Made by a program: the position numbers and the translations under genes. The notes beneath the pieces are model-generated. The model did no database searches and was not told the origin of the DNA. It saw nothing but the letters and a program-made list of their open reading frames with translations. From NCBI RefSeq assembly GCF_029207735.1, contig NZ_CP104395.1:248001-312000 (forward strand): a DNA stretch of 64,000 nt. The letters run 5' to 3'. Source of the stretch: Candidatus Nanohalococcus occultus. GTDB taxonomy: Archaea > Nanohalarchaeota > Nanosalinia > Nanosalinales > Nanosalinaceae. Below, piece after piece: positions 1 to 64,000 of the stretch (positions are counted from its first letter, which is position 1; every line of letters begins with the position of its first letter).

Positions 1-809
1 ATCTGTTTTATATCAAGGTCGAAGAAGTCTTCGCCCAGCTGTTTGAAACGATCCAGGAACTCCTGGTTGTTGTTTGTGAAAAGTATTCTATAGTTTCCGT
101 CCGTGACTTTCTGCTCATGTCCTTCGGCTATCAGGTATGCTAAGAACTCTCCAAGCTCAGGTGATACTGTCTCAGGTGCCTCAATCGGTTTTGCCTTTCC
201 AAACCGGTAATGGCTGTCCGTCTTGACTTGTTCGAGAAGCTTCTGACCTTTCTCAGTTGTGCTTATGGTTCTACCTTTCCTCGTTATCAATCCTTTTTCA
301 TCGGCTCTATCTACCATCGAATGAAAAGAGCCTGAACCGTCCGAAGCTGAGGGAATCTCTGTGCTCTCATGTTCCAGAAGTCTGGCCTCTCGTCTGTTCA
401 GAGAAGAGTAATTTGCTTTTTGGAATGCTTTGGGTACCGAAAGCTCACTGTCTTTGAAATCCAGATCGATCTTTCTAGGTATGCCTATTTTCTCGCCTTC
501 AGATAGTCTATCTGTGTTTTCCCAGCCGTTGACAGTTAGAAGAGGGTGCTCTCCTGTGACGGTGATTTTCCGCCCCGATCTTGTCTTAAGTTTGAAAAGC
601 GTTTCATCGACTTTTTTCCGGTAACCTGCCTCAATTCTATTTTTTGAAATCTTATGCTCGTTTACTGACTGAACGGTACCGCCCTCGAACCTGAAAAGCT
701 GTTCGCCGTCGTCGTCGATCTCCGTAGAGTCGTTCTCTCGCTGGTTGAAAATCTCTCTTATTTCTTTTAGGCCGGTTTCAGTTAGAACCTTCTCATCAGG
801 TAGGAGGCA
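1..809 (-). mobile_element. Intein inserted in the HerA Walker A loop (N-terminal splicing domain plus LAGLIDADG-type region), incomplete
   Basis: The insert starts at Cys62 of the host protein with 'CLLPDEKVLTETG', a textbook intein block A with a nucleophilic cysteine. Block B follows with 'TVTGEHPLL' (His149, codon near 546-548). Next comes a stretch resembling a small winged-helix domain (about residues 190-255). Around nucleotides 121-160 'LGEFLAYLIAEGH' matches the first LAGLIDADG helix of a homing endonuclease. The C-terminal splicing blocks (His-Asn and the first extein Ser/Thr/Cys) lie beyond the left edge, so activity cannot be judged. P-loops of ATPases are a favoured intein site, which supports the call. 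Confidence 0.85.
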
Positions 810-992
810 TTTTCCCGTTCCTCGTTTTCCGAAGACACCCATGACGTGAGGTTTGGCGAGATCGAAATGTATCGGGTTGGCTTTGTGCGCCTCCTCGTTT
901 TCCCCTACAAGGTGTTTTCCGATCACTCCTGTGCCTTTCAGGCCGTGTTCCTCGAAATCTTCATCGCTTCTTCCAACGGATATCTTCGGCAT
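1..992 (-). CDS. HerA-like (DUF87) ATPase, 5' part, interrupted by an intein; runs off left edge
   Basis: Reading the minus strand from an ATG at 992 gives one open frame to the window edge. The first 61 residues look like the N-terminus of a cytosolic archaeal HerA/DUF87 ATPase: a short region with 'GTGVIGKHLVGE', then 'HVMGVFGKRGTGK', a Walker A loop that stops exactly at its lysine. The Ser/Thr expected next is replaced by Cys62, where intein sequence begins. HerA ATPases are hexameric translocases, usually paired with NurA nuclease in DNA end resection; whether this paralogue has that job cannot be told. No NurA gene is visible. A TATA-like stretch about 20-30 bp upstream (near 1012-1024) suggests a leaderless transcript. 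The rest of the ATPase, including Walker B, must lie outside the window. Confidence 0.8.
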   Translation of the reverse strand, partial: MPKISVGRSDEDFEEHGLKGTGVIGKHLVGENEEAHKANPIHFDLAKPHVMGVFGKRGTGKCLLPDEKVLTETGLKEIREIFNQRENDSTEIDDDGEQLFRFEGGTVQSVNEHKISKNRIEAGYRKKVDETLFKLKTRSGRKITVTGEHPLLTVNGWENTDRLSEGEKIGIPRKIDLDFKDSELSVPKAFQKANYSSLNRREARLLEHESTEIPSASDGSGSFHSMVDRADEKGLITRKGRTISTTEKGQKLLEQVKTDSHYRFGKAKPIEAPETVSPELGEFLAYLIAEGHEQKVTDGNYRILFTNNNQEFLDRFKQLGEDFFDLDIKQ

Positions 993-1026
993 AAACTAGT
1001 TTTCCCGGTCCGTGAATAAAATGGTT

Positions 1027-1629
1027 TTACAGTGGAAGCGCTAGACCAAGGATTCCGAACGCGATGAAACCAACCCAGGCAAAACCGGAGTGTATCAAGA
1101 TATGTGCGCCGTCAAGATCGCCGTCGATCAGCGGAGTCTCTTTCAACGGAATCAGCTGGAAAAGTACGAACAAGCTGATCGATTTCGAAATCATGAAAGC
1201 GCCTAGACTGTAGGTGATGAATGCTGTAGAAAGCATGGCGATCATTCCCATTGATGCGATCCAGTAGCGTCTTTTGGTCCATACAACGTCGATGTCGCGG
1301 CCCCAGCTCTCGTAACGATCGTTAGAATAACTGTTGAAAACCGGTAATATTAATGCCAGCGGATAGCTGCTGAAAAAACCGGCTACAGCGCCTAGGAGTG
1401 TGAGTGCGAGACCTGGTTTCGAAAGCTCTACATCTACCTTGGCTCTTATCTGCTGGGCTACCGAACGCTGTCCTAGTTCGCGCGCTCCGAGTGCTAGGAA
1501 GCCTGCGAGAAAACCGTTGGTTACTGATGAAAAATTGAAACTTCCTTGAAGCCCGATGAATGCGGCTGTGAGTGCGAATATGCCTATACCTAAGTTGATC
1601 AAATCCTCTTTATCTGGTTCTGCGCTCAC
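1027..1629 (-). CDS. M50 (site-2-protease-like) membrane protein lacking the zinc ligands
   Basis: This 200-residue protein has about five to six hydrophobic segments. Its layout resembles short archaeal M50 proteases: a first helix pair, a helix that should carry HExxH, and a late helix that should carry the NxxPxxxxDG-type motif. The expected HExxH position reads 'ARELGQRSVAQQ', so both histidines are replaced (Ala and Gln). The later motif reads 'FQLIPLKETPLIDGDLDGAH', keeping a DG-type element but with Gln in place of the usual Asn. A catalytically dead membrane pseudoprotease is therefore likely. The start is GTG (1627-1629), with a TTTTTAA box about 20 bp upstream, suggesting a leaderless mRNA. 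Family assignment is by pattern only; an unrelated polytopic protein is possible. Confidence 0.5.
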   Translation of the reverse strand: MSAEPDKEDLINLGIGIFALTAAFIGLQGSFNFSSVTNGFLAGFLALGARELGQRSVAQQIRAKVDVELSKPGLALTLLGAVAGFFSSYPLALILPVFNSYSNDRYESWGRDIDVVWTKRRYWIASMGMIAMLSTAFITYSLGAFMISKSISLFVLFQLIPLKETPLIDGDLDGAHILIHSGFAWVGFIAFGILGLALPL

Positions 1630-1662
1630 ATTTACAGAATTGAATTTGCTGGTTAAAAACTT

Positions 1663-2142
1663 CTAGATCGAGAGATTCTGACACATCTCGGCAACCGAGT
1701 AACTCTGGGAATCCCGTAAAATCTCCGGGTAATCTTTGATCTCATCGAGGTGTAAACCTGGCTCACCGTTTTCATAGCGTTCTCGGACTTCTTCCCAGGG
1801 AACCATGTATGCTTTGCGCGGTCGGCCGACTCCTCGTTTGAATTCGACGGCCAAGAAACCGGTGCGTCCGCTTCTATCAAGGAAATCGGAGATCCGTGCG
1901 ACCTGGTGGCCGCCTTTGGACTCGGAAAAGTGCTGGGAAAAATACAGTTTGTTCGTACTGGATGTCTTTACCGACTTGTTTTCTATAGCAAGGTAGAACA
2001 TATCGTGTTCGGAATCGACCAGTACATCGCACAGCTGGCTTGAAAACCGGTGTTGTTTTTTCCGGTGGGCGATTCCGTTGATCTCTTCGTCTTCGAAGAA
2101 CTCGTTGAACGCGTTGACCAGCGCTCTCTCAAAGTCGGTCAT
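1663..2142 (-). CDS. PD-(D/E)xK nuclease-like protein (RecU/Hjc-type)
   Basis: The 159-residue protein shows the spacing of a PD-(D/E)xK nuclease core: an early Glu-rich helix, then 'CDVLVD' (Asp), then 'YLAIENKSVK' giving the ExK pair. Further on, 'GGHQVARISDF' and 'TGFLAVEFKRG' resemble the HQ and strand elements of RecU/Holliday-junction resolvase proteins. A structure-selective or repair DNase role follows from the fold, but the substrate is unknown. The ATG at 2142 is preferred over the adjacent TTG at 2145. It is monocistronic or the first gene of a small unit, with a TTTTATCC box near 2168-2175 upstream. Confidence in the fold is moderate and in the exact family low. Confidence 0.5.
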   Translation of the reverse strand: MTDFERALVNAFNEFFEDEEINGIAHRKKQHRFSSQLCDVLVDSEHDMFYLAIENKSVKTSSTNKLYFSQHFSESKGGHQVARISDFLDRSGRTGFLAVEFKRGVGRPRKAYMVPWEEVRERYENGEPGLHLDEIKDYPEILRDSQSYSVAEMCQNLSI

Positions 2143-2177
2143 CAAAGCTTAATGGGCAGACGCAGGATAAAAGAGTA

Positions 2178-2897
2178 CTAGTTGAACTGGTCAAGTCCTT
2201 TCTGCTCTGCCGGTATCACACATTTCCCTGAGGAAAGCGCCAGACAGATCGAACCGTTCGAAACAATCTGACCCTGAACATTTCTGATCGGAGAAGGAAA
2301 ACGGCCTTTCCGCACGACCTTCGAGCATTTCAAAGGCTTCGATACTTCCTGGACCTCTCCTTTCAGATCCAGTTTTTCCATCAGCTTCGATAACTTCTCT
2401 TTGGAGCCGCCGGTCTTGCTTTCCTTCCGAATCCGCTCGGAAACTCCGTTAGAACTGATCTCCTTTTCCTTCGCTAGAGCCTCATCAGCGCTAAGACCTG
2501 AAAATATCTCGGCAGCATAGTTCGCACCCTGTTCTCTCCATCGGGTCGTCAAACGCGAGCCTTTAGTCACACCTACCTTGGCCTTTGTCCCGCACTGAGC
2601 TAGATACACTGAGTACTCGGCGTCAAGACCTTTACCGGAGTTCCCGCGCCGGTAATCCGTGTAAATATCTTTTCCACGGCATTCTCCGCACTGATCGCCG
2701 GAACTGATCTCTCTGAACTCCGGGCAGGGGGCGTGGTTCCCGGGCTTGCTGTGGAAACCGGTACAACGTCTTTTATCGACTACTTCGAGATCAAGTTCCC
2801 GTCCTTCGGAAAGCGTGATGTGTTCGAAACCCTCTTCTGTAGCCAGCTTCAACTCAGGGACTTTTCCGTGCCAGGAAACTTTAACTACTGCTTTCAT
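2178..2897 (-). CDS. DUF2797 family protein
   Basis: A 239-residue protein with the cysteine pattern of DUF2797: 'RRCTGFH', 'APCPEF', then 'QCGECRG', consistent with a structural zinc site in the N-terminal half. After this comes 'YLAQCGTKAKVGVTKGSRLTTRW', the most recognisable block of the family (a GIY-YIG-like VGVT/RW region). The C-terminus carries further Cys residues. The biochemical role of DUF2797 is not established; the GIY-YIG resemblance hints at nucleic-acid handling but is inference. Its start overlaps the end of the upstream TraB gene by 17 bp, so the two are probably cotranscribed and translationally coupled. Confidence 0.7.
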   Translation of the reverse strand: MKAVVKVSWHGKVPELKLATEEGFEHITLSEGRELDLEVVDKRRCTGFHSKPGNHAPCPEFREISSGDQCGECRGKDIYTDYRRGNSGKGLDAEYSVYLAQCGTKAKVGVTKGSRLTTRWREQGANYAAEIFSGLSADEALAKEKEISSNGVSERIRKESKTGGSKEKLSKLMEKLDLKGEVQEVSKPLKCSKVVRKGRFPSPIRNVQGQIVSNGSICLALSSGKCVIPAEQKGLDQFN

Positions 2898-3546
2898 CAG
2901 CTTTTCCTGCGTTGAAATCCATGATGCTTCTCTGCGTCCTGTTTTGCTCTAAAAGCGAGCGTACGCTTTCCTTGTGTCCTGCGCCTACGAAAGCAACGAT
3001 TTCCGCCTCCGGATTATCCAGCTGTAGCTGTTGGAGCGATGCGGCCATGTAACTGTCGCGTTCTGCGACTAAAACGTTGTATATCTCCGGGAACTTGTCC
3101 TTTGTTTCTTCAAGTATTTTTCCTATCTGTCCGTCCTCCGGTATCTCGCTGAAATCAAACTTCGAGGTCGCAAGCCCGCCGAAAATAAGAGATAAACCTG
3201 CTTTAACTTTCTCCTTTCGTTTTACCTGTTTCAGGCGGCTGAATGTGACTTCTATGTTCTGATCGATCAAAGCCACATCGGCATCGATTTCTCCGGCCTT
3301 CATGTATCCGTGTTTCATTTCTTCGCCGGGCATAACGCCGGTCTTTTTCCCAATGTGTTGCTGGAACTTTTTCAGTAAGTCGAGGAAGATCGAGCCTGAT
3401 GATTGGTCTTCATCGGTTAAGAGTGCCTGTAGGCGCCGTGGATCAAGCTCCAGAGCTATAATGTCGGGTTCGTGCTGGCGGACTTTCTCATTGATTAGCT
3501 CAATACTTTCATTCGATACATGTGAGGTTCCATAGACGTGTATCAA
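2881..3546 (-). CDS. TraB/PrgY family protein
   Basis: A 221-residue protein matching the TraB domain: 'VYGTSHVS' near the N-terminus (GTxH motif), 'DIIALELDPRRL' with the conserved ExD, an internal 'IDQNIEVTF' segment, and 'AFVGAGHKESV' near the C-terminus (the second conserved His). These residues form the putative metal or active site shared with Tiki-type proteases. Archaeal members often have a C-terminal membrane region; none is seen here, so this is a short soluble form. The start codon is TTG (3544-3546), placing the conserved motif at residues 5-8. It is first in a two-gene unit with the DUF2797 gene. Substrate and role in archaea are unknown. Confidence 0.75.
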   Translation of the reverse strand: MIHVYGTSHVSNESIELINEKVRQHEPDIIALELDPRRLQALLTDEDQSSGSIFLDLLKKFQQHIGKKTGVMPGEEMKHGYMKAGEIDADVALIDQNIEVTFSRLKQVKRKEKVKAGLSLIFGGLATSKFDFSEIPEDGQIGKILEETKDKFPEIYNVLVAERDSYMAASLQQLQLDNPEAEIVAFVGAGHKESVRSLLEQNRTQRSIMDFNAGKADESSS

Positions 3547-3605
3547 GGTTGCTCAACAATGTCTTGGCGCCAAAAAGATGTAAAGCTGGTTAACGGAAAA
3601 AGTTC

Positions 3606-4970
3606 TCATTGAGTGTTGGCTAGCTTTTTCGGGTTTTCCATCAGTATGTACGCGTTGTCGGTTCTGTGCCATCCTGGATCTGTCCTGAATCCTCTGACCT
3701 CAATGTCGTCTTTTTCATGGTAGTCTAACCATCCAGCGCCTTCCCAGTCTTGTTCGTGATGCTCGTTTTGAACCGAATAATAAGGTACTGTATCTCCGAC
3801 TTTCCTGTACTCTATGGATTTTCTTGTGTTTCCGTAGTTTTCTCTAGGCCCAAATCTTATTCTCGCATCCTTCCCTGCTATATAATCGACATCCAGATTT
3901 ACCAGGAAATGAGGTGCTGCGCCTAACACGCCGGCTGTAATAACATCTGACTTCTCCGAGAAATCTTTTTCAACATCCTCCATGTTGAGTCCGCCTGATT
4001 TCGGGATTTCGATGGTGTCAATTCCGGCGAAGTAGTCTCCTCTAGAGTCTTCCAGTATGAAACTTCTCATGTATCCCTCTATCTCCCCGTTCTTACAGAG
4101 ACCGTGATGGAAGGTACCTGAATCCTCGTGCCACATCCAGAAGGCTTCCTCGAACGGATGCTCGTTGTAAAACTCCTCTGGGTCTTCCTTGCCGTATTTT
4201 CCTGGATCTGGGAACAAACAGCTGCCGGTGTTTTCCATTGCTAACTTCAGACCTTCTTTTGTCTCCAGCGGAGGGATGTTGTAAACTGAATCGTCTTCAA
4301 GCAGGATATCGGGTTCTGGGTTTGCACGTGAGAAGAAAAGCTCAAAATTCCTACATATTTCGGTATACTCTTCTTGGTTATCCTTGTTCAGTGCTTTGCC
4401 TTGTAGAGTCTTCACTAGGTCCAAAGCTAGGGACTTGGTGGCCATTGAACCTTCGCTGAGGTCTTCATTTTTTATTTCGTCCCAGTATTCGTTTAGAAAT
4501 GCTTTAGAAGGTTCTAGTTCGTCTAAAGGTCCTCCTGTTGTTCCGTCGTCATACCTTTCCAGCACCGATGAACATGTTCTGCTGTCATTGTTTAGAGAAA
4601 GCTTCAAGACATCCGGTTGGAAAACCTTTGAATCTTCCAAGTGTCTGGATCCGAATTGCGCCAGCTCTCTGACGGCTCTATTATACATTTCTCGTCCGAA
4701 ATCCCAGTCGTAGCCTTCCTCATCCAAATCTGTTGCGAATGTGCTGTGTAGAATCGATCCGTCTATCTCTCTTACTTCAAGCCCTTCTTGCTCCAGAGCA
4801 GCTAACTGAGATCGGTTGCCCTTGATATCAGAGATACCTAGGTAAAAATCTGTTTCGGACGCACTCACCCAGTCATCGTGCTTTTCCTCTTTTTCTCCCG
4901 AGGTGTCAATCTCGAGTTCTTGTTCACACTCCAATAGCTCTCGCTCCCGTGCGGTGAGTTCATCCGACAT
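3606..4970 (-). CDS. Uncharacterised acidic 454-residue protein
   Basis: I do not recognise a family. The protein has no signal peptide or membrane segment, is strongly acidic, and starts with a Glu-rich, probably helical or disordered stretch of about 35 residues. The rest has mixed alpha/beta character with many aromatic residues in the last third ('FWMWHED', 'FHHGLCKNGEIEGYMRSFI', 'WEGAGWLDYH', 'DPGWHRTDNAYI'). Two His-rich patches (HH at about residue 290 and about 405) could bind metal, but no known catalytic motif is evident. It lies directly downstream of the SRP RNA gene on the same strand; an AT-rich box (TTAAATAAATT, 4997-5010) about 30 bp upstream of the ATG gives it its own promoter. 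Confidence 0.6.
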   Translation of the reverse strand: MSDELTARERELLECEQELEIDTSGEKEEKHDDWVSASETDFYLGISDIKGNRSQLAALEQEGLEVREIDGSILHSTFATDLDEEGYDWDFGREMYNRAVRELAQFGSRHLEDSKVFQPDVLKLSLNNDSRTCSSVLERYDDGTTGGPLDELEPSKAFLNEYWDEIKNEDLSEGSMATKSLALDLVKTLQGKALNKDNQEEYTEICRNFELFFSRANPEPDILLEDDSVYNIPPLETKEGLKLAMENTGSCLFPDPGKYGKEDPEEFYNEHPFEEAFWMWHEDSGTFHHGLCKNGEIEGYMRSFILEDSRGDYFAGIDTIEIPKSGGLNMEDVEKDFSEKSDVITAGVLGAAPHFLVNLDVDYIAGKDARIRFGPRENYGNTRKSIEYRKVGDTVPYYSVQNEHHEQDWEGAGWLDYHEKDDIEVRGFRTDPGWHRTDNAYILMENPKKLANTQ

Positions 4971-5019
4971 ATCTCTTCGTTGTCACTGTTCAGTCAGTGA
5001 ATTTATTTAACGTAGATGG

Positions 5020-5300
5020 GGAAAAATAGTGGTTCCCGGAGGTGGACGCCGGTTCAACGCCGAGAACTCCCGAGACCTGTCTCAGATCCGCCACCCTCCG
5101 AACATGCCGAGGACTGCTTAGGGCTGCTCCCGTCAAGGCCTGACCCGGTTCACAGCCCCCAACATCCCGGAGGACGGATCGTCAACAACAGGTTTCAGGG
5201 CTCGAACGCCGAACGACAGCGTCGCCCTCTGGTTGACGGCTCCGGCATTAACTGAGGATTTCCGGAAAGAGGCGACCCCGAGCCGCCCGGCCTACCAAGT
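5020..5300 (-). ncRNA. ffs: Signal recognition particle RNA (7S RNA)
   Basis: On the minus strand the helix-8 signature 'GGTCAGGCC' then 'GGGAGCAGCC' is present (about 5125-5155), the binding site of SRP54. The ends pair as archaeal helix 1: TGGT and CCGG near 5288-5297 against CCGG and ACCA near 5029-5038. The transcript would be about 280 nt, close to the usual 300 nt of archaeal SRP RNAs, and it ends in a T-run at 5021-5026. The apical tetraloop reads UGAC rather than the common GNAR. A TTTATC box lies about 27 bp upstream of the predicted 5' end. The end coordinates are approximate. The plus-strand open frame across it is spurious. Confidence 0.88.
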
Positions 5301-5343
5301 TAGTATCTGAAGAAAGAAGTGATAAATGGAGGCGTAGATCGAG

Positions 5344-5706
5344 TCAGTTCACGGTATTATTCAGATAGTCAATGAACGATTCTAGGTACTGAATCGGTAG
5401 AAGCCCTAATGTTATCAACAGCCCCAAAGAAATCGATTCTAGATATCCGGTGCTTCCTATAACATGTCCAGAAATTCCGCTGACGCCTATGCCTATAGAG
5501 AATCCGCAAATAGCTAATACAGAGTCTCCTTTGAAAGCGTTTCCTCGCGACTCGAGTCGCATTATTGAGAGGTAGCCTATCGCTGAAACAATAACCATGG
5601 CTGCGAAGTTGGCGATAGAGGCAGTTTTCGCTCCGAAAACAAGAAGAATTGAAGTTATTATAAGAAGGGACTCTAAAAGTCTGAGACGGATCTCCGCCTC
5701 ATTCAT
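5344..5706 (-). CDS. Small polytopic membrane protein, unknown
   Basis: A 120-residue protein made almost entirely of hydrophobic helices: about four segments (residues 12-30, 33-50, 63-82, 92-107), joined by short loops, the second loop basic ('MRLESRGNAFKGD'). The glycine-rich third helix ('GFSIGIGVSGISGHVIG') could allow tight packing. No family is recognised. It starts inside the stop of the upstream MBL-fold gene (ATGA overlap at 5703-5706), so both are translated from one mRNA. Its stop lies about 45 bp before the SRP RNA 5' end on the same strand. Confidence 0.55.
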   Translation of the reverse strand: MNEAEIRLRLLESLLIITSILLVFGAKTASIANFAAMVIVSAIGYLSIMRLESRGNAFKGDSVLAICGFSIGIGVSGISGHVIGSTGYLESISLGLLITLGLLPIQYLESFIDYLNNTVN

Positions 5707-6509
5707 AGATCGAATTCCATGTCCATAACCGCGACACCGAATCCGTTTTCTTCCAGCTCCTTCCGTTCATCCGAGTCTTCTCTTAGCGCTGGGTTGGTGT
5801 GGTTGAGGTGGGTGAAGTAGATTTCGGTATCGTAGTTCTTGAACCGTACCATGGATTCTTCGATCGTCGGGTGAGGTACTTCGTTGTACCTATCGATCTC
5901 GTCTTCGTTCCAGAAGGTGCCGTCGATTATCGCTATATCGGCTTCTTCGATCTCCTTGAGCTGTCTTTCAGTCCATTCGTTTGTATCTGGTAGATAGAAA
6001 ACCGTCTTGTTTTCGCCAATTATCTTGTAGGCGGTGGCTTTGTGTCCGAGGTGTGGGTGTTCGTAGGTCAGGGCTTTTATCTGAGTTCCCTGTAGCCGTA
6101 CGCTGTCTCCGTCGTCGAATCCCTGGATCTCGATGTTTCCACGGTCAACCATTCGACGGTAAGGATCGTTGTTCATCAGGTAGTGTTCGACATCGCTGTT
6201 ACAGTAAGTTGTCAGCATGTTCGCATCCAGTCCTTCTTCGCCGAAGAACTCGAATCCTCCGATCGGCCCGAGCTTTGCGTGAGGCAAGAAAACTCCGTCA
6301 AGGAACTCGCCGGTGATCTGTAACCGGATGTCTGGGGTGGCCTCGATCAAGTATTTGGCCGAATCTTCATCATCATTTTCTTTCAGTAGCAGAGAGCTGA
6401 TAAGACCGGGTAAGCTTGGGTCTTCCCTTGTTTTCTCGCATACATCGCACGTACAGCCTAGGTGCGGTGCGCCTCCATCTTGAACGCTCCCTAATACTTC
6501 TAGTATCAT
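5703..6509 (-). CDS. MBL-fold metallo-hydrolase, PqqB-like
   Basis: A 268-residue protein. The N-terminus 'VLGSVQDGGAPHLGC' with two CxxC-type cysteines ('CTCDVC') is characteristic of the PqqB-like branch of metallo-beta-lactamase-fold proteins. Downstream signatures include 'LTYEHPHLGHKATAY', 'VFYLPDTNEW', 'IAIIDGTFW' and 'YFTHLNHTNP', which supply the late metal-ligand Asp and His of the fold. The canonical HxHxDH is reduced to 'FLPHAKLGPIG', as PqqB-type proteins also vary there. A hydrolase or oxidoreductase acting on a small molecule is likely; PQQ synthesis itself is not implied. A TTTAAAAC box (6531-6539) about 25 bp upstream suggests a leaderless message. It overlaps the downstream membrane-protein gene. 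Confidence 0.75.
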   Translation of the reverse strand: MILEVLGSVQDGGAPHLGCTCDVCEKTREDPSLPGLISSLLLKENDDEDSAKYLIEATPDIRLQITGEFLDGVFLPHAKLGPIGGFEFFGEEGLDANMLTTYCNSDVEHYLMNNDPYRRMVDRGNIEIQGFDDGDSVRLQGTQIKALTYEHPHLGHKATAYKIIGENKTVFYLPDTNEWTERQLKEIEEADIAIIDGTFWNEDEIDRYNEVPHPTIEESMVRFKNYDTEIYFTHLNHTNPALREDSDERKELEENGFGVAVMDMEFDL

Positions 6510-6632
6510 AGTTTCGAATCGCAGATGAAACGTTTTAAATCAGGTCTTTCCATGGCCTATGTTATAAGATTCCGTGTGTCTCGTAGTATACGTAAGGACG
6601 GAAACACTCCGTGTCACAGAGTCCTGGAGGGC

Positions 6633-6757
6633 GCCGGGATGGCAGAGTAGTTATGCATCCGCCTGCAGACGTAAACCGAGGGAGTTTGCTCGTGAAGAGA
6701 AATCCATTCGGTTTCGGCTTAAAGCGGACGACCAGGGTGCAAATCCCTGTCCCGGCT
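6633..6757 (+). tRNA. tRNA-Cys (anticodon GCA) with a ~54-nt intron
   Basis: Acceptor arms GCCGGGA (6633-6639) and TCCCGGC (6750-6756) pair perfectly, with discriminator U at 6757 and no encoded CCA. The T arm is CAGGG-TGCAAAT-CCCTG. The anticodon stem TCCGC (6658-6662) pairs with GCGGA (6724-6728). The loop reads CU-GCA-G, then about 54 nt (6669-6722), then A, so the intron sits after position 37, the usual archaeal site. Spliced length is 71 nt. Inside the intron AAACCGA pairs with TCGGTTT, forming a stem. The D-loop reads GUAGUUA, where the usual GG dinucleotide is AG. A TATAAG box near 6560-6570 probably drives it. Exact splice positions are inferred. Confidence 0.88.
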
Positions 6758-6799
6758 CTTCTACTCGCTGAATTCTTTACAGAGAACGGTTCCTGTGTT

Positions 6800-7192
6800 T
6801 CAGTTCTTTATCTTGCTGGAGGAGTAATCTCCTTTACCGGAGATCCGTTTTACCTTTACGTCGTGTTCTGTCGCATCCTCGGCCAGCTTTTGAACTTCCT
6901 CGGTTTCGTGGCTCTGATCGTATCCAACTGTTATCACGTTCGGATCGATCTCCTTTACCGTTGAGTAAATATCGCCTTCACTGCCGAGGACAGCTCTGTC
7001 AACGGTTTCCAATGCGTTCAGAATTTCGACGCGTTCGTCTTCGTTGAACGCCAGCTTTTTCCGGTCTCCGACCCGTGAATCCCGGGCAACCACGACCACG
7101 AGTTCATCGCCCAAATCCGCTGATTTTTCCAGGTAGTGGAGATGTCCGGGATGGATTACATCGAAACATCCCTGTGCCATTACTCGTTTCAT
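6800..7192 (-). CDS. ribL: Cytidylyltransferase-family protein, probable FAD synthase RibL
   Basis: A 130-residue nucleotidyltransferase of the TagD/RibL type. 'QGCFDVIHPGHLHYLEKS' carries the HxGH motif that binds the nucleotide alpha-phosphate; 'NEDERVEIL' and 'ITVGYDQSH' are further family blocks, and 'KRISGKGDYSSSKI' stands where the ISSSxI motif lies. In archaea this short family includes RibL, which makes FAD from FMN with CTP or ATP; a glycerol-phosphate cytidylyltransferase is the main alternative. RibL proteins often have extra C-terminal cysteines, not seen here, so substrate assignment is tentative. The gene is downstream of the XPD gene with a gap of about 50 bp and converges on the tRNA-Cys gene. 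Confidence 0.68.
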   Translation of the reverse strand: MKRVMAQGCFDVIHPGHLHYLEKSADLGDELVVVVARDSRVGDRKKLAFNEDERVEILNALETVDRAVLGSEGDIYSTVKEIDPNVITVGYDQSHETEEVQKLAEDATEHDVKVKRISGKGDYSSSKIKN

Positions 7193-7240
7193 GTTGTAGG
7201 TAATCCGTTGAACGTTAAACTTGCTTGCCTACCGGTACGC

Positions 7241-9160
7241 TCAGAAAAACTCATCGATCTCGTTCCACGGCGCACGCGTACTTTTCAACGTGTAACCTGG
7301 CGGGAAAACCTTCCTGTAGTTACTCCAGCCGTAACGTTTGTCCATATAAACTATTACTCCTTTATCGTCCTTCGATCTAATACAACGGCCTGCTGCCTGG
7401 ATCGCTCTGTTCATAGCGGGATAGCTGTAACCATAGTCCCAGCCTTTCCCGAATCTGTGATCGTAGAAATCGATAAGGGATTTTGTCTCGAGATCCGGTC
7501 TTTGTAGCGGCAGACCGATCACGAAAACGGCTTTCATAACATCTCCGGGGAAATCAACTCCTTCGCCGAAGGATCCAGCGGCTACGCCAAGCAGGGCTGC
7601 TCCTTCGTCTTTCTTCGAGGCATATTCGTTTAACATCGCCTGTTTTTCGTCCTTGTTCATGTCCTGGCGTTCCATGAATATCTCATAGTCTGTGCGGTCT
7701 TTCAGCAGCTCTTTGACCTTTATCATCATAGAATAGCTAGGGAAAAACGCCGCACAGTTTCCGGGAACCGATTCAAACGATTTGGCGAGGTACCATGCGT
7801 ATTTTTGTCTCATAGAATCGTCCCGTTCCTTGTACTTGGTTGTAACTGTTGGAACCATCAGTAGCTCGCGGTTTTCCTCTGGGAACGGTGATTCAAAGGC
7901 AACCTCGTTGTTTTTACTTTCGTTAAGTCCCAGTAGATCGGTATACATTGACTGAGGGGTTAGAGTCCCGGACATCATTATGGATGCGTGGGCATCGTTC
8001 AACGGGGTCTTGGTTGAGACCTGCGGGTCGAGACACGAGTACTGTACTTCGATGTAGCGGTTGCCTGATGAGCTTCTACGTCTTCTGATTCCTCTGAAAA
8101 ATCCTTCATCGCTTCCCTCCCACTCTTCTAGGAACTCTGCGATACCTCCACAGTAGGATTTTTCCTTATCCTCACGTACTTCTTCGGCAACTTCTTCCAG
8201 TTCAACGATCAGATCCTCATAGTCCTTGAAGTTCGAAATTGAGTCCTCTAAGTCTTTTTTCTCTATTTTTTCCTCGTGGCTTCCCTGCGTGAACTTTTCG
8301 GCGGCCAGGGATACAAGCACGTTCCGGAGTCTTTCGAGGTAGCCCTCGATGTCATAGAACCCGTACTTTTCGGCCTCGGTCTCTCCACGCTCAAGCTGTG
8401 GCACTGAGAGAGTATCCGAGAACAACGAACGTGTTCTGGACGGTAGGTTGTGTGCCTCATCGACGATGATAATCGAGTCCTCTAAACTGGTATCGGCATT
8501 CTCCATTATCGATTCACGAACGCCGGGATGGAACATATGGAAGTAATCAGCGATAATCAAATCGCTCCGTCGTGAAAGCTCCATCATCATATAATAAGGG
8601 CAGAAGGTTCCGACAGCGGATTTGAACTCGTCAGAGTGTAAAGCGCTTCCTTCAAGATCGTCTAGCCGTTCTTTGGCTTTTTTCAGAACCTTGTTTTCCT
8701 CATCTCCGTACATAGAAGAGTAAAAATCACATCTGCCGTCGTCGCGCAAAGATTTACAGTAATCGGAAAAGTCTCCGCTGGCCATACTCTCAACTCCTTC
8801 GATGTTACACAGCCATTTTTTCCCGAGAAGATCGATAACCGTTAACTCGACATCGTGCCGGTCTTGCATCTTCTTTACGGTATCGACAGCGATCTTGTGC
8901 TGGGAGTGTCGTGGTGTCAGGAAGAAAACGGTCTTGTTAGTATTTTTTGCGTACTCAAGGGCTGGCGTCAATGACGCGGCGGTTTTACCCAGTCCGGTCG
9001 GGGCGTGTGCTACAAGCGAGCCTCCTTCGGCTATAGCTTCCTCTGCGGCCTCCATTAGTTCATCCTGTTTTTCTCTGACATCCGGGAATGGAAATAGGTC
9101 CACGGTTTCAAAACTCCCTGAATCAATAAAAGCAGGGTTGTAACCGGCCGAACAAATCAA
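7241..9160 (-). CDS. xpd: XPD/Rad3-type DNA helicase
   Basis: A 639-residue superfamily 2 helicase. Motif I is 'AHAPTGLGKTAAS', motif II 'IIVDEAHNLP' (DEAH box), and motif VI lies in 'QAAGRCIRS'. Four cysteines between motifs Ia and II ('KKWLCNIEG', 'DYCKSL', 'GRCDFY', 'TFCPYY') match the 4Fe-4S cluster of XPD/FANCJ helicases. It should unwind DNA 5' to 3' at repair sites. The frame opens with TTG overlapping the stop of the upstream nreA gene (TTGA); a GTG about 57 bp further in, preceded by GGGAG and followed by 'DLFPFPDVREKQDELM' (where other archaeal XPDs begin), is an alternative start. Pairing with NreA suggests a repair unit. Confidence 0.9.
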   Translation of the reverse strand: MICSAGYNPAFIDSGSFETVDLFPFPDVREKQDELMEAAEEAIAEGGSLVAHAPTGLGKTAASLTPALEYAKNTNKTVFFLTPRHSQHKIAVDTVKKMQDRHDVELTVIDLLGKKWLCNIEGVESMASGDFSDYCKSLRDDGRCDFYSSMYGDEENKVLKKAKERLDDLEGSALHSDEFKSAVGTFCPYYMMMELSRRSDLIIADYFHMFHPGVRESIMENADTSLEDSIIIVDEAHNLPSRTRSLFSDTLSVPQLERGETEAEKYGFYDIEGYLERLRNVLVSLAAEKFTQGSHEEKIEKKDLEDSISNFKDYEDLIVELEEVAEEVREDKEKSYCGGIAEFLEEWEGSDEGFFRGIRRRRSSSGNRYIEVQYSCLDPQVSTKTPLNDAHASIMMSGTLTPQSMYTDLLGLNESKNNEVAFESPFPEENRELLMVPTVTTKYKERDDSMRQKYAWYLAKSFESVPGNCAAFFPSYSMMIKVKELLKDRTDYEIFMERQDMNKDEKQAMLNEYASKKDEGAALLGVAAGSFGEGVDFPGDVMKAVFVIGLPLQRPDLETKSLIDFYDHRFGKGWDYGYSYPAMNRAIQAAGRCIRSKDDKGVIVYMDKRYGWSNYRKVFPPGYTLKSTRAPWNEIDEFF

Positions 9161-10344
9161 CTGGGATCGTAGTAACTCAGAGACTGCTGGCGTGAACCCA
9201 TTAGCTTCGAGCAGTTTTCAATCCGTGAGTACAGAAAACGGAAGTTATCCGAGATACTCTGTTTTACATCTCTCATGCTCTCGAGTTCACGGTAGTCTCC
9301 GAACGCATCCCGGACGGCCTCACGTATCACCCAGACTCCTAGCGGCGCCCAGTACTCCGGGGTCACGTCCCTGACGATTAAGACCTTTGCCCTCCGGTTG
9401 ATCCGGTTGAGATACTCCAGTGCCGAGAGCCGGGAAGCATAATACGCTCCGGCGGTTTCCTCCGCATAGTTTTTCCGTCCGGTCGCCGGCTCGTAGTTCT
9501 GTGCGATATACGTGTTTTTCATCGAGTTCCAGACCGAACCGGACTTTTTCAACTCGATTAACTCGAACTCCCAGTTTCCGGGAATCAAAAACACATGGAA
9601 GTTGTTCCCAACGTAACTGCTCTGGAAGTAACGTATCTCGCCCAGCTCCTGGTTGGTTCTAACCGAATCCCGCAGCTGCTTTGAGATCATATCATCGGTC
9701 GCTGTAATACTCCAGCGGGTTGGGACCAGCTTCCGGTTCTGTTCCTCGCCCAGCATTCCCACTGAGAAACTCTGCTGGATGTCGTAGTTGGAAACTCCGC
9801 TGGAGTAAAGTTCCTCTACTGCGGTCTCGGATTTCGCATCGGTATCGTAGAACATATCCTCCAGTTTACGTTCAACCGAAGGATTCTCTCCCAACGTCAG
9901 TTTCTTTACATCGCCTGAGGCACTTACCGGTTTAGCCCGTCCACCGGTGATGCTTTGACCGGGTTTTTTCTCAAGACTTACCTCGAGATCGACGGGTTTG
10001 CGGGCCATAGCGACTTCTTTAGTATCGTCTAAGAAGGAATCAGCTTCCTTTACCTTGAACTGTTTTTTCGAGTTAACCAGAGAGGTCCGCAGCGAGGCAA
10101 TCCTCTCGATACTGTAGTTACTCTTTTTCCACTGTCCTGGTGAGTCGAAAAGCCGGGAGTCTCCGGGGTGCTGAGGTGAAAGAATTCCCGCACTTACCTT
10201 CGGGTACCCATGGCTTCCAACGAAAACGCTTGGAGGCGAGGCCCCGTTGAAGTCTTTCGCCCGGTCAGAGGCCGGCATCACCTTCTGAAGCTTCATCCGC
10301 GCTTCCTTTTCTGATATTCCTTTCGCGAGTTTTCCGTAGCTCAT
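9157..10344 (-). CDS. nreA: NreA-family DNA repair protein
   Basis: A 395-residue protein with the hallmark NreA/DUF650-DUF651 block 'PPSVFVGSHGYPKVSAG' near residues 37-53 and the C-terminal 'PLGVWVIREAVRDAF' block. NreA proteins take part in archaeal DNA damage tolerance and bind PCNA through a C-terminal PIP motif. Here the last residues, 'SRQQSLSYYD', resemble such a motif (Gln, Leu, two Tyr), and a PCNA gene is present at 60.9-61.6 kb. Many NreA proteins start with a zinc finger; none is seen here, so this is the zinc-less form. Upstream ATG at 10344; the stop overlaps the XPD start, implying coupled translation. Confidence 0.85.
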   Translation of the reverse strand: MSYGKLAKGISEKEARMKLQKVMPASDRAKDFNGASPPSVFVGSHGYPKVSAGILSPQHPGDSRLFDSPGQWKKSNYSIERIASLRTSLVNSKKQFKVKEADSFLDDTKEVAMARKPVDLEVSLEKKPGQSITGGRAKPVSASGDVKKLTLGENPSVERKLEDMFYDTDAKSETAVEELYSSGVSNYDIQQSFSVGMLGEEQNRKLVPTRWSITATDDMISKQLRDSVRTNQELGEIRYFQSSYVGNNFHVFLIPGNWEFELIELKKSGSVWNSMKNTYIAQNYEPATGRKNYAEETAGAYYASRLSALEYLNRINRRAKVLIVRDVTPEYWAPLGVWVIREAVRDAFGDYRELESMRDVKQSISDNFRFLYSRIENCSKLMGSRQQSLSYYDPS

Positions 10345-10376
10345 AGAAATTAGAGTGAGTGTAACTGTCTAAAGTA

Positions 10377-12134
10377 TTAGCCCAGTTTCCAGCGCGGATC
10401 CTTCGAGTCCTGGATTTCCACAATTTTCTCTAAAACATTCTTCTCGTGCCGGCTGAGAAGGTCTTCAAGCCGGTTCAAACGTTTGTAGTCATCGCCTGTA
10501 AGCGATGTGTAAAGCACTTCTCCTTCCTCAAAGTCCCGGCCAACTGTTGCTCCTGAGATAGAGGCTGCTACCTGTGAGCCTTTCTCTGCGGCATCTATTG
10601 ACTCGTTTTGCTCCTGTACTGCTTTCACACGGCCGATGCGTTCTCCATCAGCGTTCATCAGGCTGGCTCCTGGATTCAGTACTCCTTCCTCAATTTTGAC
10701 GCCGACGACTGCTGGCTTCGATTTCCTGAACACGTGATCTTCCAGCACGCGGATCTTTGCCGGACGAGTGGTTGCCTCCAGGGCGGTTTCTCTCTGTTTT
10801 TCCGCCAGCTCCTTTTTCCACTCTGTGTACCCATCGATTATTTCGTATATTACCTGTCCCTGGAAGACTTTGATTCCTTTATCTATTACAGCCTGCTTTC
10901 CCTGTTCCGTATAATCTACGTTGAATGCGAAGATCGAGCGGTTTTCCGGCTCTTCCTTTCCTACATCGATCGCATCCGCTTTCGTGATGTCTCCTACCTC
11001 TGCTCTCTGTACAGGTATCTCGTTTTCCTCCATCTCCTGCATGATTGCTTCAAGTGATCCTAGAGAGTCTGCTTTGATTACAATTCCGTGTTCCTGGGTT
11101 TCGAACTCTACGGCTTCCAGCTCTTCAGCTACCTCTTTTTTAGCTTCCTCTAAGTCCTGTTCGTGGGCTGTTCGTACCGGCGCTCCTGAAACTACTCCTT
11201 CAAGTGATTTGCCTACGAGTTTGACTCCGCCTGCAGGTTTCGAGGTATCTATTCTATCGTATTTTTTATCGACCCTGATTTCCTTCAGCGGCTTCGGTTT
11301 CAAGATCGCTCTGATATCTGTTACCTGTACTCCGTCCGATGTACCGTAGACAAGCTTCTGATCTTTCTCTATAATTCCATCGTAGTGTATTACATCGATT
11401 GTTGTGCCTAATCCTTCTTCCTTCGATACTTCTAGAACCGTGCCTTTACCCATTCCTTCGTGTACTTCCAGTCGGTCACCTAGATATCTTTGGGCGAGTC
11501 CTGATACAACCATCAGTAGCTCTGGGATTCCTTCACCTGTCTTCGCGCTTATTGGTACGACTCCGATCTTTTTCCTGAAGTTATCGACTCGGTCGAATCT
11601 ATCGACTACTAGGTCGAACTCGTTGATTTCACCCATCAGCTCGTAGATCTCTTCGTCTACTTTCTGCTGGACTTTATCGCTCTGTTTTCTGATCGATTTC
11701 ATGAACGATTTGTCCTCAGATCTCCAGCCATGAACCTTATCGATCTTGTTCAAGGCTATTACGAAAGGAGTCTGGTTCTGCTTGAGAATTCTGATCGCTT
11801 CCTCTGTCTGTGGCTGTACGCCGTCATCTACATCTACTACAACGATTGCGATATCGCTTATTGATCCTCCGCGTTTCCGTAGCGATGAGAAAGCTGCGTG
11901 TCCAGGCGTGTCAATGAATAGAACGCCAGGAATAGTTAGTTCGGTATCAAGCTGGTTTAGAAGATCTCCGCAAGTGGTTTCAAGGGTTTCAAGCGGTACC
12001 TCGGTCGCACCGATCATCTGTGTGATGCCGCCGGATTCTCCCTCTACGATACGTGATTCTCGTATGTTGTCGAGAAGAGTAGTTTTGCCGGCGTCAATGT
12101 GGCCTAGAACTGAGATAATTGGTTGACGCGGCAT
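10377..12134 (-). CDS. infB: Translation initiation factor aIF5B (IF2-like GTPase)
   Basis: A 585-residue translational GTPase that promotes subunit joining and initiator tRNA placement. G1 is 'VLGHIDAGKTTLL' (residues 9-21), G2 lies in 'GGITQMIGATEVP', G3 is 'FIDTPGHAAFS', G4 'ALNKIDKV', and G5 'PISAKTGEGI'. The length fits archaeal aIF5B without the long eukaryotic N-terminal extension. It is the last gene of a minus-strand ribosomal unit L7Ae-S28e-L24e-aIF5B, an arrangement common in archaea, with a 20-bp gap to L24e. Confidence 0.97.
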   Translation of the reverse strand: MPRQPIISVLGHIDAGKTTLLDNIRESRIVEGESGGITQMIGATEVPLETLETTCGDLLNQLDTELTIPGVLFIDTPGHAAFSSLRKRGGSISDIAIVVVDVDDGVQPQTEEAIRILKQNQTPFVIALNKIDKVHGWRSEDKSFMKSIRKQSDKVQQKVDEEIYELMGEINEFDLVVDRFDRVDNFRKKIGVVPISAKTGEGIPELLMVVSGLAQRYLGDRLEVHEGMGKGTVLEVSKEEGLGTTIDVIHYDGIIEKDQKLVYGTSDGVQVTDIRAILKPKPLKEIRVDKKYDRIDTSKPAGGVKLVGKSLEGVVSGAPVRTAHEQDLEEAKKEVAEELEAVEFETQEHGIVIKADSLGSLEAIMQEMEENEIPVQRAEVGDITKADAIDVGKEEPENRSIFAFNVDYTEQGKQAVIDKGIKVFQGQVIYEIIDGYTEWKKELAEKQRETALEATTRPAKIRVLEDHVFRKSKPAVVGVKIEEGVLNPGASLMNADGERIGRVKAVQEQNESIDAAEKGSQVAASISGATVGRDFEEGEVLYTSLTGDDYKRLNRLEDLLSRHEKNVLEKIVEIQDSKDPRWKLG

Positions 12135-12154
12135 TTTTATTCGCCTCTAAGGCT

Positions 12155-12304
12155 CTACTCCTGTTTCCTGTGGGTGTGCTTTCTTTTGTTCTTCCAGTTC
12201 TTCTCGCAGCTTCCGCTACAGAAGAACTTTTTGTCTCCCGAGTTGAGAACTAGCAGTTTGCCCTGTGTCTTCCGTGCTTCGTCTCCGCAGTAATCACATT
12301 CCAT
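12155..12304 (-). CDS. rpl24e: Ribosomal protein L24e
   Basis: A 49-residue protein read directly from the minus strand: it begins 'MECDYCGDEARKTQG' and ends 'KNWKNKRKHTHRKQE'. The cysteines in 'CDYC' and 'FFCSGSCEKNW' form the L24e zinc site, and the W/R/K-rich end binds 23S rRNA. The length is near the short end of the archaeal family. The ATG at 12302-12304 lies 6 bp downstream (minus-strand sense) of a two-hairpin element that fills the gap from S28e. Confidence 0.95.
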   Translation of the reverse strand: MECDYCGDEARKTQGKLLVLNSGDKKFFCSGSCEKNWKNKRKHTHRKQE

Positions 12305-12309
12305 TATTC

Positions 12310-12355
12310 GAAAACACCTCGTGTTTTCTTGAATGCCAGAAAATTGTTAATTTTC
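12310..12355 (-). promoter_or_regulatory. Two-hairpin intercistronic element, copy A
   Basis: Two perfect inverted repeats lie side by side between S28e and L24e: GAAAACAC/GTGTTTTC (8 bp, 3-nt loop, 12310-12328) and GAAAATT/AATTTTC (7 bp, 3-nt loop, 12339-12355). An almost identical element lies between L44e and S27e at 57491-57537, also starting 6 bp before the ATG. The shared position in two separate ribosomal operons suggests a functional leader, for example a processing, translational-control or protein-binding site. The mechanism is unknown. Confidence 0.7.
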
Positions 12356-12361
12356 GTCATT

Positions 12362-12538
12362 TTATCCCTCCATCTGTGTTTCTTTGATGTGGACTACGTC
12401 GTCTTCACGAATAGGTCCTCGGGTGTTTCTGACTAGGATCTTTCCTTCTTCGTCGCCTTCAAGGATTCTACATCGGATCTTCCGGACTGTCCGGTGTCCC
12501 TGGTCTCCGATTACTTCAACGACTTTCGCTAAAACCAT
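12362..12538 (-). CDS. rps28e: Ribosomal protein S28e
   Basis: A 58-residue small-subunit protein with an OB-like fold, translated from the minus strand: 'MVLAKVVEVIGDQGHRTVRK' to 'VVHIKETQMEG'. The blocks 'GDQGHR', 'VRCRILEG'-like 'IRCRILEG' and 'ILVRNTRGPIREDD' are characteristic of archaeal S28e (which normally shows RNVKGPVREGD). It follows L7Ae by 2 bp and is cotranscribed with it, as in most archaea. Confidence 0.95.
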   Translation of the reverse strand: MVLAKVVEVIGDQGHRTVRKIRCRILEGDEEGKILVRNTRGPIREDDVVHIKETQMEG

Positions 12539-12540
12539 CT

Positions 12541-12909
12541 TTATTCTTCTTCTGCTTCACGCAGCTCATTGGATTTTTGTACAATATCCTGAACTTCGTC
12601 TTCTGCGCTTCCCGGGGTTGTGATCGCTACTGCTGCTGTCTGAACGTTGATGCCTGCTGCCATTCCTAGCTCTTCCTTCTCAGGAACAAAGGTGAAAGCA
12701 ATGTCTCTTTCATCTGCTAGTGCTGGGATGTGCATTACGATCTCTTCAGGGGAAACGTCTCCTGCGACTACGACGAGAGCTGCTTCGTTTCTCTCAATCG
12801 CTTTGGTTACTTCGTTAGTACCTTTTCTAATGTTCTGTGCGTTTTCTACTGCGTTGTAAGTCTTTTCTGCGAGTGAATCGCTGACGTCGAATTCTGTGTA
12901 AGTTGCCAT
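12541..12909 (-). CDS. rpl7ae: Ribosomal protein L7Ae
   Basis: A 122-residue kink-turn binding protein, part of the large subunit and also of C/D and H/ACA RNPs and RNase P. 'IRKGTNEVTKAIERNEAALVVVAGDVSPEEIVMHIPALADE' contains the conserved RNA-binding loop residues (KGxNExTK) and the VAxDxxP region. The last residues are acidic. It heads the L7Ae-S28e-L24e-aIF5B unit. Nop10, another H/ACA component, is encoded elsewhere in the window. Confidence 0.97.
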   Translation of the reverse strand: MATYTEFDVSDSLAEKTYNAVENAQNIRKGTNEVTKAIERNEAALVVVAGDVSPEEIVMHIPALADERDIAFTFVPEKEELGMAAGINVQTAAVAITTPGSAEDEVQDIVQKSNELREAEEE

Positions 12910-12972
12910 TGTTGAGTTTACCTCTCTTGAGTCATCAAGGTGAAAGGTTGTATTGATAGAAAACGGTTGGAA

Positions 12973-12982
12973 CTTTTTTAAA
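12973..12982 (-). promoter_or_regulatory. TATA box of the L7Ae-S28e-L24e-aIF5B operon
   Basis: On the minus strand TTTAAAAAAG lies about 65-75 bp before the L7Ae ATG, predicting a start site near 12950 and a leader of about 40 nt. This is longer than the leaderless pattern of most genes here, leaving room for leader-based control. The call rests on sequence and position alone. Confidence 0.5.
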
Positions 12983-12996
12983 CAAGTCGTATAACT

Positions 12997-13224
12997 TCAG
13001 CTTCGCTCCGGGTCAAACTCGGAAAGCTTCTCCGATTCGATGTAATCAAGCTCCTCTTCGATCTCCCTAACCATCATGTTCAAGCCGTGTTCCTGCCTGT
13101 CAGTTGAGACATCCCAGCCTTCCATCTCCTCGATCAGTTTATCTTTCAGCAACTTGAGAAGCTTGCGCTCGGAGTGACTATCACGGTACTCGTTCAAAAC
13201 TTCGATTACTTCTTTCTCTTCCAT
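12997..13224 (-). CDS. Small acidic helical protein, unknown
   Basis: A 75-residue protein of unknown family, rich in Glu, Lys and Leu and predicted to be almost all helix ('ERKLLKLLKDKLIEEMEG', 'MVREIEEELDYIESEKL'). No cysteines, membrane segments or known motif. It follows the 13252-13950 gene by 27 bp on the same strand and probably shares its transcript. Its ATG start and the close packing favour a real gene. Confidence 0.5.
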   Translation of the reverse strand: MEEKEVIEVLNEYRDSHSERKLLKLLKDKLIEEMEGWDVSTDRQEHGLNMMVREIEEELDYIESEKLSEFDPERS

Positions 13225-13251
13225 AGTTATCCTACTGCTCCGCGAACTGTT

Positions 13252-13950
13252 TTATTTCGGCGAGATAATGCTTTCAACGTCTTTCCGGTCCTGTTCGAAC
13301 TCGTTTAGAATTGTCTGAACCTGCTGTTCCATATCCCGGTCGCGTTTGATATCCTGTTCCATGCCTTGAACTGTTGATTCAATCTCCTGTGAGAGACTTC
13401 TCATCTCGTAGATCAGACGGGTCGCGGTCTCGAACTTGCGCCTTGTAATGAAAAGAGGTCCTTTCTCAACTTCTGGAATGTCAAGCTCACGTGTTTTCGC
13501 TGGCTCTGGAATATCTGCGTTCATCGACCGGTTTTCACTTGATTCTCCGCTTCCTCCGCTTTTACCACGTCCATCATGTTTATTTATTGGCTGCTGACGT
13601 GTTCTCGATCTCTCTTGAGGTCTTTCTGTTCTTCCAGAGGCTTGCTGTCTGTTCTGGTCTTCGTTCGAGGTTTCGTTCTCGGATTCGAACTTCTCGATTT
13701 CTTCTTGAAGCATCTGTTCGGTTCCCTGACTGTCGTCCTCGGGTTCGCCAGTGTTTCTCTCGGGCTGGTCGAAGCTTTCCGATGAAAAACTGTTAGAGCT
13801 GCTTGGCTCCGAGCTGAAGCTGTCTTGGAAGTCTTGGTCTGGTTCAGGCTCCTTTGCCTCGGAGTTTTCTGTCTCTCCGTCAACCATCTGTTTGATTTCT
13901 TCCATGTTTTCCTCCAGCTTAGATTTGTTGCTGTCTCCTAGCCCGAACAT
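13252..13950 (-). CDS. Acidic protein with disordered N-terminal half and C-terminal coiled coil, unknown
   Basis: A 232-residue protein. Residues 1-20 ('MFGLGDSNKSKLEENMEEI') may form a short amphipathic helix. Residues 30-150 are low-complexity (Ser, Glu, Gln, Asp, Asn), probably disordered. From about 155 comes a folded part with 'PLFITRRKFETATRLIYEMRSLSQEIEST' and a heptad-rich coiled coil to the end. This resembles archaeal cytoplasmic scaffold proteins with a disordered region plus coiled coil, but no family is assigned. A GTTTTAAAC box at 13971-13980 about 25 bp upstream suggests leaderless transcription, and the ATG is abutted by the palindrome AAAACTAGTTT also found before the gene at 992. 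Confidence 0.6.
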   Translation of the reverse strand: MFGLGDSNKSKLEENMEEIKQMVDGETENSEAKEPEPDQDFQDSFSSEPSSSNSFSSESFDQPERNTGEPEDDSQGTEQMLQEEIEKFESENETSNEDQNRQQASGRTERPQERSRTRQQPINKHDGRGKSGGSGESSENRSMNADIPEPAKTRELDIPEVEKGPLFITRRKFETATRLIYEMRSLSQEIESTVQGMEQDIKRDRDMEQQVQTILNEFEQDRKDVESIISPK

Positions 13951-14071
13951 AAACTAGTTTTACTGGCCGAGTGGTTTAAAACTAGTGGCTCAAAGCACGG
14001 AAAAACTCTTGAACTGAACTTTTGGATAGAAAAATAGGATAGGAGATATGTGAGAGGTAGGTGAGAGGAGG

Positions 14072-14683
14072 TTACTCCTCGTCTTCTTCGTCTTCTGTCT
14101 CCTCTGGTAGGAAGTCTTCAAGCTCGTAATCGAAGTCTTCTCCACGTGCGCCTGTGATCTCTCTTGCGAGTAGGAACGAGACTACGCCGATGGATTTCTC
14201 CGACTTGTTGTTGGCCGGGATAGCTAGGTCGATGTCGTCTAGCTCGTCTCCAGAGTCAGCGATCGAGATTACGGTGGTGTTGGTCTGAGCAGCTTCCTTG
14301 ATGACCTGTGAGTCTTCCTCAGGGTCTACTACGAATACGGCCTCAGGCTCCATGAAGTCATCGGACTGCGGGTTGGTAAGTGTTCCCGGCATGAAACGTC
14401 CGATCTTAGTATTGATGTTTGTTGCTTCTGCTAGAAGCTCTAGTCCTCTTCGTGCCTCAGGCTTGCGGCCTGCTGCCAGTACTTCGCTAGGCTTGAAGCC
14501 TGCTAGAAGCTCTGCGGCTTCTCTGATCTGCTTGTCGGTGTCTTCGAGGTTAAGAATTGCGAGCTGATTGTCCTTTACTCTGAAAATGTATTTGTCCATG
14601 TCGATGTGCTGGGACCGTGTCCCGATGTGTACTCCGTTTGCCAGATATTGCTCGCGTTCAATTAGCAGTTCTTCTTCAGTCAT
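14072..14683 (-). CDS. rps2: Ribosomal protein S2
   Basis: A 203-residue small-subunit protein. 'YLANGVHIGTRSQHIDMDKYIFRVKDNQLAILNLEDTDKQI' is the diagnostic archaeal S2 N-terminus; 'GRFMPGTLTNPQSDDFMEPEAVFVVDPEED' and 'IDLAIPANNKSEKSIGVVSFLLARE' follow in the expected order. The C-terminal 15-20 residues are an acidic tail. A TTTTTAATAG box just upstream (about 14704-14713) suggests a short or absent leader. Its usual archaeal neighbours (L13, S9, rpoN, rpoK) are not adjacent, although rpoK lies 5 kb away and enolase is the next gene upstream, a pairing common in archaea. Confidence 0.96.
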   Translation of the reverse strand: MTEEELLIEREQYLANGVHIGTRSQHIDMDKYIFRVKDNQLAILNLEDTDKQIREAAELLAGFKPSEVLAAGRKPEARRGLELLAEATNINTKIGRFMPGTLTNPQSDDFMEPEAVFVVDPEEDSQVIKEAAQTNTTVISIADSGDELDDIDLAIPANNKSEKSIGVVSFLLAREITGARGEDFDYELEDFLPEETEDEEDEE

Positions 14684-14753
14684 ACCTACCGGTTCTATCT
14701 AAACTATTAAAAACCGATTCCCAAATCCGGCGGAATAAAAAACCGGGGCAGAA

Positions 14754-15884
14754 TCAGAGGTCTGCCAGCTTCGGATCCTCGACCTCATCCCAGGTCCTGA
14801 TCAGTTCGTTCAGCTTCGCAACCCTGATATCTGCTATACCGGCCTTAATGACAGGACAGTCCCATTCAAGTGCCAGACGTGAGATAGTCGAATCACAGGT
14901 CTCACCGCTTCTATGGGAGATAACGGGTACGTAACCGTTTTCATGGGCTAGCTCTACAGTTTCCTTCGCATCGGTTACCGTTCCAATCTGGTTAGGTTTG
15001 ACGATAAGCGAGTTAGCGGATTCCAGATCTATGCCGTGTTGAAGTCTTTCCTTGTCTGTCGTGAAAAGGTCGTCTCCGCAGATCAGCACGTCGTTACCAC
15101 GGTTTTCCTTCAACAGCTCTTCGTGTTTTACAAAATCGTCTTGGTCGAAAGGATCTTCGACGTAGATCAGGTTGAACTTCTCGATCAAGTGCTGGATGAA
15201 CTTGAGATGCTCGTCGGCGGTGAAGGTCCGACTCATCGAGGAAAGCTTGTACTCATCGTTTTCGTAAAACTCGCTTGCGGCCACATCCAGGCCGATCCGT
15301 GCGCCGTGTTCATCAGCTACCTTTTTCAACGCCTTCAGGGTTTGTTCATCGTCCATCGAGGTGATTAAAGCCCCTTCATCGTTGATTCCTCTGATCTTCT
15401 GCGGGTATTTTTCCTTTAGCTCTTGGTAGATCTTTGCGTTCGTCTTTACAGCTTCCGGGAAGCTTTCGGCCTCTACTGGCAGAACAAGGAACTCCTGGAT
15501 CGAGGTGTTTCCGCCGTGTTCTCCGCCACCTATTACGTTACTGAGTGGTAGAGGGAAGTTTTTCCCGAACTTGAATCCGGAGGCGTTTTTGAACGCAAAG
15601 CTCGATGCGATTCCTACTGCTCCAATGTTTGAGAGTTTGTTCGTCCCATCGTAGTCTCTGAGTTTTTCGTCGAACTCTTTTTGCGTGAATTTCTTTCCTT
15701 CGAGCTGTTCTTTCAGCTCGTTTTCTATCTCTTCGAGGTTTTCCGGTACGAAACATTCTGCTTCGTGTTTTCCTGTGGATGCTCCGGAAGGTGCTTTTCC
15801 GCTGAATCCGTTTACCTCGGCTTCGACGGTGGGTTTGGTTCTTGAGTCAATTATTTCTCTTAGCTCGAAGGATTCTATCTTCAT
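14754..15884 (-). CDS. eno: Enolase
   Basis: A 376-residue glycolytic enzyme interconverting 2-phosphoglycerate and phosphoenolpyruvate. The ATG at 15884 is chosen because 'MKIESFELREIIDSR' aligns with the family N-terminus; the longer open frame upstream crosses the promoter. Loop 1 'APSGASTGKHEA', metal ligands in 'GLDVAASEF', 'VEDPFDQDD' and 'ICGDDLF', catalytic Lys in 'LIVKPNQIGT' and 'ISHRSGET' are all present. It is about 40 residues shorter than most enolases. The usual 'SRGNPTVEVEV' reads 'SRTKPTVEAEV'. The 5' leader contains a strong inverted repeat. Confidence 0.95.
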   Translation of the reverse strand: MKIESFELREIIDSRTKPTVEAEVNGFSGKAPSGASTGKHEAECFVPENLEEIENELKEQLEGKKFTQKEFDEKLRDYDGTNKLSNIGAVGIASSFAFKNASGFKFGKNFPLPLSNVIGGGEHGGNTSIQEFLVLPVEAESFPEAVKTNAKIYQELKEKYPQKIRGINDEGALITSMDDEQTLKALKKVADEHGARIGLDVAASEFYENDEYKLSSMSRTFTADEHLKFIQHLIEKFNLIYVEDPFDQDDFVKHEELLKENRGNDVLICGDDLFTTDKERLQHGIDLESANSLIVKPNQIGTVTDAKETVELAHENGYVPVISHRSGETCDSTISRLALEWDCPVIKAGIADIRVAKLNELIRTWDEVEDPKLADL

Positions 15885-15901
15885 GTCCAGAACTGGGCGC
15901 T

Positions 15902-15926
15902 GACAGGCTTTAAGCTTTAGCCTGTC
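15902..15926 (-). promoter_or_regulatory. Inverted repeat in the eno leader
   Basis: GACAGGCT and AGCCTGTC (8 bp, perfect) flank a 9-nt spacer that itself contains AAGCTT. The repeat is 18-42 bp upstream of the eno ATG and downstream of the predicted start site, so it would form a hairpin in the enolase 5' leader, or act as an operator. The mechanism is unknown. Confidence 0.55.
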
Positions 15927-15950
15927 GAGGGTACAGTACCGGATACATTG

Positions 15951-15959
15951 ATTTAAAAT
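15951..15959 (+). promoter_or_regulatory. Shared TATA box between eno and the KaiC-like gene
   Basis: ATTTAAAAT lies 20-28 bp upstream of the plus-strand ATG at 15979, predicting a leaderless KaiC-like transcript. The box is nearly symmetric and could also serve the divergent eno gene, whose mRNA would then have a leader of about 45 nt. Confidence 0.5.
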
Positions 15960-15978
15960 CTCAGAACAACTTTGTGGT

Positions 15979-16644
15979 ATGGCGCGTCTAAGCACAGGCA
16001 CCGACGGTCTCGATGAATTCTTGGAAGGAGGTTTCCTTGAAGGCTCTGTAAATCTCGTTACCGGTGGACCGGGATCGGGAAAGACAACTATGTGTTCTCA
16101 GTACATTAGAGCGGGACTGGAAAATGATGAAAAATGCCTGTATATTACCACAGGTCAGCGACCGTCCGATGTTCGGCAGGACGCAAAATCCTTTGGAATA
16201 GAGCTTGATATAACAGACGATAATCTGTCTATGGCCCACGTCTCTCCATCTGAAAACGTAGCTGAGGATATCAAGGAGAGAATCGCCGACTCGTCTTTTG
16301 AACGGATTGTCCTGGATTCAATCAGCGTATTCGAGATGAACTGGGGTCAGAAAGAACAGATCAGGAAGTATGTCAACCGGTTGATGGAGCATTTCCGGGA
16401 TATCAGTGCCACGGTCTTGGTGACTTCGGAAAGACCGGAGTCTGAATCAGGGAAGCTCTCACGTTTCGGGGTAGCAGAGTTCATAGTTGACGGTGTGATT
16501 CTTCTAAACGGTTACGCGCTCGGTGAGACAACTTACCGGTCTGCGAGAGTTATCAAGATGCGTAGAACCAATATCAGTGGAGAAATACTTAACGTCGAGC
16601 TGGATGGAGACGGGTTATCGATTTCACCGGCTGAACGACTCTAG
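15979..16644 (+). CDS. Single-domain KaiC-like ATPase (RadA superfamily)
   Basis: A 221-residue RecA-fold ATPase. 'STGTDGLDEFLEGGFLEGSVNLVTGGPGSGKTT' gives the KaiC-type entry and Walker A; 'FERIVLDSISVF' is Walker B; 'VILVTSERP'-like 'ATVLVTSERPES' and the C-terminal 'YRSARVIKMRRTN' (RxxxIxKMR) are typical of archaeal KaiC-like proteins. It lacks the HhH domain of RadA. Such proteins are ATP-driven signalling or assembly factors in archaea; the target here is unknown. It is leaderless and diverges from enolase. Confidence 0.85.
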   Translation: MARLSTGTDGLDEFLEGGFLEGSVNLVTGGPGSGKTTMCSQYIRAGLENDEKCLYITTGQRPSDVRQDAKSFGIELDITDDNLSMAHVSPSENVAEDIKERIADSSFERIVLDSISVFEMNWGQKEQIRKYVNRLMEHFRDISATVLVTSERPESESGKLSRFGVAEFIVDGVILLNGYALGETTYRSARVIKMRRTNISGEILNVELDGDGLSISPAERL

Positions 16645-16655
16645 GATCGGATAGT

Positions 16656-17888
16656 TTACTGGTTGAACTGGGAGTTGTATGAGTCTTCGAAGGCTATACG
16701 GTTTGTTTTCGCACCTTCTTCGATAATTTCGGGTCTGCCGTCACTATCTCTAGGGATTTCGTATTCTTCAAGCATCTCTTCGAGTTCGTCCCGGGAGCTG
16801 TAGCTTTTTGCTTCTATCGGCATTGATCCTGACTGGTACCAGTCGCCGAATACCTTGTTCTGCTCGGCTAGTTGATCGACTATCTCCTCAGAACGCCAGT
16901 TACCAGGTGTGAAAAAGTTCAGTTTGACGAATCCGTCGTTTTCAGAAACTACAAGCTTGTAATCATCTCCTATCGCATTGTTGATTTCTTCGGGATATAC
17001 GTTCGCCCCGGAAAACATTATTACGTCATCTTCCCGACCCTTAAACTTCATCTCTGGTGCTTCTTCTGTACCTGTTACCTCCCAGACGTCTCCGATCCTG
17101 TATCTTATCAATGGCTGTTGTTCCCGCAGCGGCATCGTGGCAAGTAAAGGGCCTGTGACGGTCTCTCCAGGGCTGAGTTCTTCAAGGCGGTAAACGTCTT
17201 GCTCTGAGACTTCTCCGGTCTCAGAGTCCATTTCAGCGTCTTCATCAAGTAGTTCAAGTATCAGGTTTGGATTCGTTGGCTTGTAAACTCCGTCTTCGAT
17301 TTCCGCGGCCGCTCCACCGATCTCGGTGCCGGCATAGAAGTTCCGGGACTTGATTCCGTAGTTGGTCTCGATCCAGTCTCTTAATTCTTCAGGCATTATG
17401 TCTCCAGCGGTTATGGAGTGTTCAAGGTTCGGGAAGGTTTCTTTGAGATCTCCGAACTCTTCTTGGATCTGTTCTCCGGAGGATTTCAGCATTCTTGGAA
17501 GTGAGAGCAGAGCGGTAACCTCTTCCCAGCGGTCTCTGTAGTCTTCGAAGTCTTCTGCGTTGGACTCGTTTACGGTTTCTGCGCCGATTATTTCCGTTCC
17601 TTTCTCGTAGACCCACTGGGACATGTGGTCTTTTTCCTTCGGCGCACCCCAGTTGATGGCTACATCGTCCGGTCTCAGACCTGCTTCTCTCAATGTCTCG
17701 GCGTATCCTTCAAGTACCAGTCTCTGGTCTTCCGGGCTTAAAACCACTCTTTTCGATCCGCCGGAGCTGTAAAACTCTCTGACGTCTTCGCTGTATTCTC
17801 TGTTATTGCTTACTTTTGCGAAAAGCTCTTGGGTGAGTACCGGCCAGCCCTCGGTGGAAAACTCTTCGATACCTGATAGATCTTCCAT
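16656..17888 (-). CDS. PaaK-like adenylate-forming ligase
   Basis: A 410-residue AMP-forming enzyme of the phenylacetate-CoA ligase class. 'FYSSGGSKRVVLS' is the P-loop-like motif, 'FYAGTEIGG' the A4 aromatic motif, 'LIRYRIGDVWEV' the YxxGD motif, 'GREDDVIMFSGANVYPEEI' the hinge to the C-terminal domain, and 'EGAKTNRIAFED' supplies the late lysine. It activates a carboxylate as an acyl-AMP and perhaps transfers it to CoA or a carrier. The ATG at 17888 is preferred because the preceding 22 codons overlap the upstream V4R gene. It is third in a cluster with a methyltransferase and a V4R protein. The substrate is unknown. Confidence 0.75.
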   Translation of the reverse strand: MEDLSGIEEFSTEGWPVLTQELFAKVSNNREYSEDVREFYSSGGSKRVVLSPEDQRLVLEGYAETLREAGLRPDDVAINWGAPKEKDHMSQWVYEKGTEIIGAETVNESNAEDFEDYRDRWEEVTALLSLPRMLKSSGEQIQEEFGDLKETFPNLEHSITAGDIMPEELRDWIETNYGIKSRNFYAGTEIGGAAAEIEDGVYKPTNPNLILELLDEDAEMDSETGEVSEQDVYRLEELSPGETVTGPLLATMPLREQQPLIRYRIGDVWEVTGTEEAPEMKFKGREDDVIMFSGANVYPEEINNAIGDDYKLVVSENDGFVKLNFFTPGNWRSEEIVDQLAEQNKVFGDWYQSGSMPIEAKSYSSRDELEEMLEEYEIPRDSDGRPEIIEEGAKTNRIAFEDSYNSQFNQ

Positions 17889-17916
17889 AAAGCCAAGTAA
17901 ACGTTGCTTGAATAAA

Positions 17917-18465
17917 TTACTGTTTGCCCTTTGAGACAAAACGGCAGTAAGCATCGCCCTGGAAACGACAGTGCGTTTCTCTGGTCTCGACGGTATCTGC
18001 GTTCAGAACTCTCTGTGAAACTCTGTGGAACATGCCTCTCTGAAGTTCGTCTATAGGTCTGTCCAGATCCCTTAGAGCTTCAGATTTTTCGAACTGCTCT
18101 TTGAACGGCGAGTTATCGATACGGTATGCTATAACCTGCTCTTCTAGGTCGATCCGCTCTAACTTGAACTCTCCTAGTCCCAGGGCATCGGCGGTGTATA
18201 TTGTCTGCTCGATGAACTGTTTTTTTGGAACGCCGTGAGCTTTCCCTATATCATCTATAGCCATCTGTCCGTGAGTCTTCCCTGCTTGGAAAAGAACTTC
18301 GAAAGCTTCCTCACCTATGCGCTCGTAAATATTTTCAAACAGACTGGTAAGGGTCTGTATAGGCAACATTCCCATCCTGAAATCGAATAAATGGATTTCA
18401 CCGTCGGAAAGATTCAGTTGATTCGTATTAACCATCTTCCTCATGTTATCGCCGGAGACACCCAT
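17917..18465 (-). CDS. V4R (4-vinyl reductase) domain protein
   Basis: A 182-residue protein matching the V4R small-molecule-binding domain: 'LLFENIYERIGEEAFEVLFQAGKTHG'-like helix 'SLFENIYERIGEEAFEVLFQAGKTHGQ' in the middle, and a C-terminal 'ETHCRFQGDAYCRFV' that gives the conserved cysteines (E-x-C-x2-GD-x2-C-x-F). V4R domains bind hydrophobic ligands in bacteriochlorophyll enzymes and in sensory or transport proteins. Several in-frame ATG codons exist at the N-terminus (residues 1, 8, 11). It overlaps the methyltransferase stop and precedes the ligase gene by 28 bp, so the three likely share a pathway. Confidence 0.72.
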   Translation of the reverse strand: MGVSGDNMRKMVNTNQLNLSDGEIHLFDFRMGMLPIQTLTSLFENIYERIGEEAFEVLFQAGKTHGQMAIDDIGKAHGVPKKQFIEQTIYTADALGLGEFKLERIDLEEQVIAYRIDNSPFKEQFEKSEALRDLDRPIDELQRGMFHRVSQRVLNADTVETRETHCRFQGDAYCRFVSKGKQ

Positions 18466-19304
18466 CAGCTAGAGACCCCGTCTTCCATCTTCATAACTCC
18501 GTAATCGTACAGAAGGTTAATATCATCATCCATGGTCTGGGCGTCTACGCCTATACTTTTCGCTATCTCAGGTATAGAGCTGGTATCGGCCCGGATTTTC
18601 CCGCATTCAACTTCTTCCATGCCCTGTTTTTCAAGCTCTGACCTGTAGTCCTCGTAGGGTCTTGGCTGCTGAACTATAGGAACCTCGACTCCGAGATCAT
18701 CAATACGTACTTTGTCAGTGTGTATCTGCTTTCTACCGTTCTCTCCGGGTTTCACAAAGTTTTTGTCGTCTGGAGCTTTCTCTTCCAAGTCTTCAAATAC
18801 ATCTACAAGTCCGTAAATTGAGTTGAAAACTAGTATGCCGTCTTGTTTCAAGCTACCGGTGATTCCGTTGGCCAGTGTTTCGAAATCATCGAACTCCTGG
18901 AATGCATCTATTGCGTATATTAGATCCGCAGAGTCTTGCTTGGAGTGTAGGAAGTCATCAGCGCTCTGTTGTAGGACTTCGAACTCTTCGTTTCCTGTTT
19001 CAACTTTGTGGGCGTAGGCAGGAGGTGCTAGATCAATGCCTTTGATTTTTAAGCTGTTTGATCCGTCTTTTTCCTTGTTTTCTTGTATGAGGCTTTCACT
19101 AAGTATTCCGTTTCCGCAGCACAGATCGTAAACAGTGTAGTTTTCTCCGTCAGGTTCGTAGTTTTTGTCTCCGATTGTGTGTTTATACCCGGTTCCGGCA
19201 AGTTGCTGGACTGATTCCGGGATGCCGAGCGGGCTTATCCATCCCATGCTGGTTTCCGGATTGGAAAGGTATTTTGTAACCTCTTCGAGGTCAGAATCTG
19301 TCAT
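18465..19304 (-). CDS. SAM-dependent methyltransferase
   Basis: A 279-residue class I methyltransferase. 'YTVYDLCCGNGILSESL' is motif I (SAM binding), 'LKIKGIDLAPP' supplies the acidic residue of motif II, 'SADLIYAIDAFQEFDD' is motif IV, and 'DGILVFNSIYG' motif VI. A C-terminal stretch of about 50 residues ('IPEIAKSIGVDAQTMDDDINLLYDYG') looks like a small helical or HTH-like extension. It is the first gene of the methyltransferase-V4R-ligase cluster and overlaps the V4R gene. Whether the substrate is a lipid, a quinone-like molecule or something else cannot be decided. Confidence 0.75.
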   Translation of the reverse strand: MTDSDLEEVTKYLSNPETSMGWISPLGIPESVQQLAGTGYKHTIGDKNYEPDGENYTVYDLCCGNGILSESLIQENKEKDGSNSLKIKGIDLAPPAYAHKVETGNEEFEVLQQSADDFLHSKQDSADLIYAIDAFQEFDDFETLANGITGSLKQDGILVFNSIYGLVDVFEDLEEKAPDDKNFVKPGENGRKQIHTDKVRIDDLGVEVPIVQQPRPYEDYRSELEKQGMEEVECGKIRADTSSIPEIAKSIGVDAQTMDDDINLLYDYGVMKMEDGVSS

Positions 19305-19391
19305 AGAATATGCTTGGTCTTCTTAGATATTAACGGTTTGTCCGGCAGCTCCTAGAAAAAGGAAAGGTAAAAATGAAGGAAATGACAGCTT

Positions 19392-19553
19392 TTATTCTGC
19401 GACTGTTATAGGAAGCTTTCCCTCTGTCATCTCTTCACGTGCGATCTCTATCGGTCGCTTGCTCTGTGATTCGACGAAAGTCGGTGCGCCCATTGCGATC
19501 TGTAGGCTTCTGGCGCCGATGATTCTGGCTCTTTCGTACCGTGTGTAGCTCAT
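19392..19553 (-). CDS. rpoK: RNA polymerase subunit K (Rpb6/omega)
   Basis: A 53-residue protein that begins '[19 protein letters not shown]' and ends '[10 protein letters not shown]'. '[19 protein letters not shown]' and 'PIEIAREEM' are the diagnostic RpoK blocks, the structural anchor of the polymerase assembly. The internal ATG at 19553 is chosen; eight codons upstream would extend it into the gap after the PAC2 gene. Genome reduction shows in its minimal length. Confidence 0.93.
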
Positions 19554-19569
19554 AGTATTTTTCCCTCCT

Positions 19570-20334
19570 TTATCCAATATAGCCTAGATCCGAGTTTTGC
19601 TGATCCTGATCCTGGCTCTGTTGATTTTGTATATTCTGAAGTTTTTTAAGTACGTCCTGGCTTTCCTGAACTTTCTCGTCTAACTCGCTGTAATCCAAGT
19701 CCAGTTCAAGCATGGACTCTAAGGTGTTTAACACGGCCTCAGTTGCTTTCGGATCGCTTAGAAGGAAGCCCGGTGTCTCTCCCAGAAGGCAGATTCCTTC
19801 ATAGCCTCGGTCTTTACCTATTCCCAGGATAAGTCCGGAGGCTCCTACGATCTGATCTACATCGTGTTCGAACTCTATGTCAGCGCTCTCGTATTCTTCC
19901 TGGATGCTATCGCTGGATGTGACTCCGAACACGCTTGGGTCTTCAACTACTTCTCCGGTGCCGTATCCTCCGATCGTGACTATTCTTTCCGGTTCAGTTT
20001 CTTCGACTAACTCTATGATCTTTTCGGCGACTTCGAAATGCCCTTCAGGTGTGGAGGCTTGAGCATTTCCTTCTATAAGCACGATGTCTGCTTTATCATC
20101 TCTTTTAATCTGGTAGATGTCGTTTTTCAAAAGTTCGACTGTTTTTTCGTCCGTTACTATTGTGTAAGGCGGGAAGTGGTGTGAGTAAAGCTCTCCGACT
20201 TTTTCAGCGCCCAGATGATCGGCTAGGTATGCTACGGAGGTCTTTCCGACATGACCTATTCCGGCAAGTCCTTCGATAAAAATCGGTTTTTCAACATCCA
20301 GTTCCTGTTCAAGCTCAATTCGTGTAGTTTCCAT
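19570..20334 (-). CDS. PAC2-family (proteasome assembly chaperone-like) protein
   Basis: A 254-residue protein of the COG2047/PAC2 class: '[24 protein letters not shown]', '[10 protein letters not shown]', '[10 protein letters not shown]' and '[23 protein letters not shown]' are the family blocks. PAC2 proteins are homologous to proteasome assembly chaperones, but the archaeal group also has an ATP-grasp-associated role that is not settled. The last 40 residues are Gln/Asp-rich and probably disordered. It precedes rpoK by 16 bp. In other archaea this family often neighbours nop10 and aIF2alpha, which here lie 36 kb away. Confidence 0.85.
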
Positions 20335-20450
20335 TCAAAGATTCACCATGTTAGTAGCTTCGTCCTCACTACTTTTTGATCTAACTGAAGACAGACAGCT
20401 CCTATTTGCCGGTCTCCATGTTTATTGGACGTCAGCTTAGCTTTAAACCT

Positions 20451-20777
20451 TTACATTAAAAACAGAGCGTATCCTATCGCGCCGATAACTCCTACCATTA
20501 AAACTGCTGCGAAAACCATGCTTATCAGGAAAGTATTCTGCTCTTTCCATAGAACAAGGCTGTGGCGTTTTTCCTCGATCTTCCCCGGTATTTCGGCTTT
20601 CTTAGCATCTATACGCGCCCGAATCCGATCTATACGGGTTGGAGGATCAGGTATCTTTGCTACGGCATTCCGGTAGCATCTTGGACAGTCTTCAGGTAGT
20701 TCGCCGTTTTCACTGTATTTTTCCGACCACCATCTGTAGCCGCATCTGTGGCATTCAACGTTGTTGTAGTCCTTCAT
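20451..20777 (-). CDS. Zinc-ribbon protein with C-terminal membrane anchor
   Basis: A 108-residue protein. Residues 9-35 form a zinc ribbon ('CHRCGYRWW' and 'CPRCYR'), followed by a basic linker of about 45 residues and one C-terminal hydrophobic helix ('FLISMVFAAVLMVGVIGAIGYALFLM'). It would be a tail-anchored protein with the ribbon facing the cytoplasm. The start overlaps the end of the 512-residue coiled-coil gene by 23 bp, so it is the fourth gene of the giant-protein operon. No family is recognised; association with the ATPases is inferred from order only. Confidence 0.65.
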   Translation of the reverse strand: MKDYNNVECHRCGYRWWSEKYSENGELPEDCPRCYRNAVAKIPDPPTRIDRIRARIDAKKAEIPGKIEEKRHSLVLWKEQNTFLISMVFAAVLMVGVIGAIGYALFLM

Positions 20778-22293
20778 TACGGTTTTGTGTCTGCTGTGCG
20801 ACCTTCAGAATCATTTCTGAAAGATCTTCTACTTTTTGTCTAAGCTCTTGGACTTCCGAACTGTTAGTGCCAGCTTCCGGTGTGCTGCCCTGTTCAAGTC
20901 TTCTTACACGTTCTTCGAGATTTGAGTTTTTCGCACTGCTGTAGCTTTCTATAACGTTTTTCAGGTTCTCCTCGTCACGCATCGAATCTTCAAGCTGAGA
21001 TATTTTCTGCTCTAATCCATTAACTCGGTCTCGTAAATCAGATTCGTCCTGGTTCAGAGTGTTTTTTAGATCGCTTACTTCGTCTTTGACATCTTCAAGT
21101 TCATTTCGCGCTCTTTGAGTGTCTTTAAGCTCTTCTTTTAATCGATCATCTAGCTTGTCTTCTGTGATGAGATTCTCAACGTCTTTTTCCTCGTCTTCCA
21201 TGATTTCCTGTAGTTTCTCTGATAAGTTATCCTCGTCCAGTTTGTCGTCTACCTTCATTCCGACCTTGTCAACGTCTTTTACAAGGTCTTCGAGCATTTC
21301 ATCGTGCGCACGGGTCTTTGACTGTACGGAATCAAGTTCCGGAAGTCTTTCTTCAAGCTCTCCGAACATCGCCTCGACTTTTGATTCTTTCTTGTTGATC
21401 TCTCTTTTCAGGTTTTCAACGCGGTCTACTTTTTTCTGAAGTTCTTCATGCATCTCCGCAAGGTTATCGAAGTCATCAAGATCCTCGATACTGTCTTCTA
21501 ACTTGTTCGCTCTTTCCTTCAGGTTGTCCAGAAACTCCTTGTTCTGCTCGGATTGGGCTTCGACGGCGTCTATATTCCCTTTCTGTTTTTCGAAACGTTT
21601 CGTGATCTTCTCCGGTTCGATCTCGTTGTATATGTCCTCTATCTTCCGGTAGCCCTGTTTTATCTCATCGACTTCCTTTTCCTGTTCCAGAACCATTGAC
21701 CGGACTTCCCCAATCTTCTCCGAGATATTGCTTATACGCTCCCCGATCTGATCCTGGAAGGCATCAACTGACTCGAAACGTCCTTCGAGCTTCTCGGTTT
21801 TCTGCATTAAGTCCTGTAACTCTATAGAATCTTTCTCTTCAGACTCTTCCTCGTAATCTTCGGCCTCATAATCTATATCCTGATCTTCTCTAGCAATGGA
21901 ACCCACGGTTTGAGGCTCATCGTCCTCCTCTCCGTCTTCTGAACTTTCCTCCTTATTCTCCGATTCCTCTGATCTTTCTGTCTCCGTTGGATCTGACTGT
22001 TCTGAAGAATTTCCGTCCTTCGCGGACTCATCTTCTTCTTCTAAGACCTCAGAATCTGTTTCGGAGCTGTCTTCAGTATTTTCCTCTGATTCTTTTCCAG
22101 TTTTGCCTTCAGAACTGGTGTCTTTGGAGCTGGGTTCTCCGGTTTTCTCGCTGCCTTCGGATTCACTGTCTTCAGAGTCTTTCATTTTCTCGATCTCTTT
22201 CTTGAGTTGTTCTTCACTGGTCTCGTCCGTCTCTTCAGACTGGCCGGAATCTCCTGCGTTTTCTTTTCTAGAGATTTTGTCTATTAAGCCCAT
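20755..22293 (-). CDS. Long acidic coiled-coil protein, unknown
   Basis: A 512-residue protein, start ATG at 22293 ('MGLIDKISRKE') preceded by a GGGCG-like site; 8 extra codons upstream are possible with a GTG. Residues 15-150 are an extremely acidic Ser/Glu/Asp low-complexity region. From about 160 to 470 the sequence is continuous heptad-type coiled coil ('IEKRISNISEKIGEV'-like repeats, 'LEDSIEDLDDFDNLAEMHEEL'), ending in a Gln-rich tail. No cysteines or ATPase motifs are seen, so it is not an SMC protein. It lies 44 bp downstream of the 623-residue ATPase and is probably cotranscribed; a cytoplasmic scaffold for the fibre ATPases is possible. Confidence 0.65.
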   Translation of the reverse strand: MGLIDKISRKENAGDSGQSEETDETSEEQLKKEIEKMKDSEDSESEGSEKTGEPSSKDTSSEGKTGKESEENTEDSSETDSEVLEEEDESAKDGNSSEQSDPTETERSEESENKEESSEDGEEDDEPQTVGSIAREDQDIDYEAEDYEEESEEKDSIELQDLMQKTEKLEGRFESVDAFQDQIGERISNISEKIGEVRSMVLEQEKEVDEIKQGYRKIEDIYNEIEPEKITKRFEKQKGNIDAVEAQSEQNKEFLDNLKERANKLEDSIEDLDDFDNLAEMHEELQKKVDRVENLKREINKKESKVEAMFGELEERLPELDSVQSKTRAHDEMLEDLVKDVDKVGMKVDDKLDEDNLSEKLQEIMEDEEKDVENLITEDKLDDRLKEELKDTQRARNELEDVKDEVSDLKNTLNQDESDLRDRVNGLEQKISQLEDSMRDEENLKNVIESYSSAKNSNLEERVRRLEQGSTPEAGTNSSEVQELRQKVEDLSEMILKVAQQTQNRNEGLQQR

Positions 22294-22337
22294 ACGCCCT
22301 CTACAACTCTTTTTCACTTGCTAGTATTTAATGTCTG

Positions 22338-24209
22338 TTAAGATATGTCCAATTCGTCTTTTAGGCTGTTGATGTACATTGTTGCCATTTTGAATCTTCC
22401 TTCCTTCAACTTGTTCTCCGCGAGGTTAAGCTCCAGCTGTTTGTCCTTGATGTTTCCACCTTCATCCTCCAGTTTTGAAAGCGCGTCTTTGACTTCATCC
22501 AGCTCCTTTGAGAGCTTGTGGTATTTTTTGAGTTCTGTGTCTGGTATTTTGTGTGGGTTGTGGTATGTTGGTCTGAAGTCGACGAACCATGGTTCTCCGT
22601 CGTTGTAATTTGAGTTCTGAATCATACCTGTTCCTACGTCTTCGCTGCTGATTCTTTTAGAAAACTGTTCTCCGTATTTTTTCTCTACTCTTTCGATGTC
22701 TTCCATGGATTTGGTTTGCATTTGTATTTCTGTCATGATGTTTCCGGATACTGCTTGTTTGAAGTCTGCTGTGACTTGTGAACACATCATTAGGCCGATT
22801 CCCCATTTTCTGAACTCTCTCGCCCCTTTTTCGAGTGCGTGGTATCCTCCTTGGCCGCCGTAGTCTTCTAGCAGTCGGTGTACTTCGTCGAATACGATGA
22901 ACATTTCTAGGGTTGGACTTTCTTCCCATTCTTTTTCGAATATTTGGTCGATGATGGTTCTTACTGCTTGGTCGAATTCTTCTGTGGTTAATTGGTTTAG
23001 TGTGAATACTGTGATTTCTCCCTCGTTTTTCAACTCCTCAAAGTCAATATCGGGGTTCTCGGAATCGATCTCCTTAATCACGCCTCTGTATGGATGTGGG
23101 TCTGAACTGCTGTCCATGTCGAACCGGTCGTAGTGTTCGAGCAGGTTATCGTCTTTTAGTTCTTTGACGAATCCGGTCCATTGTGCTGTTGGGTCGAATA
23201 CTACGACGGGTATGTCGTTTTCTAGTGCTTCTTCTGCTATTACGTTTGCTGTTACTGATTTACCCGACCCAGTCGAACCTGCTACGATAGCGTGAGTGGT
23301 GAGGTCTTTAGGATTGATGTATGCTGTTTTTTCTGTTTCTGCGACCTTGCCAACTTCGAATAAGTCCTCTCTTTCCGGGAGCTTGCTGTAATCTACGGGG
23401 AAAACGTATCTTGCTTCATCCTTTCGTCGCTGGTGGTACCATCTGAAAGTGTAGACTCCTCCGCCGATTATAGCAGAAACTGCGATGAGAAGTATTCCGG
23501 CCCTGATTCTTGTAGGTGTCCAGAAGGGATTTACAACTGTTAAAGTGTCTGTTGAGGTAACGGTCCGGTTGCCATTGGTGATCGATCCCTGGACATAGTA
23601 CTCTCCTACTGTCAGGTTATCAGGATTCAGACTGTGTTTGTAGGATTTTATGCCGTTGAAGTTTACGGTCCGTGAGGTCTCAACCTGTCTCTGTCCATCG
23701 CTGGAGCTTCTTATCTCATAACTTATAGAAGTATTTACTCTTTCATCTTGGCTGGTTGAGACTACGGAAAGCACTGTCAGGTTCTGATCAGGTCTGATGG
23801 TCTCTGCGGTGGTCTGAATATCCAGTTTGACATCTGCGATATTCCGGTCTATGACTCGTACTCCGAGAGGTATGCTCTGTTCTTGGCTGTCGGTTCTGAC
23901 TGACAATCTGCCTATGTAAAGACCTACGTCAGTGTTGTTAGACGGGTTCAGCTCCACAAGCACGTTTGTCGAACCGTCGGCTGGAACTGAAGCTGTAGGC
24001 TGGATGTCTACAACGTCCCTTATATCGCCCTGAGGTCTCAGTCTGACATCTTCGGACTCATTTCCGTTGTTCAAAATCTCTAAAGTGTATACCTGTGTTT
24101 CTCCACTGAAAACAACGTTCAAAGAAGGTATCTCCTCATTCGCAGATATGTCTGCTGTAGTCGCCCCTGTAAACAAAATCAGTGCTGCTAGTAACGCTGT
24201 CTTCTTCAT
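22338..24209 (-). CDS. Membrane-anchored HerA-like ATPase with short Ig-like ectodomain
   Basis: A 623-residue miniature of the giant neighbour. Residues 1-19 are a signal peptide; 20-225 hold two beta-rich, N-glycosylation-rich domains like CARDB/NEW3; 'AGILLIAVSAIIGGGVYTF' near 240-258 is the single membrane helix; the cytoplasmic part carries Walker A 'GSTGSGKSVTAN', 'VVVFDPTAQW', Walker B 'MFIVFDEVHRLLED' and 'GIGLMMCSQVTADF', as in HerA/VirD4-type hexameric ATPases, then a helical tail. From the linker to the end it is nearly identical to the giant protein, with no length change. It overlaps the giant gene by 4 bp (ATGA), implying coupled, perhaps mixed-hexamer, expression. Confidence 0.88.
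   Translation of the reverse strand: MKKTALLAALILFTGATTADISANEEIPSLNVVFSGETQVYTLEILNNGNESEDVRLRPQGDIRDVVDIQPTASVPADGSTNVLVELNPSNNTDVGLYIGRLSVRTDSQEQSIPLGVRVIDRNIADVKLDIQTTAETIRPDQNLTVLSVVSTSQDERVNTSISYEIRSSSDGQRQVETSRTVNFNGIKSYKHSLNPDNLTVGEYYVQGSITNGNRTVTSTDTLTVVNPFWTPTRIRAGILLIAVSAIIGGGVYTFRWYHQRRKDEARYVFPVDYSKLPEREDLFEVGKVAETEKTAYINPKDLTTHAIVAGSTGSGKSVTANVIAEEALENDIPVVVFDPTAQWTGFVKELKDDNLLEHYDRFDMDSSSDPHPYRGVIKEIDSENPDIDFEELKNEGEITVFTLNQLTTEEFDQAVRTIIDQIFEKEWEESPTLEMFIVFDEVHRLLEDYGGQGGYHALEKGAREFRKWGIGLMMCSQVTADFKQAVSGNIMTEIQMQTKSMEDIERVEKKYGEQFSKRISSEDVGTGMIQNSNYNDGEPWFVDFRPTYHNPHKIPDTELKKYHKLSKELDEVKDALSKLEDEGGNIKDKQLELNLAENKLKEGRFKMATMYINSLKDELDIS
22534..23281 (-). repeat. ATPase module copy 1 with identity tracts to copy 2
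   Basis: Three tracts here are base-for-base identical to the giant gene at a constant offset of 1,868 bp: 22534-22607 (74 bp), 22678-22829 (152 bp) and 23150-23281 (132 bp, including Walker A). Between them the same amino acids are encoded with many synonymous changes. A further short tract lies near the 3' end (about 22354-22395). Confidence 0.9.
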
Positions 24210-27200
24210 TCAATATTCAACTCGTCTTTTAGGCTGTTGATGTACATTGTTGCCATTTTGAACCGTCCTTCCTTCAACTTGTTCTCCGCAAGCTGGAATT
24301 CCAGCTGCATATCTCTAATATCTTCTCCCTGCTCTTCAAGCTTCTCCAGTTCATCCCTTAACTCTTCAACCTCTCCGGAAAGCTTGTGGTATTTCTTCAG
24401 CTCTGTGTCTGGTATTTTGTGTGGGTTGTGGTATGTTGGTCTGAAGTCGACGAACCATGGTTCTCCGTCGTTGTAGTTGCTGTTTTGGATCATGCCTGTA
24501 CCAACATCCTCCTGACTGATCCGCTTGGCAAACTCCTCGCCATACTTTTTCTCTACTCTTTCGATGTCTTCCATGGATTTGGTTTGCATTTGTATTTCTG
24601 TCATGATGTTTCCGGATACTGCTTGTTTGAAGTCTGCTGTGACTTGTGAACACATCATTAGGCCGATTCCCCATTTTCTGAACTCTCTCGCCCCTTTCTC
24701 CAGAGCATGATAACCGCCCTGACCTCCATACTCTTCCAGAAGCCGGTGAACTTCATCGAATACCACAAGCATCTCCAGATTAGGGCTTTCTTCCCATTCT
24801 TTTTCGAAAATCTGATCAATAATAGCTCTTACCGCCTGATCGAACTCCTCGGTGGTCAACTGATCTAACGTGAATACTGTGATTTCGCCTTCGTTTTTGA
24901 GTTCTTCGAAGTTGATGTCTGGGTTTTCCGAGTCAATCTCCTTGATCACTCCGCGGTAAGGATGGGCATCGTTCTGTACATCCAGATCAAATCTGGAGTA
25001 ATGGTCTCCGAGATCGTCGTCTTTTAGTTCTTTGACGAATCCGGTCCATTGTGCTGTTGGGTCGAATACTACGACGGGTATGTCGTTTTCTAGTGCTTCT
25101 TCTGCTATTACGTTTGCTGTTACTGATTTACCCGACCCAGTCGAACCTGAGACAATTGCGTGAGTTGTAAGATCATCGGGATCGATGAAAGCTGATTTTT
25201 CAGTCTCTGCTACGTCTCCAACCCAGAAGTTGTCCTCTGATTCTGCCGGTAGCTTGTTGTAATCGACAGGTGCGACGTACCGCTCGTTTTCCTCCCGTTT
25301 CTTCCAGTATTCTTGGTAGCCTTTCCATCCGCCGACCGCTAGAACTGCTCCGAGGATAAGCAAGATAGCGATCCGTGTTCTAAGCGGAGTCCAGAAACTA
25401 TCTGAGACTGTGAAGGTTCCTGCGTCCACTACTGTTGTTTTCCTTCCGTTTACAACTGCCTGAATGTAGTAACTTCCGGTTCCGACGCCGGATGTGTCAA
25501 AGGAGTTCCTGTACGAGACCGGCTGGCTTATATTCATCGACTGGTTTATCTCTGCGATTATTCTATCGGTCTCACTTTCCCGGAAGTAGTATGTCGCAGT
25601 CACGTTTATCGGAGTCTCAAGATCTATCTCGTCGATCTCCGTCGAGAACGTTACGTTATTACCTGGCTCAACGGACCTCGCCAGCGGCTCTACGTTCAGA
25701 GTCATTCCTTCTATACCCTCTCTTGCTATAAGGATTTGCTGAGGGCTTCTCGTGGTCTCATTTCCATAGGTCGCGGTTATAATGCCGTTATAGCTCTTTA
25801 TTGTGGCGTTTTCTGGCACGGAAGCTGTCATTCTTGTGATAACTGATGAGTTAGGTGGTATTGTCACGCTGCTGTTTTCTATTTCAAGTATTCTTGTCAG
25901 CTCTCCGGTTACATTCAACTCAAGGTCGATTGAGGAATTCTTGTTGTTATCTATTTCTAGGAGGAACGTGCGTTCTTCCCCTCTAAACATTATTGGCTGG
26001 AAGATTCTTGGAGAAATAATGAAAGGCTCTTCTCCTATAGAATCGTCTTCATCGGTTCCGTTAAGAGTGTCATTCTCCGGTGTCAGGCCTCCTAATCCGC
26101 CGCCTCCGCTACTTGCTCCGGAGCCTCCACCGCTTGAGGATGAACCTCCGCCGCTGTTTGAATCCTCTTCTGTGTTCTCGTTTTCATTCTCGTTGTTGTC
26201 AGTGTTGTTGTTCTGGCCTGGTGAGAAGTATCTCTCAATGATGTAGCTCGAAGTTGTTGTTGTTCTGGCTGAAACAAGGTTGTCTGACGTGTTTACTTCC
26301 TCTGTGATGTTGTTCCAGTCCGTTGAACTACAACGGCTGATATTATCGTAGCCACACTTATAGAGCTGTAGTCCGTCTTCCTCGCCTTCATCGAAGTCCT
26401 CTGTAAGACTGTAGTTGAGAGTTACGACAGCCTCCTGGAAGCTCATGTTGCTGGAAATACTGATCGCAGCAAATGACTTGTTCGTCGTATTCTTGGGGTG
26501 ACTGTAGTTTACAGCATCTCCAATATCCGGAGAGGAAAGCCTGATTGGATTGGTCTGGTTTTCCCCGATGCTGGAGTTTCTGAACTCAAGACTGTGTCTC
26601 TGATCACCCTCGTTGTTTGTGACCTCTGCGCCTATCTCAACGTCATATGTCCGGTTCTGAACCGACATGTTGTAACTTGAATCGTTTGACTCGGCGGTTG
26701 CCAACGTATCGTTCGACCCAGGTCTCTTGAAAGTAAACTCCGGCCTAACGTTTTCCATCTCTCCCTGGAAGCTTACTATCGGGAAGACTGATAGAGGCAT
26801 ACGTATCGTCCGCGTATAGTTGTTTACATCTTCAATCGTCACGTTCACATCGTAATCGCCTTCATAGACGGTCTGGGTGGCGTTCGCAGCATAGAAACCG
26901 TCATCGTATTTGAACGAGAGGTTTTCCAGTTTCGTGTTGTTCTCCAGATAGATTAGCGCTCCTGTGACGTTAGCTATCTTTACGTTATCCTCTGCCTTAA
27001 TCTTCAGGGCGGCTTTACTGTTCTGCTCTACGTTCTCACTTTCCCTGGAGACTACCTTCGGCGGCGTGACATCCCTGTACTTTACCGCACGTGAATCTCT
27101 GATCTCGTAGTTAGAGGTCGTAGCTTCCAGCTCCAATGTATTGTTGATAGGGTTGCCTGTGATCTCTGGAGCTGTACATGAAATACTCCATAGCCCTGTC

Positions 27201-30200
27201 TGGTTGCTGTAAGTTGCGTTGGAGCTTCCACACGCGGTATCGCCGGCTGTAACTCTCCAGGAAGAGGTGTTGACCGGTTGACTATCCAAAGTAAGGTTAG
27301 CTGTCAGGTTCAGCTTGTCGCCTGCGGTAACATTTTCTCTACCTTCTTCCGCGCTAACTGACAGTATCTCCATCTGTACCGGTCTGACATCCAAGGTGAT
27401 ATTCACATCAATCGTCTCATTCGTTGCCGGACGGAACACTGTCAAAGTGGAGTTATAGCTTCCGGTACTAGAAGTGTTAAACCCGATTTCAACGTCTCTC
27501 TGTCCATCAGCTGGAAGGTTTATCTGGTCTTTCACCTTGAGGAGCTGTGCGTTCTCAGTCTCACTCAGGTTAATCTCTAGGTTCTGATCATTGAAGCTAT
27601 TGGAGACTGTTATGTTCCCAAGTACGCCGTAAGTTTCGGCAGCCACTGTCTCATTGAATCTCTTCGGATTTACATCGAAGGACGTGGCGTTTATGCCTTC
27701 GCTCGGTGCGTTTTCATCTTCTTCATTGTTGCTTGTTCCCTCGCCTCCGGTTTCAGGGGTTGAACCTCCTCCGCCGGATTTAAGCTCGATTTTCTTGAAC
27801 GCTACGCGCTGGCTTGTGTTGTAATAAGTCGTGTTCTCAATCTCCAGCTTAAAGTAGTGGTCTCCGGTCTCCTCAGGCAGCCACTGAAGTGGTTTTTCGC
27901 CGTCGGCCTCCGTCGTAGCTGTCTTAAGCCGGTTGAACTCATCGAGTCCGACCTCTGTTGACAGGTTATCTTCTAACGTGTTCTCGAAGTCAAGCTGGAT
28001 TGATTCGACGTTGCGGTTACATGAGGTCAGGTAACCGGATAGATTGATCTGCTTAAGTCTCCACTGTTCGGTGGCTGAAATACGTTCTGTGTAGCTACAG
28101 CCGGAGCTGTCGTTTATCCGAAGCGTTGCGTTCAAAGGACTGTTCATCCAAAAGCTAAGTGCTTCATAGTCGCTGAAATCCGAGCCACCGAAAGCCTCGT
28201 AATGCCGGATAACTGAGAAGCTCTGGTTCATACTCATTTCTGATATGTTCGCGGTTAGGCCTTCCGAGCCGAAGACGCCGTCATCTTTGAGACCTTCAAC
28301 GCTGTCGCTGTAACCTGGCTCTTCGCCTACGTAAGTGCTGTTGAAGTTACAGGAGCCGTCGTTGGCGCACGCAAGGTAATCATTTCTAATCTCGGCCTTC
28401 TCGAAGTCACCGTCATCGTACTCGAAGGCGTTCTCTCCAAGCATCTCAGCTACCATAAGCTCCTTCCGGTCTCCAAGATCTGTGTCTTTGAAAACCATGC
28501 TCTCTATGACTGCTGATCCGTTTGTCTCAAGTCGGACTTCTGTAATGTTTACGTCTGCGAATGAAATGTTCCGGGTTCCATTTTCCTTCAGCTCCGCTAG
28601 CTGTCTCCAGCCCGAAGCGTTCACACTAACGTTTAGATTACCTGTCAGGTTATTGACTTCCAGAGAAAGCTCTTCTCTGTCGTCGATATCAACTGTTCTG
28701 TTTAAAACAGTCTGGTTGATGTAAAGTCCGTTTACCGCATCAAGACTGGTTCCTGTTCCATTATTCGACCAGTCTTCTGAGTCAAGGCTTACGTTGTAAT
28801 CTTCCTTCAAATCCCCGTAACCTAGATTGAAGCTGTAATCTTCTACTCCTCGGTCGGTAAAGGTCTCCAGTATCCGCGGTCTCAAGGTCACTCCGTCTTT
28901 CTCCGAGAAGTTATACGCTCGTACCTCTTCGCTGTCGTTCCAACTTGGCTCGACAGCCGTCCGTACTTCAATCGAACGGTTGACTTCAGCCGCATCAAAG
29001 TAGTTTTCAGCACCTGTCTCGAATACCACGTTAACATCGCCAATAGAGGTGTTCTGATCAGGATTCCACGTGTAGTTACAGTTACCCTCTGTATCAGTCC
29101 TACAGTCTCCAAGATCTTCGCCGTCGGCAGTTATATTGACGGTCGCATTTTCCACAGCTCCGAACCTATCGGCTACACTAAGTTCGAAAGTAGTCTCTTC
29201 CGCCCCAGCGTATCCATCCCGGAAAACCGTGTCTTCTGAGACAGATTCAACGTTGGTATAGAGCGTTCCGCCGACGAAAACCTGCTGTGTTATATTCGAG
29301 GTTGTTGCGTTGTAATAAACGTTTTCGCTGTCGCCTATCGCAGCTTTAATATTGTAATTGCCTGTTGTGGTATTTGTGGTGTTCCAAGTTGTGTTGTAAT
29401 AGCCTTCGGCTGTCGTGCCGTTCTTCCAAAGTGTTTTCGTACCGTTAAACTCTCTGTACAGTTTGACGGAGTAGTTACTGATTCCTTCAGTCGTGTTAGT
29501 ATCTTCTACGCGGACTGAAAGGTTCACGGTGTCTGTCTTCCGGTAGCTGTTCGATAGATTGAAGCTATGCTGGCTGTATCCATATACAGTGAAGTTAGAG
29601 GTGTCGTTGCCAGAACTGTAGTTCGTACTGCTGGCTTCCACGGTTATACTGGTCTCTCCGAGCGTTATTCCTGACGTGTTCCAGTAGGCGGTCTGTCCTG
29701 TTGTGATAACGGCGTCATTGTAGATCCACTTAACGTCTGCGTTGAAATCGCCGTAAAGATTCTCTACAACAGCCTCCAGGCTTTCGTTTCCGTATCTGTG
29801 GACTATTCCTTCTGGTTGGATGGCTGTTACGTTGAGCTGCTCTTTTACCTCTACCTGGAACTGTTCTCCTGAGTTCTCAACCGGTAAGTACCATTCGCTA
29901 CCTCGCTCCTCTGAGATACCTACTCTGAGCTGATGGTTCCCGACGTGATCGTCCTTGTCAACTGTCCATTCAACTGTACAGTTCCCACTAGGGTCTGTTG
30001 TCGAGGTGTTGACCAGTGTGTCTCCATCGTAGAGCTTACACGTGTAGCCTTCGATCGGAGAACCGGTACGGGTGTTTTCCACATAGGCCTCGAAACTTAA
30101 GGTGTTGTTTCTAGCAGTGTTTTCCGCCGGACTGGATGTCAAACTGATGTTCGCCGGATCGTAGACACTGATATTTACCGTGTCTGCGGTGTTAGCTTCT

Positions 30201-33200
30201 GTACTTTCAGCTGTAGCATTCAAAACGTGGTTTCCATAGGCAATACTTGAGTTGACGTCCCACTGGATCTGTTTGGACTGTCCGAGAAGCAGACTTCCCG
30301 AGGAGCTGTTGATCGTCCAGTTAAGACTGCTTGGAGTTACCTCCTCTCCGTCCGCATTCTTCACAGAGGAGTTGAGCAGCTGTGTCGTGCCTCTAACTAC
30401 ATCGAGATCTTCGTCTCTTCCGCTATTTTCCTCAGGAGTCACTATGTCCACTGAGAAACCTCCAAGTATCTCAACTATGTCCGTGAAGGTTCCTGATGGA
30501 TCGAAGTAGTTTTTGGTCGTGTTAACTCGTACCTGAGCTGTCGTCGGCTGGGCGATATCTGTGTTCCAGACAACCTCGCATCTGCCGGCTCCATTTGTTA
30601 TACAGGTCTCTGTCTGCTCGAAGCTGCCGGTGGCGTTTGTGTAAAGATGGATCTCTGTACCTCCCACGGGGTTGTTGTTCCGGTCTTCCAGAGTGTAGTT
30701 CAAGCTTACGTTGTGGTTTTCATGGGTGTCGTACCAGTACATCTGATTGTCGCTTAACGAAGTGCTGAGGTTGAGCGAGTCGTTCAAGGTAAGCTCTATG
30801 CTGTCTTCCGGCCGGAATGCTCTGTAGTATCTTGATTCATCGTCCCAGATCCTAACCGATATATTGTGCGGACCGACCTCCTCGCTTTCCGTATCCCAGT
30901 CGATAGTTGCGATACCTTCCGGACCTGTTGAGACGTTTTCAATCAAGCTCCCGTTGTCGTAGAACCCTACTGTGTAGTCTTCTATACCTTCGTCTTCCTC
31001 ATTCGATACATTTGCCTGGAGCCGGACTGGATCGGTCTGCCGGTAGATCGTACGGGAGCTGTTTTCAATCCCAACATCCAGCTTCCTGAATACGTCCAAA
31101 TCAACAGTCTTCGTGTCTGTACAGTTAGAGCCGCAGCTGGTTCCTGTGGCGTTGACGAGGAATCTCGTGGTGTAGTTGCCTTTGCTGTCTACTCTGAGAT
31201 TCATCGTCGAGTTCTGACGCTTTCCTTCCTCAACATCGAATCCGTTCGGATCGAAACTGAAGAAACGTCCCTGTAAGAACAGAGAGCTGTTCAGTCTGCC
31301 GGTCTGTCTCGTAACACTTACATCTTGAAGCTCGGTGTTTCCGAAGCTGTAAACACTGAAATTCGTTAAGTTCACCGTCTCGTTCCACCAACTCTCTCTG
31401 TATACCTCGCCACCGGTCTCTCTCAGTACCGGGTTCTCTGCGTTGTAGACGAACGTCGTATTTGACTCCGAGTCTGAACTGCCATCCGGGTTCTCCCAAC
31501 CCACGGCTGCGAACAGAGTCCTGTTACCTGTCGGCGCATCAGAGCTGACGTTTATCCGCACAGTACTTGTACAGCTCGAGCCGTTCAGAACTTCTCCACA
31601 TGATACTGGGGTACTGTTCGTACTGATTCCCTGTGGAGTAGATAGTCTTCCAATCTCTGTATCATACGACGTTGTCATACCTGTGTTTGTGAAATTGACT
31701 GTTGCGACGTAAGAGCCAGTGTAGTTCTGTGTGATGTTTTCAAATGAAACAGTCTTCGGATCTATCACCGTCTGACCGGTTGTGGTTCCTATCGCATCCA
31801 TGAAACGTGGGAACTCTTCTATATTGATCTCGTTTGTACCGTCCTCGGCCTCTACGGTTGCGTTGTAAGGCCCTGAGCTTACAGGAGTGAAACTGATGTT
31901 GTATATTCCGCCGGTCAGGTTCTCGCCGTTTTTGTTTTCCTCAGGAAGACTCATAGTTCTCAGCTCGCTTCCGCCGTTCCACGAAATATTCATCGTTACA
32001 TTCCTAATGCTGTTTGTATCCGAAACGTTAGCGGTTATCTCGTACTCGCTGTTTACCTCCGGTGTTGAATCCTCTGAGCGCACCCATTCGATTGTCGGCG
32101 GCTGGGCGCTGATATCAAGTGTGACCGCCGAACGGTTGATGTTACCTGCTTCATCGGTAACTCTTCCGATAAAATCGAATGTGCCGTTAGTAGCATTGAA
32201 GTAATCGGACTGTTCTATGAGTCTGAATGTTTCACCGTCAACTGAGTCCATAACCGAGATGTTTCCTAGAGGAGAGGCTGTACTGTTTTCCGCAAACATT
32301 GTTGCTGTCAAATTGGTGTTATCCGTTGCGTTTAGCTCCCATTCAAGGTACCATTCTCCTTTCGCAGTCTCTGGATCTCCTTCCGTCGCGTTCAATACCT
32401 CGAACCCGGAGAGGCTTGGAGCTGTATCGTCTATGCTCAGATTGTAAGTTGTCGAGTTGCTCCAGCCTGCGTTATCCGTAGCTGTAACGTTTAGAACACA
32501 GTATGGTTCGGAACATGAAAACTCTGAAGGCTCTGTAACCAGGCTCCACGTGTCGTTACCTAACGCCATCATCTCCTGGTCTTCAAGCACGACTTCCGAG
32601 ACGTTGTACTTATCCGAGGCGTTAACCGTGAAGTTCAAGGTCTGGTTGCTTCTCTCAATATCATTTGTCGAGTTAGTATCCAGGTCGCTGATCGATGGGT
32701 TTGTATCGTCAACGAAGTATGTTTCTGTGCTGTTAACTGCGGTGTTGTTCGCCTGATCTGTCGCAGTCACGTTGATATAGCCATCATTGTCAATAGCGGT
32801 ACTTAATTCCCAGGTCGAGCGGTTTCCATCACTTGAGCTGTAATTGAGCGTTTCATTTTCAAGCGTTTGATCGATTAAGGTGCTGTTGGTCTCATCTGCG
32901 AATACTACTGTGAAATTCAGTACTTGTCCTGGTCTGTAGACTCTATCCGAGTCATTGGCGGTTATAGACTCGTACTCTGGAGCTACATCATCAACCGTCA
33001 GATTGTAATCGGTCTTGTTTACGTTATCCGCTCTGTCAACAGCTGTGACTTCAAGATTACATACCTCTCTGTTCACTTCTGTCGAACACCCAAGGGATGC
33101 TGGCTCGGCAAGTATCGAGAAAACACCTGAGCTATTCGTCAATACTTCGCTCTCCCCGGATGTCTGGTTGTAGACTGTTGCATTCCGGAGATTTGGCTCA

Positions 33201-36200
33201 GATACTTCGAGACTGAAGTTCACGGTGTGGTTGCTTCTGGATACATCAAACGACGCATTCGATCCGAAACCTGTTAGTCCGGGCGCAGTATCGTCGACAA
33301 TGTATCCAGCGGTGCTGTTAACGCCGGTGTTTGCCGCATGATCCGTAGCTGTAACATTGACGATTCCATCGTTATCTACAGTTATGTTGCCTGTCCAATG
33401 GCTTCCATTCCAGTTTATTCTCTGGCTTTCAGCTTTTACGTGTTCAATGCTGGTGTTAGACTCTCCTGAAACATTTACTGATACGTGGACAGAAGAGTTA
33501 GACTGTACAATAGTATCATTCAACTCGACGCGGTTTACAACAGGAGTTTCATCATCTATCTTCAGCTCGTAAGATGAGTAATCGGTGTTTTCGGCCTTAT
33601 CGGTCGCTGTCGCGTTCAGCAGGCAGTCTGCTGTGGTATCTGAGTCACATCCCAAGTTCTGCGGTGTTGTAACGACACTCCAGTGGTCTTCATCTAGCTC
33701 GGTCATCGCTGTCCCGTTCAGATCCACGTTATCTAGGTAAGTCTCGTTCACCTCTACCGTGAAGTTCAATGTATGGTTGCTTCTCGATACATCGAACGAC
33801 GCATTCGAGCTTAAATTCTCCAAAACAGGCGGAGTATCGTCTACAGTGATGTTAATTGAACTACCGTTGTTGATATTGCTTGCTTTATCCTGTACGTTGA
33901 AAGTATAGTTGCCGGTGGCGTTGATTTTACCGGCACATCTATAGAAGTTAGGTGCTGCTACAAGCGACATCTCACAGATCTCCTGCTCTGAGTTCGAGAC
34001 CGTGGCATTCTGGAAGTAATCGTCTCTTAGATCTGCTCTGAACTCGACTAACGTACCTGACTGAACGAAGTTATTCGAGTTATTCGTTGCCGGTGTGAAA
34101 ACCCGTGGAGGTCTGTCATCGATTGTCAAGGTGATGTTGTCGGTCGCGGTGTTTTCGGCTTCGTCCGTCGCAGACAGTTCAAACGTACAGTTACGGCCTT
34201 CCACCATGCTCGGACAGCCTGAGTCCGCAGGCACCTTGATTATTTCCCATAGAGAGCGGTTGTCCATCGAAGAACCGTTGAAACTCACATCTCGGAGATG
34301 CCGATCAGTGATATTCGACTGGAAAAGCAATGACACATTGCTTCTCGAAGTGTTGAAACTGGCGTTAACTGACAGACTGCTTACTGATGGAGCGGTATCA
34401 TCGAGAGTATAGTCCGCGCTTATATTCTGCCCTATGTTGCCGGCCTTATCTACTACAGTGATATTTACCGGGTTCTGGCTCGTGTTATCGACTGTAATAT
34501 TCGCATACCAATGTTCGCCGATTTTAGACATCGTCCGGCCATTGGCGGTCACATTCTCTAGATTGTTTCCGTCAACAGTTGCGTTAACTCTTATCGAGCT
34601 ACCTGACTGGATAATGGTGTCGTTCAGGCTTACGTTACTGATATCTGCTGCCGAGTTATCTATCTCAAACTGGTAGTGATCGTATGCGGTGTTTTCAGCC
34701 TCGTCAACTGATTTAACTGAAATATTGTAGTCGCCCTCGCCGTTTATACCGATCTGCTCCGGTCTAAGCACCTTGCTGTAGAGATCTCCGGATACCGAAC
34801 TCATATTCACCCAGCTTGAATCCGATCTGTTCTCTAACATTATCTCTCTGAAATGCGTATCAGAGGTTCTGGCCGTGAAGTTCAACGTGGTGTTTTTCCT
34901 CGTAATGTTGAACGTCGAGTTGGTCTTGAAACCTGAGACTGACGGAGCGGTATTATCAATGGTATAATCCGTGGAGCTGTTAGTTCCCTGGTTGCCGGCT
35001 CTATCTGTAAACACCAGATCTATGGTTTCATCCGGCGCTCCTTCCGTGATACCTGTCCAGTAGCTTCCGTTGTAAGTCAGATTGTTCCCGTCCGCCGATA
35101 CCGAGACCACTCCTGTCCGGTCCGATACCGAAGCCGCCAGCTCTATCTCTGCCCCGGTTTGGACGATACTGTCGTTTACAGAGATATTTTCCACGCTCGG
35201 AGCGGTTTTATCTAGGAAGAACCACTCTGCTGTCGTATAAGAACTTACCTCATTGCCTGCTAGGTCTTGTGCTGATACCTCGAACGTGTAGTTTCCTTCG
35301 GACTCCGAGAACGGATCCCATGAGGCACCACACTCGTAACTGTTCTCTGAATCTGTAGCACAGGTCTCTCCTACATCTGCTCTTAAATTCCCGTTCGTGA
35401 CATTTACTACGGTTATATCGGTAGCCGAACTGTTGAAATGCTGGTCGGAAACCATTGCTGTGAAGTTCACAGGAGGATCTTCGTTGATGTATGAATCATT
35501 TATCTTGAAACCTGAGATCGAAGGCGCAATATTATCAAGTACGAAGCTTTCCGGGTCAGAACTGGTCTGTGTGTTACCTGCTAGGTCTTGTGCTGATATC
35601 TCGAATGTGTAGTTTCCTGACTCCGAGTTATCTCCTGAGGTCCCGTCCCATGAAGCACTACAGTTGTAGAAGGTGTTATTCACCTGTGAACAGGTCTCTT
35701 CCACGTTGTTTTCTAGGTTCGACGAGCTGACGTCTTTAACCCAGATATCGGTCAGTGAGACATTCAGGTTTCTCTCTTCTACAAGTACGGAGAATTCGTT
35801 GACGTCTCCGCTGGCCATATAGCTACTGTTCCGACTGAAACCTGTGAAAACAGGGTCTGTGCCGTCTACAGTGTAGCTCACTGATTCATTAAGTTTGATG
35901 TTGCCTGCGTTGTCCTGTACGCTGACGTTAACGTAACTGTCGCCGTCCTCTCTTGCTGAAACAGTTCCGGTCCAAAGGTCTCCGCTGTCGTGAGTTAGAT
36001 CTATGCCATCGGCAGTTACTTCCTGTAGGTCTGATGGCTGATCGCTTGGAATCGTTACGTTCACTCTAATCGCCGAGGACGGTTTGACAACGGAGTTGTT
36101 GATGCTTACCTCACTTGGATTTGGCGCGGTCGTATCGTAGATGACGTACTCGGAGGTGGAGTAAGCCGACGCAGTGTTCTTTGAACGGTCCGTTGACTGA

Positions 36201-39200
36201 ACACGGAACGTGTATTTCCCTTCCCCTATGCTCTCCGGATTCCATTCTGCGCTACATTCTCCGCTCTCCGTACAGCTTTCCGATACATCGGTCACGAAAT
36301 CTCCGCTCCCGGCGTTGACCACCGTAACGTTTGTATCGGATGCGTTGAACGTATCGTCGGTTACTGAACTCGTAAACCCTACGGTCTGTGAGTCATTTAT
36401 GTAGGTGTCGTTGACGGAAAGCTCTGAAAACTCCGGATCTGTGTTGTCAACGTAGAAACCTTCACCGAACTCAGTGGTTGCGGTGTTTTCTGCCTCATCC
36501 GTCGCTATTACCTGGAAACTGTAGTTCCCATCGGATACGTTCAAACCAAGACTTCTTCCATTCCAGTCAGCCCAGTATTCTGTATTTCCGTCGTCCAGAA
36601 CAGAGTACTCTTCTGAGATGTCCTCAACCTCTGAGCTATCTGAGTTATCGATTATAGACATTGAGACATCGCCCGATCCTACATCAAGGTTTGTCTCGTT
36701 CACTCTGACGGAGAGATTGACTTTTTCGAATGATTGTATGTAACTGTCGTTAGTTGAAAGCTGCTGGAGCCGTGGTTCGTCGTTGTCCACAGTGTAGCTA
36801 ACTGAACTATCGCTCTCTACGTTTCCTGCCAGATCTACAGCGGTTACATCTATATTTGTGTCTCCGTCAACGTATCCTTCCGTTGTACCTTCCCAGATTT
36901 CGTCCTGTGAATCATAAGTCAGGTTTGTTTCTCCGTCAACGTCTATGTAATCAAGTGTCTGGTCCGAGTCACCTGGTGTCGAGAGATTCAATGCTATTGC
37001 CTGACCTGTCTGTACTACCGTGTCATTCAGCTGTATGTCGGAGACTGTCGGTGCAGTATCATCGTACAAAACCCATTCGGAGGCGACATATTTCTCACGT
37101 GAGTTGCCCGCAAGATCGGTTGAACTGACCTTGAACGTGTAGTTTCCTTCCGGTTCACTTGAGGGACTCCAAGTGGTCTGACAGTTACCGGAACCATCAC
37201 AGCTCTCCGAGACATCTGTTTCAAATGAGCCATCTGAAACATTGACCAGTGTGATGTTGACGCTGTTCTGGTCGAATGTGTAATCATTGATCTCGACGTT
37301 GAATCCTACCGTCGCTTCACTGTTAATATACCGGTCGCCGACCGAAAAACCGCTGTCAGGCATACTTGGGGCTGTATTATCTACTACAAACTCTGTGCTG
37401 TACTCTTCAGTCCTGTTGTTGTCGGCTTCATCTTCCGCATACACCTGGAAGCTGTAGTTTCCTTCGTTTCCGCCTTGTGGATTTGAACCGTCCCAAGAGG
37501 CGGTACAGTTGTACGAGCCTTCCTCATATAGGCTACACGCACCGGTGTCATCCAGATCTTCTATCAGGTTCTGGCTGCCGTCCATCACCGTAAAGTTAGT
37601 CCGATCCGGTCGTAGTTCCTGGTCATCTATATCGGCTGAGAACCTGATTTCCTGACCTGTCTGTATGTAAGTGTCGTTCTGTGATAGTTCCACGAACACC
37701 GGTGCCTGGTCGTCGACCGTGTAAGTCACGGAGTTGTTTTCCCCGGTGTTGTCTGCCAGATCTCTTGCGATCACGTTTACAGTTTCATCTTCCTGGCCTG
37801 TCGTAGTACCTTTCCAGATACTGTTTTCTGAATCGTACGTCAGACGGCTTCCATCGACCTCTACGTACTTGAGGTCTTCATCGGATTCTCCGGATACGGT
37901 CACGTTTACATCAACCACCTGACCGGTCTGTAACACCCCGTCATCGTCGCTGTAACTCACTGAATCGACAACAGGATCGGTGTTATCGTATTCAACCCAC
38001 TGACCTAGTTTATAAGCGGATGCGGTGTTTCCAGCATCGTCCGTCGCTTCTATCTTGAACGTGTAGTTTCCTTCTGGTTGGTTTGTTGGGTTCCACGTTG
38101 TTTGGCAGTTACCGGAACCATCACAGCTTTCCGGAAGATCTCTGACGAAAGACTGATCGGATGCGTCTATAAGCGTAATATTGACCTTGTTCGAGTTGTA
38201 AAGAGTGTCTGATACATCAGCGCTGAACTCGACGGTGGCCTGGCTGTTAATGTAGCTATCGTTGACGTTAAGTGAGGAAAGTGTTGGATCGCTGTTATCA
38301 ACGACAAACTGTTCTGAGTAAAGCGTGTTAGTGTTGTCGGCTCTGTCCTCTGTATAGATCTGGAACTGGTAGTTGCCTTCGTTTTCTCCCTGCGGATTCG
38401 AACCATCCCAGGTACCTGTACAGTTGTAAGTGTTTGAGCTGTAAGACGGGCAGTCCTGATCAATGTATTCGACAGGGTTCTGTGCGCTATTGACGATGCT
38501 GAAGTTCACACTGCTTTCTCTGAGATGTTCGTCTTTAAGATCAACGTCAAACTCTATTATCTCACCGGTCTGAATGTATGATTCGTTCAGCGAATCGCCT
38601 GTGAACTGAGGTGCCTGATTATCGATTATGTAGCTCACGGAGCTATTGTATCCGTTGTTCCCGGCGATGTCGGTTGCCTGTACTTCTATAATATTGTTGT
38701 TGTTTTCACCGGCCTGTGTAGCTCCCTGCCAGGTGTTTCCGCTCTGATAACTGATAGTGTTAGTGTCATCGACGAGAACCTGGCTTATCCGGGAGTCATC
38801 TTCGCCCAGTGTCGCTGTAACTTCTATTGCCTGGCCGTCGTGGACGATGCTGTCGTTTACACTTACTGTTTCAACTGACGGCTCTCTGTTGTCTACGTAT
38901 ACACTCACAGACCCTTGTGTCTGCTGATCGAAAGTGTCATTCGCCCGCACACTGAAACTGTATACGCCTTCACCTGTCTCAACACTGGTCGTATTGAACT
39001 CACATGCGTAAGAACTGTCTGACCCGCTCATAGCTCTCCAACCGAGTGAACCCAGGCTACACTCGTAACTGGACGGATCATCGTTACCCATAGTGTCGTT
39101 TATCTCTGCCTGTACAGTAACGTTCTGTCTTACATTCTCTCCTGAACCAGGGTTTGTTATAGTTACTGAAGGCGCGGAGTTATCGAATTCAACGTCTATA

Positions 39201-42200
39201 TTCTGTGTTATGCTGTTCTCCGAGTTGTCCTCTGCGTGTACGTAGAATTCATAGGCATCATCCGAGTAGCTCGAGGTATCTATTTGAGCGTAATAACTGT
39301 CTCCGCTCTCGCTGGTCAGCCCGCTCCAATCTATTTCCTCCGCTCCGTTTTTACGTACAAGCCGGTACTCGTAGCTTGAAGGATTTCCGTTACCGGAAGA
39401 ATCAGTTATTGAAACATCGAAACTGGTTGTATCTGATACTGCCTGACCGTCTGTCGGTGAATCAAAGCTAATCTCCGGTGCGGTGTTGTCTATCTCAATT
39501 CCGTCAACGGAGACAGTGTTTGCGTTCTCTGCCTGATCTTCTGCGACTACGTAAACCGTATAGACGCCTTGTGCGTAGTTAGAGGTATCGAAGGTATGGA
39601 CCCAGTTGTCATCGCTACCGCTGTCCGGGTTATACGTACTGTTTTCCGTTGAATTACCTATCTTGAACTCAAGGCTTCCGGTATCAAGATTTTCATCGGT
39701 AACTGTTGCGTTCACTGTGTAATCACCGTTTATCAGCTCTGAAGGCTGCGGTGTATTTACGGAGATAGCTGGCGCGCTATCATCTACGGTGATTTCCAGA
39801 GTTGTTGATGCTGTATTACCTAGAGTGTCATTACCGTAGATCGTAAACGTTCTATCCGAACTCACCGTGATGGAACATTCGAAGTTGCCGTCGTCGTTGC
39901 TGTCGGCAAACTCTGAGTTCGTACAGCGCGTTGACTCGCTGTCTTCAATCCATGTGGAATCAAGATTTCCTTCAGCATCCGCTATGTCCGCTGAGACATC
40001 GACCGTTGTGCCGCTTTGAACTATGCTGTCCGAGATCTGCTCGTCTGTTATCTGAGGCGGATTTCCATCGACCTGTATCTGAACTGACTCGGTGTCATTG
40101 AGATGTCCTGCTGAGTCATTGGCATAGACCGTGTACTGATGGCTGCCTGTGGAGCTAGGTGCCTGGATGTTACATGCGTAAGTCTCTCCGGACTGGCGGA
40201 CAAACGTCGAGTTATCGCACTTAGTAGCTCCTCCTCTGCGGGCGGTTGTGCTGTCAAGATAGTTGTCGGTGATATTCGCAAGGATACGGAACTCTTCGTC
40301 AGGACCTACGGCTGAGATGTTCGAACGTACGTCCTTAACCTGAGGTGTTGTAGTATCGACCGTGTATGTCGCCGAGCTTTTATCGGAATAACCCGCTATC
40401 TCGTATGCTTCCACTGTCACAGTGGTGTTACTTGCGTTCGCCGAGAGCGTGGTCTGCCATCCGCCTACACTGGAATCATAGGTGACTGTGTTGCCATTAA
40501 TCAAGACCTGTTCAACAGTATTCGGCCTTGGATCAGGGTTATCGATGTTTGAAAGGTTGGCTATGACCTCAAAGTTCTCCCCGTCTCTAAGCGGTCTATC
40601 AGGTACGTCAATTGAGCTTACGGTCACGGCATTCGAATCCTGTAAAATCTGGATTTCCTGACTTGCGTTCGTGTATCCGGTAGTGTCGTTGGCGTAAATC
40701 CGGAAAGTGTTCGAAGTTGATAGGGTTAGATCGGCCGAGTAAGTACAGCCATTCGAACAGTCTCCGGAAGTAGTACTCATCAGCTGTTCAAAAGTATCGT
40801 CTCCGCCGACGTTCGTCAGATTCACCCGGTCAATGTTGTCGTTTGCGTCGGTTACCTCTGCGGAAATTGTTAAGTCCGTTCCCCCGGGCTGAACGTAAGA
40901 CTTTGTGGTCTGGGCGCCGGATACGCTCGGAGGCTCCTCTATGTTAAAGAAGTCCGGACAGTAATCGCTGTCCTCGTAAGTCGTATTCTGGCTGCCATCG
41001 TAGTTACATCCTCCCGCACCATCCACAGGGTAAGAGGAGTGATCCTCGTAGTAGGATACATCGGACTCGAAGCTCGCAGCCGAGCTGTTGTTAAACTGGT
41101 TGTACTGTGTCTGGTTTACCTGCTGGTCGGCTGTTTCATTCACCCAGAACTCTTCAGGCAGGTTATCGTAACCACATTCGGACGGACAGACCTCGACGTT
41201 CTCACCTTCACTTGGCTCACATATGTTGTTGAGGTTACAGGCACCTGAACCACTTCCAACATTCTGATAAACTGACAAAGTCTTCGTAGTAGCGTTGTAA
41301 GGCGATTCTCCTACGTAGTCATCGTCCAAAGGCTCAGCCCAGACTTTGATACTGTAATTGGCGCCGTAATCCTCGTTACTGAAGTTAAACTGGAACTGTG
41401 CGTCCTCCCTTGACTGGTATTCGCCTTCTCGTTGAGGTCCCAGGTTCTTATTCTGCGGATCTGTACAGTTTAGACAGGTCGCATAGTAGTTGCCTTCAAA
41501 GTCTCCGGGAACAGTCTCCGTAGTGTTGTACTCGAAGAATCTCGCTGAAACATTCAGTATTTCCTCACTGTTTGTCCCAACAGTTGTCTGAGCTGGTGCG
41601 TTCCAGACGGCCTCTACACGGGCTTTAACGTCGTGGATCTGTCCTACACGGTCTTCTCTGTCTCCTTCGAACTCGTTGTTCGTAGATCCTAGATTGTCCT
41701 CCCACTGGCGGTGTACTGCCGAACATCCTGTGAAGCTTCTGCGGTACTCTGTCCGTGTGACCTCGAAGTACCTTTTCTCAGCGTTAAGCCATGCCATTTC
41801 GCCGCCGTCAATGTTGTAATTACCGGTGTTACCCATAACAATCCATGTTGAAAGAGTGTCGGCTCTTCCTCCATTTGCTATGGCGCCTCCCCAGTTCATT
41901 ACCGCACCACCCCATCCTCCTCCATTATCTCCTGTGTTGGCACATCCGTCCTCTTCCAGCGTCCAGTATGCCTCATCCAGTTCCTGTACTGTGAACTCTT
42001 CTCCGTTCCAGTCAGTTACCGTGGCCTCAAGACTCAGATTCTCCATCTGGAAGGTTTCCCGGTTTTCGGTAGGTTGATCGATAGTGATGTTTAAGATGCC
42101 TCTTACCTCGACCGGTACGTTTTCTACCGGTGTGGCGCTCCATCCTTCCTCTGGGTGCGAGGCGTTTATCTTGAGATCGTACTCTCCGTAAGGGAAATCT

Positions 42201-45200
42201 GGTCTTGGATTCCATTCAGTGTGACAGAGGTAATCATCCCACCAGGTATCCTGGTTGTCGTCCTGGGCGTTGCTGTACTCCGTCAAGTTAACCGTACAGC
42301 TCGCTATCCGTTCATTTACCTCTGTTCCATCCGCACTTGTGCCGTTCAACCAGAAGTATGCTGTGGAGTTCCCGACATCGTACTGTGTGCCTTCAGATAC
42401 GAACGGCGTTGTAACATTTGCCGCAAGCTTGAGTTCATCCGGCTCCTTCCACGGACCAGGATTCCTGTAAACAACTCTGTCCGGGAGGTTGTTGTAGTTA
42501 TCGCCGTCCTCATCGTCCGCGGTCTTCGTACCTAGAACGGCCTCGTTGTTGTCCCGCCAGTAAGCTGAGACGTTAAGAACTTCTGGTAGAACAACCGTTT
42601 TGTTCTGTCTGTAAGGCGGTTCAACCTCGAAGTACTTTTCAGAGCTATTCTGAAGTATTACACCGGTCTTGTGCGCTCCTTTTGTAAGCTTGGTGGTGTT
42701 AAGCCGGTTGACGGCCTTCCCTGAGCTATCTGTCAACTCAGTGAAGTTATTCGAGTAGTTGTTGACCCAAAAAGTTACCTCGTAACCGGAGACGTTCTCC
42801 AAGCCCTGTACATCCACTGTCGTTGAAATATTTGTTGTGCCGGCCGGCGGCAGGTAACGATCCGGATCGTAGCTATCAATACTTACCTTTCTTTTACCTT
42901 CCGTACTCCTGACCTCTGTATCCTCCACTATGTAATCGTTGTCCGCTGTCAAGCTAAGTGTGCCTGAGCCGTAGATATAGCTTGGAACGTTGAAACTCGA
43001 GTTCTGAGATGAACTTATTGTAATAGGCAGGTTATCGTCATCTTTGTAACTCCATGTGTACGCTATATCCAGTTCGTCCGCAGCATTCGTCGAAGTACTT
43101 ATAACAGAGCCTAGAGGGACTTCTTCCGCATAAAAAAGATCTAAATCCGTCGGCTCGAGTACAGTGACGTTCGCTACATCCACCAAGTCGATTTCAGCTG
43201 TCTGATTCTGCCTTAAGATAGTTGTATTAACAGCAGACGTATTTTCCAACCGGGCTTTGACCGAGTGCTGACCTGGGCTGTAGCTCGCTCCAAGATCCAG
43301 TACGGTCTCGACGGTTCCGCTGCTGTCTGCGGAAAGCTCTCTTATCTTCTGTCCATCTACATACCATGAAACGTTGAAATCGCTCCAGGTCTCGTTTATA
43401 TCAGATTCGTTGGCTCTCAAGCCGTCTCCAGTTACCACATCAGCCTGGAAACTGTAACTGTGGTTCTCACCGTAGTCTCTAATCTTATCGCTGTCGCCCT
43501 CTGATATGTTGACGTTGATCACTCTCTCAACCAGTAGGTCATGGGTCTCGAACCCATCTTGGTAGTACTCGAAGTTATCGATGTATGCCGTAAGATCCAC
43601 GTCCCCGGAGATATAATCCGGTACGGTCCATGTCCGTGATTCTCCGTTACCGATCAAGTCGTTGGCAGTATCCCGGTCGCTGACATTCCAGATTAGATCG
43701 TAGTCAATCGAGGAATCCGGGCTGCCACAGCTATCGGCCAGGCTGGCTTCAAGTGATACATCATCGCCTTGGTTGTAGTTCGTACCGCCCTCATCAATAT
43801 CCTGTGGGCTGGTGATATCGACAGTCAAGTTATCGTAGACGCCGACAGTGCCAGAATCCTCGGACTGGAATACCTCGTAGACCGAACTGGAACTGGAGAT
43901 GTTCACATCTACGCTGTATGCGCCAGGGAGATCGCTACAGACAGTGTTCCAACTGTAGACCGACCTTCCGTTGTTAGCAGATACAGCTGTCTCGAAACCG
44001 TTGTTGATGCTGTAACCTACCTCGAACTCCGAACTATCGACCTTTGTCCCGGAAGGTGTAACTATCTCGGCTTCCAGATCTCCGGTGCCTTTCCTGGAGA
44101 TCTCGGCGCTGTCGGAGACGAACTCCGGTCTGACCACGTTCTTCAGAACAAAGCTGCTGTTGCCGGCGGAACCGGGTTCGTAATCCGATCTTGTTGCCGA
44201 AACACTCCAGTTATGTGATCCAACGGAAGCTAAAATATTCGGGTCATAACTACATTCGTATACGCCGCCACCGATCTCAGTTTCACTACAGCTACCTGAA
44301 GGCGTGCTGTAAGAGACTGAGGCGCCTGTAACCGGGTTGCCAAGCATGTCGGTGATGTTAGCTCTTAGATCTGTCGTCAGGTCATAATCTCCGCTGAAAG
44401 TCTCGGAGTTGTTCCGGAAAACAGGATCAGCCTCCTGAGCTGAAATATTCAAGCTTCCTCTAACAGCTCTTTGTGCCGTGTTATCGAAAGCCCGGTAGTC
44501 TCCTTTCTCAAGTACAACTCTGAAAGCGGTACTTCCCAGTTCTTGTTCATCCGGTATGTCAAATGAGTTTTCAAATCCGGTGCTGTCCGTTGTCCCGCTA
44601 TCAACTATGTTCCCATCCCAGTAAACACTGTAATCGACGTTTTCCAGAGGACCGGATCCGTCTGTAATCTCTGAGAGGTTATACGTTAACTCCGTTCTAC
44701 CGGATGCTGCGTCGTAACGGTACAAAGGCCCGGAAGATACGTTAAGATCTGCTGAGATCGGTGTTCGGACTTTGAAGCTGCTGTTGATTTCCTGCTCGTA
44801 TCTGTAACTATCCTTAGACGCTGTAACGTTCCAATTATACTCTCCTGCGTTCAGTGAGTTGCCTGGATTGAACTCGCAGATGTACTGGCTGCTTTCCTGG
44901 TAACGGGCCTCGCAGTTTCCGTTTGGAGTGTTAAATTGGATGTTTGCGTTGTTTATTTCGTTTCCTAGTCGGTCTGTGACTTCTGCGGTAAGATTGATGC
45001 GGTCACCTGAGGCATAAACTACAGGTTCGGAACTCAACGTGGTATTAAGAGTACCTTCGACTTCCACAGTTCTCGTAACGTTGTAAGGCCGGTACTCATC
45101 TTTAGTTAGCTCAACCCTGAGAGCTGTTTCTCCAACCGATTCTTCATCCGGTACATCGAAGCTTCCAGCGATACCTGACGAATCAGTTGTCCCTGTTCTC

Positions 45201-48200
45201 ACCGATTCCTCGCTCCAATAAACGCGGTAATCGACACTTTCCAGATCGGCATCGCCATCAGTAATATTTGAGAGGCTGTATGAAACTGAAGTATTTCCGG
45301 ACGAGCCGTTATAGCGGTACACGATACCGGAACTACTCGTTAAATCTGCTGAGATCGGTGTTCGGACTTTGAAGCTGCTGTTGATTTCCTGCTCGTAGCT
45401 ATATGAGTCTTCCGATGCGTTTACACTCCAGTTGTATTTTCCTGCGTTCAGTGAGTTGCTTGGGTTGAACTCACAGATGTAGCTGCTGTCAACGTGGTAG
45501 CTGGTTTCACAGGTTCCGGAAGGAGTGTTGAAAATAACTGTCGCATTTTCTACAGGGTTCCCGAGCTTATCCGTTAAGTTTGCGGTAAGATTGATGCTGT
45601 CGTTGGAGGCATATACAATCTCTGGCGATCCCAGGGTTGCGTTCAGATTGCCTTTGACGTTAATTCTCTTCGAGTAGTTGAGAGGCCTGTAGTTTCCGTT
45701 AGCCAGGGAGAGGTTCAGCCATGACTCGCCTAGAGCCTCCGTGTCCGGAACGTTAAACTCTGCGCTACTTCCTTCTGAATCAACCGTTCCCGTATCGAAA
45801 ACACTGCCGGACCAGTAAACCGTGTAATCACTGCTGTTCAGATCTCTGCTTCCATCAGTGATATTTGAAACATTGTAAGCTATCGAAGTACGTCTGCTTG
45901 AACTGTTGAATCTGTAAACCGGGCTTTCGGTTACAGAAATATGCGCAGAGATCGGAGTACGGACCACAAGACTGCCTTCTGTTTTCTGCTCGTGTTCATA
46001 GAGTTCTTTGGTCACCGTAGTGTTCCATTCGTATTCTCCTGCGTCCAGTGAGTTGCTTGGATCGAATTCGCAGATGTACTGGTTCCCGTCTCTGTAGCTT
46101 GTATCGCACGTACCTGAAGGCGTGTTAAACTGAGTGTTTGCGTTGTTTATTTCGTTTCCTAGTCGGTCTGTGACTTCTGCGGTAAGATTGACGGAATCAT
46201 TTGATACATATACGAATCCTTCGGTATTCAGGGAAGTATTTACGTTGCCCTCCACGTTAAGAGTTTCTGTAAGGTTGTAAGGCCGGTAATCTCCTTTTTC
46301 GATGCTAACTGTCAGGTTTGTCTCTCCAACTGTCTCGGTATCCGGCACATCGAAGCTTCCGCTGAAACCGGTACTGTTCGCAGCTCCGGTCTTAAACCGG
46401 TTTCCGCTCCAGTAAACTGTGTAGTTCAAGTTCGCTAGTCTCTGAGCGCCGTCAGTGATATTTGAAACATTGTAACTTACCGAAGTAGTCGCTGAAGAAC
46501 CGTTGTATCTCCTGACAACGCCTTGAGTTGTCGTCGTATCTGCTGAGATCGGTGTCCGGACTTTAATCGATGCGTTCTCGTCTTCCTCGTAGACATAGAA
46601 CTCCTTGGATATATCAACGCTCCAGTTGTATTTTCCTGCGTTCAGTGAGTTGCTCGGATTGAACTCGCAGGTATAACTGTTTCCATTACGGTAGTTGTTG
46701 ACACATTCGCCTCCAGGTGTCTCGAAGGCTACTGTCGCATCAGTTATCTCATCGCCGTACTTGTTCGTCACGTTCGCTGTGAGATTGATGCTGTCGTTGG
46801 AAGCATAGACAATGCTCTGTGAACCAAGGTCGGTCTCTAAAACTCCTTTAACAGTTAGAAGCGTATTCACGCTTTCCGAGTTGAAGTTACTATCTGTCAA
46901 CGTGAAATTCAGCCATCTGTTTCCAAGTGGCTCGTCATCAACAAGATCGAAGCTACCGGCTTCCTCCGAGCCGGAAACCTCACCGTTACCTATCACAGAA
47001 CCATCCCAGCTGAGTGTGTAAGACGGGTTAACCGGGTTGCCAAGCAAGTCCTTGATTCCCGAGTAGTTGTAGACTACGCTGCTGTCACTGTGACCGTCCG
47101 GCCGGTAAACCACTTCAGATTCAAAGCTAGTGTTCTCAACTGTGAAGTTCCCATTTAGTATAAACTGTCTTGAAACACTGCTTCCCACAAAATAATCGTT
47201 TGAATCAAACTCGATACTCCAGTTATGCTGGCCTACAGGTTCCGAGAAATCCTGGAGGCTGAAACTACAGTGACCGGTGCTGTTCGGCTGTCCGAAATCC
47301 AGACTACCTCCATCTACTTTAACCCTACAGATAACATCCTCAGAAACATAACCTCCTGTAACATTATCCATTAGACGTGCTTCGAATACCGCATCCTCTC
47401 CTCTCCGATCAACTGTTTGCCCATCCCCGGAAACATACTCTGCGACAGTCTCATGTCTCTCAACGTCAATGCTCTCCACGGAGCTGTTTTGAGCGTTATG
47501 TAACTCCTCTAGACTTGAGTTAACGTCTTGGAACTCGTAAAGATAAGAGACTCCTTCCGTCCAGTTCATGTAGGATTCGATCTCAAAGCTGGTGTTTTCC
47601 GAGATCGTCTTAGTTGATCTCTGAACCCAGTCCGTCCCTACCTGTGTCCAAAGTGTCACGTTGACCTGGTCGGATTCGGTATCGTTGAACGAGCCGTTGA
47701 AGCTGAAACTTTCTCCCCAGTAGTCCGGAGCGCTCGTGTTCCGAGAGGTCAGCTCAGGTGCGAAGTTCGTTGAACCTCCGACACGGTACTCTGTCGAGCT
47801 ATGTGTATCCCCGCTCGCCCCTACTCTCGGCTGAATCCAGTTGAAGCTATCGACCTGACCGTTTCCATCCTCATCTTCCATACAGACGTAGAAAGCAGTC
47901 TCATCTACGTTCCTGCTTTCCCACTCGGAACAACCCATAGAGTCTGGAGTAATATCTGTGAAAGAACCGTTGTTGTTCCAATCAACTTCCAGGAAGTTGT
48001 TACCTGAAACCTCTGAATCATTGACAGTTAGATCGACTGTTACATTCACGAACTCGGAATCCGTCCGACTAGTATTCCGGAAAACAGTTACGTTTCTAGA
48101 TACAGTTGAACCCTCGCTGACCGGAGTTGTAGAAACGGCCACCGGCGCAGCTCTCTGACTGTTATTATACCATAAGTAATCGTTTTCTCTTGAACCTGAA

Positions 48201-51200
48201 CCGAACATCCAGTAACTTAGATCTGTCGGCAGATCGATGTAAGGCGTTGAAATATTGAACCTTCTGTCGTTCAGAACTATCTCGCTTGTACCCTGGTTGC
48301 TGAGAACGTTACTTATCTCAGTCGAAGTTATGTCTTCAACTCTTACCGGTACCGCAGGATTCGTAGGATAAGCTATCTCCAACGCCCGGTACATTATCTG
48401 CTCTCCTGCTGTAATATCTCTTCTCTCTGCCCAACGCGTAACTCCTTCCGTACTGGAAACTGTCTGGGAAACATTGTAGCTGTATTCGACGCTTGGATCT
48501 GAAACACGGAAACGCCCGTCCGAATCAGATTCAAACCTTAAACTCACGTTACAGGACAAACTGTTACAGGAAGAAAGCTCGTTGTTGAAAGCGTTCACGA
48601 AGTCGGCGCCGGAAACTGTCTCCGACCCGGTGAAAACACCGTTCTCAACCCATTCAGCGTTCCCGTCGGCTCTGATATCTGCGGAAAGATTTACCGGCAG
48701 ATAATACAGATTGAATATCATGCTGTCCGAGGTCGAGACCCCTACCTCGTCTCCCGTCAAATCACGTATGTCTCCTGATTCAAGGCTTTCAATCCCGGAG
48801 TTCTGCTCGTAAGTATTTTCCACGCCTCCCGTCGAGTTCAGTACTACAAGCCGTCCGTCATCTAGGCCTGCGAGAATTTCAGGTCCATCCTGTCTGGAAA
48901 GATTCCCGGTCTCCAAGCTCATCACCTTGCTTCCAACATCAGTCTCCCAGTACGTGCCTGTCGAATTAAAAGCCATCACTCTGCCCGAATCTGTGCCTGC
49001 GATGACTTCGTTCCGTGAATCTCCGGCTACATCTAGAACGTCTACTGCACGGAACCACTCCGAACCTGAACTTGGGTGCTGAGATACTAGGTCTCCTGCG
49101 GAATCAAGTACGACAACCCTGTCCTTCGTACCTGCGATGACTTCGTTACCGGTATTGTTCGAAACATCTCCTACAGCGAGATCATAGGTCCGTTTTTCAG
49201 TCGAATAATTCCAGATTTCAACTGAAGAACTGTTTAAAGCAGATATAACCGATGGGAACTTGGATGCTATAACCTCTTGGCCCTGGTTGGAACCGAAGGA
49301 ATCAACCCTTACCATGTATCCCTGGGAAATATTTTCAAAACCGTTTTCATAAACGAAAGAATCCGAGGAAGAACCATCATCAAGCATCAAGTTGAAAGCA
49401 GGGCTTTCACAGTCTGAACAAGTTATAGTAACGTTCTGATTTTCTGAAATATCGTTGCTGTCAACCTCCGTTCTAACCCAGTCATATGCGAGACTGGTGT
49501 TGCTCCATACGCGGACAGAGCCACCCATGTCTTTCAAGAGACTGTTTCCGTCTTTTCTACTGTATGTGTTTTGATCTGAGCTAGAATCAAGTCCGATAAA
49601 CATTGATCGGCGGCCGCAGCCGTCACAGGAGAGTGTTATGTCCTCTGCGTTTTTTACATCGGAGTTGTTGATCTCTATTTTGGTCCAGGATGTGTTAATA
49701 GGTCTTTTTTCTACTTCAACATGGTATTCGCCGGAAAGAAGGGAGCTGTTGTGATATGATTCTCCGGATACAGTGTCATCGTAGAGTATATTGTAGCCTG
49801 AGCTACATGAACGGCAGCTAAAGCTTACGTTTGTGTCCTCTCCGAGAGCTGATGAGTTAACGCGGGTGTAGGCCCATGAATGGTTCAGTGACTTGTTTGT
49901 CCAGGTCCGAACCATGTAGTCCTCAGAAACCACGGATTCCGAGCTACCGTTCCTGTAGAACGAGTGGTTGCCGGTGCTGGAATCCTGCATCAAACGATAG
50001 AACTGGCTTCCGTTACAGCTGTCACAGCCGAAGCTAACGTTTTCTCCCTGCGCTATGTCTTCTTTCTCCACACGGGTTTCAACCCAGCTGTAATCCAGAG
50101 ATGAATTGGTCGAAAGATTAACCATGTAATCGAACCCGAGATCGGTATCGTAGTTTGTACCGGAACCGAGGTAATACTGGGAGTTTGCCCCGGATGTAGA
50201 GTTATCTCCTTTCAACCTGTAATGACTGGACGAATTACACTCTCTACAGTTGTAGAATACGAACTCTTCCTGTAAGTTACCTGTATCTACAGGTGTTGTA
50301 ACCCATTCTGCGCCCGAACTACATGCGGGAATCTCCGATACGTTTACATCGTACTCAGTGTTGCTCAAACCATTGCCCTTGAGTACCAGATCATCCACTC
50401 GCGAACCTGTATAACACATAGGTGCTGAAACGTATGTTTTTTCAGCTCTGAAACTTGAAAGATCAAAGGCAGAAAGATCGAATAAGGTATGCGGAGGATT
50501 TGTGTCATCTTCACACCCTATACAGCTTTCGTTTTCCCATGAACCATCGTTTATGCTGAAGTTACGTTTACTTGCCGCCGAGATCTCCGATCGGTCTATA
50601 TCGTAACGAGAGCCGTTTACAGTAAGGTAGGGCTGTCCAGATTTGTTCCCGAAATAGGAAAGCGCCGACTTGATGTAAATATCTTCCGAGTTCAAATCAT
50701 CCGGTATGTCGTACCAGAGATTGAACGTCGAGTTCTCTCCATTAAGAACTTTTGAATCATCCGCTACGCTGTCGTCAGCTTTGAAGCTTTTCTCGCTGTC
50801 CGCCTTAATTTTCTCGGATGCTATAGTATAGTTTGAATCTCCTACGGAAACAGTTATGTCTCCGTTCTCTCCGTTAATCCTGTTGAAAGCTGCTCCAATG
50901 TAAACTGAGTTGTTCTGACCGGGATCAAAGCCTCCTGTATAGACTGTAGAGTCCTGTATACTGGCCACAGATCTGAAATCCGAGGCGTTGGATGCTTCAA
51001 TAATCGGAGAGGAACTAGCATTAACACTTGACCTGTTTAAACTGTAGGTATTGCCGTTGACTTCCAGACTGAGGTTTCCTGTGCCTGAAGGGTTACGTGC
51101 GAGAGGCAACTTAAGGTAAACGCTTTTTGACTCGAAATCTTCTTGAGGTAGTTCTAAGGTTAGATCGTTCTCTCCCAGAGACGCCATGTCCTCGAAAGAA

Positions 51201-52435
51201 CCGTCATCGGATTTTTTCTCAAAAACCGCGCTACTATCTACAAGCTCTTCGTTTATATCGTAAGTCGTCCCGTTCAATATTAGCTCTAAGTCCTGACTCT
51301 TATTGTAGTAGTTAAGCGCAGTTCTGATGTATAGTCCGTCTTCACCTCTGCTGATCTCGTAAGGTAGTGTGAAGCGCGAGGAGTTCGTATCGCAGCCCAG
51401 GCAAGTGAAATTCTCTGGTTCTCCATCGTCATTGCTGTAGAAGGCACTCTCTGAGGAAAGTTCGCCGGCGGCTACATCGTAGTACTCGAAACCGTCAATG
51501 CTTCTTATCTCCGTACCGTTCGGATAAAGATACTCCAGACTGTTTTCGGTTGCTACAAACACTTCATCCTCCGAGGATAAGACCTCGCTGTCACCTGACT
51601 CGATACTATTTACGCTGTTCGACGCAGTGTAGTTCCAGAGACTGCTTCCATTGGATTTAAACGCTTTCACCGTCGAATCCTCGAATACAAGAATCTCTCT
51701 TCGATCATCGGCGGAAAGCTCAGCGAACTCAATTCCCTGTCCGGTTATATTCATTAATGACTCGCTCTCCAAGCTCTGGAGCTGGATTGAGAAGCTATCA
51801 ACGTTTGAATTCCCCGGTAACTCGAAACTTCTCTCCTCTGATCCGTCAATATCAATTACCTCGCCATTGTAACCTGGATCAGCGGTTTCACCATCACTTG
51901 ACGGATCACAGCTCCAGAAATTCGAATTAAAGGCACATAGCTCATACTGTATAATGGGATTGTCTAGATTAAGCTGGAAAGAGCTTTGCTCATGTTTTCC
52001 GGAGCTATAAACGGTTCGGGAAGAGTTTCCGATTGAAATATTTGCGCCGTAAGATCCAAAACTGTTTACATCGTAGATAATCCGTCCGTAGGAATTTTGA
52101 CTTCCCGTCCAGTCCGATCTAACCGTGTCTCCTGAAACCTCGGCCGGGTTTTCTACCCATGAACCGCTCTCTCGGTATTCTAACCGGTTGAAAGACAGGC
52201 TATCGCTGTTTTCTACAAGCTCGAATATGATGTTACCGTCCTGAGTTGTGTTGAAGTAGACGGTCCAGTTGCCGTCAGAGCTGCTGTCTTGTACGTACAG
52301 GTCGGCCACGGAGTCAGCTACATTCAATCCTGTCTGCCCGGAAACAGATCCTATAAGCAGAACGGCGAATGTGAGTCCAGCGGCCAAATGTATGTAATTT
52401 GAGGTTTTCAGGTTTTCAAAACTGTGAGGACTCAC
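24206..52435 (-). CDS. Giant (9,409-residue) Ig-repeat surface protein fused to a cytoplasmic HerA-like ATPase
   Basis: One uninterrupted frame of 28,230 bp. Start GTG (52433-52435); residues about 12-34 are a signal peptide. Order outwards to inwards: mixed beta region with seven CxxC motifs (about residues 340-1020); FG-GAP/beta-propeller-like repeats ('GQEVIASKFPS', 'GNEVIAGTKDR', 'RNEVIAGTDSG', about 1050-1240); tandem 199-residue units (about 1760-2775); mixed Ig-like domains; a 'CNLNNICEPSEG...CPSECG' cysteine motif (about 3,728); many Ig-like repeats of about 100 residues ('VDNTDP...EGNYTFKIEATDDAGN'); a jelly-roll-like, possibly carbohydrate-binding segment (about 7,990-8,160); Gly/Ser linkers; one TM helix near 9,015-9,035; then a HerA/VirD4-type ATPase with Walker A 'GSTGSGKSVTAN' (about 9,096) and Walker B 'LVVFDEVHRLLE'. 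N-glycosylation sequons are very frequent. The ATPase makes it unlike ordinary adhesins. Attachment to a host is inference. Confidence 0.93.
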   Translation of the reverse strand: MSPHSFENLKTSNYIHLAAGLTFAVLLIGSVSGQTGLNVADSVADLYVQDSSSDGNWTVYFNTTQDGNIIFELVENSDSLSFNRLEYRESGSWVENPAEVSGDTVRSDWTGSQNSYGRIIYDVNSFGSYGANISIGNSSRTVYSSGKHEQSSFQLNLDNPIIQYELCAFNSNFWSCDPSSDGETADPGYNGEVIDIDGSEERSFELPGNSNVDSFSIQLQSLESESLMNITGQGIEFAELSADDRREILVFEDSTVKAFKSNGSSLWNYTASNSVNSIESGDSEVLSSEDEVFVATENSLEYLYPNGTEIRSIDGFEYYDVAAGELSSESAFYSNDDGEPENFTCLGCDTNSSRFTLPYEISRGEDGLYIRTALNYYNKSQDLELILNGTTYDINEELVDSSAVFEKKSDDGSFEDMASLGENDLTLELPQEDFESKSVYLKLPLARNPSGTGNLSLEVNGNTYSLNRSSVNASSSPIIEASNASDFRSVASIQDSTVYTGGFDPGQNNSVYIGAAFNRINGENGDITVSVGDSNYTIASEKIKADSEKSFKADDSVADDSKVLNGENSTFNLWYDIPDDLNSEDIYIKSALSYFGNKSGQPYLTVNGSRYDIDRSEISAASKRNFSINDGSWENESCIGCEDDTNPPHTLFDLSAFDLSSFRAEKTYVSAPMCYTGSRVDDLVLKGNGLSNTEYDVNVSEIPACSSGAEWVTTPVDTGNLQEEFVFYNCRECNSSSHYRLKGDNSTSGANSQYYLGSGTNYDTDLGFDYMVNLSTNSSLDYSWVETRVEKEDIAQGENVSFGCDSCNGSQFYRLMQDSSTGNHSFYRNGSSESVVSEDYMVRTWTNKSLNHSWAYTRVNSSALGEDTNVSFSCRSCSSGYNILYDDTVSGESYHNSSLLSGEYHVEVEKRPINTSWTKIEINNSDVKNAEDITLSCDGCGRRSMFIGLDSSSDQNTYSRKDGNSLLKDMGGSVRVWSNTSLAYDWVRTEVDSNDISENQNVTITCSDCESPAFNLMLDDGSSSDSFVYENGFENISQGYMVRVDSFGSNQGQEVIASKFPSVISALNSSSVEIWNYSTEKRTYDLAVGDVSNNTGNEVIAGTKDRVVVLDSAGDLVSQHPSSGSEWFRAVDVLDVAGDSRNEVIAGTDSGRVMAFNSTGTYWETDVGSKVMSLETGNLSRQDGPEILAGLDDGRLVVLNSTGGVENTYEQNSGIESLESGDIRDLTGDEVGVSTSDSMIFNLYYLPVNLSADIRADGNAEWVENGVFTGSETVSGADFVNAFNNELSSCNSLSCNVSLRFESDSDGRFRVSDPSVEYSYNVSQTVSSTEGVTRWAERRDITAGEQIMYRALEIAYPTNPAVPVRVEDITSTEISNVLSNQGTSEIVLNDRRFNISTPYIDLPTDLSYWMFGSGSRENDYLWYNNSQRAAPVAVSTTPVSEGSTVSRNVTVFRNTSRTDSEFVNVTVDLTVNDSEVSGNNFLEVDWNNNGSFTDITPDSMGCSEWESRNVDETAFYVCMEDEDGNGQVDSFNWIQPRVGASGDTHSSTEYRVGGSTNFAPELTSRNTSAPDYWGESFSFNGSFNDTESDQVNVTLWTQVGTDWVQRSTKTISENTSFEIESYMNWTEGVSYLYEFQDVNSSLEELHNAQNSSVESIDVERHETVAEYVSGDGQTVDRRGEDAVFEARLMDNVTGGYVSEDVICRVKVDGGSLDFGQPNSTGHCSFSLQDFSEPVGQHNWSIEFDSNDYFVGSSVSRQFILNGNFTVENTSFESEVVYRPDGHSDSSVVYNYSGIKDLLGNPVNPSYTLSWDGSVIGNGEVSGSEEAGSFDLVDDEPLGNRWLNFTLTDSNFNSESVNTLLTVKGVLETDLGSQSIVYASNDSINLTANVTNKYGDEITDATVAFETPGGECVNNYRNGNSYTCEFNPSNSLNAGKYNWSVDISKEFYVYEEDENASIKVRTPISADTTTTQGVVRRYNGSSATTSVSYNVSNITDGAQRLANLNYTVYWSGNRFKTGAANSTGFSGSFDVPDTETVGETNLTVSIEKGDYRPYNLTETLNVEGNVNTSLNTEGFVYVSNDSVNLTAEVTDRLGNEINNANTQFNTPSGTCDTSYRDGNQYICEFDPSNSLDAGEYEWNTTVTKELYEHEQKTEGSLVVRTPISAHISVTESPVYRFNSSSRRTSIAYNVSNITDGSRDLNSSDYTVYWSGSVFDTGTVDSEGSSAEFNVPDTEALGESWLNLSLANGNYRPLNYSKRINVKGNLNATLGSPEIVYASNDSINLTANLTDKLGNPVENATVIFNTPSGTCETSYHVDSSYICEFNPSNSLNAGKYNWSVNASEDSYSYEQEINSSFKVRTPISADLTSSSGIVYRYNGSSGNTSVSYSLSNITDGDADLESVDYRVYWSEESVRTGTTDSSGIAGSFDVPDEESVGETALRVELTKDEYRPYNVTRTVEVEGTLNTTLSSEPVVYASGDRINLTAEVTDRLGNEINNANIQFNTPNGNCEARYQESSQYICEFNPGNSLNAGEYNWNVTASKDSYRYEQEINSSFKVRTPISADLNVSSGPLYRYDAASGRTELTYNLSEITDGSGPLENVDYSVYWDGNIVDSGTTDSTGFENSFDIPDEQELGSTAFRVVLEKGDYRAFDNTAQRAVRGSLNISAQEADPVFRNNSETFSGDYDLTTDLRANITDMLGNPVTGASVSYSTPSGSCSETEIGGGVYECSYDPNILASVGSHNWSVSATRSDYEPGSAGNSSFVLKNVVRPEFVSDSAEISRKGTGDLEAEIVTPSGTKVDSSEFEVGYSINNGFETAVSANNGRSVYSWNTVCSDLPGAYSVDVNISSSSSVYEVFQSEDSGTVGVYDNLTVDITSPQDIDEGGTNYNQGDDVSLEASLADSCGSPDSSIDYDLIWNVSDRDTANDLIGNGESRTWTVPDYISGDVDLTAYIDNFEYYQDGFETHDLLVERVINVNISEGDSDKIRDYGENHSYSFQADVVTGDGLRANESDINETWSDFNVSWYVDGQKIRELSADSSGTVETVLDLGASYSPGQHSVKARLENTSAVNTTILRQNQTAEIDLVDVANVTVLEPTDLDLFYAEEVPLGSVISTSTNAADELDIAYTWSYKDDDNLPITISSSQNSSFNVPSYIYGSGTLSLTADNDYIVEDTEVRSTEGKRKVSIDSYDPDRYLPPAGTTNISTTVDVQGLENVSGYEVTFWVNNYSNNFTELTDSSGKAVNRLNTTKLTKGAHKTGVILQNSSEKYFEVEPPYRQNKTVVLPEVLNVSAYWRDNNEAVLGTKTADDEDGDNYNNLPDRVVYRNPGPWKEPDELKLAANVTTPFVSEGTQYDVGNSTAYFWLNGTSADGTEVNERIASCTVNLTEYSNAQDDNQDTWWDDYLCHTEWNPRPDFPYGEYDLKINASHPEEGWSATPVENVPVEVRGILNITIDQPTENRETFQMENLSLEATVTDWNGEEFTVQELDEAYWTLEEDGCANTGDNGGGWGGAVMNWGGAIANGGRADTLSTWIVMGNTGNYNIDGGEMAWLNAEKRYFEVTRTEYRRSFTGCSAVHRQWEDNLGSTNNEFEGDREDRVGQIHDVKARVEAVWNAPAQTTVGTNSEEILNVSARFFEYNTTETVPGDFEGNYYATCLNCTDPQNKNLGPQREGEYQSREDAQFQFNFSNEDYGANYSIKVWAEPLDDDYVGESPYNATTKTLSVYQNVGSGSGACNLNNICEPSEGENVEVCPSECGYDNLPEEFWVNETADQQVNQTQYNQFNNSSAASFESDVSYYEDHSSYPVDGAGGCNYDGSQNTTYEDSDYCPDFFNIEEPPSVSGAQTTKSYVQPGGTDLTISAEVTDANDNIDRVNLTNVGGDDTFEQLMSTTSGDCSNGCTYSADLTLSTSNTFRIYANDTTGYTNASQEIQILQDSNAVTVSSIDVPDRPLRDGENFEVIANLSNIDNPDPRPNTVEQVLINGNTVTYDSSVGGWQTTLSANASNTTVTVEAYEIAGYSDKSSATYTVDTTTPQVKDVRSNISAVGPDEEFRILANITDNYLDSTTARRGGATKCDNSTFVRQSGETYACNIQAPSSTGSHQYTVYANDSAGHLNDTESVQIQVDGNPPQITDEQISDSIVQSGTTVDVSADIADAEGNLDSTWIEDSESTRCTNSEFADSNDDGNFECSITVSSDRTFTIYGNDTLGNTASTTLEITVDDSAPAISVNTPQPSELINGDYTVNATVTDENLDTGSLEFKIGNSTENSTYNPDSGSDDNWVHTFDTSNYAQGVYTVYVVAEDQAENANTVSVDGIEIDNTAPEISFDSPTDGQAVSDTTSFDVSITDSSGNGNPSSYEYRLVRKNGAEEIDWSGLTSESGDSYYAQIDTSSYSDDAYEFYVHAEDNSENSITQNIDVEFDNSAPSVTITNPGSGENVRQNVTVQAEINDTMGNDDPSSYECSLGSLGWRAMSGSDSSYACEFNTTSVETGEGVYSFSVRANDTFDQQTQGSVSVYVDNREPSVETVSVNDSIVHDGQAIEVTATLGEDDSRISQVLVDDTNTISYQSGNTWQGATQAGENNNNIIEVQATDIAGNNGYNSSVSYIIDNQAPQFTGDSLNESYIQTGEIIEFDVDLKDEHLRESSVNFSIVNSAQNPVEYIDQDCPSYSSNTYNCTGTWDGSNPQGENEGNYQFQIYTEDRADNTNTLYSEQFVVDNSDPTLSSLNVNDSYINSQATVEFSADVSDTLYNSNKVNITLIDASDQSFVRDLPESCDGSGNCQTTWNPTNQPEGNYTFKIEATDDAGNTASAYKLGQWVEYDNTDPVVDSVSYSDDDGVLQTGQVVDVNVTVSGESDEDLKYVEVDGSRLTYDSENSIWKGTTTGQEDETVNVIARDLADNTGENNSVTYTVDDQAPVFVELSQNDTYIQTGQEIRFSADIDDQELRPDRTNFTVMDGSQNLIEDLDDTGACSLYEEGSYNCTASWDGSNPQGGNEGNYSFQVYAEDEADNNRTEEYSTEFVVDNTAPSMPDSGFSVGDRYINSEATVGFNVEINDYTFDQNSVNITLVNVSDGSFETDVSESCDGSGNCQTTWSPSSEPEGNYTFKVSSTDLAGNSREKYVASEWVLYDDTAPTVSDIQLNDTVVQTGQAIALNLSTPGDSDQTLDYIDVDGETNLTYDSQDEIWEGTTEGYVDGDTNIDVTAVDLAGNVESDSSVSYTVDNDEPRLQQLSTNDSYIQSFEKVNLSVRVNETNLDVGSGDVSMSIIDNSDSSEVEDISEEYSVLDDGNTEYWADWNGRSLGLNVSDGNYSFQVIATDEAENTATTEFGEGFYVDNTDPEFSELSVNDTYINDSQTVGFTSSVTDDTFNASDTNVTVVNAGSGDFVTDVSESCTESGECSAEWNPESIGEGKYTFRVQSTDRSKNTASAYSTSEYVIYDTTAPNPSEVSINNSVVKPSSAIRVNVTIPSDQPSDLQEVTADGIDLTHDSGDLWTGTVSAREDGDSYVNVSVQDNAGNIKLNESVSYTVDGTDPVFTGFSRNSSYMASGDVNEFSVLVEERNLNVSLTDIWVKDVSSSNLENNVEETCSQVNNTFYNCSASWDGTSGDNSESGNYTFEISAQDLAGNTQTSSDPESFVLDNIAPSISGFKINDSYINEDPPVNFTAMVSDQHFNSSATDITVVNVTNGNLRADVGETCATDSENSYECGASWDPFSESEGNYTFEVSAQDLAGNEVSSYTTAEWFFLDKTAPSVENISVNDSIVQTGAEIELAASVSDRTGVVSVSADGNNLTYNGSYWTGITEGAPDETIDLVFTDRAGNQGTNSSTDYTIDNTAPSVSGFKTNSTFNITRKNTTLNFTARTSDTHFREIMLENRSDSSWVNMSSVSGDLYSKVLRPEQIGINGEGDYNISVKSVDEAENTAYDHYQFEIDNSAADISNVSLNDTIIQSGSSIRVNATVDGNNLENVTANGRTMSKIGEHWYANITVDNTSQNPVNITVVDKAGNIGQNISADYTLDDTAPSVSSLSVNASFNTSRSNVSLLFQSNITDRHLRDVSFNGSSMDNRSLWEIIKVPADSGCPSMVEGRNCTFELSATDEAENTATDNITLTIDDRPPRVFTPATNNSNNFVQSGTLVEFRADLRDDYFQNATVSNSEQEICEMSLVAAPNFYRCAGKINATGNYTFNVQDKASNINNGSSINITVDDTPPVLENLSSNASFDVSRSNHTLNFTVEVNETYLDNVDLNGTAMTELDEDHWSVVTTPQNLGCDSDTTADCLLNATATDKAENTDYSSYELKIDDETPVVNRVELNDTIVQSNSSVHVSVNVSGESNTSIEHVKAESQRINWNGSHWTGNITVDNDGIVNVTATDHAANTGVNSTAGYIVDDTAPGLTGFGSNASFDVSRSNHTVNFSLEVSEPNLRNATVYNQTSGESEVLTNSSGVFSILAEPASLGCSTEVNREVCNLEVTAVDRADNVNKTDYNLTVDDVAPEYESITANDSDRVYRPGQVLNFTVVFADETNSTLIDQTLENETLNYSSSDGNRSTWELSTAIDNDGYINVTATDQANNTAVNSTETYFVDDTNPSISDLDTNSTNDIERSNQTLNFTVNASDKYNVSEVVLEDQEMMALGNDTWSLVTEPSEFSCSEPYCVLNVTATDNAGWSNSTTYNLSIDDTAPSLSGFEVLNATEGDPETAKGEWYLEWELNATDNTNLTATMFAENSTASPLGNISVMDSVDGETFRLIEQSDYFNATNGTFDFIGRVTDEAGNINRSAVTLDISAQPPTIEWVRSEDSTPEVNSEYEITANVSDTNSIRNVTMNISWNGGSELRTMSLPEENKNGENLTGGIYNISFTPVSSGPYNATVEAEDGTNEINIEEFPRFMDAIGTTTGQTVIDPKTVSFENITQNYTGSYVATVNFTNTGMTTSYDTEIGRLSTPQGISTNSTPVSCGEVLNGSSCTSTVRINVSSDAPTGNRTLFAAVGWENPDGSSDSESNTTFVYNAENPVLRETGGEVYRESWWNETVNLTNFSVYSFGNTELQDVSVTRQTGRLNSSLFLQGRFFSFDPNGFDVEEGKRQNSTMNLRVDSKGNYTTRFLVNATGTSCGSNCTDTKTVDLDVFRKLDVGIENSSRTIYRQTDPVRLQANVSNEEDEGIEDYTVGFYDNGSLIENVSTGPEGIATIDWDTESEEVGPHNISVRIWDDESRYYRAFRPEDSIELTLNDSLNLSTSLSDNQMYWYDTHENHNVSLNYTLEDRNNNPVGGTEIHLYTNATGSFEQTETCITNGAGRCEVVWNTDIAQPTTAQVRVNTTKNYFDPSGTFTDIVEILGGFSVDIVTPEENSGRDEDLDVVRGTTQLLNSSVKNADGEEVTPSSLNWTINSSSGSLLLGQSKQIQWDVNSSIAYGNHVLNATAESTEANTADTVNISVYDPANISLTSSPAENTARNNTLSFEAYVENTRTGSPIEGYTCKLYDGDTLVNTSTTDPSGNCTVEWTVDKDDHVGNHQLRVGISEERGSEWYLPVENSGEQFQVEVKEQLNVTAIQPEGIVHRYGNESLEAVVENLYGDFNADVKWIYNDAVITTGQTAYWNTSGITLGETSITVEASSTNYSSGNDTSNFTVYGYSQHSFNLSNSYRKTDTVNLSVRVEDTNTTEGISNYSVKLYREFNGTKTLWKNGTTAEGYYNTTWNTTNTTTGNYNIKAAIGDSENVYYNATTSNITQQVFVGGTLYTNVESVSEDTVFRDGYAGAEETTFELSVADRFGAVENATVNITADGEDLGDCRTDTEGNCNYTWNPDQNTSIGDVNVVFETGAENYFDAAEVNRSIEVRTAVEPSWNDSEEVRAYNFSEKDGVTLRPRILETFTDRGVEDYSFNLGYGDLKEDYNVSLDSEDWSNNGTGTSLDAVNGLYINQTVLNRTVDIDDREELSLEVNNLTGNLNVSVNASGWRQLAELKENGTRNISFADVNITEVRLETNGSAVIESMVFKDTDLGDRKELMVAEMLGENAFEYDDGDFEKAEIRNDYLACANDGSCNFNSTYVGEEPGYSDSVEGLKDDGVFGSEGLTANISEMSMNQSFSVIRHYEAFGGSDFSDYEALSFWMNSPLNATLRINDSSGCSYTERISATEQWRLKQINLSGYLTSCNRNVESIQLDFENTLEDNLSTEVGLDEFNRLKTATTEADGEKPLQWLPEETGDHYFKLEIENTTYYNTSQRVAFKKIELKSGGGGSTPETGGEGTSNNEEDENAPSEGINATSFDVNPKRFNETVAAETYGVLGNITVSNSFNDQNLEINLSETENAQLLKVKDQINLPADGQRDVEIGFNTSSTGSYNSTLTVFRPATNETIDVNITLDVRPVQMEILSVSAEEGRENVTAGDKLNLTANLTLDSQPVNTSSWRVTAGDTACGSSNATYSNQTGLWSISCTAPEITGNPINNTLELEATTSNYEIRDSRAVKYRDVTPPKVVSRESENVEQNSKAALKIKAEDNVKIANVTGALIYLENNTKLENLSFKYDDGFYAANATQTVYEGDYDVNVTIEDVNNYTRTIRMPLSVFPIVSFQGEMENVRPEFTFKRPGSNDTLATAESNDSSYNMSVQNRTYDVEIGAEVTNNEGDQRHSLEFRNSSIGENQTNPIRLSSPDIGDAVNYSHPKNTTNKSFAAISISSNMSFQEAVVTLNYSLTEDFDEGEEDGLQLYKCGYDNISRCSSTDWNNITEEVNTSDNLVSARTTTTSSYIIERYFSPGQNNNTDNNENENENTEEDSNSGGGSSSSGGGSGASSGGGGLGGLTPENDTLNGTDEDDSIGEEPFIISPRIFQPIMFRGEERTFLLEIDNNKNSSIDLELNVTGELTRILEIENSSVTIPPNSSVITRMTASVPENATIKSYNGIITATYGNETTRSPQQILIAREGIEGMTLNVEPLARSVEPGNNVTFSTEIDEIDLETPINVTATYYFRESETDRIIAEINQSMNISQPVSYRNSFDTSGVGTGSYYIQAVVNGRKTTVVDAGTFTVSDSFWTPLRTRIAILLILGAVLAVGGWKGYQEYWKKREENERYVAPVDYNKLPAESEDNFWVGDVAETEKSAFIDPDDLTTHAIVSGSTGSGKSVTANVIAEEALENDIPVVVFDPTAQWTGFVKELKDDDLGDHYSRFDLDVQNDAHPYRGVIKEIDSENPDINFEELKNEGEITVFTLDQLTTEEFDQAVRAIIDQIFEKEWEESPNLEMLVVFDEVHRLLEEYGGQGGYHALEKGAREFRKWGIGLMMCSQVTADFKQAVSGNIMTEIQMQTKSMEDIERVEKKYGEEFAKRISQEDVGTGMIQNSNYNDGEPWFVDFRPTYHNPHKIPDTELKKYHKLSGEVEELRDELEKLEEQGEDIRDMQLEFQLAENKLKEGRFKMATMYINSLKDELNIE
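24402..25149 (-). repeat. ATPase module copy 2 with identity tracts to copy 1
   Basis: Counterpart of the tracts in the 623-residue ATPase gene: 24402-24475, 24546-24697 and 25018-25149 are identical to 22534-22607, 22678-22829 and 23150-23281. The alternation of perfect identity with heavily diverged synonymous stretches suggests gene conversion. Confidence 0.9.
35000..38900 (-). repeat. Higher-order repeat of ~305 residues (three Ig-like domains per unit)
   Basis: Within the giant gene the segment encoding '[VD]-DG-x-LTYDS-x3-W-x-G' recurs near 38750, 37855, 36935, 36005 and 35080, spacing about 900-930 bp. Each unit holds three Ig-like domains: one with that motif, one with 'SYIQTG...C...Y-x-C-WDGSNPQG' and one with 'SYINS...ESCDGSGNCQTTW...EGNYTF'. 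Downstream copies (about 34550, 33400, 32850) are shortened to fewer domains. Confidence 0.8.
44110..47150 (-). repeat. Tandem 597-bp (199-residue) repeat, about five copies
   Basis: A marker stretch (TCTGCTGAGATCGGTGTTCG and variants) recurs at about 44748, 45345, 45942 and 46539, spacing 597 bp each time, with a diverged first and last copy. Each unit encodes an Ig-like pair: 'TPISADx...YNGSS...ITDG...VYWSG' then 'SNDSINLTAEVTDRLGNEI...FNTPSGTC...CEFNPSNSLNAG', with a conserved Cys pair. Constant period without indels suggests recent duplication or ongoing recombination. Confidence 0.88.
49400..51420 (-). repeat. Array of seven CxxC-bearing repeats in the giant protein N-terminal region
   Basis: The motifs 'FTCLGCD', 'ESCIGCE', 'YNCRECN', 'FGCDSCN', 'FSCRSCS', 'LSCDGCG' and 'ITCSDCE' recur. 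The last five (about 50250 to 49400) are regularly spaced by roughly 60-75 residues, each followed by a 'F-Y-R-L-M/L-D-D' strand and preceded by a W-V/T-x-V segment. They could bind metal or form vicinal disulfides. Confidence 0.75.
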
Positions 52436-52460
52436 TATGGTTTCAACTTCGGTCTCCCGG

Positions 52461-52470
52461 TATAAAAAAC
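52461..52470 (-). promoter_or_regulatory. TATA box of the giant-protein operon
   Basis: On the minus strand TTTTTTATA ends about 26 bp before the GTG start at 52435, which predicts a leaderless transcript beginning at or next to the start codon. Leaderless GTG initiation for a 28-kb gene is supported only by this spacing. Confidence 0.55.
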
Positions 52471-52507
52471 CTCCATGGCTAATGAGGTCTAGACTGTTTT
52501 TGAACGG

Positions 52508-52563
52508 TCAGAATTGTTTTAAGGAGTATTGTAAATTATTAAACCTCTCTCAGAATTGTTTAA
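52508..52563. promoter_or_regulatory. Direct repeat between the two divergent surface-protein genes
   Basis: TCAGAATTGTTTTAA (52508-52522) and TCAGAATTGTTTAA (52550-52563) lie 42 bp apart, four helical turns, in the 141-bp spacer between the giant gene and the divergent surface-protein gene. Same-face placement suggests paired binding sites for a regulator of both genes. An AAATTATTAAACC box lies between them. Confidence 0.6.
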
Positions 52564-52576
52564 CTGTAGGTCGTTG

Positions 52577-55500
52577 ATGAAAATTCGCTATAACTGCTTA
52601 AAAACAGCCCGAAGTATTTACTGTATCACAATATTGGTGTTGCTGGTCGGGACTGCTTCTGCCAGCGAGCTGGCAAACCCGTCTACAGACGGAGACTACC
52701 GTGTAAACCAAGCTGTCAACTTTTCAGTTCAGAACAAGACTTCGCTTACCAATATGTCTTTACAGCTAGCCGCACCAGAGTCGGGGTGGAAGTCCTTTGA
52801 AATGAGTTACGAAGACGGTGGGTATGGTGTAACGGTCCCGGGCAGCTATTTCTCTAGTAAAGGAATCTACCGGTATCGGTTTACGAATGGCTCGGTAAGC
52901 TTTCCCTCAGGTAGCTTCCGGCTCTCTATTTCCGCACATAACCAAACATTTAGATCTAGGGCGTTGAACCTGACTGAAAATGTTTCTGAAAGCCAGGACT
53001 GTCCATACAATACGACTGACAGCAGCTGCGGTTATGAAACCTTCCAGGCGGAGATGATGCTTTCGAACCTTGAAGCATATGTTCAGACTGACAACCAGAC
53101 CTTTCTAAACCGTTCTCTTGATTACGCTCTTTCAAGCTATGATGATACTGGCGGACTCTTGGGAACTTGTAACCATGCGGAAAACGATTTTAGCTGTAAT
53201 GATGATGGTAACGATGATGAGTTGGAAGTATCTGCGGGTTTAAGACAGGGATCGCTTGTAAACGCACTCTGGAGGGTTTATGGTGCCACAAACAACAGCG
53301 CTGTTAGAGCGCTTGCGGAAAACTATTCCAGGGGTTCTGCGGAGGGCTGTGACGTCTGGTCCGATGACTTCAAGTGTAATACCTCTACCGGTCAGGGAGA
53401 GATGATACAAGGTTATTGGAGGGCTTATACAGTTACAGGAAATCGGAGCTACAAGTCGATAGCTAAGAATCTCTCAGCCACAAACTATTCTTCTCCTTCC
53501 GTCGCCGAAGCTCTGTTCGATGCTTACAAACTCACAGGTAATAATTACTACAGTGACCGTGCTAAAAATATTTCCAAGACCTTATTGAGTTCTTACCGGA
53601 ACGAAAGCACAAATGTTTCTGAGAGAACGCATTTACGGAGTTTGTTAGCTTTCTGGAATGGTTACGAAGCCACAGAAAACTATGGGTACTATTTCCATGC
53701 GTCAAATCTTACCTCCTACTCTGAGAATTATTCTTGTAATCCTTCTAACGCCAGTTACCGGTGTAGTTTCCCGGATACGCAGGGTCTTCACTCAAGAGTA
53801 TACTGGGACGGTTTAAAATACAGGAAAGATGAGGAACGCGGTTTCTCGGACCCGCAGTTTGGACAGGAAACTGTATTCGGCATAAATCTTAGCTTGAAAC
53901 CTCAGATGCGCGGTGATATGCGTGATCCAGAAATCCTCTACCGTATGCGAGGTAATAAAAACTGGAGTTCGTGTGACATCAATCTTCTTGACGGATGTAC
54001 TCTGCCGGCGTCTAACGTCTCAAATCAGACCGTCTACAGTTACAAGTTCAGAGATGGAAATCTCAGCTTCCCGGAGAACGGAAGCTTCCGGTTCAGTATC
54101 TCTCTAGGAAGTGAGGAGCTTGAAATCGAGGCAGAAAACTTTTCCTCGGCGAACCCGGAACAGTACTGTCAGCCTTGGAGCGGCGATTTTTCCTGTGAGG
54201 ATTCTTTTTACCAGGCGGAGATGATCGACGGTTTCAGCACCGCGTTTTTACATAATACTATTGAAAGTTACAGGGAGGGGCTGGTCAGCTTTATTGAATC
54301 GCCGTTCCGAACTCAGGCAGGATCGACCCCGGCCTGTAGCCCTGAAAAAGACGATTTTAACTGTAACACTTCAAGCGTTGTCGAAGATCTTGAGGGAAGC
54401 TTGAGGCAGGGACGTCTGATACAAACCACTCTTGAATCCTACAGAAGTACCGGAAATTACTCGTTGTATGAGACCTCTCTGAAGTTCGTGAAGGGTTCGG
54501 CAGAGGACTGTGATGTCTGGAGACAAGACTTTAACTGTGGAAGCTCCGAAGGACAGGCTGCGATGATTGACGGATACTGGGAAGCATACAAAGTTACAGG
54601 TAATGAAACCTACAAAGAGGTCGCTTTAAACCTTAGTCGGCAGGCACAGGGTAAAAATGCGACGGAGCGTTTAGGTTCTGCTCTTTGGCGGACCTATAGT
54701 TATACAAACAACAGCTCTTACAGCGAACAAGCTTCAAATATCACAGATTCTTCTCAGACAGGGTGTGGTGCGAACTGTGGTCCTGAAAGCTACGGTCTGG
54801 GTATCCGGCTGTTTGAAAACGCCTATGTTTACGGAGATAACAACACATATCTTCCTGAGTATAGGTCTCTGCTTGGGAATACCACTTCTTCCGGTTGCGG
54901 TCCTTTCAAAGGAAATTACAGCTGTGAGACGCCTGAACAGCAGGGGCTGATGGTTTCCGGTCTTTACACGGCTGCTTATACGGTTCCTTTGAACTATAAT
55001 ACTTCTGAAAGTTTTGAGGTGCCGGAGACTGTACAGGCAGACAGCGGTTTTGAAGCCACCTGTGCGGTCACCAACAGGCTTCAGAGTGCTAATCTCTCCG
55101 ATGTACAGCTGGAGCTTGTACTTAATTCAGGGCTTTCAACCCAAAACTCCACTTACTCTGCTAGTTCGCGGCTTCCATACGGTAACTCGACTTCGAATAC
55201 CTGGTCTGTGACAGCTGGATCCGGCGGCCAGCAGGATCTGAGCTGTGTGATAACGTCTTCAAGCGGTTTAAGAGAAACGCTTTCAGCTACGGTAACTGTT
55301 CAGGAAGAAGAGGAATCTGATTCCGGAGGTGGTGGTTCAGGGGGTTCGTCAGGCGGAGGGATACCGTCAGGTGCTTTTGACGAGGAACCGGAACTACCTG
55401 AAAATATAACTTTGAACTACAGCTATGTGGGAAACTACAGCTGGAACAGGACGCGTCTTGAACAGCTAGGGTTCGATCTTTCCAATAAGAACCTTAGCTT

Positions 55501-56404
55501 TAATGCCACCTGCCTTGCCGTTGAAAGACGACTTGGATACAATCAGTCCCGTTTAAAGCTGGAAAATACCTGTGGCGAAACCGACTTGCTTATAGCAGAT
55601 CAACTCCCGTCTTCACAAGGTCGAAATATTAGAACCGCAGTGTTCGAAGACTTTAATGGCTCGAGAACGATCGAGTATGGTTTCCGCGGTCACAGAAACT
55701 GGTCTAGGCCTTCAATAGTTTTCTCAAGACAGCTTGAAGATTTACAGATACAGCACCAGCTGGAAGTTATCGGAGAGTACGGTATGCTGGACATAGATCT
55801 TAACCGAGAGAGCAGATGCGTTTTAACCCGTTCAGGACGCCAGCTCTACAATGGAACTAGTACATCCCTAAAGTTCAATATCAGCCTGGAAGAAGGCCAG
55901 AATATGATTCTCTTTGACTGTGAAACTGCTTCGGAGCGTTTTACGGCGTATAGAGAGTTTGAAGCTCAGGAAAATGATGGAGGTATCTTGCCGATCCTTG
56001 GAGCGGCTGTTCTGATGTTAATATTGTCTGGAGCAGTATATCAGAGAGATCAGGTTATTAGTTTCTCTAAAACTGCTGTTTACCGCTGGTATTTACACAG
56101 ATTTGAGAAAGCAGTAGAGAACGGAGACGTGAAGAGGGCAATAGAGATTTACAAGTCTCTTGCTTCATTACTTGGCGTAAGCACCTCGAAGCGTTTGCTG
56201 GATTCGGATATAGAGTTGATGAGAGGTATTCGAATATACCTGGTTATGGATCTTGTTCAGTCAGGGATAGAAGAAGATATGGACTTGCCTATGGAAGATA
56301 TAGAGCAGATAGTTTACCGTTACGTCGAGGGAACTGACAGTGAGGAGGTAAAGAAACTGGTAGTCGAGAAACTTGAGGAGGTAGTTGAAAACGAAAGCAA
56401 GTAA
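52577..56404 (+). CDS. Large surface protein with two helical-repeat modules and a C-terminal membrane anchor
   Basis: A 1,275-residue protein; the ATG at 52577 ('MKIRYNCLKTARSIYC') is chosen because it starts a clean signal peptide ending '...TASASE'. Two homologous modules follow (about residues 20-455 and 455-870), each a beta domain ('YRYRFTNGSVSFPSGSFRLSIS') followed by helical hairpins with 'GSAEGCDVWSDDFKCN...GQGEMIQGYWRAYTVTGN' and its copy 'GSAEDCDVW...MIDGYWEAYKVTGN', which look like an alpha/alpha-toroid glycosidase or cyclase fold. Then a Gly/Ser linker, a further beta domain, a TM helix near 1,130-1,150 and about 120 cytoplasmic helical residues. Catalytic residues cannot be assigned. 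It diverges from the giant gene and may be its functional partner. Confidence 0.8.
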   Translation: MKIRYNCLKTARSIYCITILVLLVGTASASELANPSTDGDYRVNQAVNFSVQNKTSLTNMSLQLAAPESGWKSFEMSYEDGGYGVTVPGSYFSSKGIYRYRFTNGSVSFPSGSFRLSISAHNQTFRSRALNLTENVSESQDCPYNTTDSSCGYETFQAEMMLSNLEAYVQTDNQTFLNRSLDYALSSYDDTGGLLGTCNHAENDFSCNDDGNDDELEVSAGLRQGSLVNALWRVYGATNNSAVRALAENYSRGSAEGCDVWSDDFKCNTSTGQGEMIQGYWRAYTVTGNRSYKSIAKNLSATNYSSPSVAEALFDAYKLTGNNYYSDRAKNISKTLLSSYRNESTNVSERTHLRSLLAFWNGYEATENYGYYFHASNLTSYSENYSCNPSNASYRCSFPDTQGLHSRVYWDGLKYRKDEERGFSDPQFGQETVFGINLSLKPQMRGDMRDPEILYRMRGNKNWSSCDINLLDGCTLPASNVSNQTVYSYKFRDGNLSFPENGSFRFSISLGSEELEIEAENFSSANPEQYCQPWSGDFSCEDSFYQAEMIDGFSTAFLHNTIESYREGLVSFIESPFRTQAGSTPACSPEKDDFNCNTSSVVEDLEGSLRQGRLIQTTLESYRSTGNYSLYETSLKFVKGSAEDCDVWRQDFNCGSSEGQAAMIDGYWEAYKVTGNETYKEVALNLSRQAQGKNATERLGSALWRTYSYTNNSSYSEQASNITDSSQTGCGANCGPESYGLGIRLFENAYVYGDNNTYLPEYRSLLGNTTSSGCGPFKGNYSCETPEQQGLMVSGLYTAAYTVPLNYNTSESFEVPETVQADSGFEATCAVTNRLQSANLSDVQLELVLNSGLSTQNSTYSASSRLPYGNSTSNTWSVTAGSGGQQDLSCVITSSSGLRETLSATVTVQEEEESDSGGGGSGGSSGGGIPSGAFDEEPELPENITLNYSYVGNYSWNRTRLEQLGFDLSNKNLSFNATCLAVERRLGYNQSRLKLENTCGETDLLIADQLPSSQGRNIRTAVFEDFNGSRTIEYGFRGHRNWSRPSIVFSRQLEDLQIQHQLEVIGEYGMLDIDLNRESRCVLTRSGRQLYNGTSTSLKFNISLEEGQNMILFDCETASERFTAYREFEAQENDGGILPILGAAVLMLILSGAVYQRDQVISFSKTAVYRWYLHRFEKAVENGDVKRAIEIYKSLASLLGVSTSKRLLDSDIELMRGIRIYLVMDLVQSGIEEDMDLPMEDIEQIVYRYVEGTDSEEVKKLVVEKLEEVVENESK

Positions 56405-56421
56405 AAAAGAAGCCTTTTTTG
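56403..56421. terminator. Bidirectional terminator between convergent genes
   Basis: AAAAAAG-aag-CCTTTTTT lies between the plus-strand surface-protein stop (56404) and the minus-strand nop10 stop (56423). It gives a T-run on either strand, fitting transcription stop signals for both. Confidence 0.6.
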
Positions 56422-56422
56422 C

Positions 56423-56563
56423 TTAATTCTGTCTTTTGGTCTTCCGACGGTACTCGCCGTACTTGTCAGGGTATGAGAACTTCGGAGGACGGGCCGTAAC
56501 GGTTTTCTCTCCGTCGAGTTGTTCTTTCATAGTGTACCGTCCGTCCTTTGTTTTCCGTATCAT
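56423..56563 (-). CDS. nop10: Nop10-like H/ACA RNP protein, cysteine-less
   Basis: A 46-residue protein read from the minus strand: 'MIRKTKDGRYTMKEQL' to 'YGEYRRKTKRQN'. 'GRYTMKE' and 'PPKFSYPDKYGEYRR' are the Nop10 signatures (normally GRYTL and PPRFSPEDKY), by which it binds Cbf5 and guide RNA for pseudouridylation. Most archaeal Nop10 proteins carry four zinc-binding cysteines; all are absent here, as in eukaryotic Nop10. Its ATG overlaps the aIF2alpha stop (ATGA), the standard archaeal order. Confidence 0.88.
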   Translation of the reverse strand: MIRKTKDGRYTMKEQLDGEKTVTARPPKFSYPDKYGEYRRKTKRQN

Positions 56564-57315
56564 ACCTTGGAAAACTCGAATGTTCCTTCAAGCTCTTCGG
56601 CTTTCTCCCGGATTGAATCAACGGCTTCGTCCATGCGTTTTTTAGCCAGCTCCGGGTTCCGTCCCCATGCTGTGATCGCATACTTTGGAGCTGAGACATA
56701 CTTTGCCTCGACTGCGTCTCCAAGGTCTTCGAAAGCTTCCCGGATTCTGCGGACTCCATCGCCCTGTTCGAACTCGAGTCTGATCTCTCCTTCGAACTTC
56801 TCCTGTTTCAAGTTGATGTTTTCACGGGCAACTTCTTGGATTGCCTCGACAGTTTTTTCGTCGAACATCTCGAGAAGTCTTTCCTCTTCGCCTACCGAGA
56901 TCTCGAAACCTGTGAATGAAGTTCCGAACTCTTCTTGGAGCTTGAAACCTACTTCTTCGTAGATCTCATCGGTTGACATGTCTAGTTCGTCAGCTAGCTG
57001 TTCTAGGAACGTACTTGCTTTCTTTTCCTTGTTCCAGCGAGCCATTGCGTCTTTTTTCTGTTTTTCGTTAACTCTCTTTAGAGAAAGATTGATCGATCCG
57101 TCGCCGATTTCAATTACCTGTGCGACAGTTTTCTCGCCTTCGCTGAGTTCTTTAGTTACGTCCTGAATCCATGAACGAGCAACTTCTGAGATATGGATAA
57201 GTCCGCGTTGACCTTCGTACTCTTCAAGGTCTGCGTAAGCGGAGTTCTTATCGACGTCAGTGATGCTGACGACTACGTAGTCTCCTTCGTCGGGAGAGTC
57301 CTTGTACCACTTCAT
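56560..57315 (-). CDS. eif2a: Translation initiation factor aIF2 alpha subunit
   Basis: A 251-residue protein; the ATG at 57315 ('MKWYKDSPDEGDYVVV') is chosen since the longer frame reads back into S27e. An S1/OB domain covers residues 1-85 ('GLIHISEVARSWIQDV', 'INLSLKRVN'), followed by a helical domain and a C-terminal alpha/beta domain that contacts the gamma subunit. The beta and gamma subunits are not in this window. It sits in the conserved S27e-aIF2alpha-Nop10 order with 4-bp overlaps on both sides. Confidence 0.95.
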   Translation of the reverse strand: MKWYKDSPDEGDYVVVSITDVDKNSAYADLEEYEGQRGLIHISEVARSWIQDVTKELSEGEKTVAQVIEIGDGSINLSLKRVNEKQKKDAMARWNKEKKASTFLEQLADELDMSTDEIYEEVGFKLQEEFGTSFTGFEISVGEEERLLEMFDEKTVEAIQEVARENINLKQEKFEGEIRLEFEQGDGVRRIREAFEDLGDAVEAKYVSAPKYAITAWGRNPELAKKRMDEAVDSIREKAEELEGTFEFSKV

Positions 57316-57485
57316 TCTGCTGCTAGTTCTTCGACCACGTCTGCTTTTATATCGGCTTTGCCGCCGGTTGGAACAAGCAGTGCTTCTCCGCAAACCATGC
57401 AGTCAACTTTGTTTGACGCACGGGAGTAGACTATCTGCTGGTTTCCGCATTCGTGGCATTCGATTCGTAGAAAGTTCTGTGCCAT
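57312..57485 (-). CDS. rps27e: Ribosomal protein S27e
   Basis: A 57-residue small-subunit zinc protein: 'FLRIECHECGNQQIVYSRAS' then 'VDCMVCGEALLVPTGGKADI'. The four cysteines form the zinc site and 'LxxPTGGKA' is the family end motif. It overlaps aIF2alpha by 4 bp; its ATG at 57485 lies 6 bp after the second copy of the two-hairpin element. Confidence 0.95.
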   Translation of the reverse strand: MAQNFLRIECHECGNQQIVYSRASNKVDCMVCGEALLVPTGGKADIKADVVEELAAE

Positions 57486-57490
57486 TAGTT

Positions 57491-57537
57491 GAGAACACCT
57501 GTGTGTTTTTGGCTATCCTGAAAATTTGTAATTTTCA
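57491..57537 (-). promoter_or_regulatory. Two-hairpin intercistronic element, copy B
   Basis: Between L44e and S27e: a stem GAACAC-type (57491-57510, two mismatch or wobble pairs, 4-nt loop) and a perfect 8-bp TGAAAATT/AATTTTCA stem with a 3-nt loop (57519-57537). Arrangement, sequence and the 6-bp distance to the ATG match copy A at 12310-12355. Confidence 0.7.
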
Positions 57538-57544
57538 TTAGTAT

Positions 57545-57847
57545 TTACCTCTCAATCTCTAGCTTCGCAGCTCTTAGCGGCTCGGAAGGTTTCCATGATT
57601 TACCACATTCGTTACATGTAAACTGTAGGTCCTTCTTCTCGCTTGTAGGATTCTTACGTCCTCTGGATCGGATTGCAGGGTTTTCATAAGGGAATGATCC
57701 ATATCCGTGATCGATCTTTCTCTGCCGTTTCCTAAACTTCTTTTTGAACGGAGAGTCAGATCGGTTAGTAACTTCCTTCACCGTCTGATCGGTATGTTCA
57801 TCACAGTTCGGGCAGTACCGTCTCTGTTCCTTTGGAATCTTTACCAT
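57545..57847 (-). CDS. rpl44e: Ribosomal protein L44e
   Basis: A 100-residue large-subunit protein; the ATG at 57847 ('MVKIPKEQRRYCPNC') matches the family start, while the longer frame has a poor non-ATG extension. Zinc site 'YCPNCDEHTDQ' and 'FTCNECGKSW'; middle 'QRKIDHGYGSFPYENP' (normally RKxxxGYGG). It heads the conserved L44e-S27e-aIF2alpha-Nop10 unit and lies downstream of pyrH with a 50-bp gap. Confidence 0.95.
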   Translation of the reverse strand: MVKIPKEQRRYCPNCDEHTDQTVKEVTNRSDSPFKKKFRKRQRKIDHGYGSFPYENPAIRSRGRKNPTSEKKDLQFTCNECGKSWKPSEPLRAAKLEIER

Positions 57848-57898
57848 AGGTATTGTCAGTCCACTAACCTTTAAAACAATCAACTTCTTGGAAACCGC

Positions 57899-58534
57899 TC
57901 AGTCCAAAACGACTGTGGTTCCATCCGCCTCACCGGGGTTCTCAATGTTTTCATTCGTTCCAAGGAAGAGCTTGGTCTCAATACTGGACCGTTCGATGAT
58001 ATCGACTGCGGTTCCATCGATCAGTTCGTGGCCGCCGGCTTCATTGTTCCCGGAGATCACTTTCCGCAATTCGTCCAGTCCGATCTCCTCGAACTTTTCA
58101 GCTCCTTCCTCGTCGGGATCTCGGTCGTAGACTCCGTCAATCCTTGTTGCGATGTAAAGATCTGCTTCAAGCAACTCTGCGGCGATCGCGGCTACAGCAT
58201 CGGTCGAATGACCTGGTGTTAAACCTCCCATTACCACGTTCTTGCCTGTCGAGGCTGCTTCCCGGATCTCGTAGGCAGTCTCCGGAACCTTTGGGTACGC
58301 ATCCATCGCAGTCATCAAGGTCTTTGCGTTCAAACGAGTGCCTGTGATTCCCACCAGGTCCTGTTCGCCCTGGTTCCCGAAGTTCCCGGCCGCATGAATG
58401 TATTCTTTCAGTCCGCCCGCTCCAGTAACAGCTATTACCTGTTCTTCATGGGATTCAAGTGCTTGTGCTAGCTCGCCTAGGTTTTCAAGGTTCTCCGTTA
58501 CAAGTGATCCGCTTATTGCAAAAACTTTCGTCAT
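57899..58534 (-). CDS. pyrH: Uridylate kinase (archaeal PyrH)
   Basis: A 211-residue amino-acid-kinase-fold enzyme, phosphorylating UMP to UDP. 'VFAISGSLV' replaces the usual SLGGSV entry, 'VIAVTGAGGLKEYI' is the glycine-rich loop, 'VVMGGLTPGHSTDAVAA' and 'ATRIDGVYDRDP' are strong PyrH blocks, and 'DGTAVDIIERS' completes the nucleotide site. The first lysine of the bacterial type is absent, as in archaeal UMP kinases. It lies 3 bp downstream of the GINS gene. Confidence 0.87.
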   Translation of the reverse strand: MTKVFAISGSLVTENLENLGELAQALESHEEQVIAVTGAGGLKEYIHAAGNFGNQGEQDLVGITGTRLNAKTLMTAMDAYPKVPETAYEIREAASTGKNVVMGGLTPGHSTDAVAAIAAELLEADLYIATRIDGVYDRDPDEEGAEKFEEIGLDELRKVISGNNEAGGHELIDGTAVDIIERSSIETKLFLGTNENIENPGEADGTTVVLD

Positions 58535-58537
58535 CTC

Positions 58538-59149
58538 TTATTTCATCTCCGCGCTTCCACGGTTTACAAGTATCTCCGCGTTATCCTCCGGTATCTGAAC
58601 TTCCTCGCCCTCATCGTAAGGACCATAACTTTCCAGATCGGTCCCCATGAACTCAGGGACCTCGGAAGTTATCTTCACCTTCGTGTAGCCGTCTTCAACT
58701 TCTTCAGCCTCCTGAATGTTTTCTTCTTCGGTTTCTTCCGTACTTTCCTGTCTTTCCGAAGTTGTCTGTTCCTCGAAGTCCTCTACATCATCGAAGTCGG
58801 TATCGCCACCTCTCCGTTCTTCCGCCCGTTCACGGTGATCGCTGAAAACAGTTTTCAGCTCCCGGAAAAGCTCGTTTTCGAAAGGCAACATGTTTGCCGG
58901 TGTAGATCCGCCGTCTGACTTCGCATTTATCTTCGCTGTCCGTACTATCTTATCTTCTCGTGTGGATATAATTTTCTCGAAGACTCTTTCCGCGTTACGG
59001 TACTCACGTTCCGCTCCGATCTCCTCTTTCTGCTTGAAATAATCAGAGACCTTTAACATGAAGTCATCGTCCAGATCGGTTAATTGCTGACTTCTCGACT
59101 CTTCTTTCTGTACCTTTCTCAACTCGCTGAAAGTAATGGCGTCTTCCAT
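58538..59149 (-). CDS. gins51: GINS complex subunit (Gins51/15-like)
   Basis: A 203-residue replication factor of the CMG helicase. The N-terminal A domain begins 'ITFSELRKVQKEESRSQQLTDLDDDF', typical of archaeal GINS; an acidic linker follows (residues 115-150); the B domain at the C-terminus reads 'VKITSEVPEFMGTDLESYGP' and '...IPEDNAEILVNRGSAE'. The A-then-B order is that of Gins51/Sld5-Psf1. It lies 41 bp downstream of priS, the usual archaeal neighbour. A second subunit is not seen. Confidence 0.88.
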   Translation of the reverse strand: MEDAITFSELRKVQKEESRSQQLTDLDDDFMLKVSDYFKQKEEIGAEREYRNAERVFEKIISTREDKIVRTAKINAKSDGGSTPANMLPFENELFRELKTVFSDHRERAEERRGGDTDFDDVEDFEEQTTSERQESTEETEEENIQEAEEVEDGYTKVKITSEVPEFMGTDLESYGPYDEGEEVQIPEDNAEILVNRGSAEMK

Positions 59150-59190
59150 CTATAATCTAAACCGGATCGAAGAGTTTTTTATCTCCCACT

Positions 59191-60564
59191 TCAGTCCAAG
59201 CGTTTGATTTCTCCGTCGCCATCACACTGCCTGACGTGTTTTTTAAAGGACTTTTTCTGTTTGTACTCTTTCCCGCAGTAAGGACAGGCATACATGTCCG
59301 TTTCCTGCTCGTTGCCCCCTCCGGACTTTCTGAAAGCATACGTCACCGGGTTAGAGACCTGTTCTTCCAGGTTATCGCCCTCGTATACCTGCATGTCTTT
59401 GTAGTAGCCATTCGCATCGTAGTTCGGTGGCGGGACAACCTCGTCCTGCCGGCGATGCCAGTTCAGCTGTGATTTAACGTAAGATTCCCGCAGCGGTTCC
59501 TTGTTCTCATCGTTCCAGTTCCAGATCCGGGATTCAAGCTCCTCCCAGCCCATCCCGATCGTCCGGAAAAAGTTGATCAAGATCAAAAGCGCTCTCTTCC
59601 GGCCATCGGCCAGTCCGTCCAGGATGTTCATTATGGTTGGAGGCCAGTTTTCCTCCTCTATAACCTCATCGGGCGTATCGAACTCCTTGTTCAGGTTTCT
59701 TCTCTCCTCGATCTGTTCTTGCTGTTCTTCCAGAAAATCCATTGCCTGGACGACAAGTGTTTTCGCCTCATTTTCCTTGAAGCTATCCAGAAAACCTTTC
59801 TCGAAACTTACCTTGTCTATTTGGGCATCCGAGCGCTCGAAGCCTCCGATTTCATCCGGGGTGATTGGAAGGCTCACCAGCCAGCTTGAATCATGTAACG
59901 AGTACGGCATCCGGAACAGGTGGCGTTGACCCCAGTTGTTCTCGATATCGCTGACGCTGTAAGGGTCGTTGCCGTCATCGGTCTTCATTTCTTCCTCGAA
60001 GCCGTGATCTCGCACCTTTTCAACCATCCTGTCCTTCAAATCGTCTCTTATGTACTGTATTATTCCTCTTGGAAGCGCAGGATACATCTTAGCTACTTCC
60101 TTATCGTTTACTTTTTTCGGGAACGCTTCAGAGCGCACTCCTATGTGAAAGCCACGGTTCCCGGAGAACTTGACGCTGATTTCCTCTATGCCGTGCTGAC
60201 GTAGCTCCTCGATGACTAGTTCGGCGGTGTCTTTCGCCAGCTCGAAGGATGGATCACAGTCAATATCTATTACAAGATCCCAGCCGGTACGAAGGTTCGA
60301 AAGATCGGATACATCATCTATCAGCAAAGGATTTTTCCATCTTTCAACCGATGAGTGGAAGGAAACCGCTCCATCGTCCACAAAGTTCAGGTAATCGCCG
60401 GGGAAGTTGATCGCATCAGGACGTCTGCCGTACCCGTTCGGGTATGTCGGGGCTATCTCCCGGTACTCGGCAGTTTCTAAAATGTGCTGTTTTACCTCGT
60501 CTTGTTCGTAGTACTGCCGGATCTTCCAGTCCTGTGGTTTTCGAGAATTTTCCTCGTCGCTCAT
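59191..60564 (-). CDS. priS: DNA primase small catalytic subunit with C-terminal C2HC finger
   Basis: A 457-residue primase; ATG at 60564 ('MSDEENSRKPQDWK') chosen over the upstream TTG. 'DLVIDIDCDPSF' gives the catalytic Asp pair and 'VKFSGNRGFHIGVR' the SGxxGxH motif. The C-terminus adds 'CPYCGKEYKQKKSFKKHVRQC', a classic C2HC zinc finger, while I see no cysteine-rich knuckle within the catalytic core where other archaeal PriS proteins carry one. The protein is about 100 residues longer than many archaeal PriS. The large subunit PriL is not in the window. It synthesises primers for replication with GINS downstream. Confidence 0.92.
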   Translation of the reverse strand: MSDEENSRKPQDWKIRQYYEQDEVKQHILETAEYREIAPTYPNGYGRRPDAINFPGDYLNFVDDGAVSFHSSVERWKNPLLIDDVSDLSNLRTGWDLVIDIDCDPSFELAKDTAELVIEELRQHGIEEISVKFSGNRGFHIGVRSEAFPKKVNDKEVAKMYPALPRGIIQYIRDDLKDRMVEKVRDHGFEEEMKTDDGNDPYSVSDIENNWGQRHLFRMPYSLHDSSWLVSLPITPDEIGGFERSDAQIDKVSFEKGFLDSFKENEAKTLVVQAMDFLEEQQEQIEERRNLNKEFDTPDEVIEEENWPPTIMNILDGLADGRKRALLILINFFRTIGMGWEELESRIWNWNDENKEPLRESYVKSQLNWHRRQDEVVPPPNYDANGYYKDMQVYEGDNLEEQVSNPVTYAFRKSGGGNEQETDMYACPYCGKEYKQKKSFKKHVRQCDGDGEIKRLD

Positions 60565-60608
60565 GATAAATTTGGTTCTCTGAAGGTTCAAGTATTGCCA
60601 GTATCGAG

Positions 60609-60854
60609 TTAATCCGAGTAATCTACGTGGTCTAAAATGCTGCCGTAAACTTCTCTTGCCGATTCTTCATCTACTTTGTATATTACAGCTTCCTTGCCTT
60701 CGACTTCGTAAACAGCTCCTTTCCTCTTCATTCTGTTCAGAGTTCTTTTGGTTTCCGAACGTTCTCCCAGCAGGTTTTGAGCGTCTCCGAATGTAAACTC
60801 GGAAAGATGTCTGGCGACTGCGGCCTCATCCAGCCTTCGTTTTACTTCAGACAT
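60609..60854 (-). CDS. Small helical (possibly winged-helix) protein, unknown
   Basis: An 81-residue protein with a pattern resembling a winged-helix domain: helix ('RRLDEAAVARHLSEF'), helix-turn-helix-like 'TFGDAQNLLGERSETKRTLNRMKRKG' and a beta hairpin ('AVYEVEGKEAVIYKV'). It could bind DNA. It lies between PCNA (21 bp upstream) and priS on the same strand, inside a replication cluster. No family is recognised. Confidence 0.55.
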   Translation of the reverse strand: MSEVKRRLDEAAVARHLSEFTFGDAQNLLGERSETKRTLNRMKRKGAVYEVEGKEAVIYKVDEESAREVYGSILDHVDYSD

Positions 60855-60875
60855 CTTTCCTTCTCACCTCTAAAG

Positions 60876-61625
60876 TTACTCTTCTTCAATTCTCGGAGCC
60901 AGTACGAAGCTCAAAAGTGCTTCATCCGGTACTTCGAACTCAAGTCTCATCGGGAAGTCATCGCCAATCGAGAGCTTGACAGTATCCGAAAGCTTCTTTG
61001 CCCCGGTCATGTCGTTTAGGTAATCAAGTGAGAACATTGACCGTGCGTTACCGCCGGAAAACTCCAGTACTCCTTCGGCATCGCCGTCGATCTCGAACTC
61101 GACGTTTGACTGATCTCCCTCAGCCTTGACGCGCAGACCTGCGTTATCGGACTCGATTACAACTGAGTCTCCGACAACAAGTGCGTCCTTTACAGCGGAT
61201 TCGAGAACTTTTGTTTCAAGCTCTGCTGTGACCGCATACTCCAAGTCGTCGGTGGAGGGCATGTCGTCTTCCGAGAGGTTCAGGATTGGAAGTGAGAACT
61301 CTCTTACCGAGGAACTCTCCATTGTGATGTAGAACTTCGAGTCTCCACGGGTCTCCAGTATAATTTTATCATCGGAGTTAGCACGTCTCAAGATTGAGTA
61401 AAGGTTTTCCAAGTTTAGACCTACGTTTGTCTCCTCGTCGAGATCGTAGCTTTCGAAAACGTCTTTTTCGATCTTGAAATCGACCAGTGCGACCATCGCA
61501 GGGTCGGCTGCTACCAGTTTTACACCATCTTCGTTCAGCTGGAAAATCCCCTCGCTGATCAGATCGCTGATGGTTTTCATCGAGTCTTTCAGTAGTGAGA
61601 CGTCCTCTAGCTCCGCTTTAAACAT
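60876..61625 (-). CDS. pcn: DNA polymerase sliding clamp (PCNA)
   Basis: A 249-residue clamp. 'FQLNEDGVKLVAADPAMVALVDFKI' is the N-terminal DNA-facing repeat; 'NLENLYSILRRA' and 'IEFSGGNARSMFSLDYLNDMTGA' are the domain and interdomain regions; the C-terminus 'MRLEFEVPDEALLSFVLAPRIEEE' ends in the PIP-partner binding 'LAPRIEE'. The surface is strongly acidic. It trims the OB-fold gene by a 14-bp gap and probably shares its transcript. Confidence 0.96.
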   Translation of the reverse strand: MFKAELEDVSLLKDSMKTISDLISEGIFQLNEDGVKLVAADPAMVALVDFKIEKDVFESYDLDEETNVGLNLENLYSILRRANSDDKIILETRGDSKFYITMESSSVREFSLPILNLSEDDMPSTDDLEYAVTAELETKVLESAVKDALVVGDSVVIESDNAGLRVKAEGDQSNVEFEIDGDAEGVLEFSGGNARSMFSLDYLNDMTGAKKLSDTVKLSIGDDFPMRLEFEVPDEALLSFVLAPRIEEE

Positions 61626-61639
61626 TTTGATTCACCTTG

Positions 61640-61969
61640 TTACTGCGTAGAGTTAACAACTTTTTTAACCCTGTCACGTAGTTCTTCATCGACGCCTTCG
61701 AAGTCCTGGACAGTCTCCGCCTGGATTTCAAACGAATCAGGTGTTGGCAGCACTCGGCCGAGAACACGGACACGCTGGTTTTCCTCAAGATCTTCCATCA
61801 GTTCTTCCTGCATGAATACCTCGACTGTTCCAGTCGAGTCATCTACGGTGATCGAGTCTTCGTCCTTTGAAATTATTGTTCCAACCACTCGGACGCGGAT
61901 ATCGTCCCGTGGATCGATTTCAGTTACGTCTTTAGGTACCGCTGGCGCTCTTCTCTGTTGCTCTGGCAT
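61640..61969 (-). CDS. OB-fold nucleic-acid-binding protein (RPA-small-subunit-like)
   Basis: A 109-residue protein, ATG at 61969 ('MPEQQRRAPAVPKDVTEI'). Its core 'RVRVVGTIISKDEDSITVDDSTGTVEVFM' and 'QRVRVLGRVLPTPDSFEIQAETVQDF' is an OB fold of the RPA32/RPA14 type: a short basic N-terminus with an early proline, then the barrel. A single-stranded DNA-binding role next to PCNA fits. A TTAAAAC box (about 61990-61999) on the minus strand places the start site at or near the ATG, so the mRNA is probably leaderless. Confidence 0.72.
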   Translation of the reverse strand: MPEQQRRAPAVPKDVTEIDPRDDIRVRVVGTIISKDEDSITVDDSTGTVEVFMQEELMEDLEENQRVRVLGRVLPTPDSFEIQAETVQDFEGVDEELRDRVKKVVNSTQ

Positions 61970-62053
61970 AATCACCCAACTTCGATTAACTGTTTTAACC
62001 ATTGTCGTAACGGAACCGACAGTAATTCAAACAACCCTCTACAATTCAAACCC

Positions 62054-62644
62054 ATGGACCTGCTCGGAAAACAAGCAGAGGAAGCCAAACAGGGAGTTCA
62101 ACAGGTATCGGATCAGATCGACCAGCTGGAATCACATCTCAACGCGGTTGATTCCGCATTACAGGATTACATGGAGAACTCGGGAGCGGTCCTGAACGCC
62201 GATCTGAAGGTCGAAGAATCCCAGACCAGTGAGATAGACCGGGAGAAAACTGAGATCCAGAGGCTTGAATCCAAGATTGATGAAATGTCCGAACAGATGA
62301 GCAGGATCCAGAAACACCAGCGAAAAAACACGGAGATGATAAAACAGATAACAGACTCTCAGCTGCTTGATACGATACAGAAGATCCGTAAACTGGTCAA
62401 CACATCGAACAAACGGTTCTACAACCTTCAATCAGACTTCACCGATCTGGAAGACCGGCTGAACGAGCTGGAAAACGACTTTGTTATGGAGGTAAACTCA
62501 CGGGAGTTCGACTTCGAGAAAAAACTGGACGCCCGGAAGTTCAAAGAAGAACGAAAAGAGGTTCGGGAAGAGCTAAGCAAGCTTAGAGCCTCGGTAAACT
62601 TCCTCGCAGATGACGAAGAGGAAGATGAGTTAAGAATAGACTAG
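62054..62644 (+). CDS. Coiled-coil protein, unknown
   Basis: A 196-residue protein; the ATG at 62054 ('MDLLGKQAEEAKQGVQQ') is chosen over the first ATG at 61958, which lies in the neighbouring gene's promoter. It consists almost wholly of heptad coiled coil, with breaks near residues 55 and 115, and an acidic tail. No known motif is seen. It diverges from the OB-fold gene and converges on TFS. A structural or scaffold role is the only inference possible. Confidence 0.6.
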   Translation: MDLLGKQAEEAKQGVQQVSDQIDQLESHLNAVDSALQDYMENSGAVLNADLKVEESQTSEIDREKTEIQRLESKIDEMSEQMSRIQKHQRKNTEMIKQITDSQLLDTIQKIRKLVNTSNKRFYNLQSDFTDLEDRLNELENDFVMEVNSREFDFEKKLDARKFKEERKEVREELSKLRASVNFLADDEEEDELRID

Positions 62645-62650
62645 AATAAT

Positions 62651-63004
62651 CTAGTCGTATTCCTTGTGAACGTTCCCACACTCTGTACATTCATAGAAAC
62701 GTGTCGGTGGCTCATCTGACGCTCTTGTCTGTTCCATCCACCATTCATGGTCTTTCTCATCGTCGTTGTTCTTGCTACATGCCGGACAGACCTTTTTTGT
62801 GGTGGCTCGAACAGTTTCCTTATCATCGCTTTTCGATACGTTCAACCGGTCCATCGGATCGTCTTCTTTCTCCTCGGTGATCTTCAAGGACTCTCCTTCA
62901 GCATCATGGATTTTACCGCAGTTCCTACATTTCATGACGGACTCTCCCTCGTGTTTCTCTGAGACGAGCATTCCGCCACAGCTTTCATCTTCGCAGAACT
63001 TCAT
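62651..63004 (-). CDS. tfs: Transcript cleavage factor TFS (RpoM/TFIIS-like)
   Basis: A 117-residue protein with two zinc ribbons: 'FCEDESCGGML...CRNCG' at the N-terminus and 'VCPACSKNNDDEKDHEWW...FYECTECGNVH' at the C-terminus. 'EQTRASDEPPTRFYEC' holds the catalytic Asp-Glu pair that reaches into RNA polymerase to trigger transcript cleavage. The N-terminal ribbon has a two-residue insertion. A TTTAAAAAG box about 25-35 bp upstream suggests a leaderless transcript. It lies near PCNA, a common archaeal association. Confidence 0.95.
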   Translation of the reverse strand: MKFCEDESCGGMLVSEKHEGESVMKCRNCGKIHDAEGESLKITEEKEDDPMDRLNVSKSDDKETVRATTKKVCPACSKNNDDEKDHEWWMEQTRASDEPPTRFYECTECGNVHKEYD

Positions 63005-63092
63005 ATGAAGAAAAAATAGTCGGACGCAGCTTTTTAAACCAATTCATCAACCGGTCGAACCAGTTTTGAAGCTAACACTCGTCCAATAATAT

Positions 63093-63659
63093 ATGGATTT
63101 TAAGCAAAAGTACAGCGAGTTCTTCGAGAACCTCGATCCCAAGTATTTCAACGAGGAGCGTTTCGTACCGGCTGTCGGACCGGAAGACGCCAAGTTCGTC
63201 CTGATAGGTGAGGCTCCTGGCGCAAACGAGGTAGAGGAGGGAGAACCTTTCGTCGGACGCGCAGGAAACCGGATGGATGAGATTCTTCACAAGATCGGGG
63301 TCGACCGTGATGAACTATACATTACAAATCTGGTTAAGATCCGGCCGCCGGATAACCGAGATCCGAAAAAAGACGAGATAAAGGCGTGGGCGCCGCTACT
63401 GGAAAAGGAGCTGGAAAACATCGAGCCTGAAGCCATTGTAACACTTGGAAACTTCGCATCCAGAGAGATGCTCGATACCTCGAAAGGCATCAGCAAGATT
63501 CACGGCCGAACTTTCAGGAAAAACGGCTGGAAAATAATGCCGGTCTACCATCCCGCAGCCACTTTATACGATCGGAGCAAAGGCCCGGAGCTGGAAAAAG
63601 ACCTGCGGAAAGCCTTCGGAAAACGAGATGCCGGACAGCAGAGCCTGAAAGACCTGTAA
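63093..63659 (+). CDS. udg: Uracil-DNA glycosylase, family-4-like, lacking Fe-S cysteines
   Basis: A 188-residue enzyme: 'VLIGEAPGANEVEEGEPFVGRAGNRMDEIL' contains the catalytic GEAPGxxE motif, 'LYITNLVKIRPPDNRDPKKDEI' the substrate-binding block, 'IVTLGNFASREML' and 'MPVYHPAATLYD' the C-terminal HPA motif. Family 4 enzymes of thermophiles bind a 4Fe-4S cluster with four cysteines in the N-terminus and centre; none of those cysteines is present, so this is a cluster-less form. It removes uracil from DNA in base-excision repair. It diverges from TFS. Confidence 0.88.
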   Translation: MDFKQKYSEFFENLDPKYFNEERFVPAVGPEDAKFVLIGEAPGANEVEEGEPFVGRAGNRMDEILHKIGVDRDELYITNLVKIRPPDNRDPKKDEIKAWAPLLEKELENIEPEAIVTLGNFASREMLDTSKGISKIHGRTFRKNGWKIMPVYHPAATLYDRSKGPELEKDLRKAFGKRDAGQQSLKDL

Positions 63660-63702
63660 AAATTTAGAGGGTTATAGAAAACTTTCCAGACAGAGGGTTT
63701 CT

Positions 63703-64000
63703 ATGGAGAGATACAAATCTATAATCGATGACTGGGAGGGTTTCAAACAGGCATGTGAGACCCACGCGGTCAACATTGCCAGAAGAAACCGGGTCAAGTC
63801 CTCCGATGATTTCTTAGAGAAGCTTTTCAAGGACTTCGATGTTATAGAAAAGCCTTCCTGGAATGAAAACATTCACAGGCTTTCGAACACCGAAGAGCCG
63901 GGCAAATCCTTGCTTCACTGGCGTGGAGACTACTACGTCCAGGAAGAATCAGCGGCCATACCGGTCCACGCGATGAACCCACAGGAAGGCGAGAAGATAC
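63703..64000 (+). CDS. RNA m5C methyltransferase (NOL1/NOP2/RsmB family), N-terminal part
   Basis: Open from ATG at 63703 to the right edge (99 codons): 'MERYKSIIDDWEGFKQACE' and, later, 'SLLHWRGDYYVQEESAAIPVHAMNPQEGEKI'. The second block is the diagnostic approach to the SAM-binding site of tRNA/rRNA cytosine-5 methyltransferases (YVQExxSxxP-xxLxPxPGExVLD). The catalytic cysteines lie beyond the window. It follows the uracil-DNA glycosylase by 43 bp in the same direction. The target RNA is unknown. Confidence 0.85.
   Translation, partial: MERYKSIIDDWEGFKQACETHAVNIARRNRVKSSDDFLEKLFKDFDVIEKPSWNENIHRLSNTEEPGKSLLHWRGDYYVQEESAAIPVHAMNPQEGEKI

Follow-up and report, generated by a model that had tools for sequence, protein, structure and literature searches.

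Two pairs of ribosomal protein genes on the minus strand of the window, by which we mean the whole 64,000-nucleotide stretch of the Candidatus Nanohalococcus occultus genome analysed here, are each separated by a short element made of two hairpins; one copy lies between rps28e and rpl24e and the other between rpl44e and rps27e. The parts of the two copies are as follows.

12362..12538, minus strand: rps28e, upstream of copy 1, stop at 12364-12362; identity from sequence reading.
12366..12371, minus strand: Shine-Dalgarno-like GGAGGG (SD1) in the end of rps28e, 5 nt 5' of the copy 1 small-frame ATG.
12304..12360, minus strand: copy 1 small open frame, MTKINNFLAFKKTRGVFE, closed by a TAA stop at 12306-12304 that has one base in common with the rpl24e ATG at 12304-12302.
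12339..12355, minus strand: copy 1 hairpin 1 (H1), GAAAATT-AAC-AATTTTC, a perfect 7 bp that starts 2 nt past the small-frame ATG.
12310..12328, minus strand: copy 1 hairpin 2 (H2), GAAAACAC-GAG-GTGTTTTC, a perfect 8 bp.
12315..12320, minus strand: rpl24e Shine-Dalgarno GAGGTG (SD2), divided between the H2 loop and the H2 3' arm.
12155..12304, minus strand: rpl24e, downstream of copy 1 (PF01246, E 9.3e-07).
57545..57847, minus strand: rpl44e, upstream of copy 2, with the ATG at 57847 chosen (the mechanical ORF begins at a TTG at 57883); identity from sequence reading.
57485..57538, minus strand: copy 2 small open frame, MKITNFQDSQKHTGVLN, closed by a TAA stop that overlaps the rps27e ATG at 57485-57483.
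57519..57537, minus strand: copy 2 hairpin 1, TGAAAATT-ACA-AATTTTCA, perfect.
57494..57507, minus strand: copy 2 hairpin 2, AACAC-ACAG-GTGTT, a weak 5 bp that is missing from the minimum-energy fold.
57496..57500, minus strand: rps27e Shine-Dalgarno AGGTG (SD2), in copy 2 H2.
57312..57485, minus strand: rps27e, downstream of copy 2, used as the S27e query for relatives; PF01667 is found among element-bearing S27e proteins.

The hairpin pairs that a preliminary description had reported ahead of rpl24e and rps27e are real and lie where it placed them, on the minus strand, with hairpin 2 of copy 2 being weak; the spacing that it gave for copy 1, 7-8 bp from the S28e stop and 6 bp from the L24e ATG, also holds. 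It had overlooked that each copy is a small frame, whose ATG stands at the 5' edge of H1 and whose stop forms part of TAATG, and that the GAGGTG or AGGTG in H2 is the Shine-Dalgarno sequence of the next gene. Taken singly, the two copies fold only modestly better than shuffled sequences (z-scores of -2.3 for copy 1 and -2.2 for copy 2), and the case for the element therefore rests on its repetition. A scan of the 64-kb window against Rfam returned only SRP RNA and a tRNA, the element matching no family above its gathering score. The motif AAAACAC is enriched on the minus strand of the window, probably reflecting codon use in coding sequence. The window also holds a 9409-aa giant surface protein (24206-52435, minus strand), the same size as SVXNc_0300 of Ca. 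Nanohalococcus occultus SVXNc (PMC11001535), and a neighbouring 623-aa ORF (22338-24209) that looks like a duplicate of the C-terminal ATPase region of this protein.

The element recurs throughout this genome and in its relatives. The motif AACACN{2,4}GGTGTT has six occurrences in the genome and none in a reversed control, and five of the six sites directly precede a start codon, namely those of rpl24e, rps27e, rpoA2, gatB/E and rpl10. An exact hairpin pattern that is independent of start codons, GAAAATCN{3,4}GATTTTC, matches about 60 sites spread over 12 of the 19 family genomes, again with none in the reversed control; these numbers, set against zero in the controls, rule out chance. Covariance-model searches, the check that had been proposed at the outset, yielded further instances together with strong covariation: a model built from six copies (R1) gave 22 matches at E<=5 in the Ca. 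Nanohalococcus occultus genome and up to 35 in relatives, several of which had few or none, and a model built from 70 copies (R2) had hits at E<=0.001 in 15 of the 28 genomes of Nanohaloarchaeota. Among 32 distant archaea, R2 returned nothing at E<=0.01, and hence nothing at 0.001, and two matches at E<=0.1. The named relatives in the database are Nanohaloarchaeota, for example SG9 and M3_22; the carriers in this group are tiny, salt-loving, symbiotic archaea.

We read 123 copies. In 91 of them the element ends at a start codon that opens an ORF of 45 aa or more, and a second ORF terminates just before the element, as within an operon. A small open frame is present in 84 of these start-site copies; it is 14-22 codons long, opens at the 5' edge of H1 and closes on the following start codon or next to it. 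A Shine-Dalgarno sequence (SD2) within H2 is present in 89 of the 91; in 72 of the 84, the small frame is preceded by its own upstream Shine-Dalgarno sequence (SD1). The frame begins close to the stop of the upstream gene, often overlapping it, and most frames end at -2 (27), +1 (22) or -3 (18) relative to the next start, so that stop and start overlap or adjoin as TAATG, TGAATG or ATGA/GTGA. When the start was fixed and the remainder shuffled, a mean of 38 copies stopped at these three positions as against the 67 of 84 observed, and a mean of 48 of 84 (maximum 62) stopped anywhere in the accepted range, figures to be read in the knowledge that the search model itself contained the flanking ATGs and that the start was chosen from a 20-nt range. 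Two downstream gene calls were poor: the one at L151 is probably not a gene, and L069 was first given an overlapping ORF, its S27e start being exact. Overall, the arrangement of SD1, a short frame, an internal SD2 and a stop touching or overlapping the next start has the layout of a bicistronic coupler.

Filled and empty junctions could be compared directly. The S27e junctions of two genomes of the same genus (G015 and G008) differ by exactly 57 bp before the ATG, and the rps3 junctions of another congeneric pair (G018 and G016) differ by 57 bp exactly at the ATG; the Shine-Dalgarno sequence used by the gene where the site is empty is that of the small frame where it is filled. The same junction without the element occurs in many relatives. 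On an S3 tree with seven carriers scored, and with genomes G003 and G009 entered as absent although they hold decayed copies, presence at the rps3 site required six gains or losses, no fewer than shuffled labels did. Many sites are common to several genera, and for 26 of the 91 copies the nearest neighbour occupies the corresponding site of a different genome, against 2.4 expected; no near-identical recent copies were seen inside one genome, so that, with so many inherited sites, mobility may be slow or past.

In being very short and multi-copy, with two near-terminal palindromes and no internal transposase, the element resembles the PATEs (palindrome-associated transposable elements) of Haloquadratum walsbyi, which include 52-bp terminal-only forms and show no obvious target duplication (PMC3119063). 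It has two near-terminal palindromes within 50-60 bp and precise filled/empty boundaries. PATEs are tied to IS605-type transposons, whereas no related autonomous transposon, with Y1 TnpA or with TnpB and matching ends, was found in the genomes that carry the element. We rejected an IS200/IS605 MITE: none of the 19 family genomes contains the Y1 transposase (PF01797), and clear TnpB (PF07282) is confined to G004 and G006, both of which are without the element, with none in carriers. The transposase may instead have been donated in trans from the host. A viral vector was likewise rejected, there being one pattern match in 2.9 million viral contigs, with flanks apparently unrelated to the element. 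Both ends of the element carry ATG, and in a check for target duplication the left-flank identity was 1.23 against 0.71 expected, a stretch too short to separate duplication from the need for two start codons. Placement on start codons and a built-in small frame with its Shine-Dalgarno sequence are features of the present element that the consulted part of the PATE account does not report (PMC3119063).

Related hairpins also occur away from start sites. Single hairpins or pairs that lack a Shine-Dalgarno sequence are found in the leader of 16S rRNA (L100, 1276-1336; L164, 615-672), inside RNase P RNA (L113, 1295-1356), in a tRNA intron (L192, ~1501) and adjacent to several tRNA genes, and a hairpin pair, weakly matched, occupies one and the same position within a coding frame in each of two genomes (L175, 1315-1367; L176, 1262-1318). 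These locations fit a palindrome that is tolerated where harm is small. The coding-frame pair resembles an in-frame palindromic insertion, and at L194 (~1501, genome G007) H1 is read as KKISDF early in a coding frame, possibly through fusion of the element to the downstream gene. At G000:C1:799060-799196 (L101) the hairpin pair occurs twice in tandem, with no gene start downstream. A conserved linker between the hairpins, TGTGAACGCA, recurs near tRNA genes (L104, L149, L150, L170 and L181), where it perhaps marks a separate non-coding RNA or tRNA-associated element; the tRNA gene of the window (6633-6757, plus strand) is 125 nt long and hence has an intron, and no GAAAA/TTTTC hairpin pair was seen inside it.

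What persists at start sites is the open frame. Frame 0 is open in 84 of 84 copies by definition of the set, while +1 is open in 16 and +2 in 37, and the hairpins themselves are read in all three frames (32/32/20 copies for H1 and 39/28/17 for H2), with all nine H1/H2 combinations present; it is therefore uninterrupted translation that appears to be kept, and not the peptide. We found five copies with eroded hairpins in which the frame has been kept: three at rps3, with MNEIKSSRRNSQMNHIAKGEVQ in G002, with MSETKRISKRESDL in G003, where the copy is 12 nt shorter than that of its sister G012 and in frame with it, and with MRKSEVVSVIHTQGENQ in G009; one at S27e, with MQDFLITKHKVIR in G016; and one at L24e, with MRNFQRLDHEVNE in G003. 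In all five the frame ends on or touches the next start. That the frame outlasts the hairpins favours the frame, rather than the hairpins, as the object of selection after insertion.

We consider it reasonably likely that the element is a palindrome, dispersed and probably mobile, through which operon genes are bridged by termination-reinitiation. A DNA palindrome of ~50-60 bp with two hairpins, spread by some agent, would insert precisely at start codons between the genes of an operon, and operon-start copies would persist only if they act as translated bridges. A ribosome ending gene A would reinitiate at the ATG of the element, using the Shine-Dalgarno sequence that served gene B before the insertion, translate 14-22 codons across both hairpins, stop at a codon overlapping or touching the start of gene B, and reinitiate there with the help of SD2 in H2; the translational coupling of the operon would thus be kept despite the insert. 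In Haloferax volcanii a gap of 13-14 nt cuts reinitiation by roughly half and one of 22-23 nt abolishes it (PMC10666635), and an untranslated insert of 57 bp should therefore uncouple the genes that flank it; a translated insert with its stop on the next start should not, which would allow the element to be tolerated in essential ribosome operons. What the sequences show directly is the anatomy, the copy number, the precise indel at the ATG, the open frames, the covariation and the enrichment in ribosome operons; it is by inference that the small frame is translated, that ribosomes reinitiate and that some agent moves the element. A more specific version, which we advance tentatively and which falls somewhat short of being probable, is that a mobile palindrome specialised for start codons, with its own start, Shine-Dalgarno sequence and overlapping stop, spreads through the essential ribosome operons of reduced-genome archaea, ribosomes passing along by a chain of termination and reinitiation; it would be a natural, transplantable counterpart of synthetic bicistronic design.

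The identity of the downstream genes bears on an alternative, in which the element is a conserved translational regulator whose H2 hides the downstream Shine-Dalgarno sequence and whose small frame opens it, in the manner of mgtQ, coordinating ribosomal protein synthesis. At least 49 of the 91 downstream genes encode ribosomal proteins by Pfam, and ~53 when the remainder are identified by reading; others, some also identified by reading, include those for RNA polymerase subunits and Spt4 (10), ATP synthase A/B (6), exosome, topoisomerase VI, aIF2 gamma and SufC/U. The preliminary description had proposed a leader-like motif shared by genes for small zinc-ribbon proteins: a repeated structured element does stand before both window genes, but zinc-ribbon proteins are not the common factor, since the genes that follow are for all kinds of ribosomal proteins, RNA polymerase, ATP synthase and others. 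The bias towards ribosomal proteins is nevertheless strong, and simple insertion does not account for it; this bias, the position of SD2 inside H2 in all but two copies and the inheritance of many sites across genera would suit a regulator. Against it, SD2 is not buried in structure to a greater extent than in shuffles (0.47 unpaired, as compared with 0.41), its 5' half lying in the H2 loop in 77 of 84 copies, and sequestration by an mgtQ-type switch was rejected on this ground; an attenuator-like alternative helix between the H1 3' arm and the H2 5' arm, 56% paired and not above slid controls, was rejected as not conserved. Moreover, the junction is empty in many relatives, no gene-specific sequence is shared, and hairpins decay while the frame stays. 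A regulatory switch is accordingly unlikely, and the common regulator or ribosomal-protein binding site envisaged in the preliminary description is not supported.

The pattern of covariation bears on whether the pairing acts in RNA or in DNA. Across 70 copies, 13 of 15 pairs changed on both sides (142 cells), values reached by none of 500 shuffles; double-sided changes affect seven of the eight H2 pairs, H1 pairs covary also, and slid pairings are far worse than the true hairpin pairing. Beside 975 Watson-Crick cells there are 13 G-U and 14 A-C, whereas a small control on tRNA acceptor stems gave eight G-U and one A-C; because G-U is not commoner than A-C, unlike in a selected RNA helix, the pairing looks DNA-level, and the covariation of the arms points to DNA palindromes with Watson-Crick pairing. 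An RNA-processing or mRNA-end-protecting site, with a nuclease cutting between the hairpins, would be in keeping with the related hairpins in the tRNA intron, leaders and RNase P RNA and next to tRNA genes, but the absence of favoured G-U pairs is not what an RNA helix would predict, and a cut would break a small frame that 84 of 91 copies retain and that outlives the hairpins; we regard such a site as improbable. Much the same doubt attaches to the possibility that template-switch repair of DNA palindromes is the sole source of the covariation, the repeats having neither role nor mobility and spreading by gene conversion between junctions with a Shine-Dalgarno sequence and ATG. The equality of G-U and A-C counts would be in keeping with it, and the G000 rpl24e copy is nearest to the rpoA2 copy of the same genome; however, it leaves the frames that stay open after hairpin loss and the precise 57-bp indel at start codons unaccounted for. 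Scarcely credible is a family of functional small peptides or arrest peptides whose frames precede ribosomal genes, for although C-termini such as KTRGVFE and NRGGDF recur and the rpoA2 copies of three genera keep MTKF....FLAF.(K/E)T.GV.E, KTRGVF is a consequence of the hairpin and Shine-Dalgarno sequence, a hairpin of this kind yields ENTEVFS in the L24e copy of G007, and a conserved small peptide was rejected because the hairpin frames switch.

A termination-reinitiation bridge has counterparts among known systems. Rickettsia palindromic elements likewise consist of palindromic repeats that translated sequence can accommodate because they keep an open frame (PMC10969869), but they are ~150 bp long and form in-frame fusions inside genes, whereas here a separate small frame lies between genes and the hairpins are read in three frames, without the within-gene fusion and conserved peptide of the Rickettsia type. 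Archaeal and bacterial termination-reinitiation overlaps such as ATGA and TAATG (PMC6728339, PMC10666635) have the same geometry as the 3' end of the small frame, and often its 5' end, but join two ordinary genes, whereas here a repeated, transplantable palindrome supplies the overlap. Bicistronic design (BCD) cassettes (PMC5995908) similarly place a short leader frame ahead of the target gene, and are synthetic. The mgtQ frame of Salmonella (PMC8092293) is also small and intercistronic and frees the ribosome-binding site of the next gene, but is one regulated locus with a sequestered site, whereas the natural copies here number dozens and show no clear sequestration. Ribosomal-protein leader autoregulation similarly involves structured RNA 5' of ribosomal protein genes; the present element differs in having no gene-specific binding site, in also preceding unrelated genes and in matching no Rfam family in the window. 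We found no description of a self-bridging palindrome placed on start codons among the open-licence papers searched.

Directional RNA-seq exists for strain SVXNc (PMC11001535). The element adds dozens of small frames per genome, likely unannotated, and is a possible natural template for coupling cassettes in haloarchaea. Its decayed copies, in which hairpins are lost and the frame is kept, amount to a natural experiment that asks whether selection maintains coupling by termination-reinitiation. For these archaea, an insert at up to dozens of ribosomal operon junctions per genome, places thought to tolerate little, appears to be a problem solved by translation.

Follow-up and report, generated by a model that had tools for sequence, protein, structure and literature searches.

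A giant fibre-ATPase fusion of Candidatus Nanohalococcus occultus, its short paralogue and a coiled-coil partner: a candidate HerA-type motor at the archaeal cell surface

Introduction

How DPANN archaea exchange material with their hosts is an open question, for which Ca. Nanohalococcus occultus has provided both published cell-cell bridges and an implied transfer. Cryo-ET of this organism revealed host-symbiont bridges of 9-11 nm together with filament-like densities, and the host DNA bears the methylation motif of the symbiont, the methylome implying entry of a symbiont methyltransferase into the host (PMC11001535). Both are observations on cells and host DNA and not on SVXNc_0300, the giant gene discussed here; the locus raises the question of which kind of machine the gene and its neighbours encode.

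The giant protein and its downstream ATPase were already published in 2023. Reva et al. described SVXNc_0300 as a 9,409 aa protein with a signal peptide, a propeller-like N-terminal region, about 75 Ig-like domains, a transmembrane helix (TM) and a cytosolic VirB4/TraG-like ATPase plus coiled coil, noted the downstream ATPase SVXNc_0299, for which the VirB4 N-domain PF03135 was reported, and proposed an effector-injecting type IV system (PMC10266531). Earlier, Hamm et al. (2019) had named the family SPEARE, detected its expression in a relative by mass spectrometry and pointed out relatives in other DPANN and Altiarchaeales (PMC6642349). The claim of the original prediction that no such system had been described is thus contradicted by the published accounts. 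Of the giants of Reva et al., SVXNc_0300 and BNXNv_0298, the former is the identical object, with the same domain order and topology as found here. Their interpretation, VirB4/type IV secretion with PAC2, differs from the present one, in which the match is to the HerA clade and the VirB4 N-domain was not found again. Beyond that account, the present analysis adds a conserved coiled-coil partner, the gene conversion that links the two ATPases and the outcome of the type IV tests, which failed; with these the open question becomes testable.

Layout and topology of the giant protein

The window, meaning the whole stretch of 64,000 nucleotides analysed, corresponds to positions 248001-312000 of the genome of Ca. 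Nanohalococcus occultus SVXNc, a single contig of 948,351 bp. The giant is one of the largest archaeal proteins known; its features and the gene divergent from it are as follows.

24206..52435 (-): giant fibre-ATPase fusion SVXNc_0300, 9,409 aa, open for 9,409 codons, named in PMC10266531
52334..52435 (-): signal peptide, about residues 1-34, with the hydrophobic segment 15-33
25388..52333 (-): extracellular part, mostly Ig-like domains (Big_13, Big_3 and Y_Y_Y matches; sequon enrichment)
25325..25387 (-): single transmembrane helix (hydrophobic segment; AF2 helix in the homologous mini)
24428..25228 (-): HerA-type ATPase core, Walker A at residues 9097-9104
24221..24409 (-): C-terminal three-helix tail, kept across the family (family comparison, AF2 model of the mini)
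52556..56404 (+): divergent upstream surface protein, 1,282 aa, with GH127/alpha/alpha-toroid-like repeats, a C-terminal TM and cytosolic helices

Only two hydrophobic segments occur in the giant, residues 15-33 in the signal peptide and residues 9018-9036, and the protein runs from the signal peptide through some 9,000 residues outside the cell and one TM to the HerA-type ATPase and a helical tail; ectodomain, membrane helix and ATPase are as originally predicted. N-glycosylation sequons are enriched about 2.4-fold before the TM (about 436-438 vs ~181 expected) and stand at chance level after it; therefore, the fibre lies outside and the ATPase inside, which disposes of the reverse topology that the prediction had named as refuting it. 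Walker A (GSTGSGKS, 9097) and Walker B (VVFDE) are both intact, again as foreseen. The prediction assigned the ATPase to the C-terminal 420 residues; its C-terminal place holds, but the length does not, the part from the TM to the end measuring about 393 aa.

A Pfam scan of the whole protein matched the ectodomain to bacterial Ig-like families. A repeat search of the giant against itself returned only the trivial match at E 1e-8, and thus the Ig domains have diverged. Modeling of the N-terminal 1,153 residues with AF2, from four sequences, gave a pLDDT of 36, too low for use, and a sequence scan of genome contigs returned four close relatives only. Colinear giants are encoded in three independently assembled relatives, with 8,880 aa (G008), 8,573 aa (G002, SG9) and 7,852 aa (G010), and in each of them the mini gene comes next. 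These rule out an assembly join of separate genes, the artifact against which the prediction had cautioned.

A widespread family with an interchangeable ectodomain

Searching 394 archaeal genomes with a profile (A1, threshold E<=1e-40) built on TM and ATPase found the family in 62 of them, every listed match having E<1e-65, so that the domain order recurs in other genomes, where the original prediction had proposed to look for it. The TM+ATPase part defines a discrete, widespread archaeal family, which is new here. Its ectodomains can be as short as a few hundred aa or as long as about 12,000. The longest ORF has 12,145 codons (G146) and gives about 12,127 aa from the first ATG, with a signal peptide and no N in the DNA; SVXNc_0300 is thus surpassed in length within its own family. 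At G146:C8:15692-52129 (L101/L130/L131), this 12,127-aa member is followed by a second ATPase fusion of 1,393 aa and then by a coiled-coil gene.

Motifs were checked in 53 members carrying the REFRKWG motif. Walker A is present in all 53 and the DE of Walker B in 52, the positive-inside rule is obeyed in 48, and sequons over the family number 3620 outside (1500 expected) and 51 inside (79 expected). Because the core is intact nearly everywhere and the ectodomain is free in length, the motor is the conserved unit and the fibre the variable part. The members are single-pass membrane proteins that couple a cytosolic HerA-clade ATPase to an interchangeable, often gigantic, Ig-rich ectodomain.

A very long ectodomain, a C-terminal TM and a conserved cytosolic domain place these proteins in the same family as SPEARE, whose SG9 versions have 8,553, 4,057 and 3,315 aa; Hamm et al., however, took the cytosolic part as a restriction enzyme, and the text of their account that bears on the family describes no partner gene (PMC6642349). 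They also recovered ectodomain and cytoplasmic peptides of a relative in different gel size fractions, so that fibre and ATPase may be separated by cleavage. The family is absent from some close relatives with single-contig genomes and hence is not essential for the lifestyle. Its module is spread over many archaeal families, so it can be studied outside nanohaloarchaea.

Type of the ATPase

The ATPase is matched in Pfam by DUF87 (4e-13), HerA_C (1e-8) and ResIII (PF04851; 7e-7), all three of which match 22 of 22 members. The NCBIfam matches are CedD (4.2e-12, the best), HerA (1e-8), TraC-F (1.4e-7) and TrwB (1.9e-4), the first three lying far under the model cut-offs (45.5 bits vs 600 for CedD). 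In profile searches against solved structures, eight of nine matches were HerA-type, with 4d2i the best (1e-15). The comparison that the prediction had suggested came out in favor of HerA and CedD, with TraC-F and TrwB weak.

The AF2 monomer model of the mini, built from 41 sequences, reached a pLDDT of 88.9 and consists of two Ig sandwiches, a TM helix, a RecA core and a helical tail; together with the intact Walker motifs it answers the doubt raised beforehand about a Walker-type fold. A fold search with this model placed HerA hexamers best and the conjugation coupling protein TcpA at rank 33, and no VirB4 fold was among the best 50 matches; the low TM-scores of the model as a whole reflect its several domains, each of which is placed independently. 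The predicted fold is HerA-like, and the RecA fold, Walker A/B and a HerA-type motif ahead of the S/TQ sensor assign it to the HerA/FtsK clade. It is not HerA proper, as the N-half of the mini is made of Ig domains and the TM and has no N-terminal HAS barrel.

The hexameric DNA translocase HerA is the best solved-structure match and has the core motifs in common, but its N-terminal domain is replaced here by TM and fibre, and no NurA was seen in the operon or matched in the subset of flanking genes scanned. CedB and CedD of the crenarchaeal DNA import system are membrane-anchored HerA/VirB4-like ATPases too, although they have no giant ectodomain, and here no channel or pilin partner was found linked. 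TcpA, TrwB and FtsK are likewise RecA-fold, membrane-anchored motors; they differ in TM/ectodomain architecture and match more weakly.

The short paralogue and gene conversion

The next gene repeats the plan of the giant with a short ectodomain and overlaps it by 4 bp (ATGA), exactly as predicted.

22338..24209 (-): mini SVXNc_0299, 623 aa, with a signal peptide, two Ig-like domains, TM, HerA-type ATPase and helical tail
22678..22829 (-): 152-nt gene-conversion tract in the mini, identical to 24546-24697 in the giant
23149..23281 (-): 133-nt gene-conversion tract in the mini, identical to 25017-25149 in the giant

Giant and mini agree in the position at which the DUF87/HerA matches begin. In a tree of the ectodomain+TM part, minis cluster with minis and giants with giants, and pairing within genomes was rejected in the three genomes tested (p-AU 9e-6, 0.0045 and 3e-113). 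For the cytosolic part, mini monophyly was rejected (p-AU 2.7e-5) and the giant/mini pairs of G010 and of G008 cluster together; in SVXNc itself (G000), such pairing is neither shown nor rejected. Furthermore, giant and mini of SVXNc share identical tracts of 152, 133 and 74 nt, where the longest expected at 80% identity is about 24 nt and the longest found against orthologues in other genomes is at most 45 nt. The disagreement of the two trees and the long identical tracts indicate that the duplication predates these species and that the ATPase domains were later homogenised within genomes by gene conversion, the ectodomains staying distinct.

Such homogenisation fits what co-assembly in one ring, or a shared partner, would predict, and a mixed giant/mini ring gains indirect support from the concerted evolution of both ATPase domains. 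Conversion between neighboring paralogues can, however, be passive and need no shared ring.

A dedicated coiled-coil partner

Downstream of the mini follow a coiled-coil gene and a zinc-ribbon-TM gene, in the order that the prediction gave.

20755..22293 (-): coiled-coil partner gene; the ORF opens at 22317, with a conserved ATG at 22293
21247..21831 (-): conserved core of the partner, region of the IGExRxM...EP motif
20451..20777 (-): zinc-ribbon gene with a C-terminal TM, 108 aa, which outside the giant+mini clade is kept in a single close relative

The true start of the coiled-coil ORF is probably the internal ATG. In the loci first examined, the partner lies directly downstream of the ATPase gene wherever the contig continues, in some lineages with one small gene between. 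An HMM of the partner core, built from 17 loci whose training genes were ATPase-adjacent, gave 44 matches with E<1e-28 among 2,384 ORFs, all on the same strand as the ATPase gene and downstream of it. At the held-out testable loci, the partner sits just downstream in 26 of 28; the exceptions are G101, whose copy is on another contig, and one of the two loci of G296, a genome that carries a copy on a different contig. Across all genomes, both genes occur in 59, the ATPase alone in 3, the partner alone in 5 and neither in 327 (Fisher p ~3e-60, shared ancestry ignored). The coiled-coil gene is a conserved, nearly obligate partner gene of the ATPase family, with a product that would be cytosolic; this is new here, and comparison makes the link far stronger than it could be when the original prediction counted the gene as part of the system. 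The main texts of PMC10266531 and PMC6642349, in the parts that treat this locus and its relatives, contain no mention of it. As it occurs in nearly every ATPase-bearing genome, the partner offers a concrete second protein for testing.

Chance coiled-coil similarity is an unlikely source of these matches, since the 44 strong ones share one position and the held-out loci agree. The NCBIfam Rad50/SMC matches of the gene are ordinary coiled-coil matches. One more coiled-coil ORF beside a match (L048) scored 4.5e-13. A second gene of the partner family (L048:2639-4462) comes right after the first, which suggests a duplication. Partner cores without an ATPase match occur in G167, G180, G197, G205 and G378, some of these genomes being incomplete and two of the matches weak or partial. 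In a divergent subfamily, each end of the partner bears C2H2-type zinc fingers (L042:7562-9151, L062:14336-15973, L063:15650-17284).

Proposed mechanism and alternative explanations

The best explanation, to which we give about an even chance, is that SVXNc_0300 and SVXNc_0299 form a HerA-type translocation motor with host-binding fibres, for which substrate and direction are inferred. The ectodomain would be exported by Sec, reach the host surface and bind it, and the cytosolic domains would build a ring. In this organism the ring probably combines giant and mini subunits, which would keep down the number of bulky fibres crowded onto it. The coiled-coil protein would serve as scaffold or adaptor of this ring, in which ATP hydrolysis may drive a polymer, either DNA or a protein in unfolded form, through the envelope where the two cells touch. 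Both substrates are considered, as the nearest relatives are DNA translocases, whereas the published methylome suggests that a methyltransferase protein is exported. With one TM in each subunit a channel is not obvious, and no channel protein linked to the module was found. A bolder version is held only tentatively: a two-gene archaeal contact machine apart from type IV secretion, with a HerA-type ring, interchangeable giant fibres and a dedicated coiled-coil partner, in one clade with a mixed giant/mini ring kept compatible by gene conversion, that would move DNA or protein between symbiont and host.

The main rival is a non-translocating adhesion device in which ATP clusters, orients or releases the fibres and the coiled-coil protein is their scaffold. 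That the conserved partner is a coiled-coil protein and not a channel would suit such a device, as would the ATPase-less stubs of the same ectodomain/TM plan in operons of other lineages and the short ectodomains of some members, by which the modules vary independently; catalytic motifs kept almost universally and close relatives that are processive translocases make it rather unlikely. A special case of the translocation motor, a Ced-like machine whose ring draws in DNA from the host or the environment as a source of nucleotides, is suggested by the HerA fold and by CedD, the best NCBIfam model, which is required for DNA import only (PMC11868833). The likeness does not extend beyond the ATPase core, the genome lacks the VirB6-type channel family that was tested, and no linked nuclease was seen; in this specific form we consider it unlikely.

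For Reva et al. (2023), giant and mini are VirB4/TraG ATPases of type IV secretion, and the giant is a straw injecting protein effectors. The weak VirB4/TraC and coupling-protein matches (TraC-F, TrwB) point this way, as do the cytoplasmic bridges and the host methylation at the motif of a symbiont methyltransferase (PMC11001535). Yet PF03135 is missing from SVXNc_0299 (E<=0.1) and from the genome, in a search whose control matched in Caulobacter, and the N-half of SVXNc_0299 is modeled as two Ig domains outside the membrane. TrbL/VirB6 (PF04610) is absent genome-wide, a search that a divergent archaeal CedA-like channel could escape; the closest structures and top-scoring family models belong to HerA/CedD rather than to VirB4, and PAC2, cited as operon partner, does not occur in the neighboring loci examined. 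Strict membership in type IV secretion is not supported, given the undetected PF03135, the absent VirB6 and the HerA-like fold, and the reading as a whole is improbable, although a translocase-like working is plausible. Least probable by far is SPEARE as first proposed, a serine protease, adhesin and restriction endonuclease: the ResIII match of all 22 members explains the original annotation, but ResIII is a helicase-motor model that HerA models outdo, Pfam scans of the whole giant returned this motor match and no nuclease domain, and Reva et al. arrived at the same view against it (PMC10266531).

Neighboring genes and stubs

Downstream of the operon, at 17917-20334 of the window, lie PAC2, methyltransferase and V4R-domain genes. 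PAC2 has no counterpart next to any of the homologous loci that were compared, which conflicts with the operon argument set out in PMC10266531, and it was rejected as an operon partner.

In other lineages, stubs with a signal peptide, an extracellular domain, usually a TM and no ATPase lie between the ATPase and coiled-coil genes (L051:12206-13225, L048:6256-7344, L053:16557-17336, L110:4849-5664, L107:3774-4475). The stubs of G021 and G019 keep the family helical tail, and the one in G153 looks like a mini truncated behind the TM. This recurrence of a short-ectodomain subunit, with or without the motor, suggests a possible role as spacer or in assembly.

The divergent surface protein (52556-56404, plus strand) has homologues next to the giant of G008, G002 and G010 and, in G027, close to the mini.
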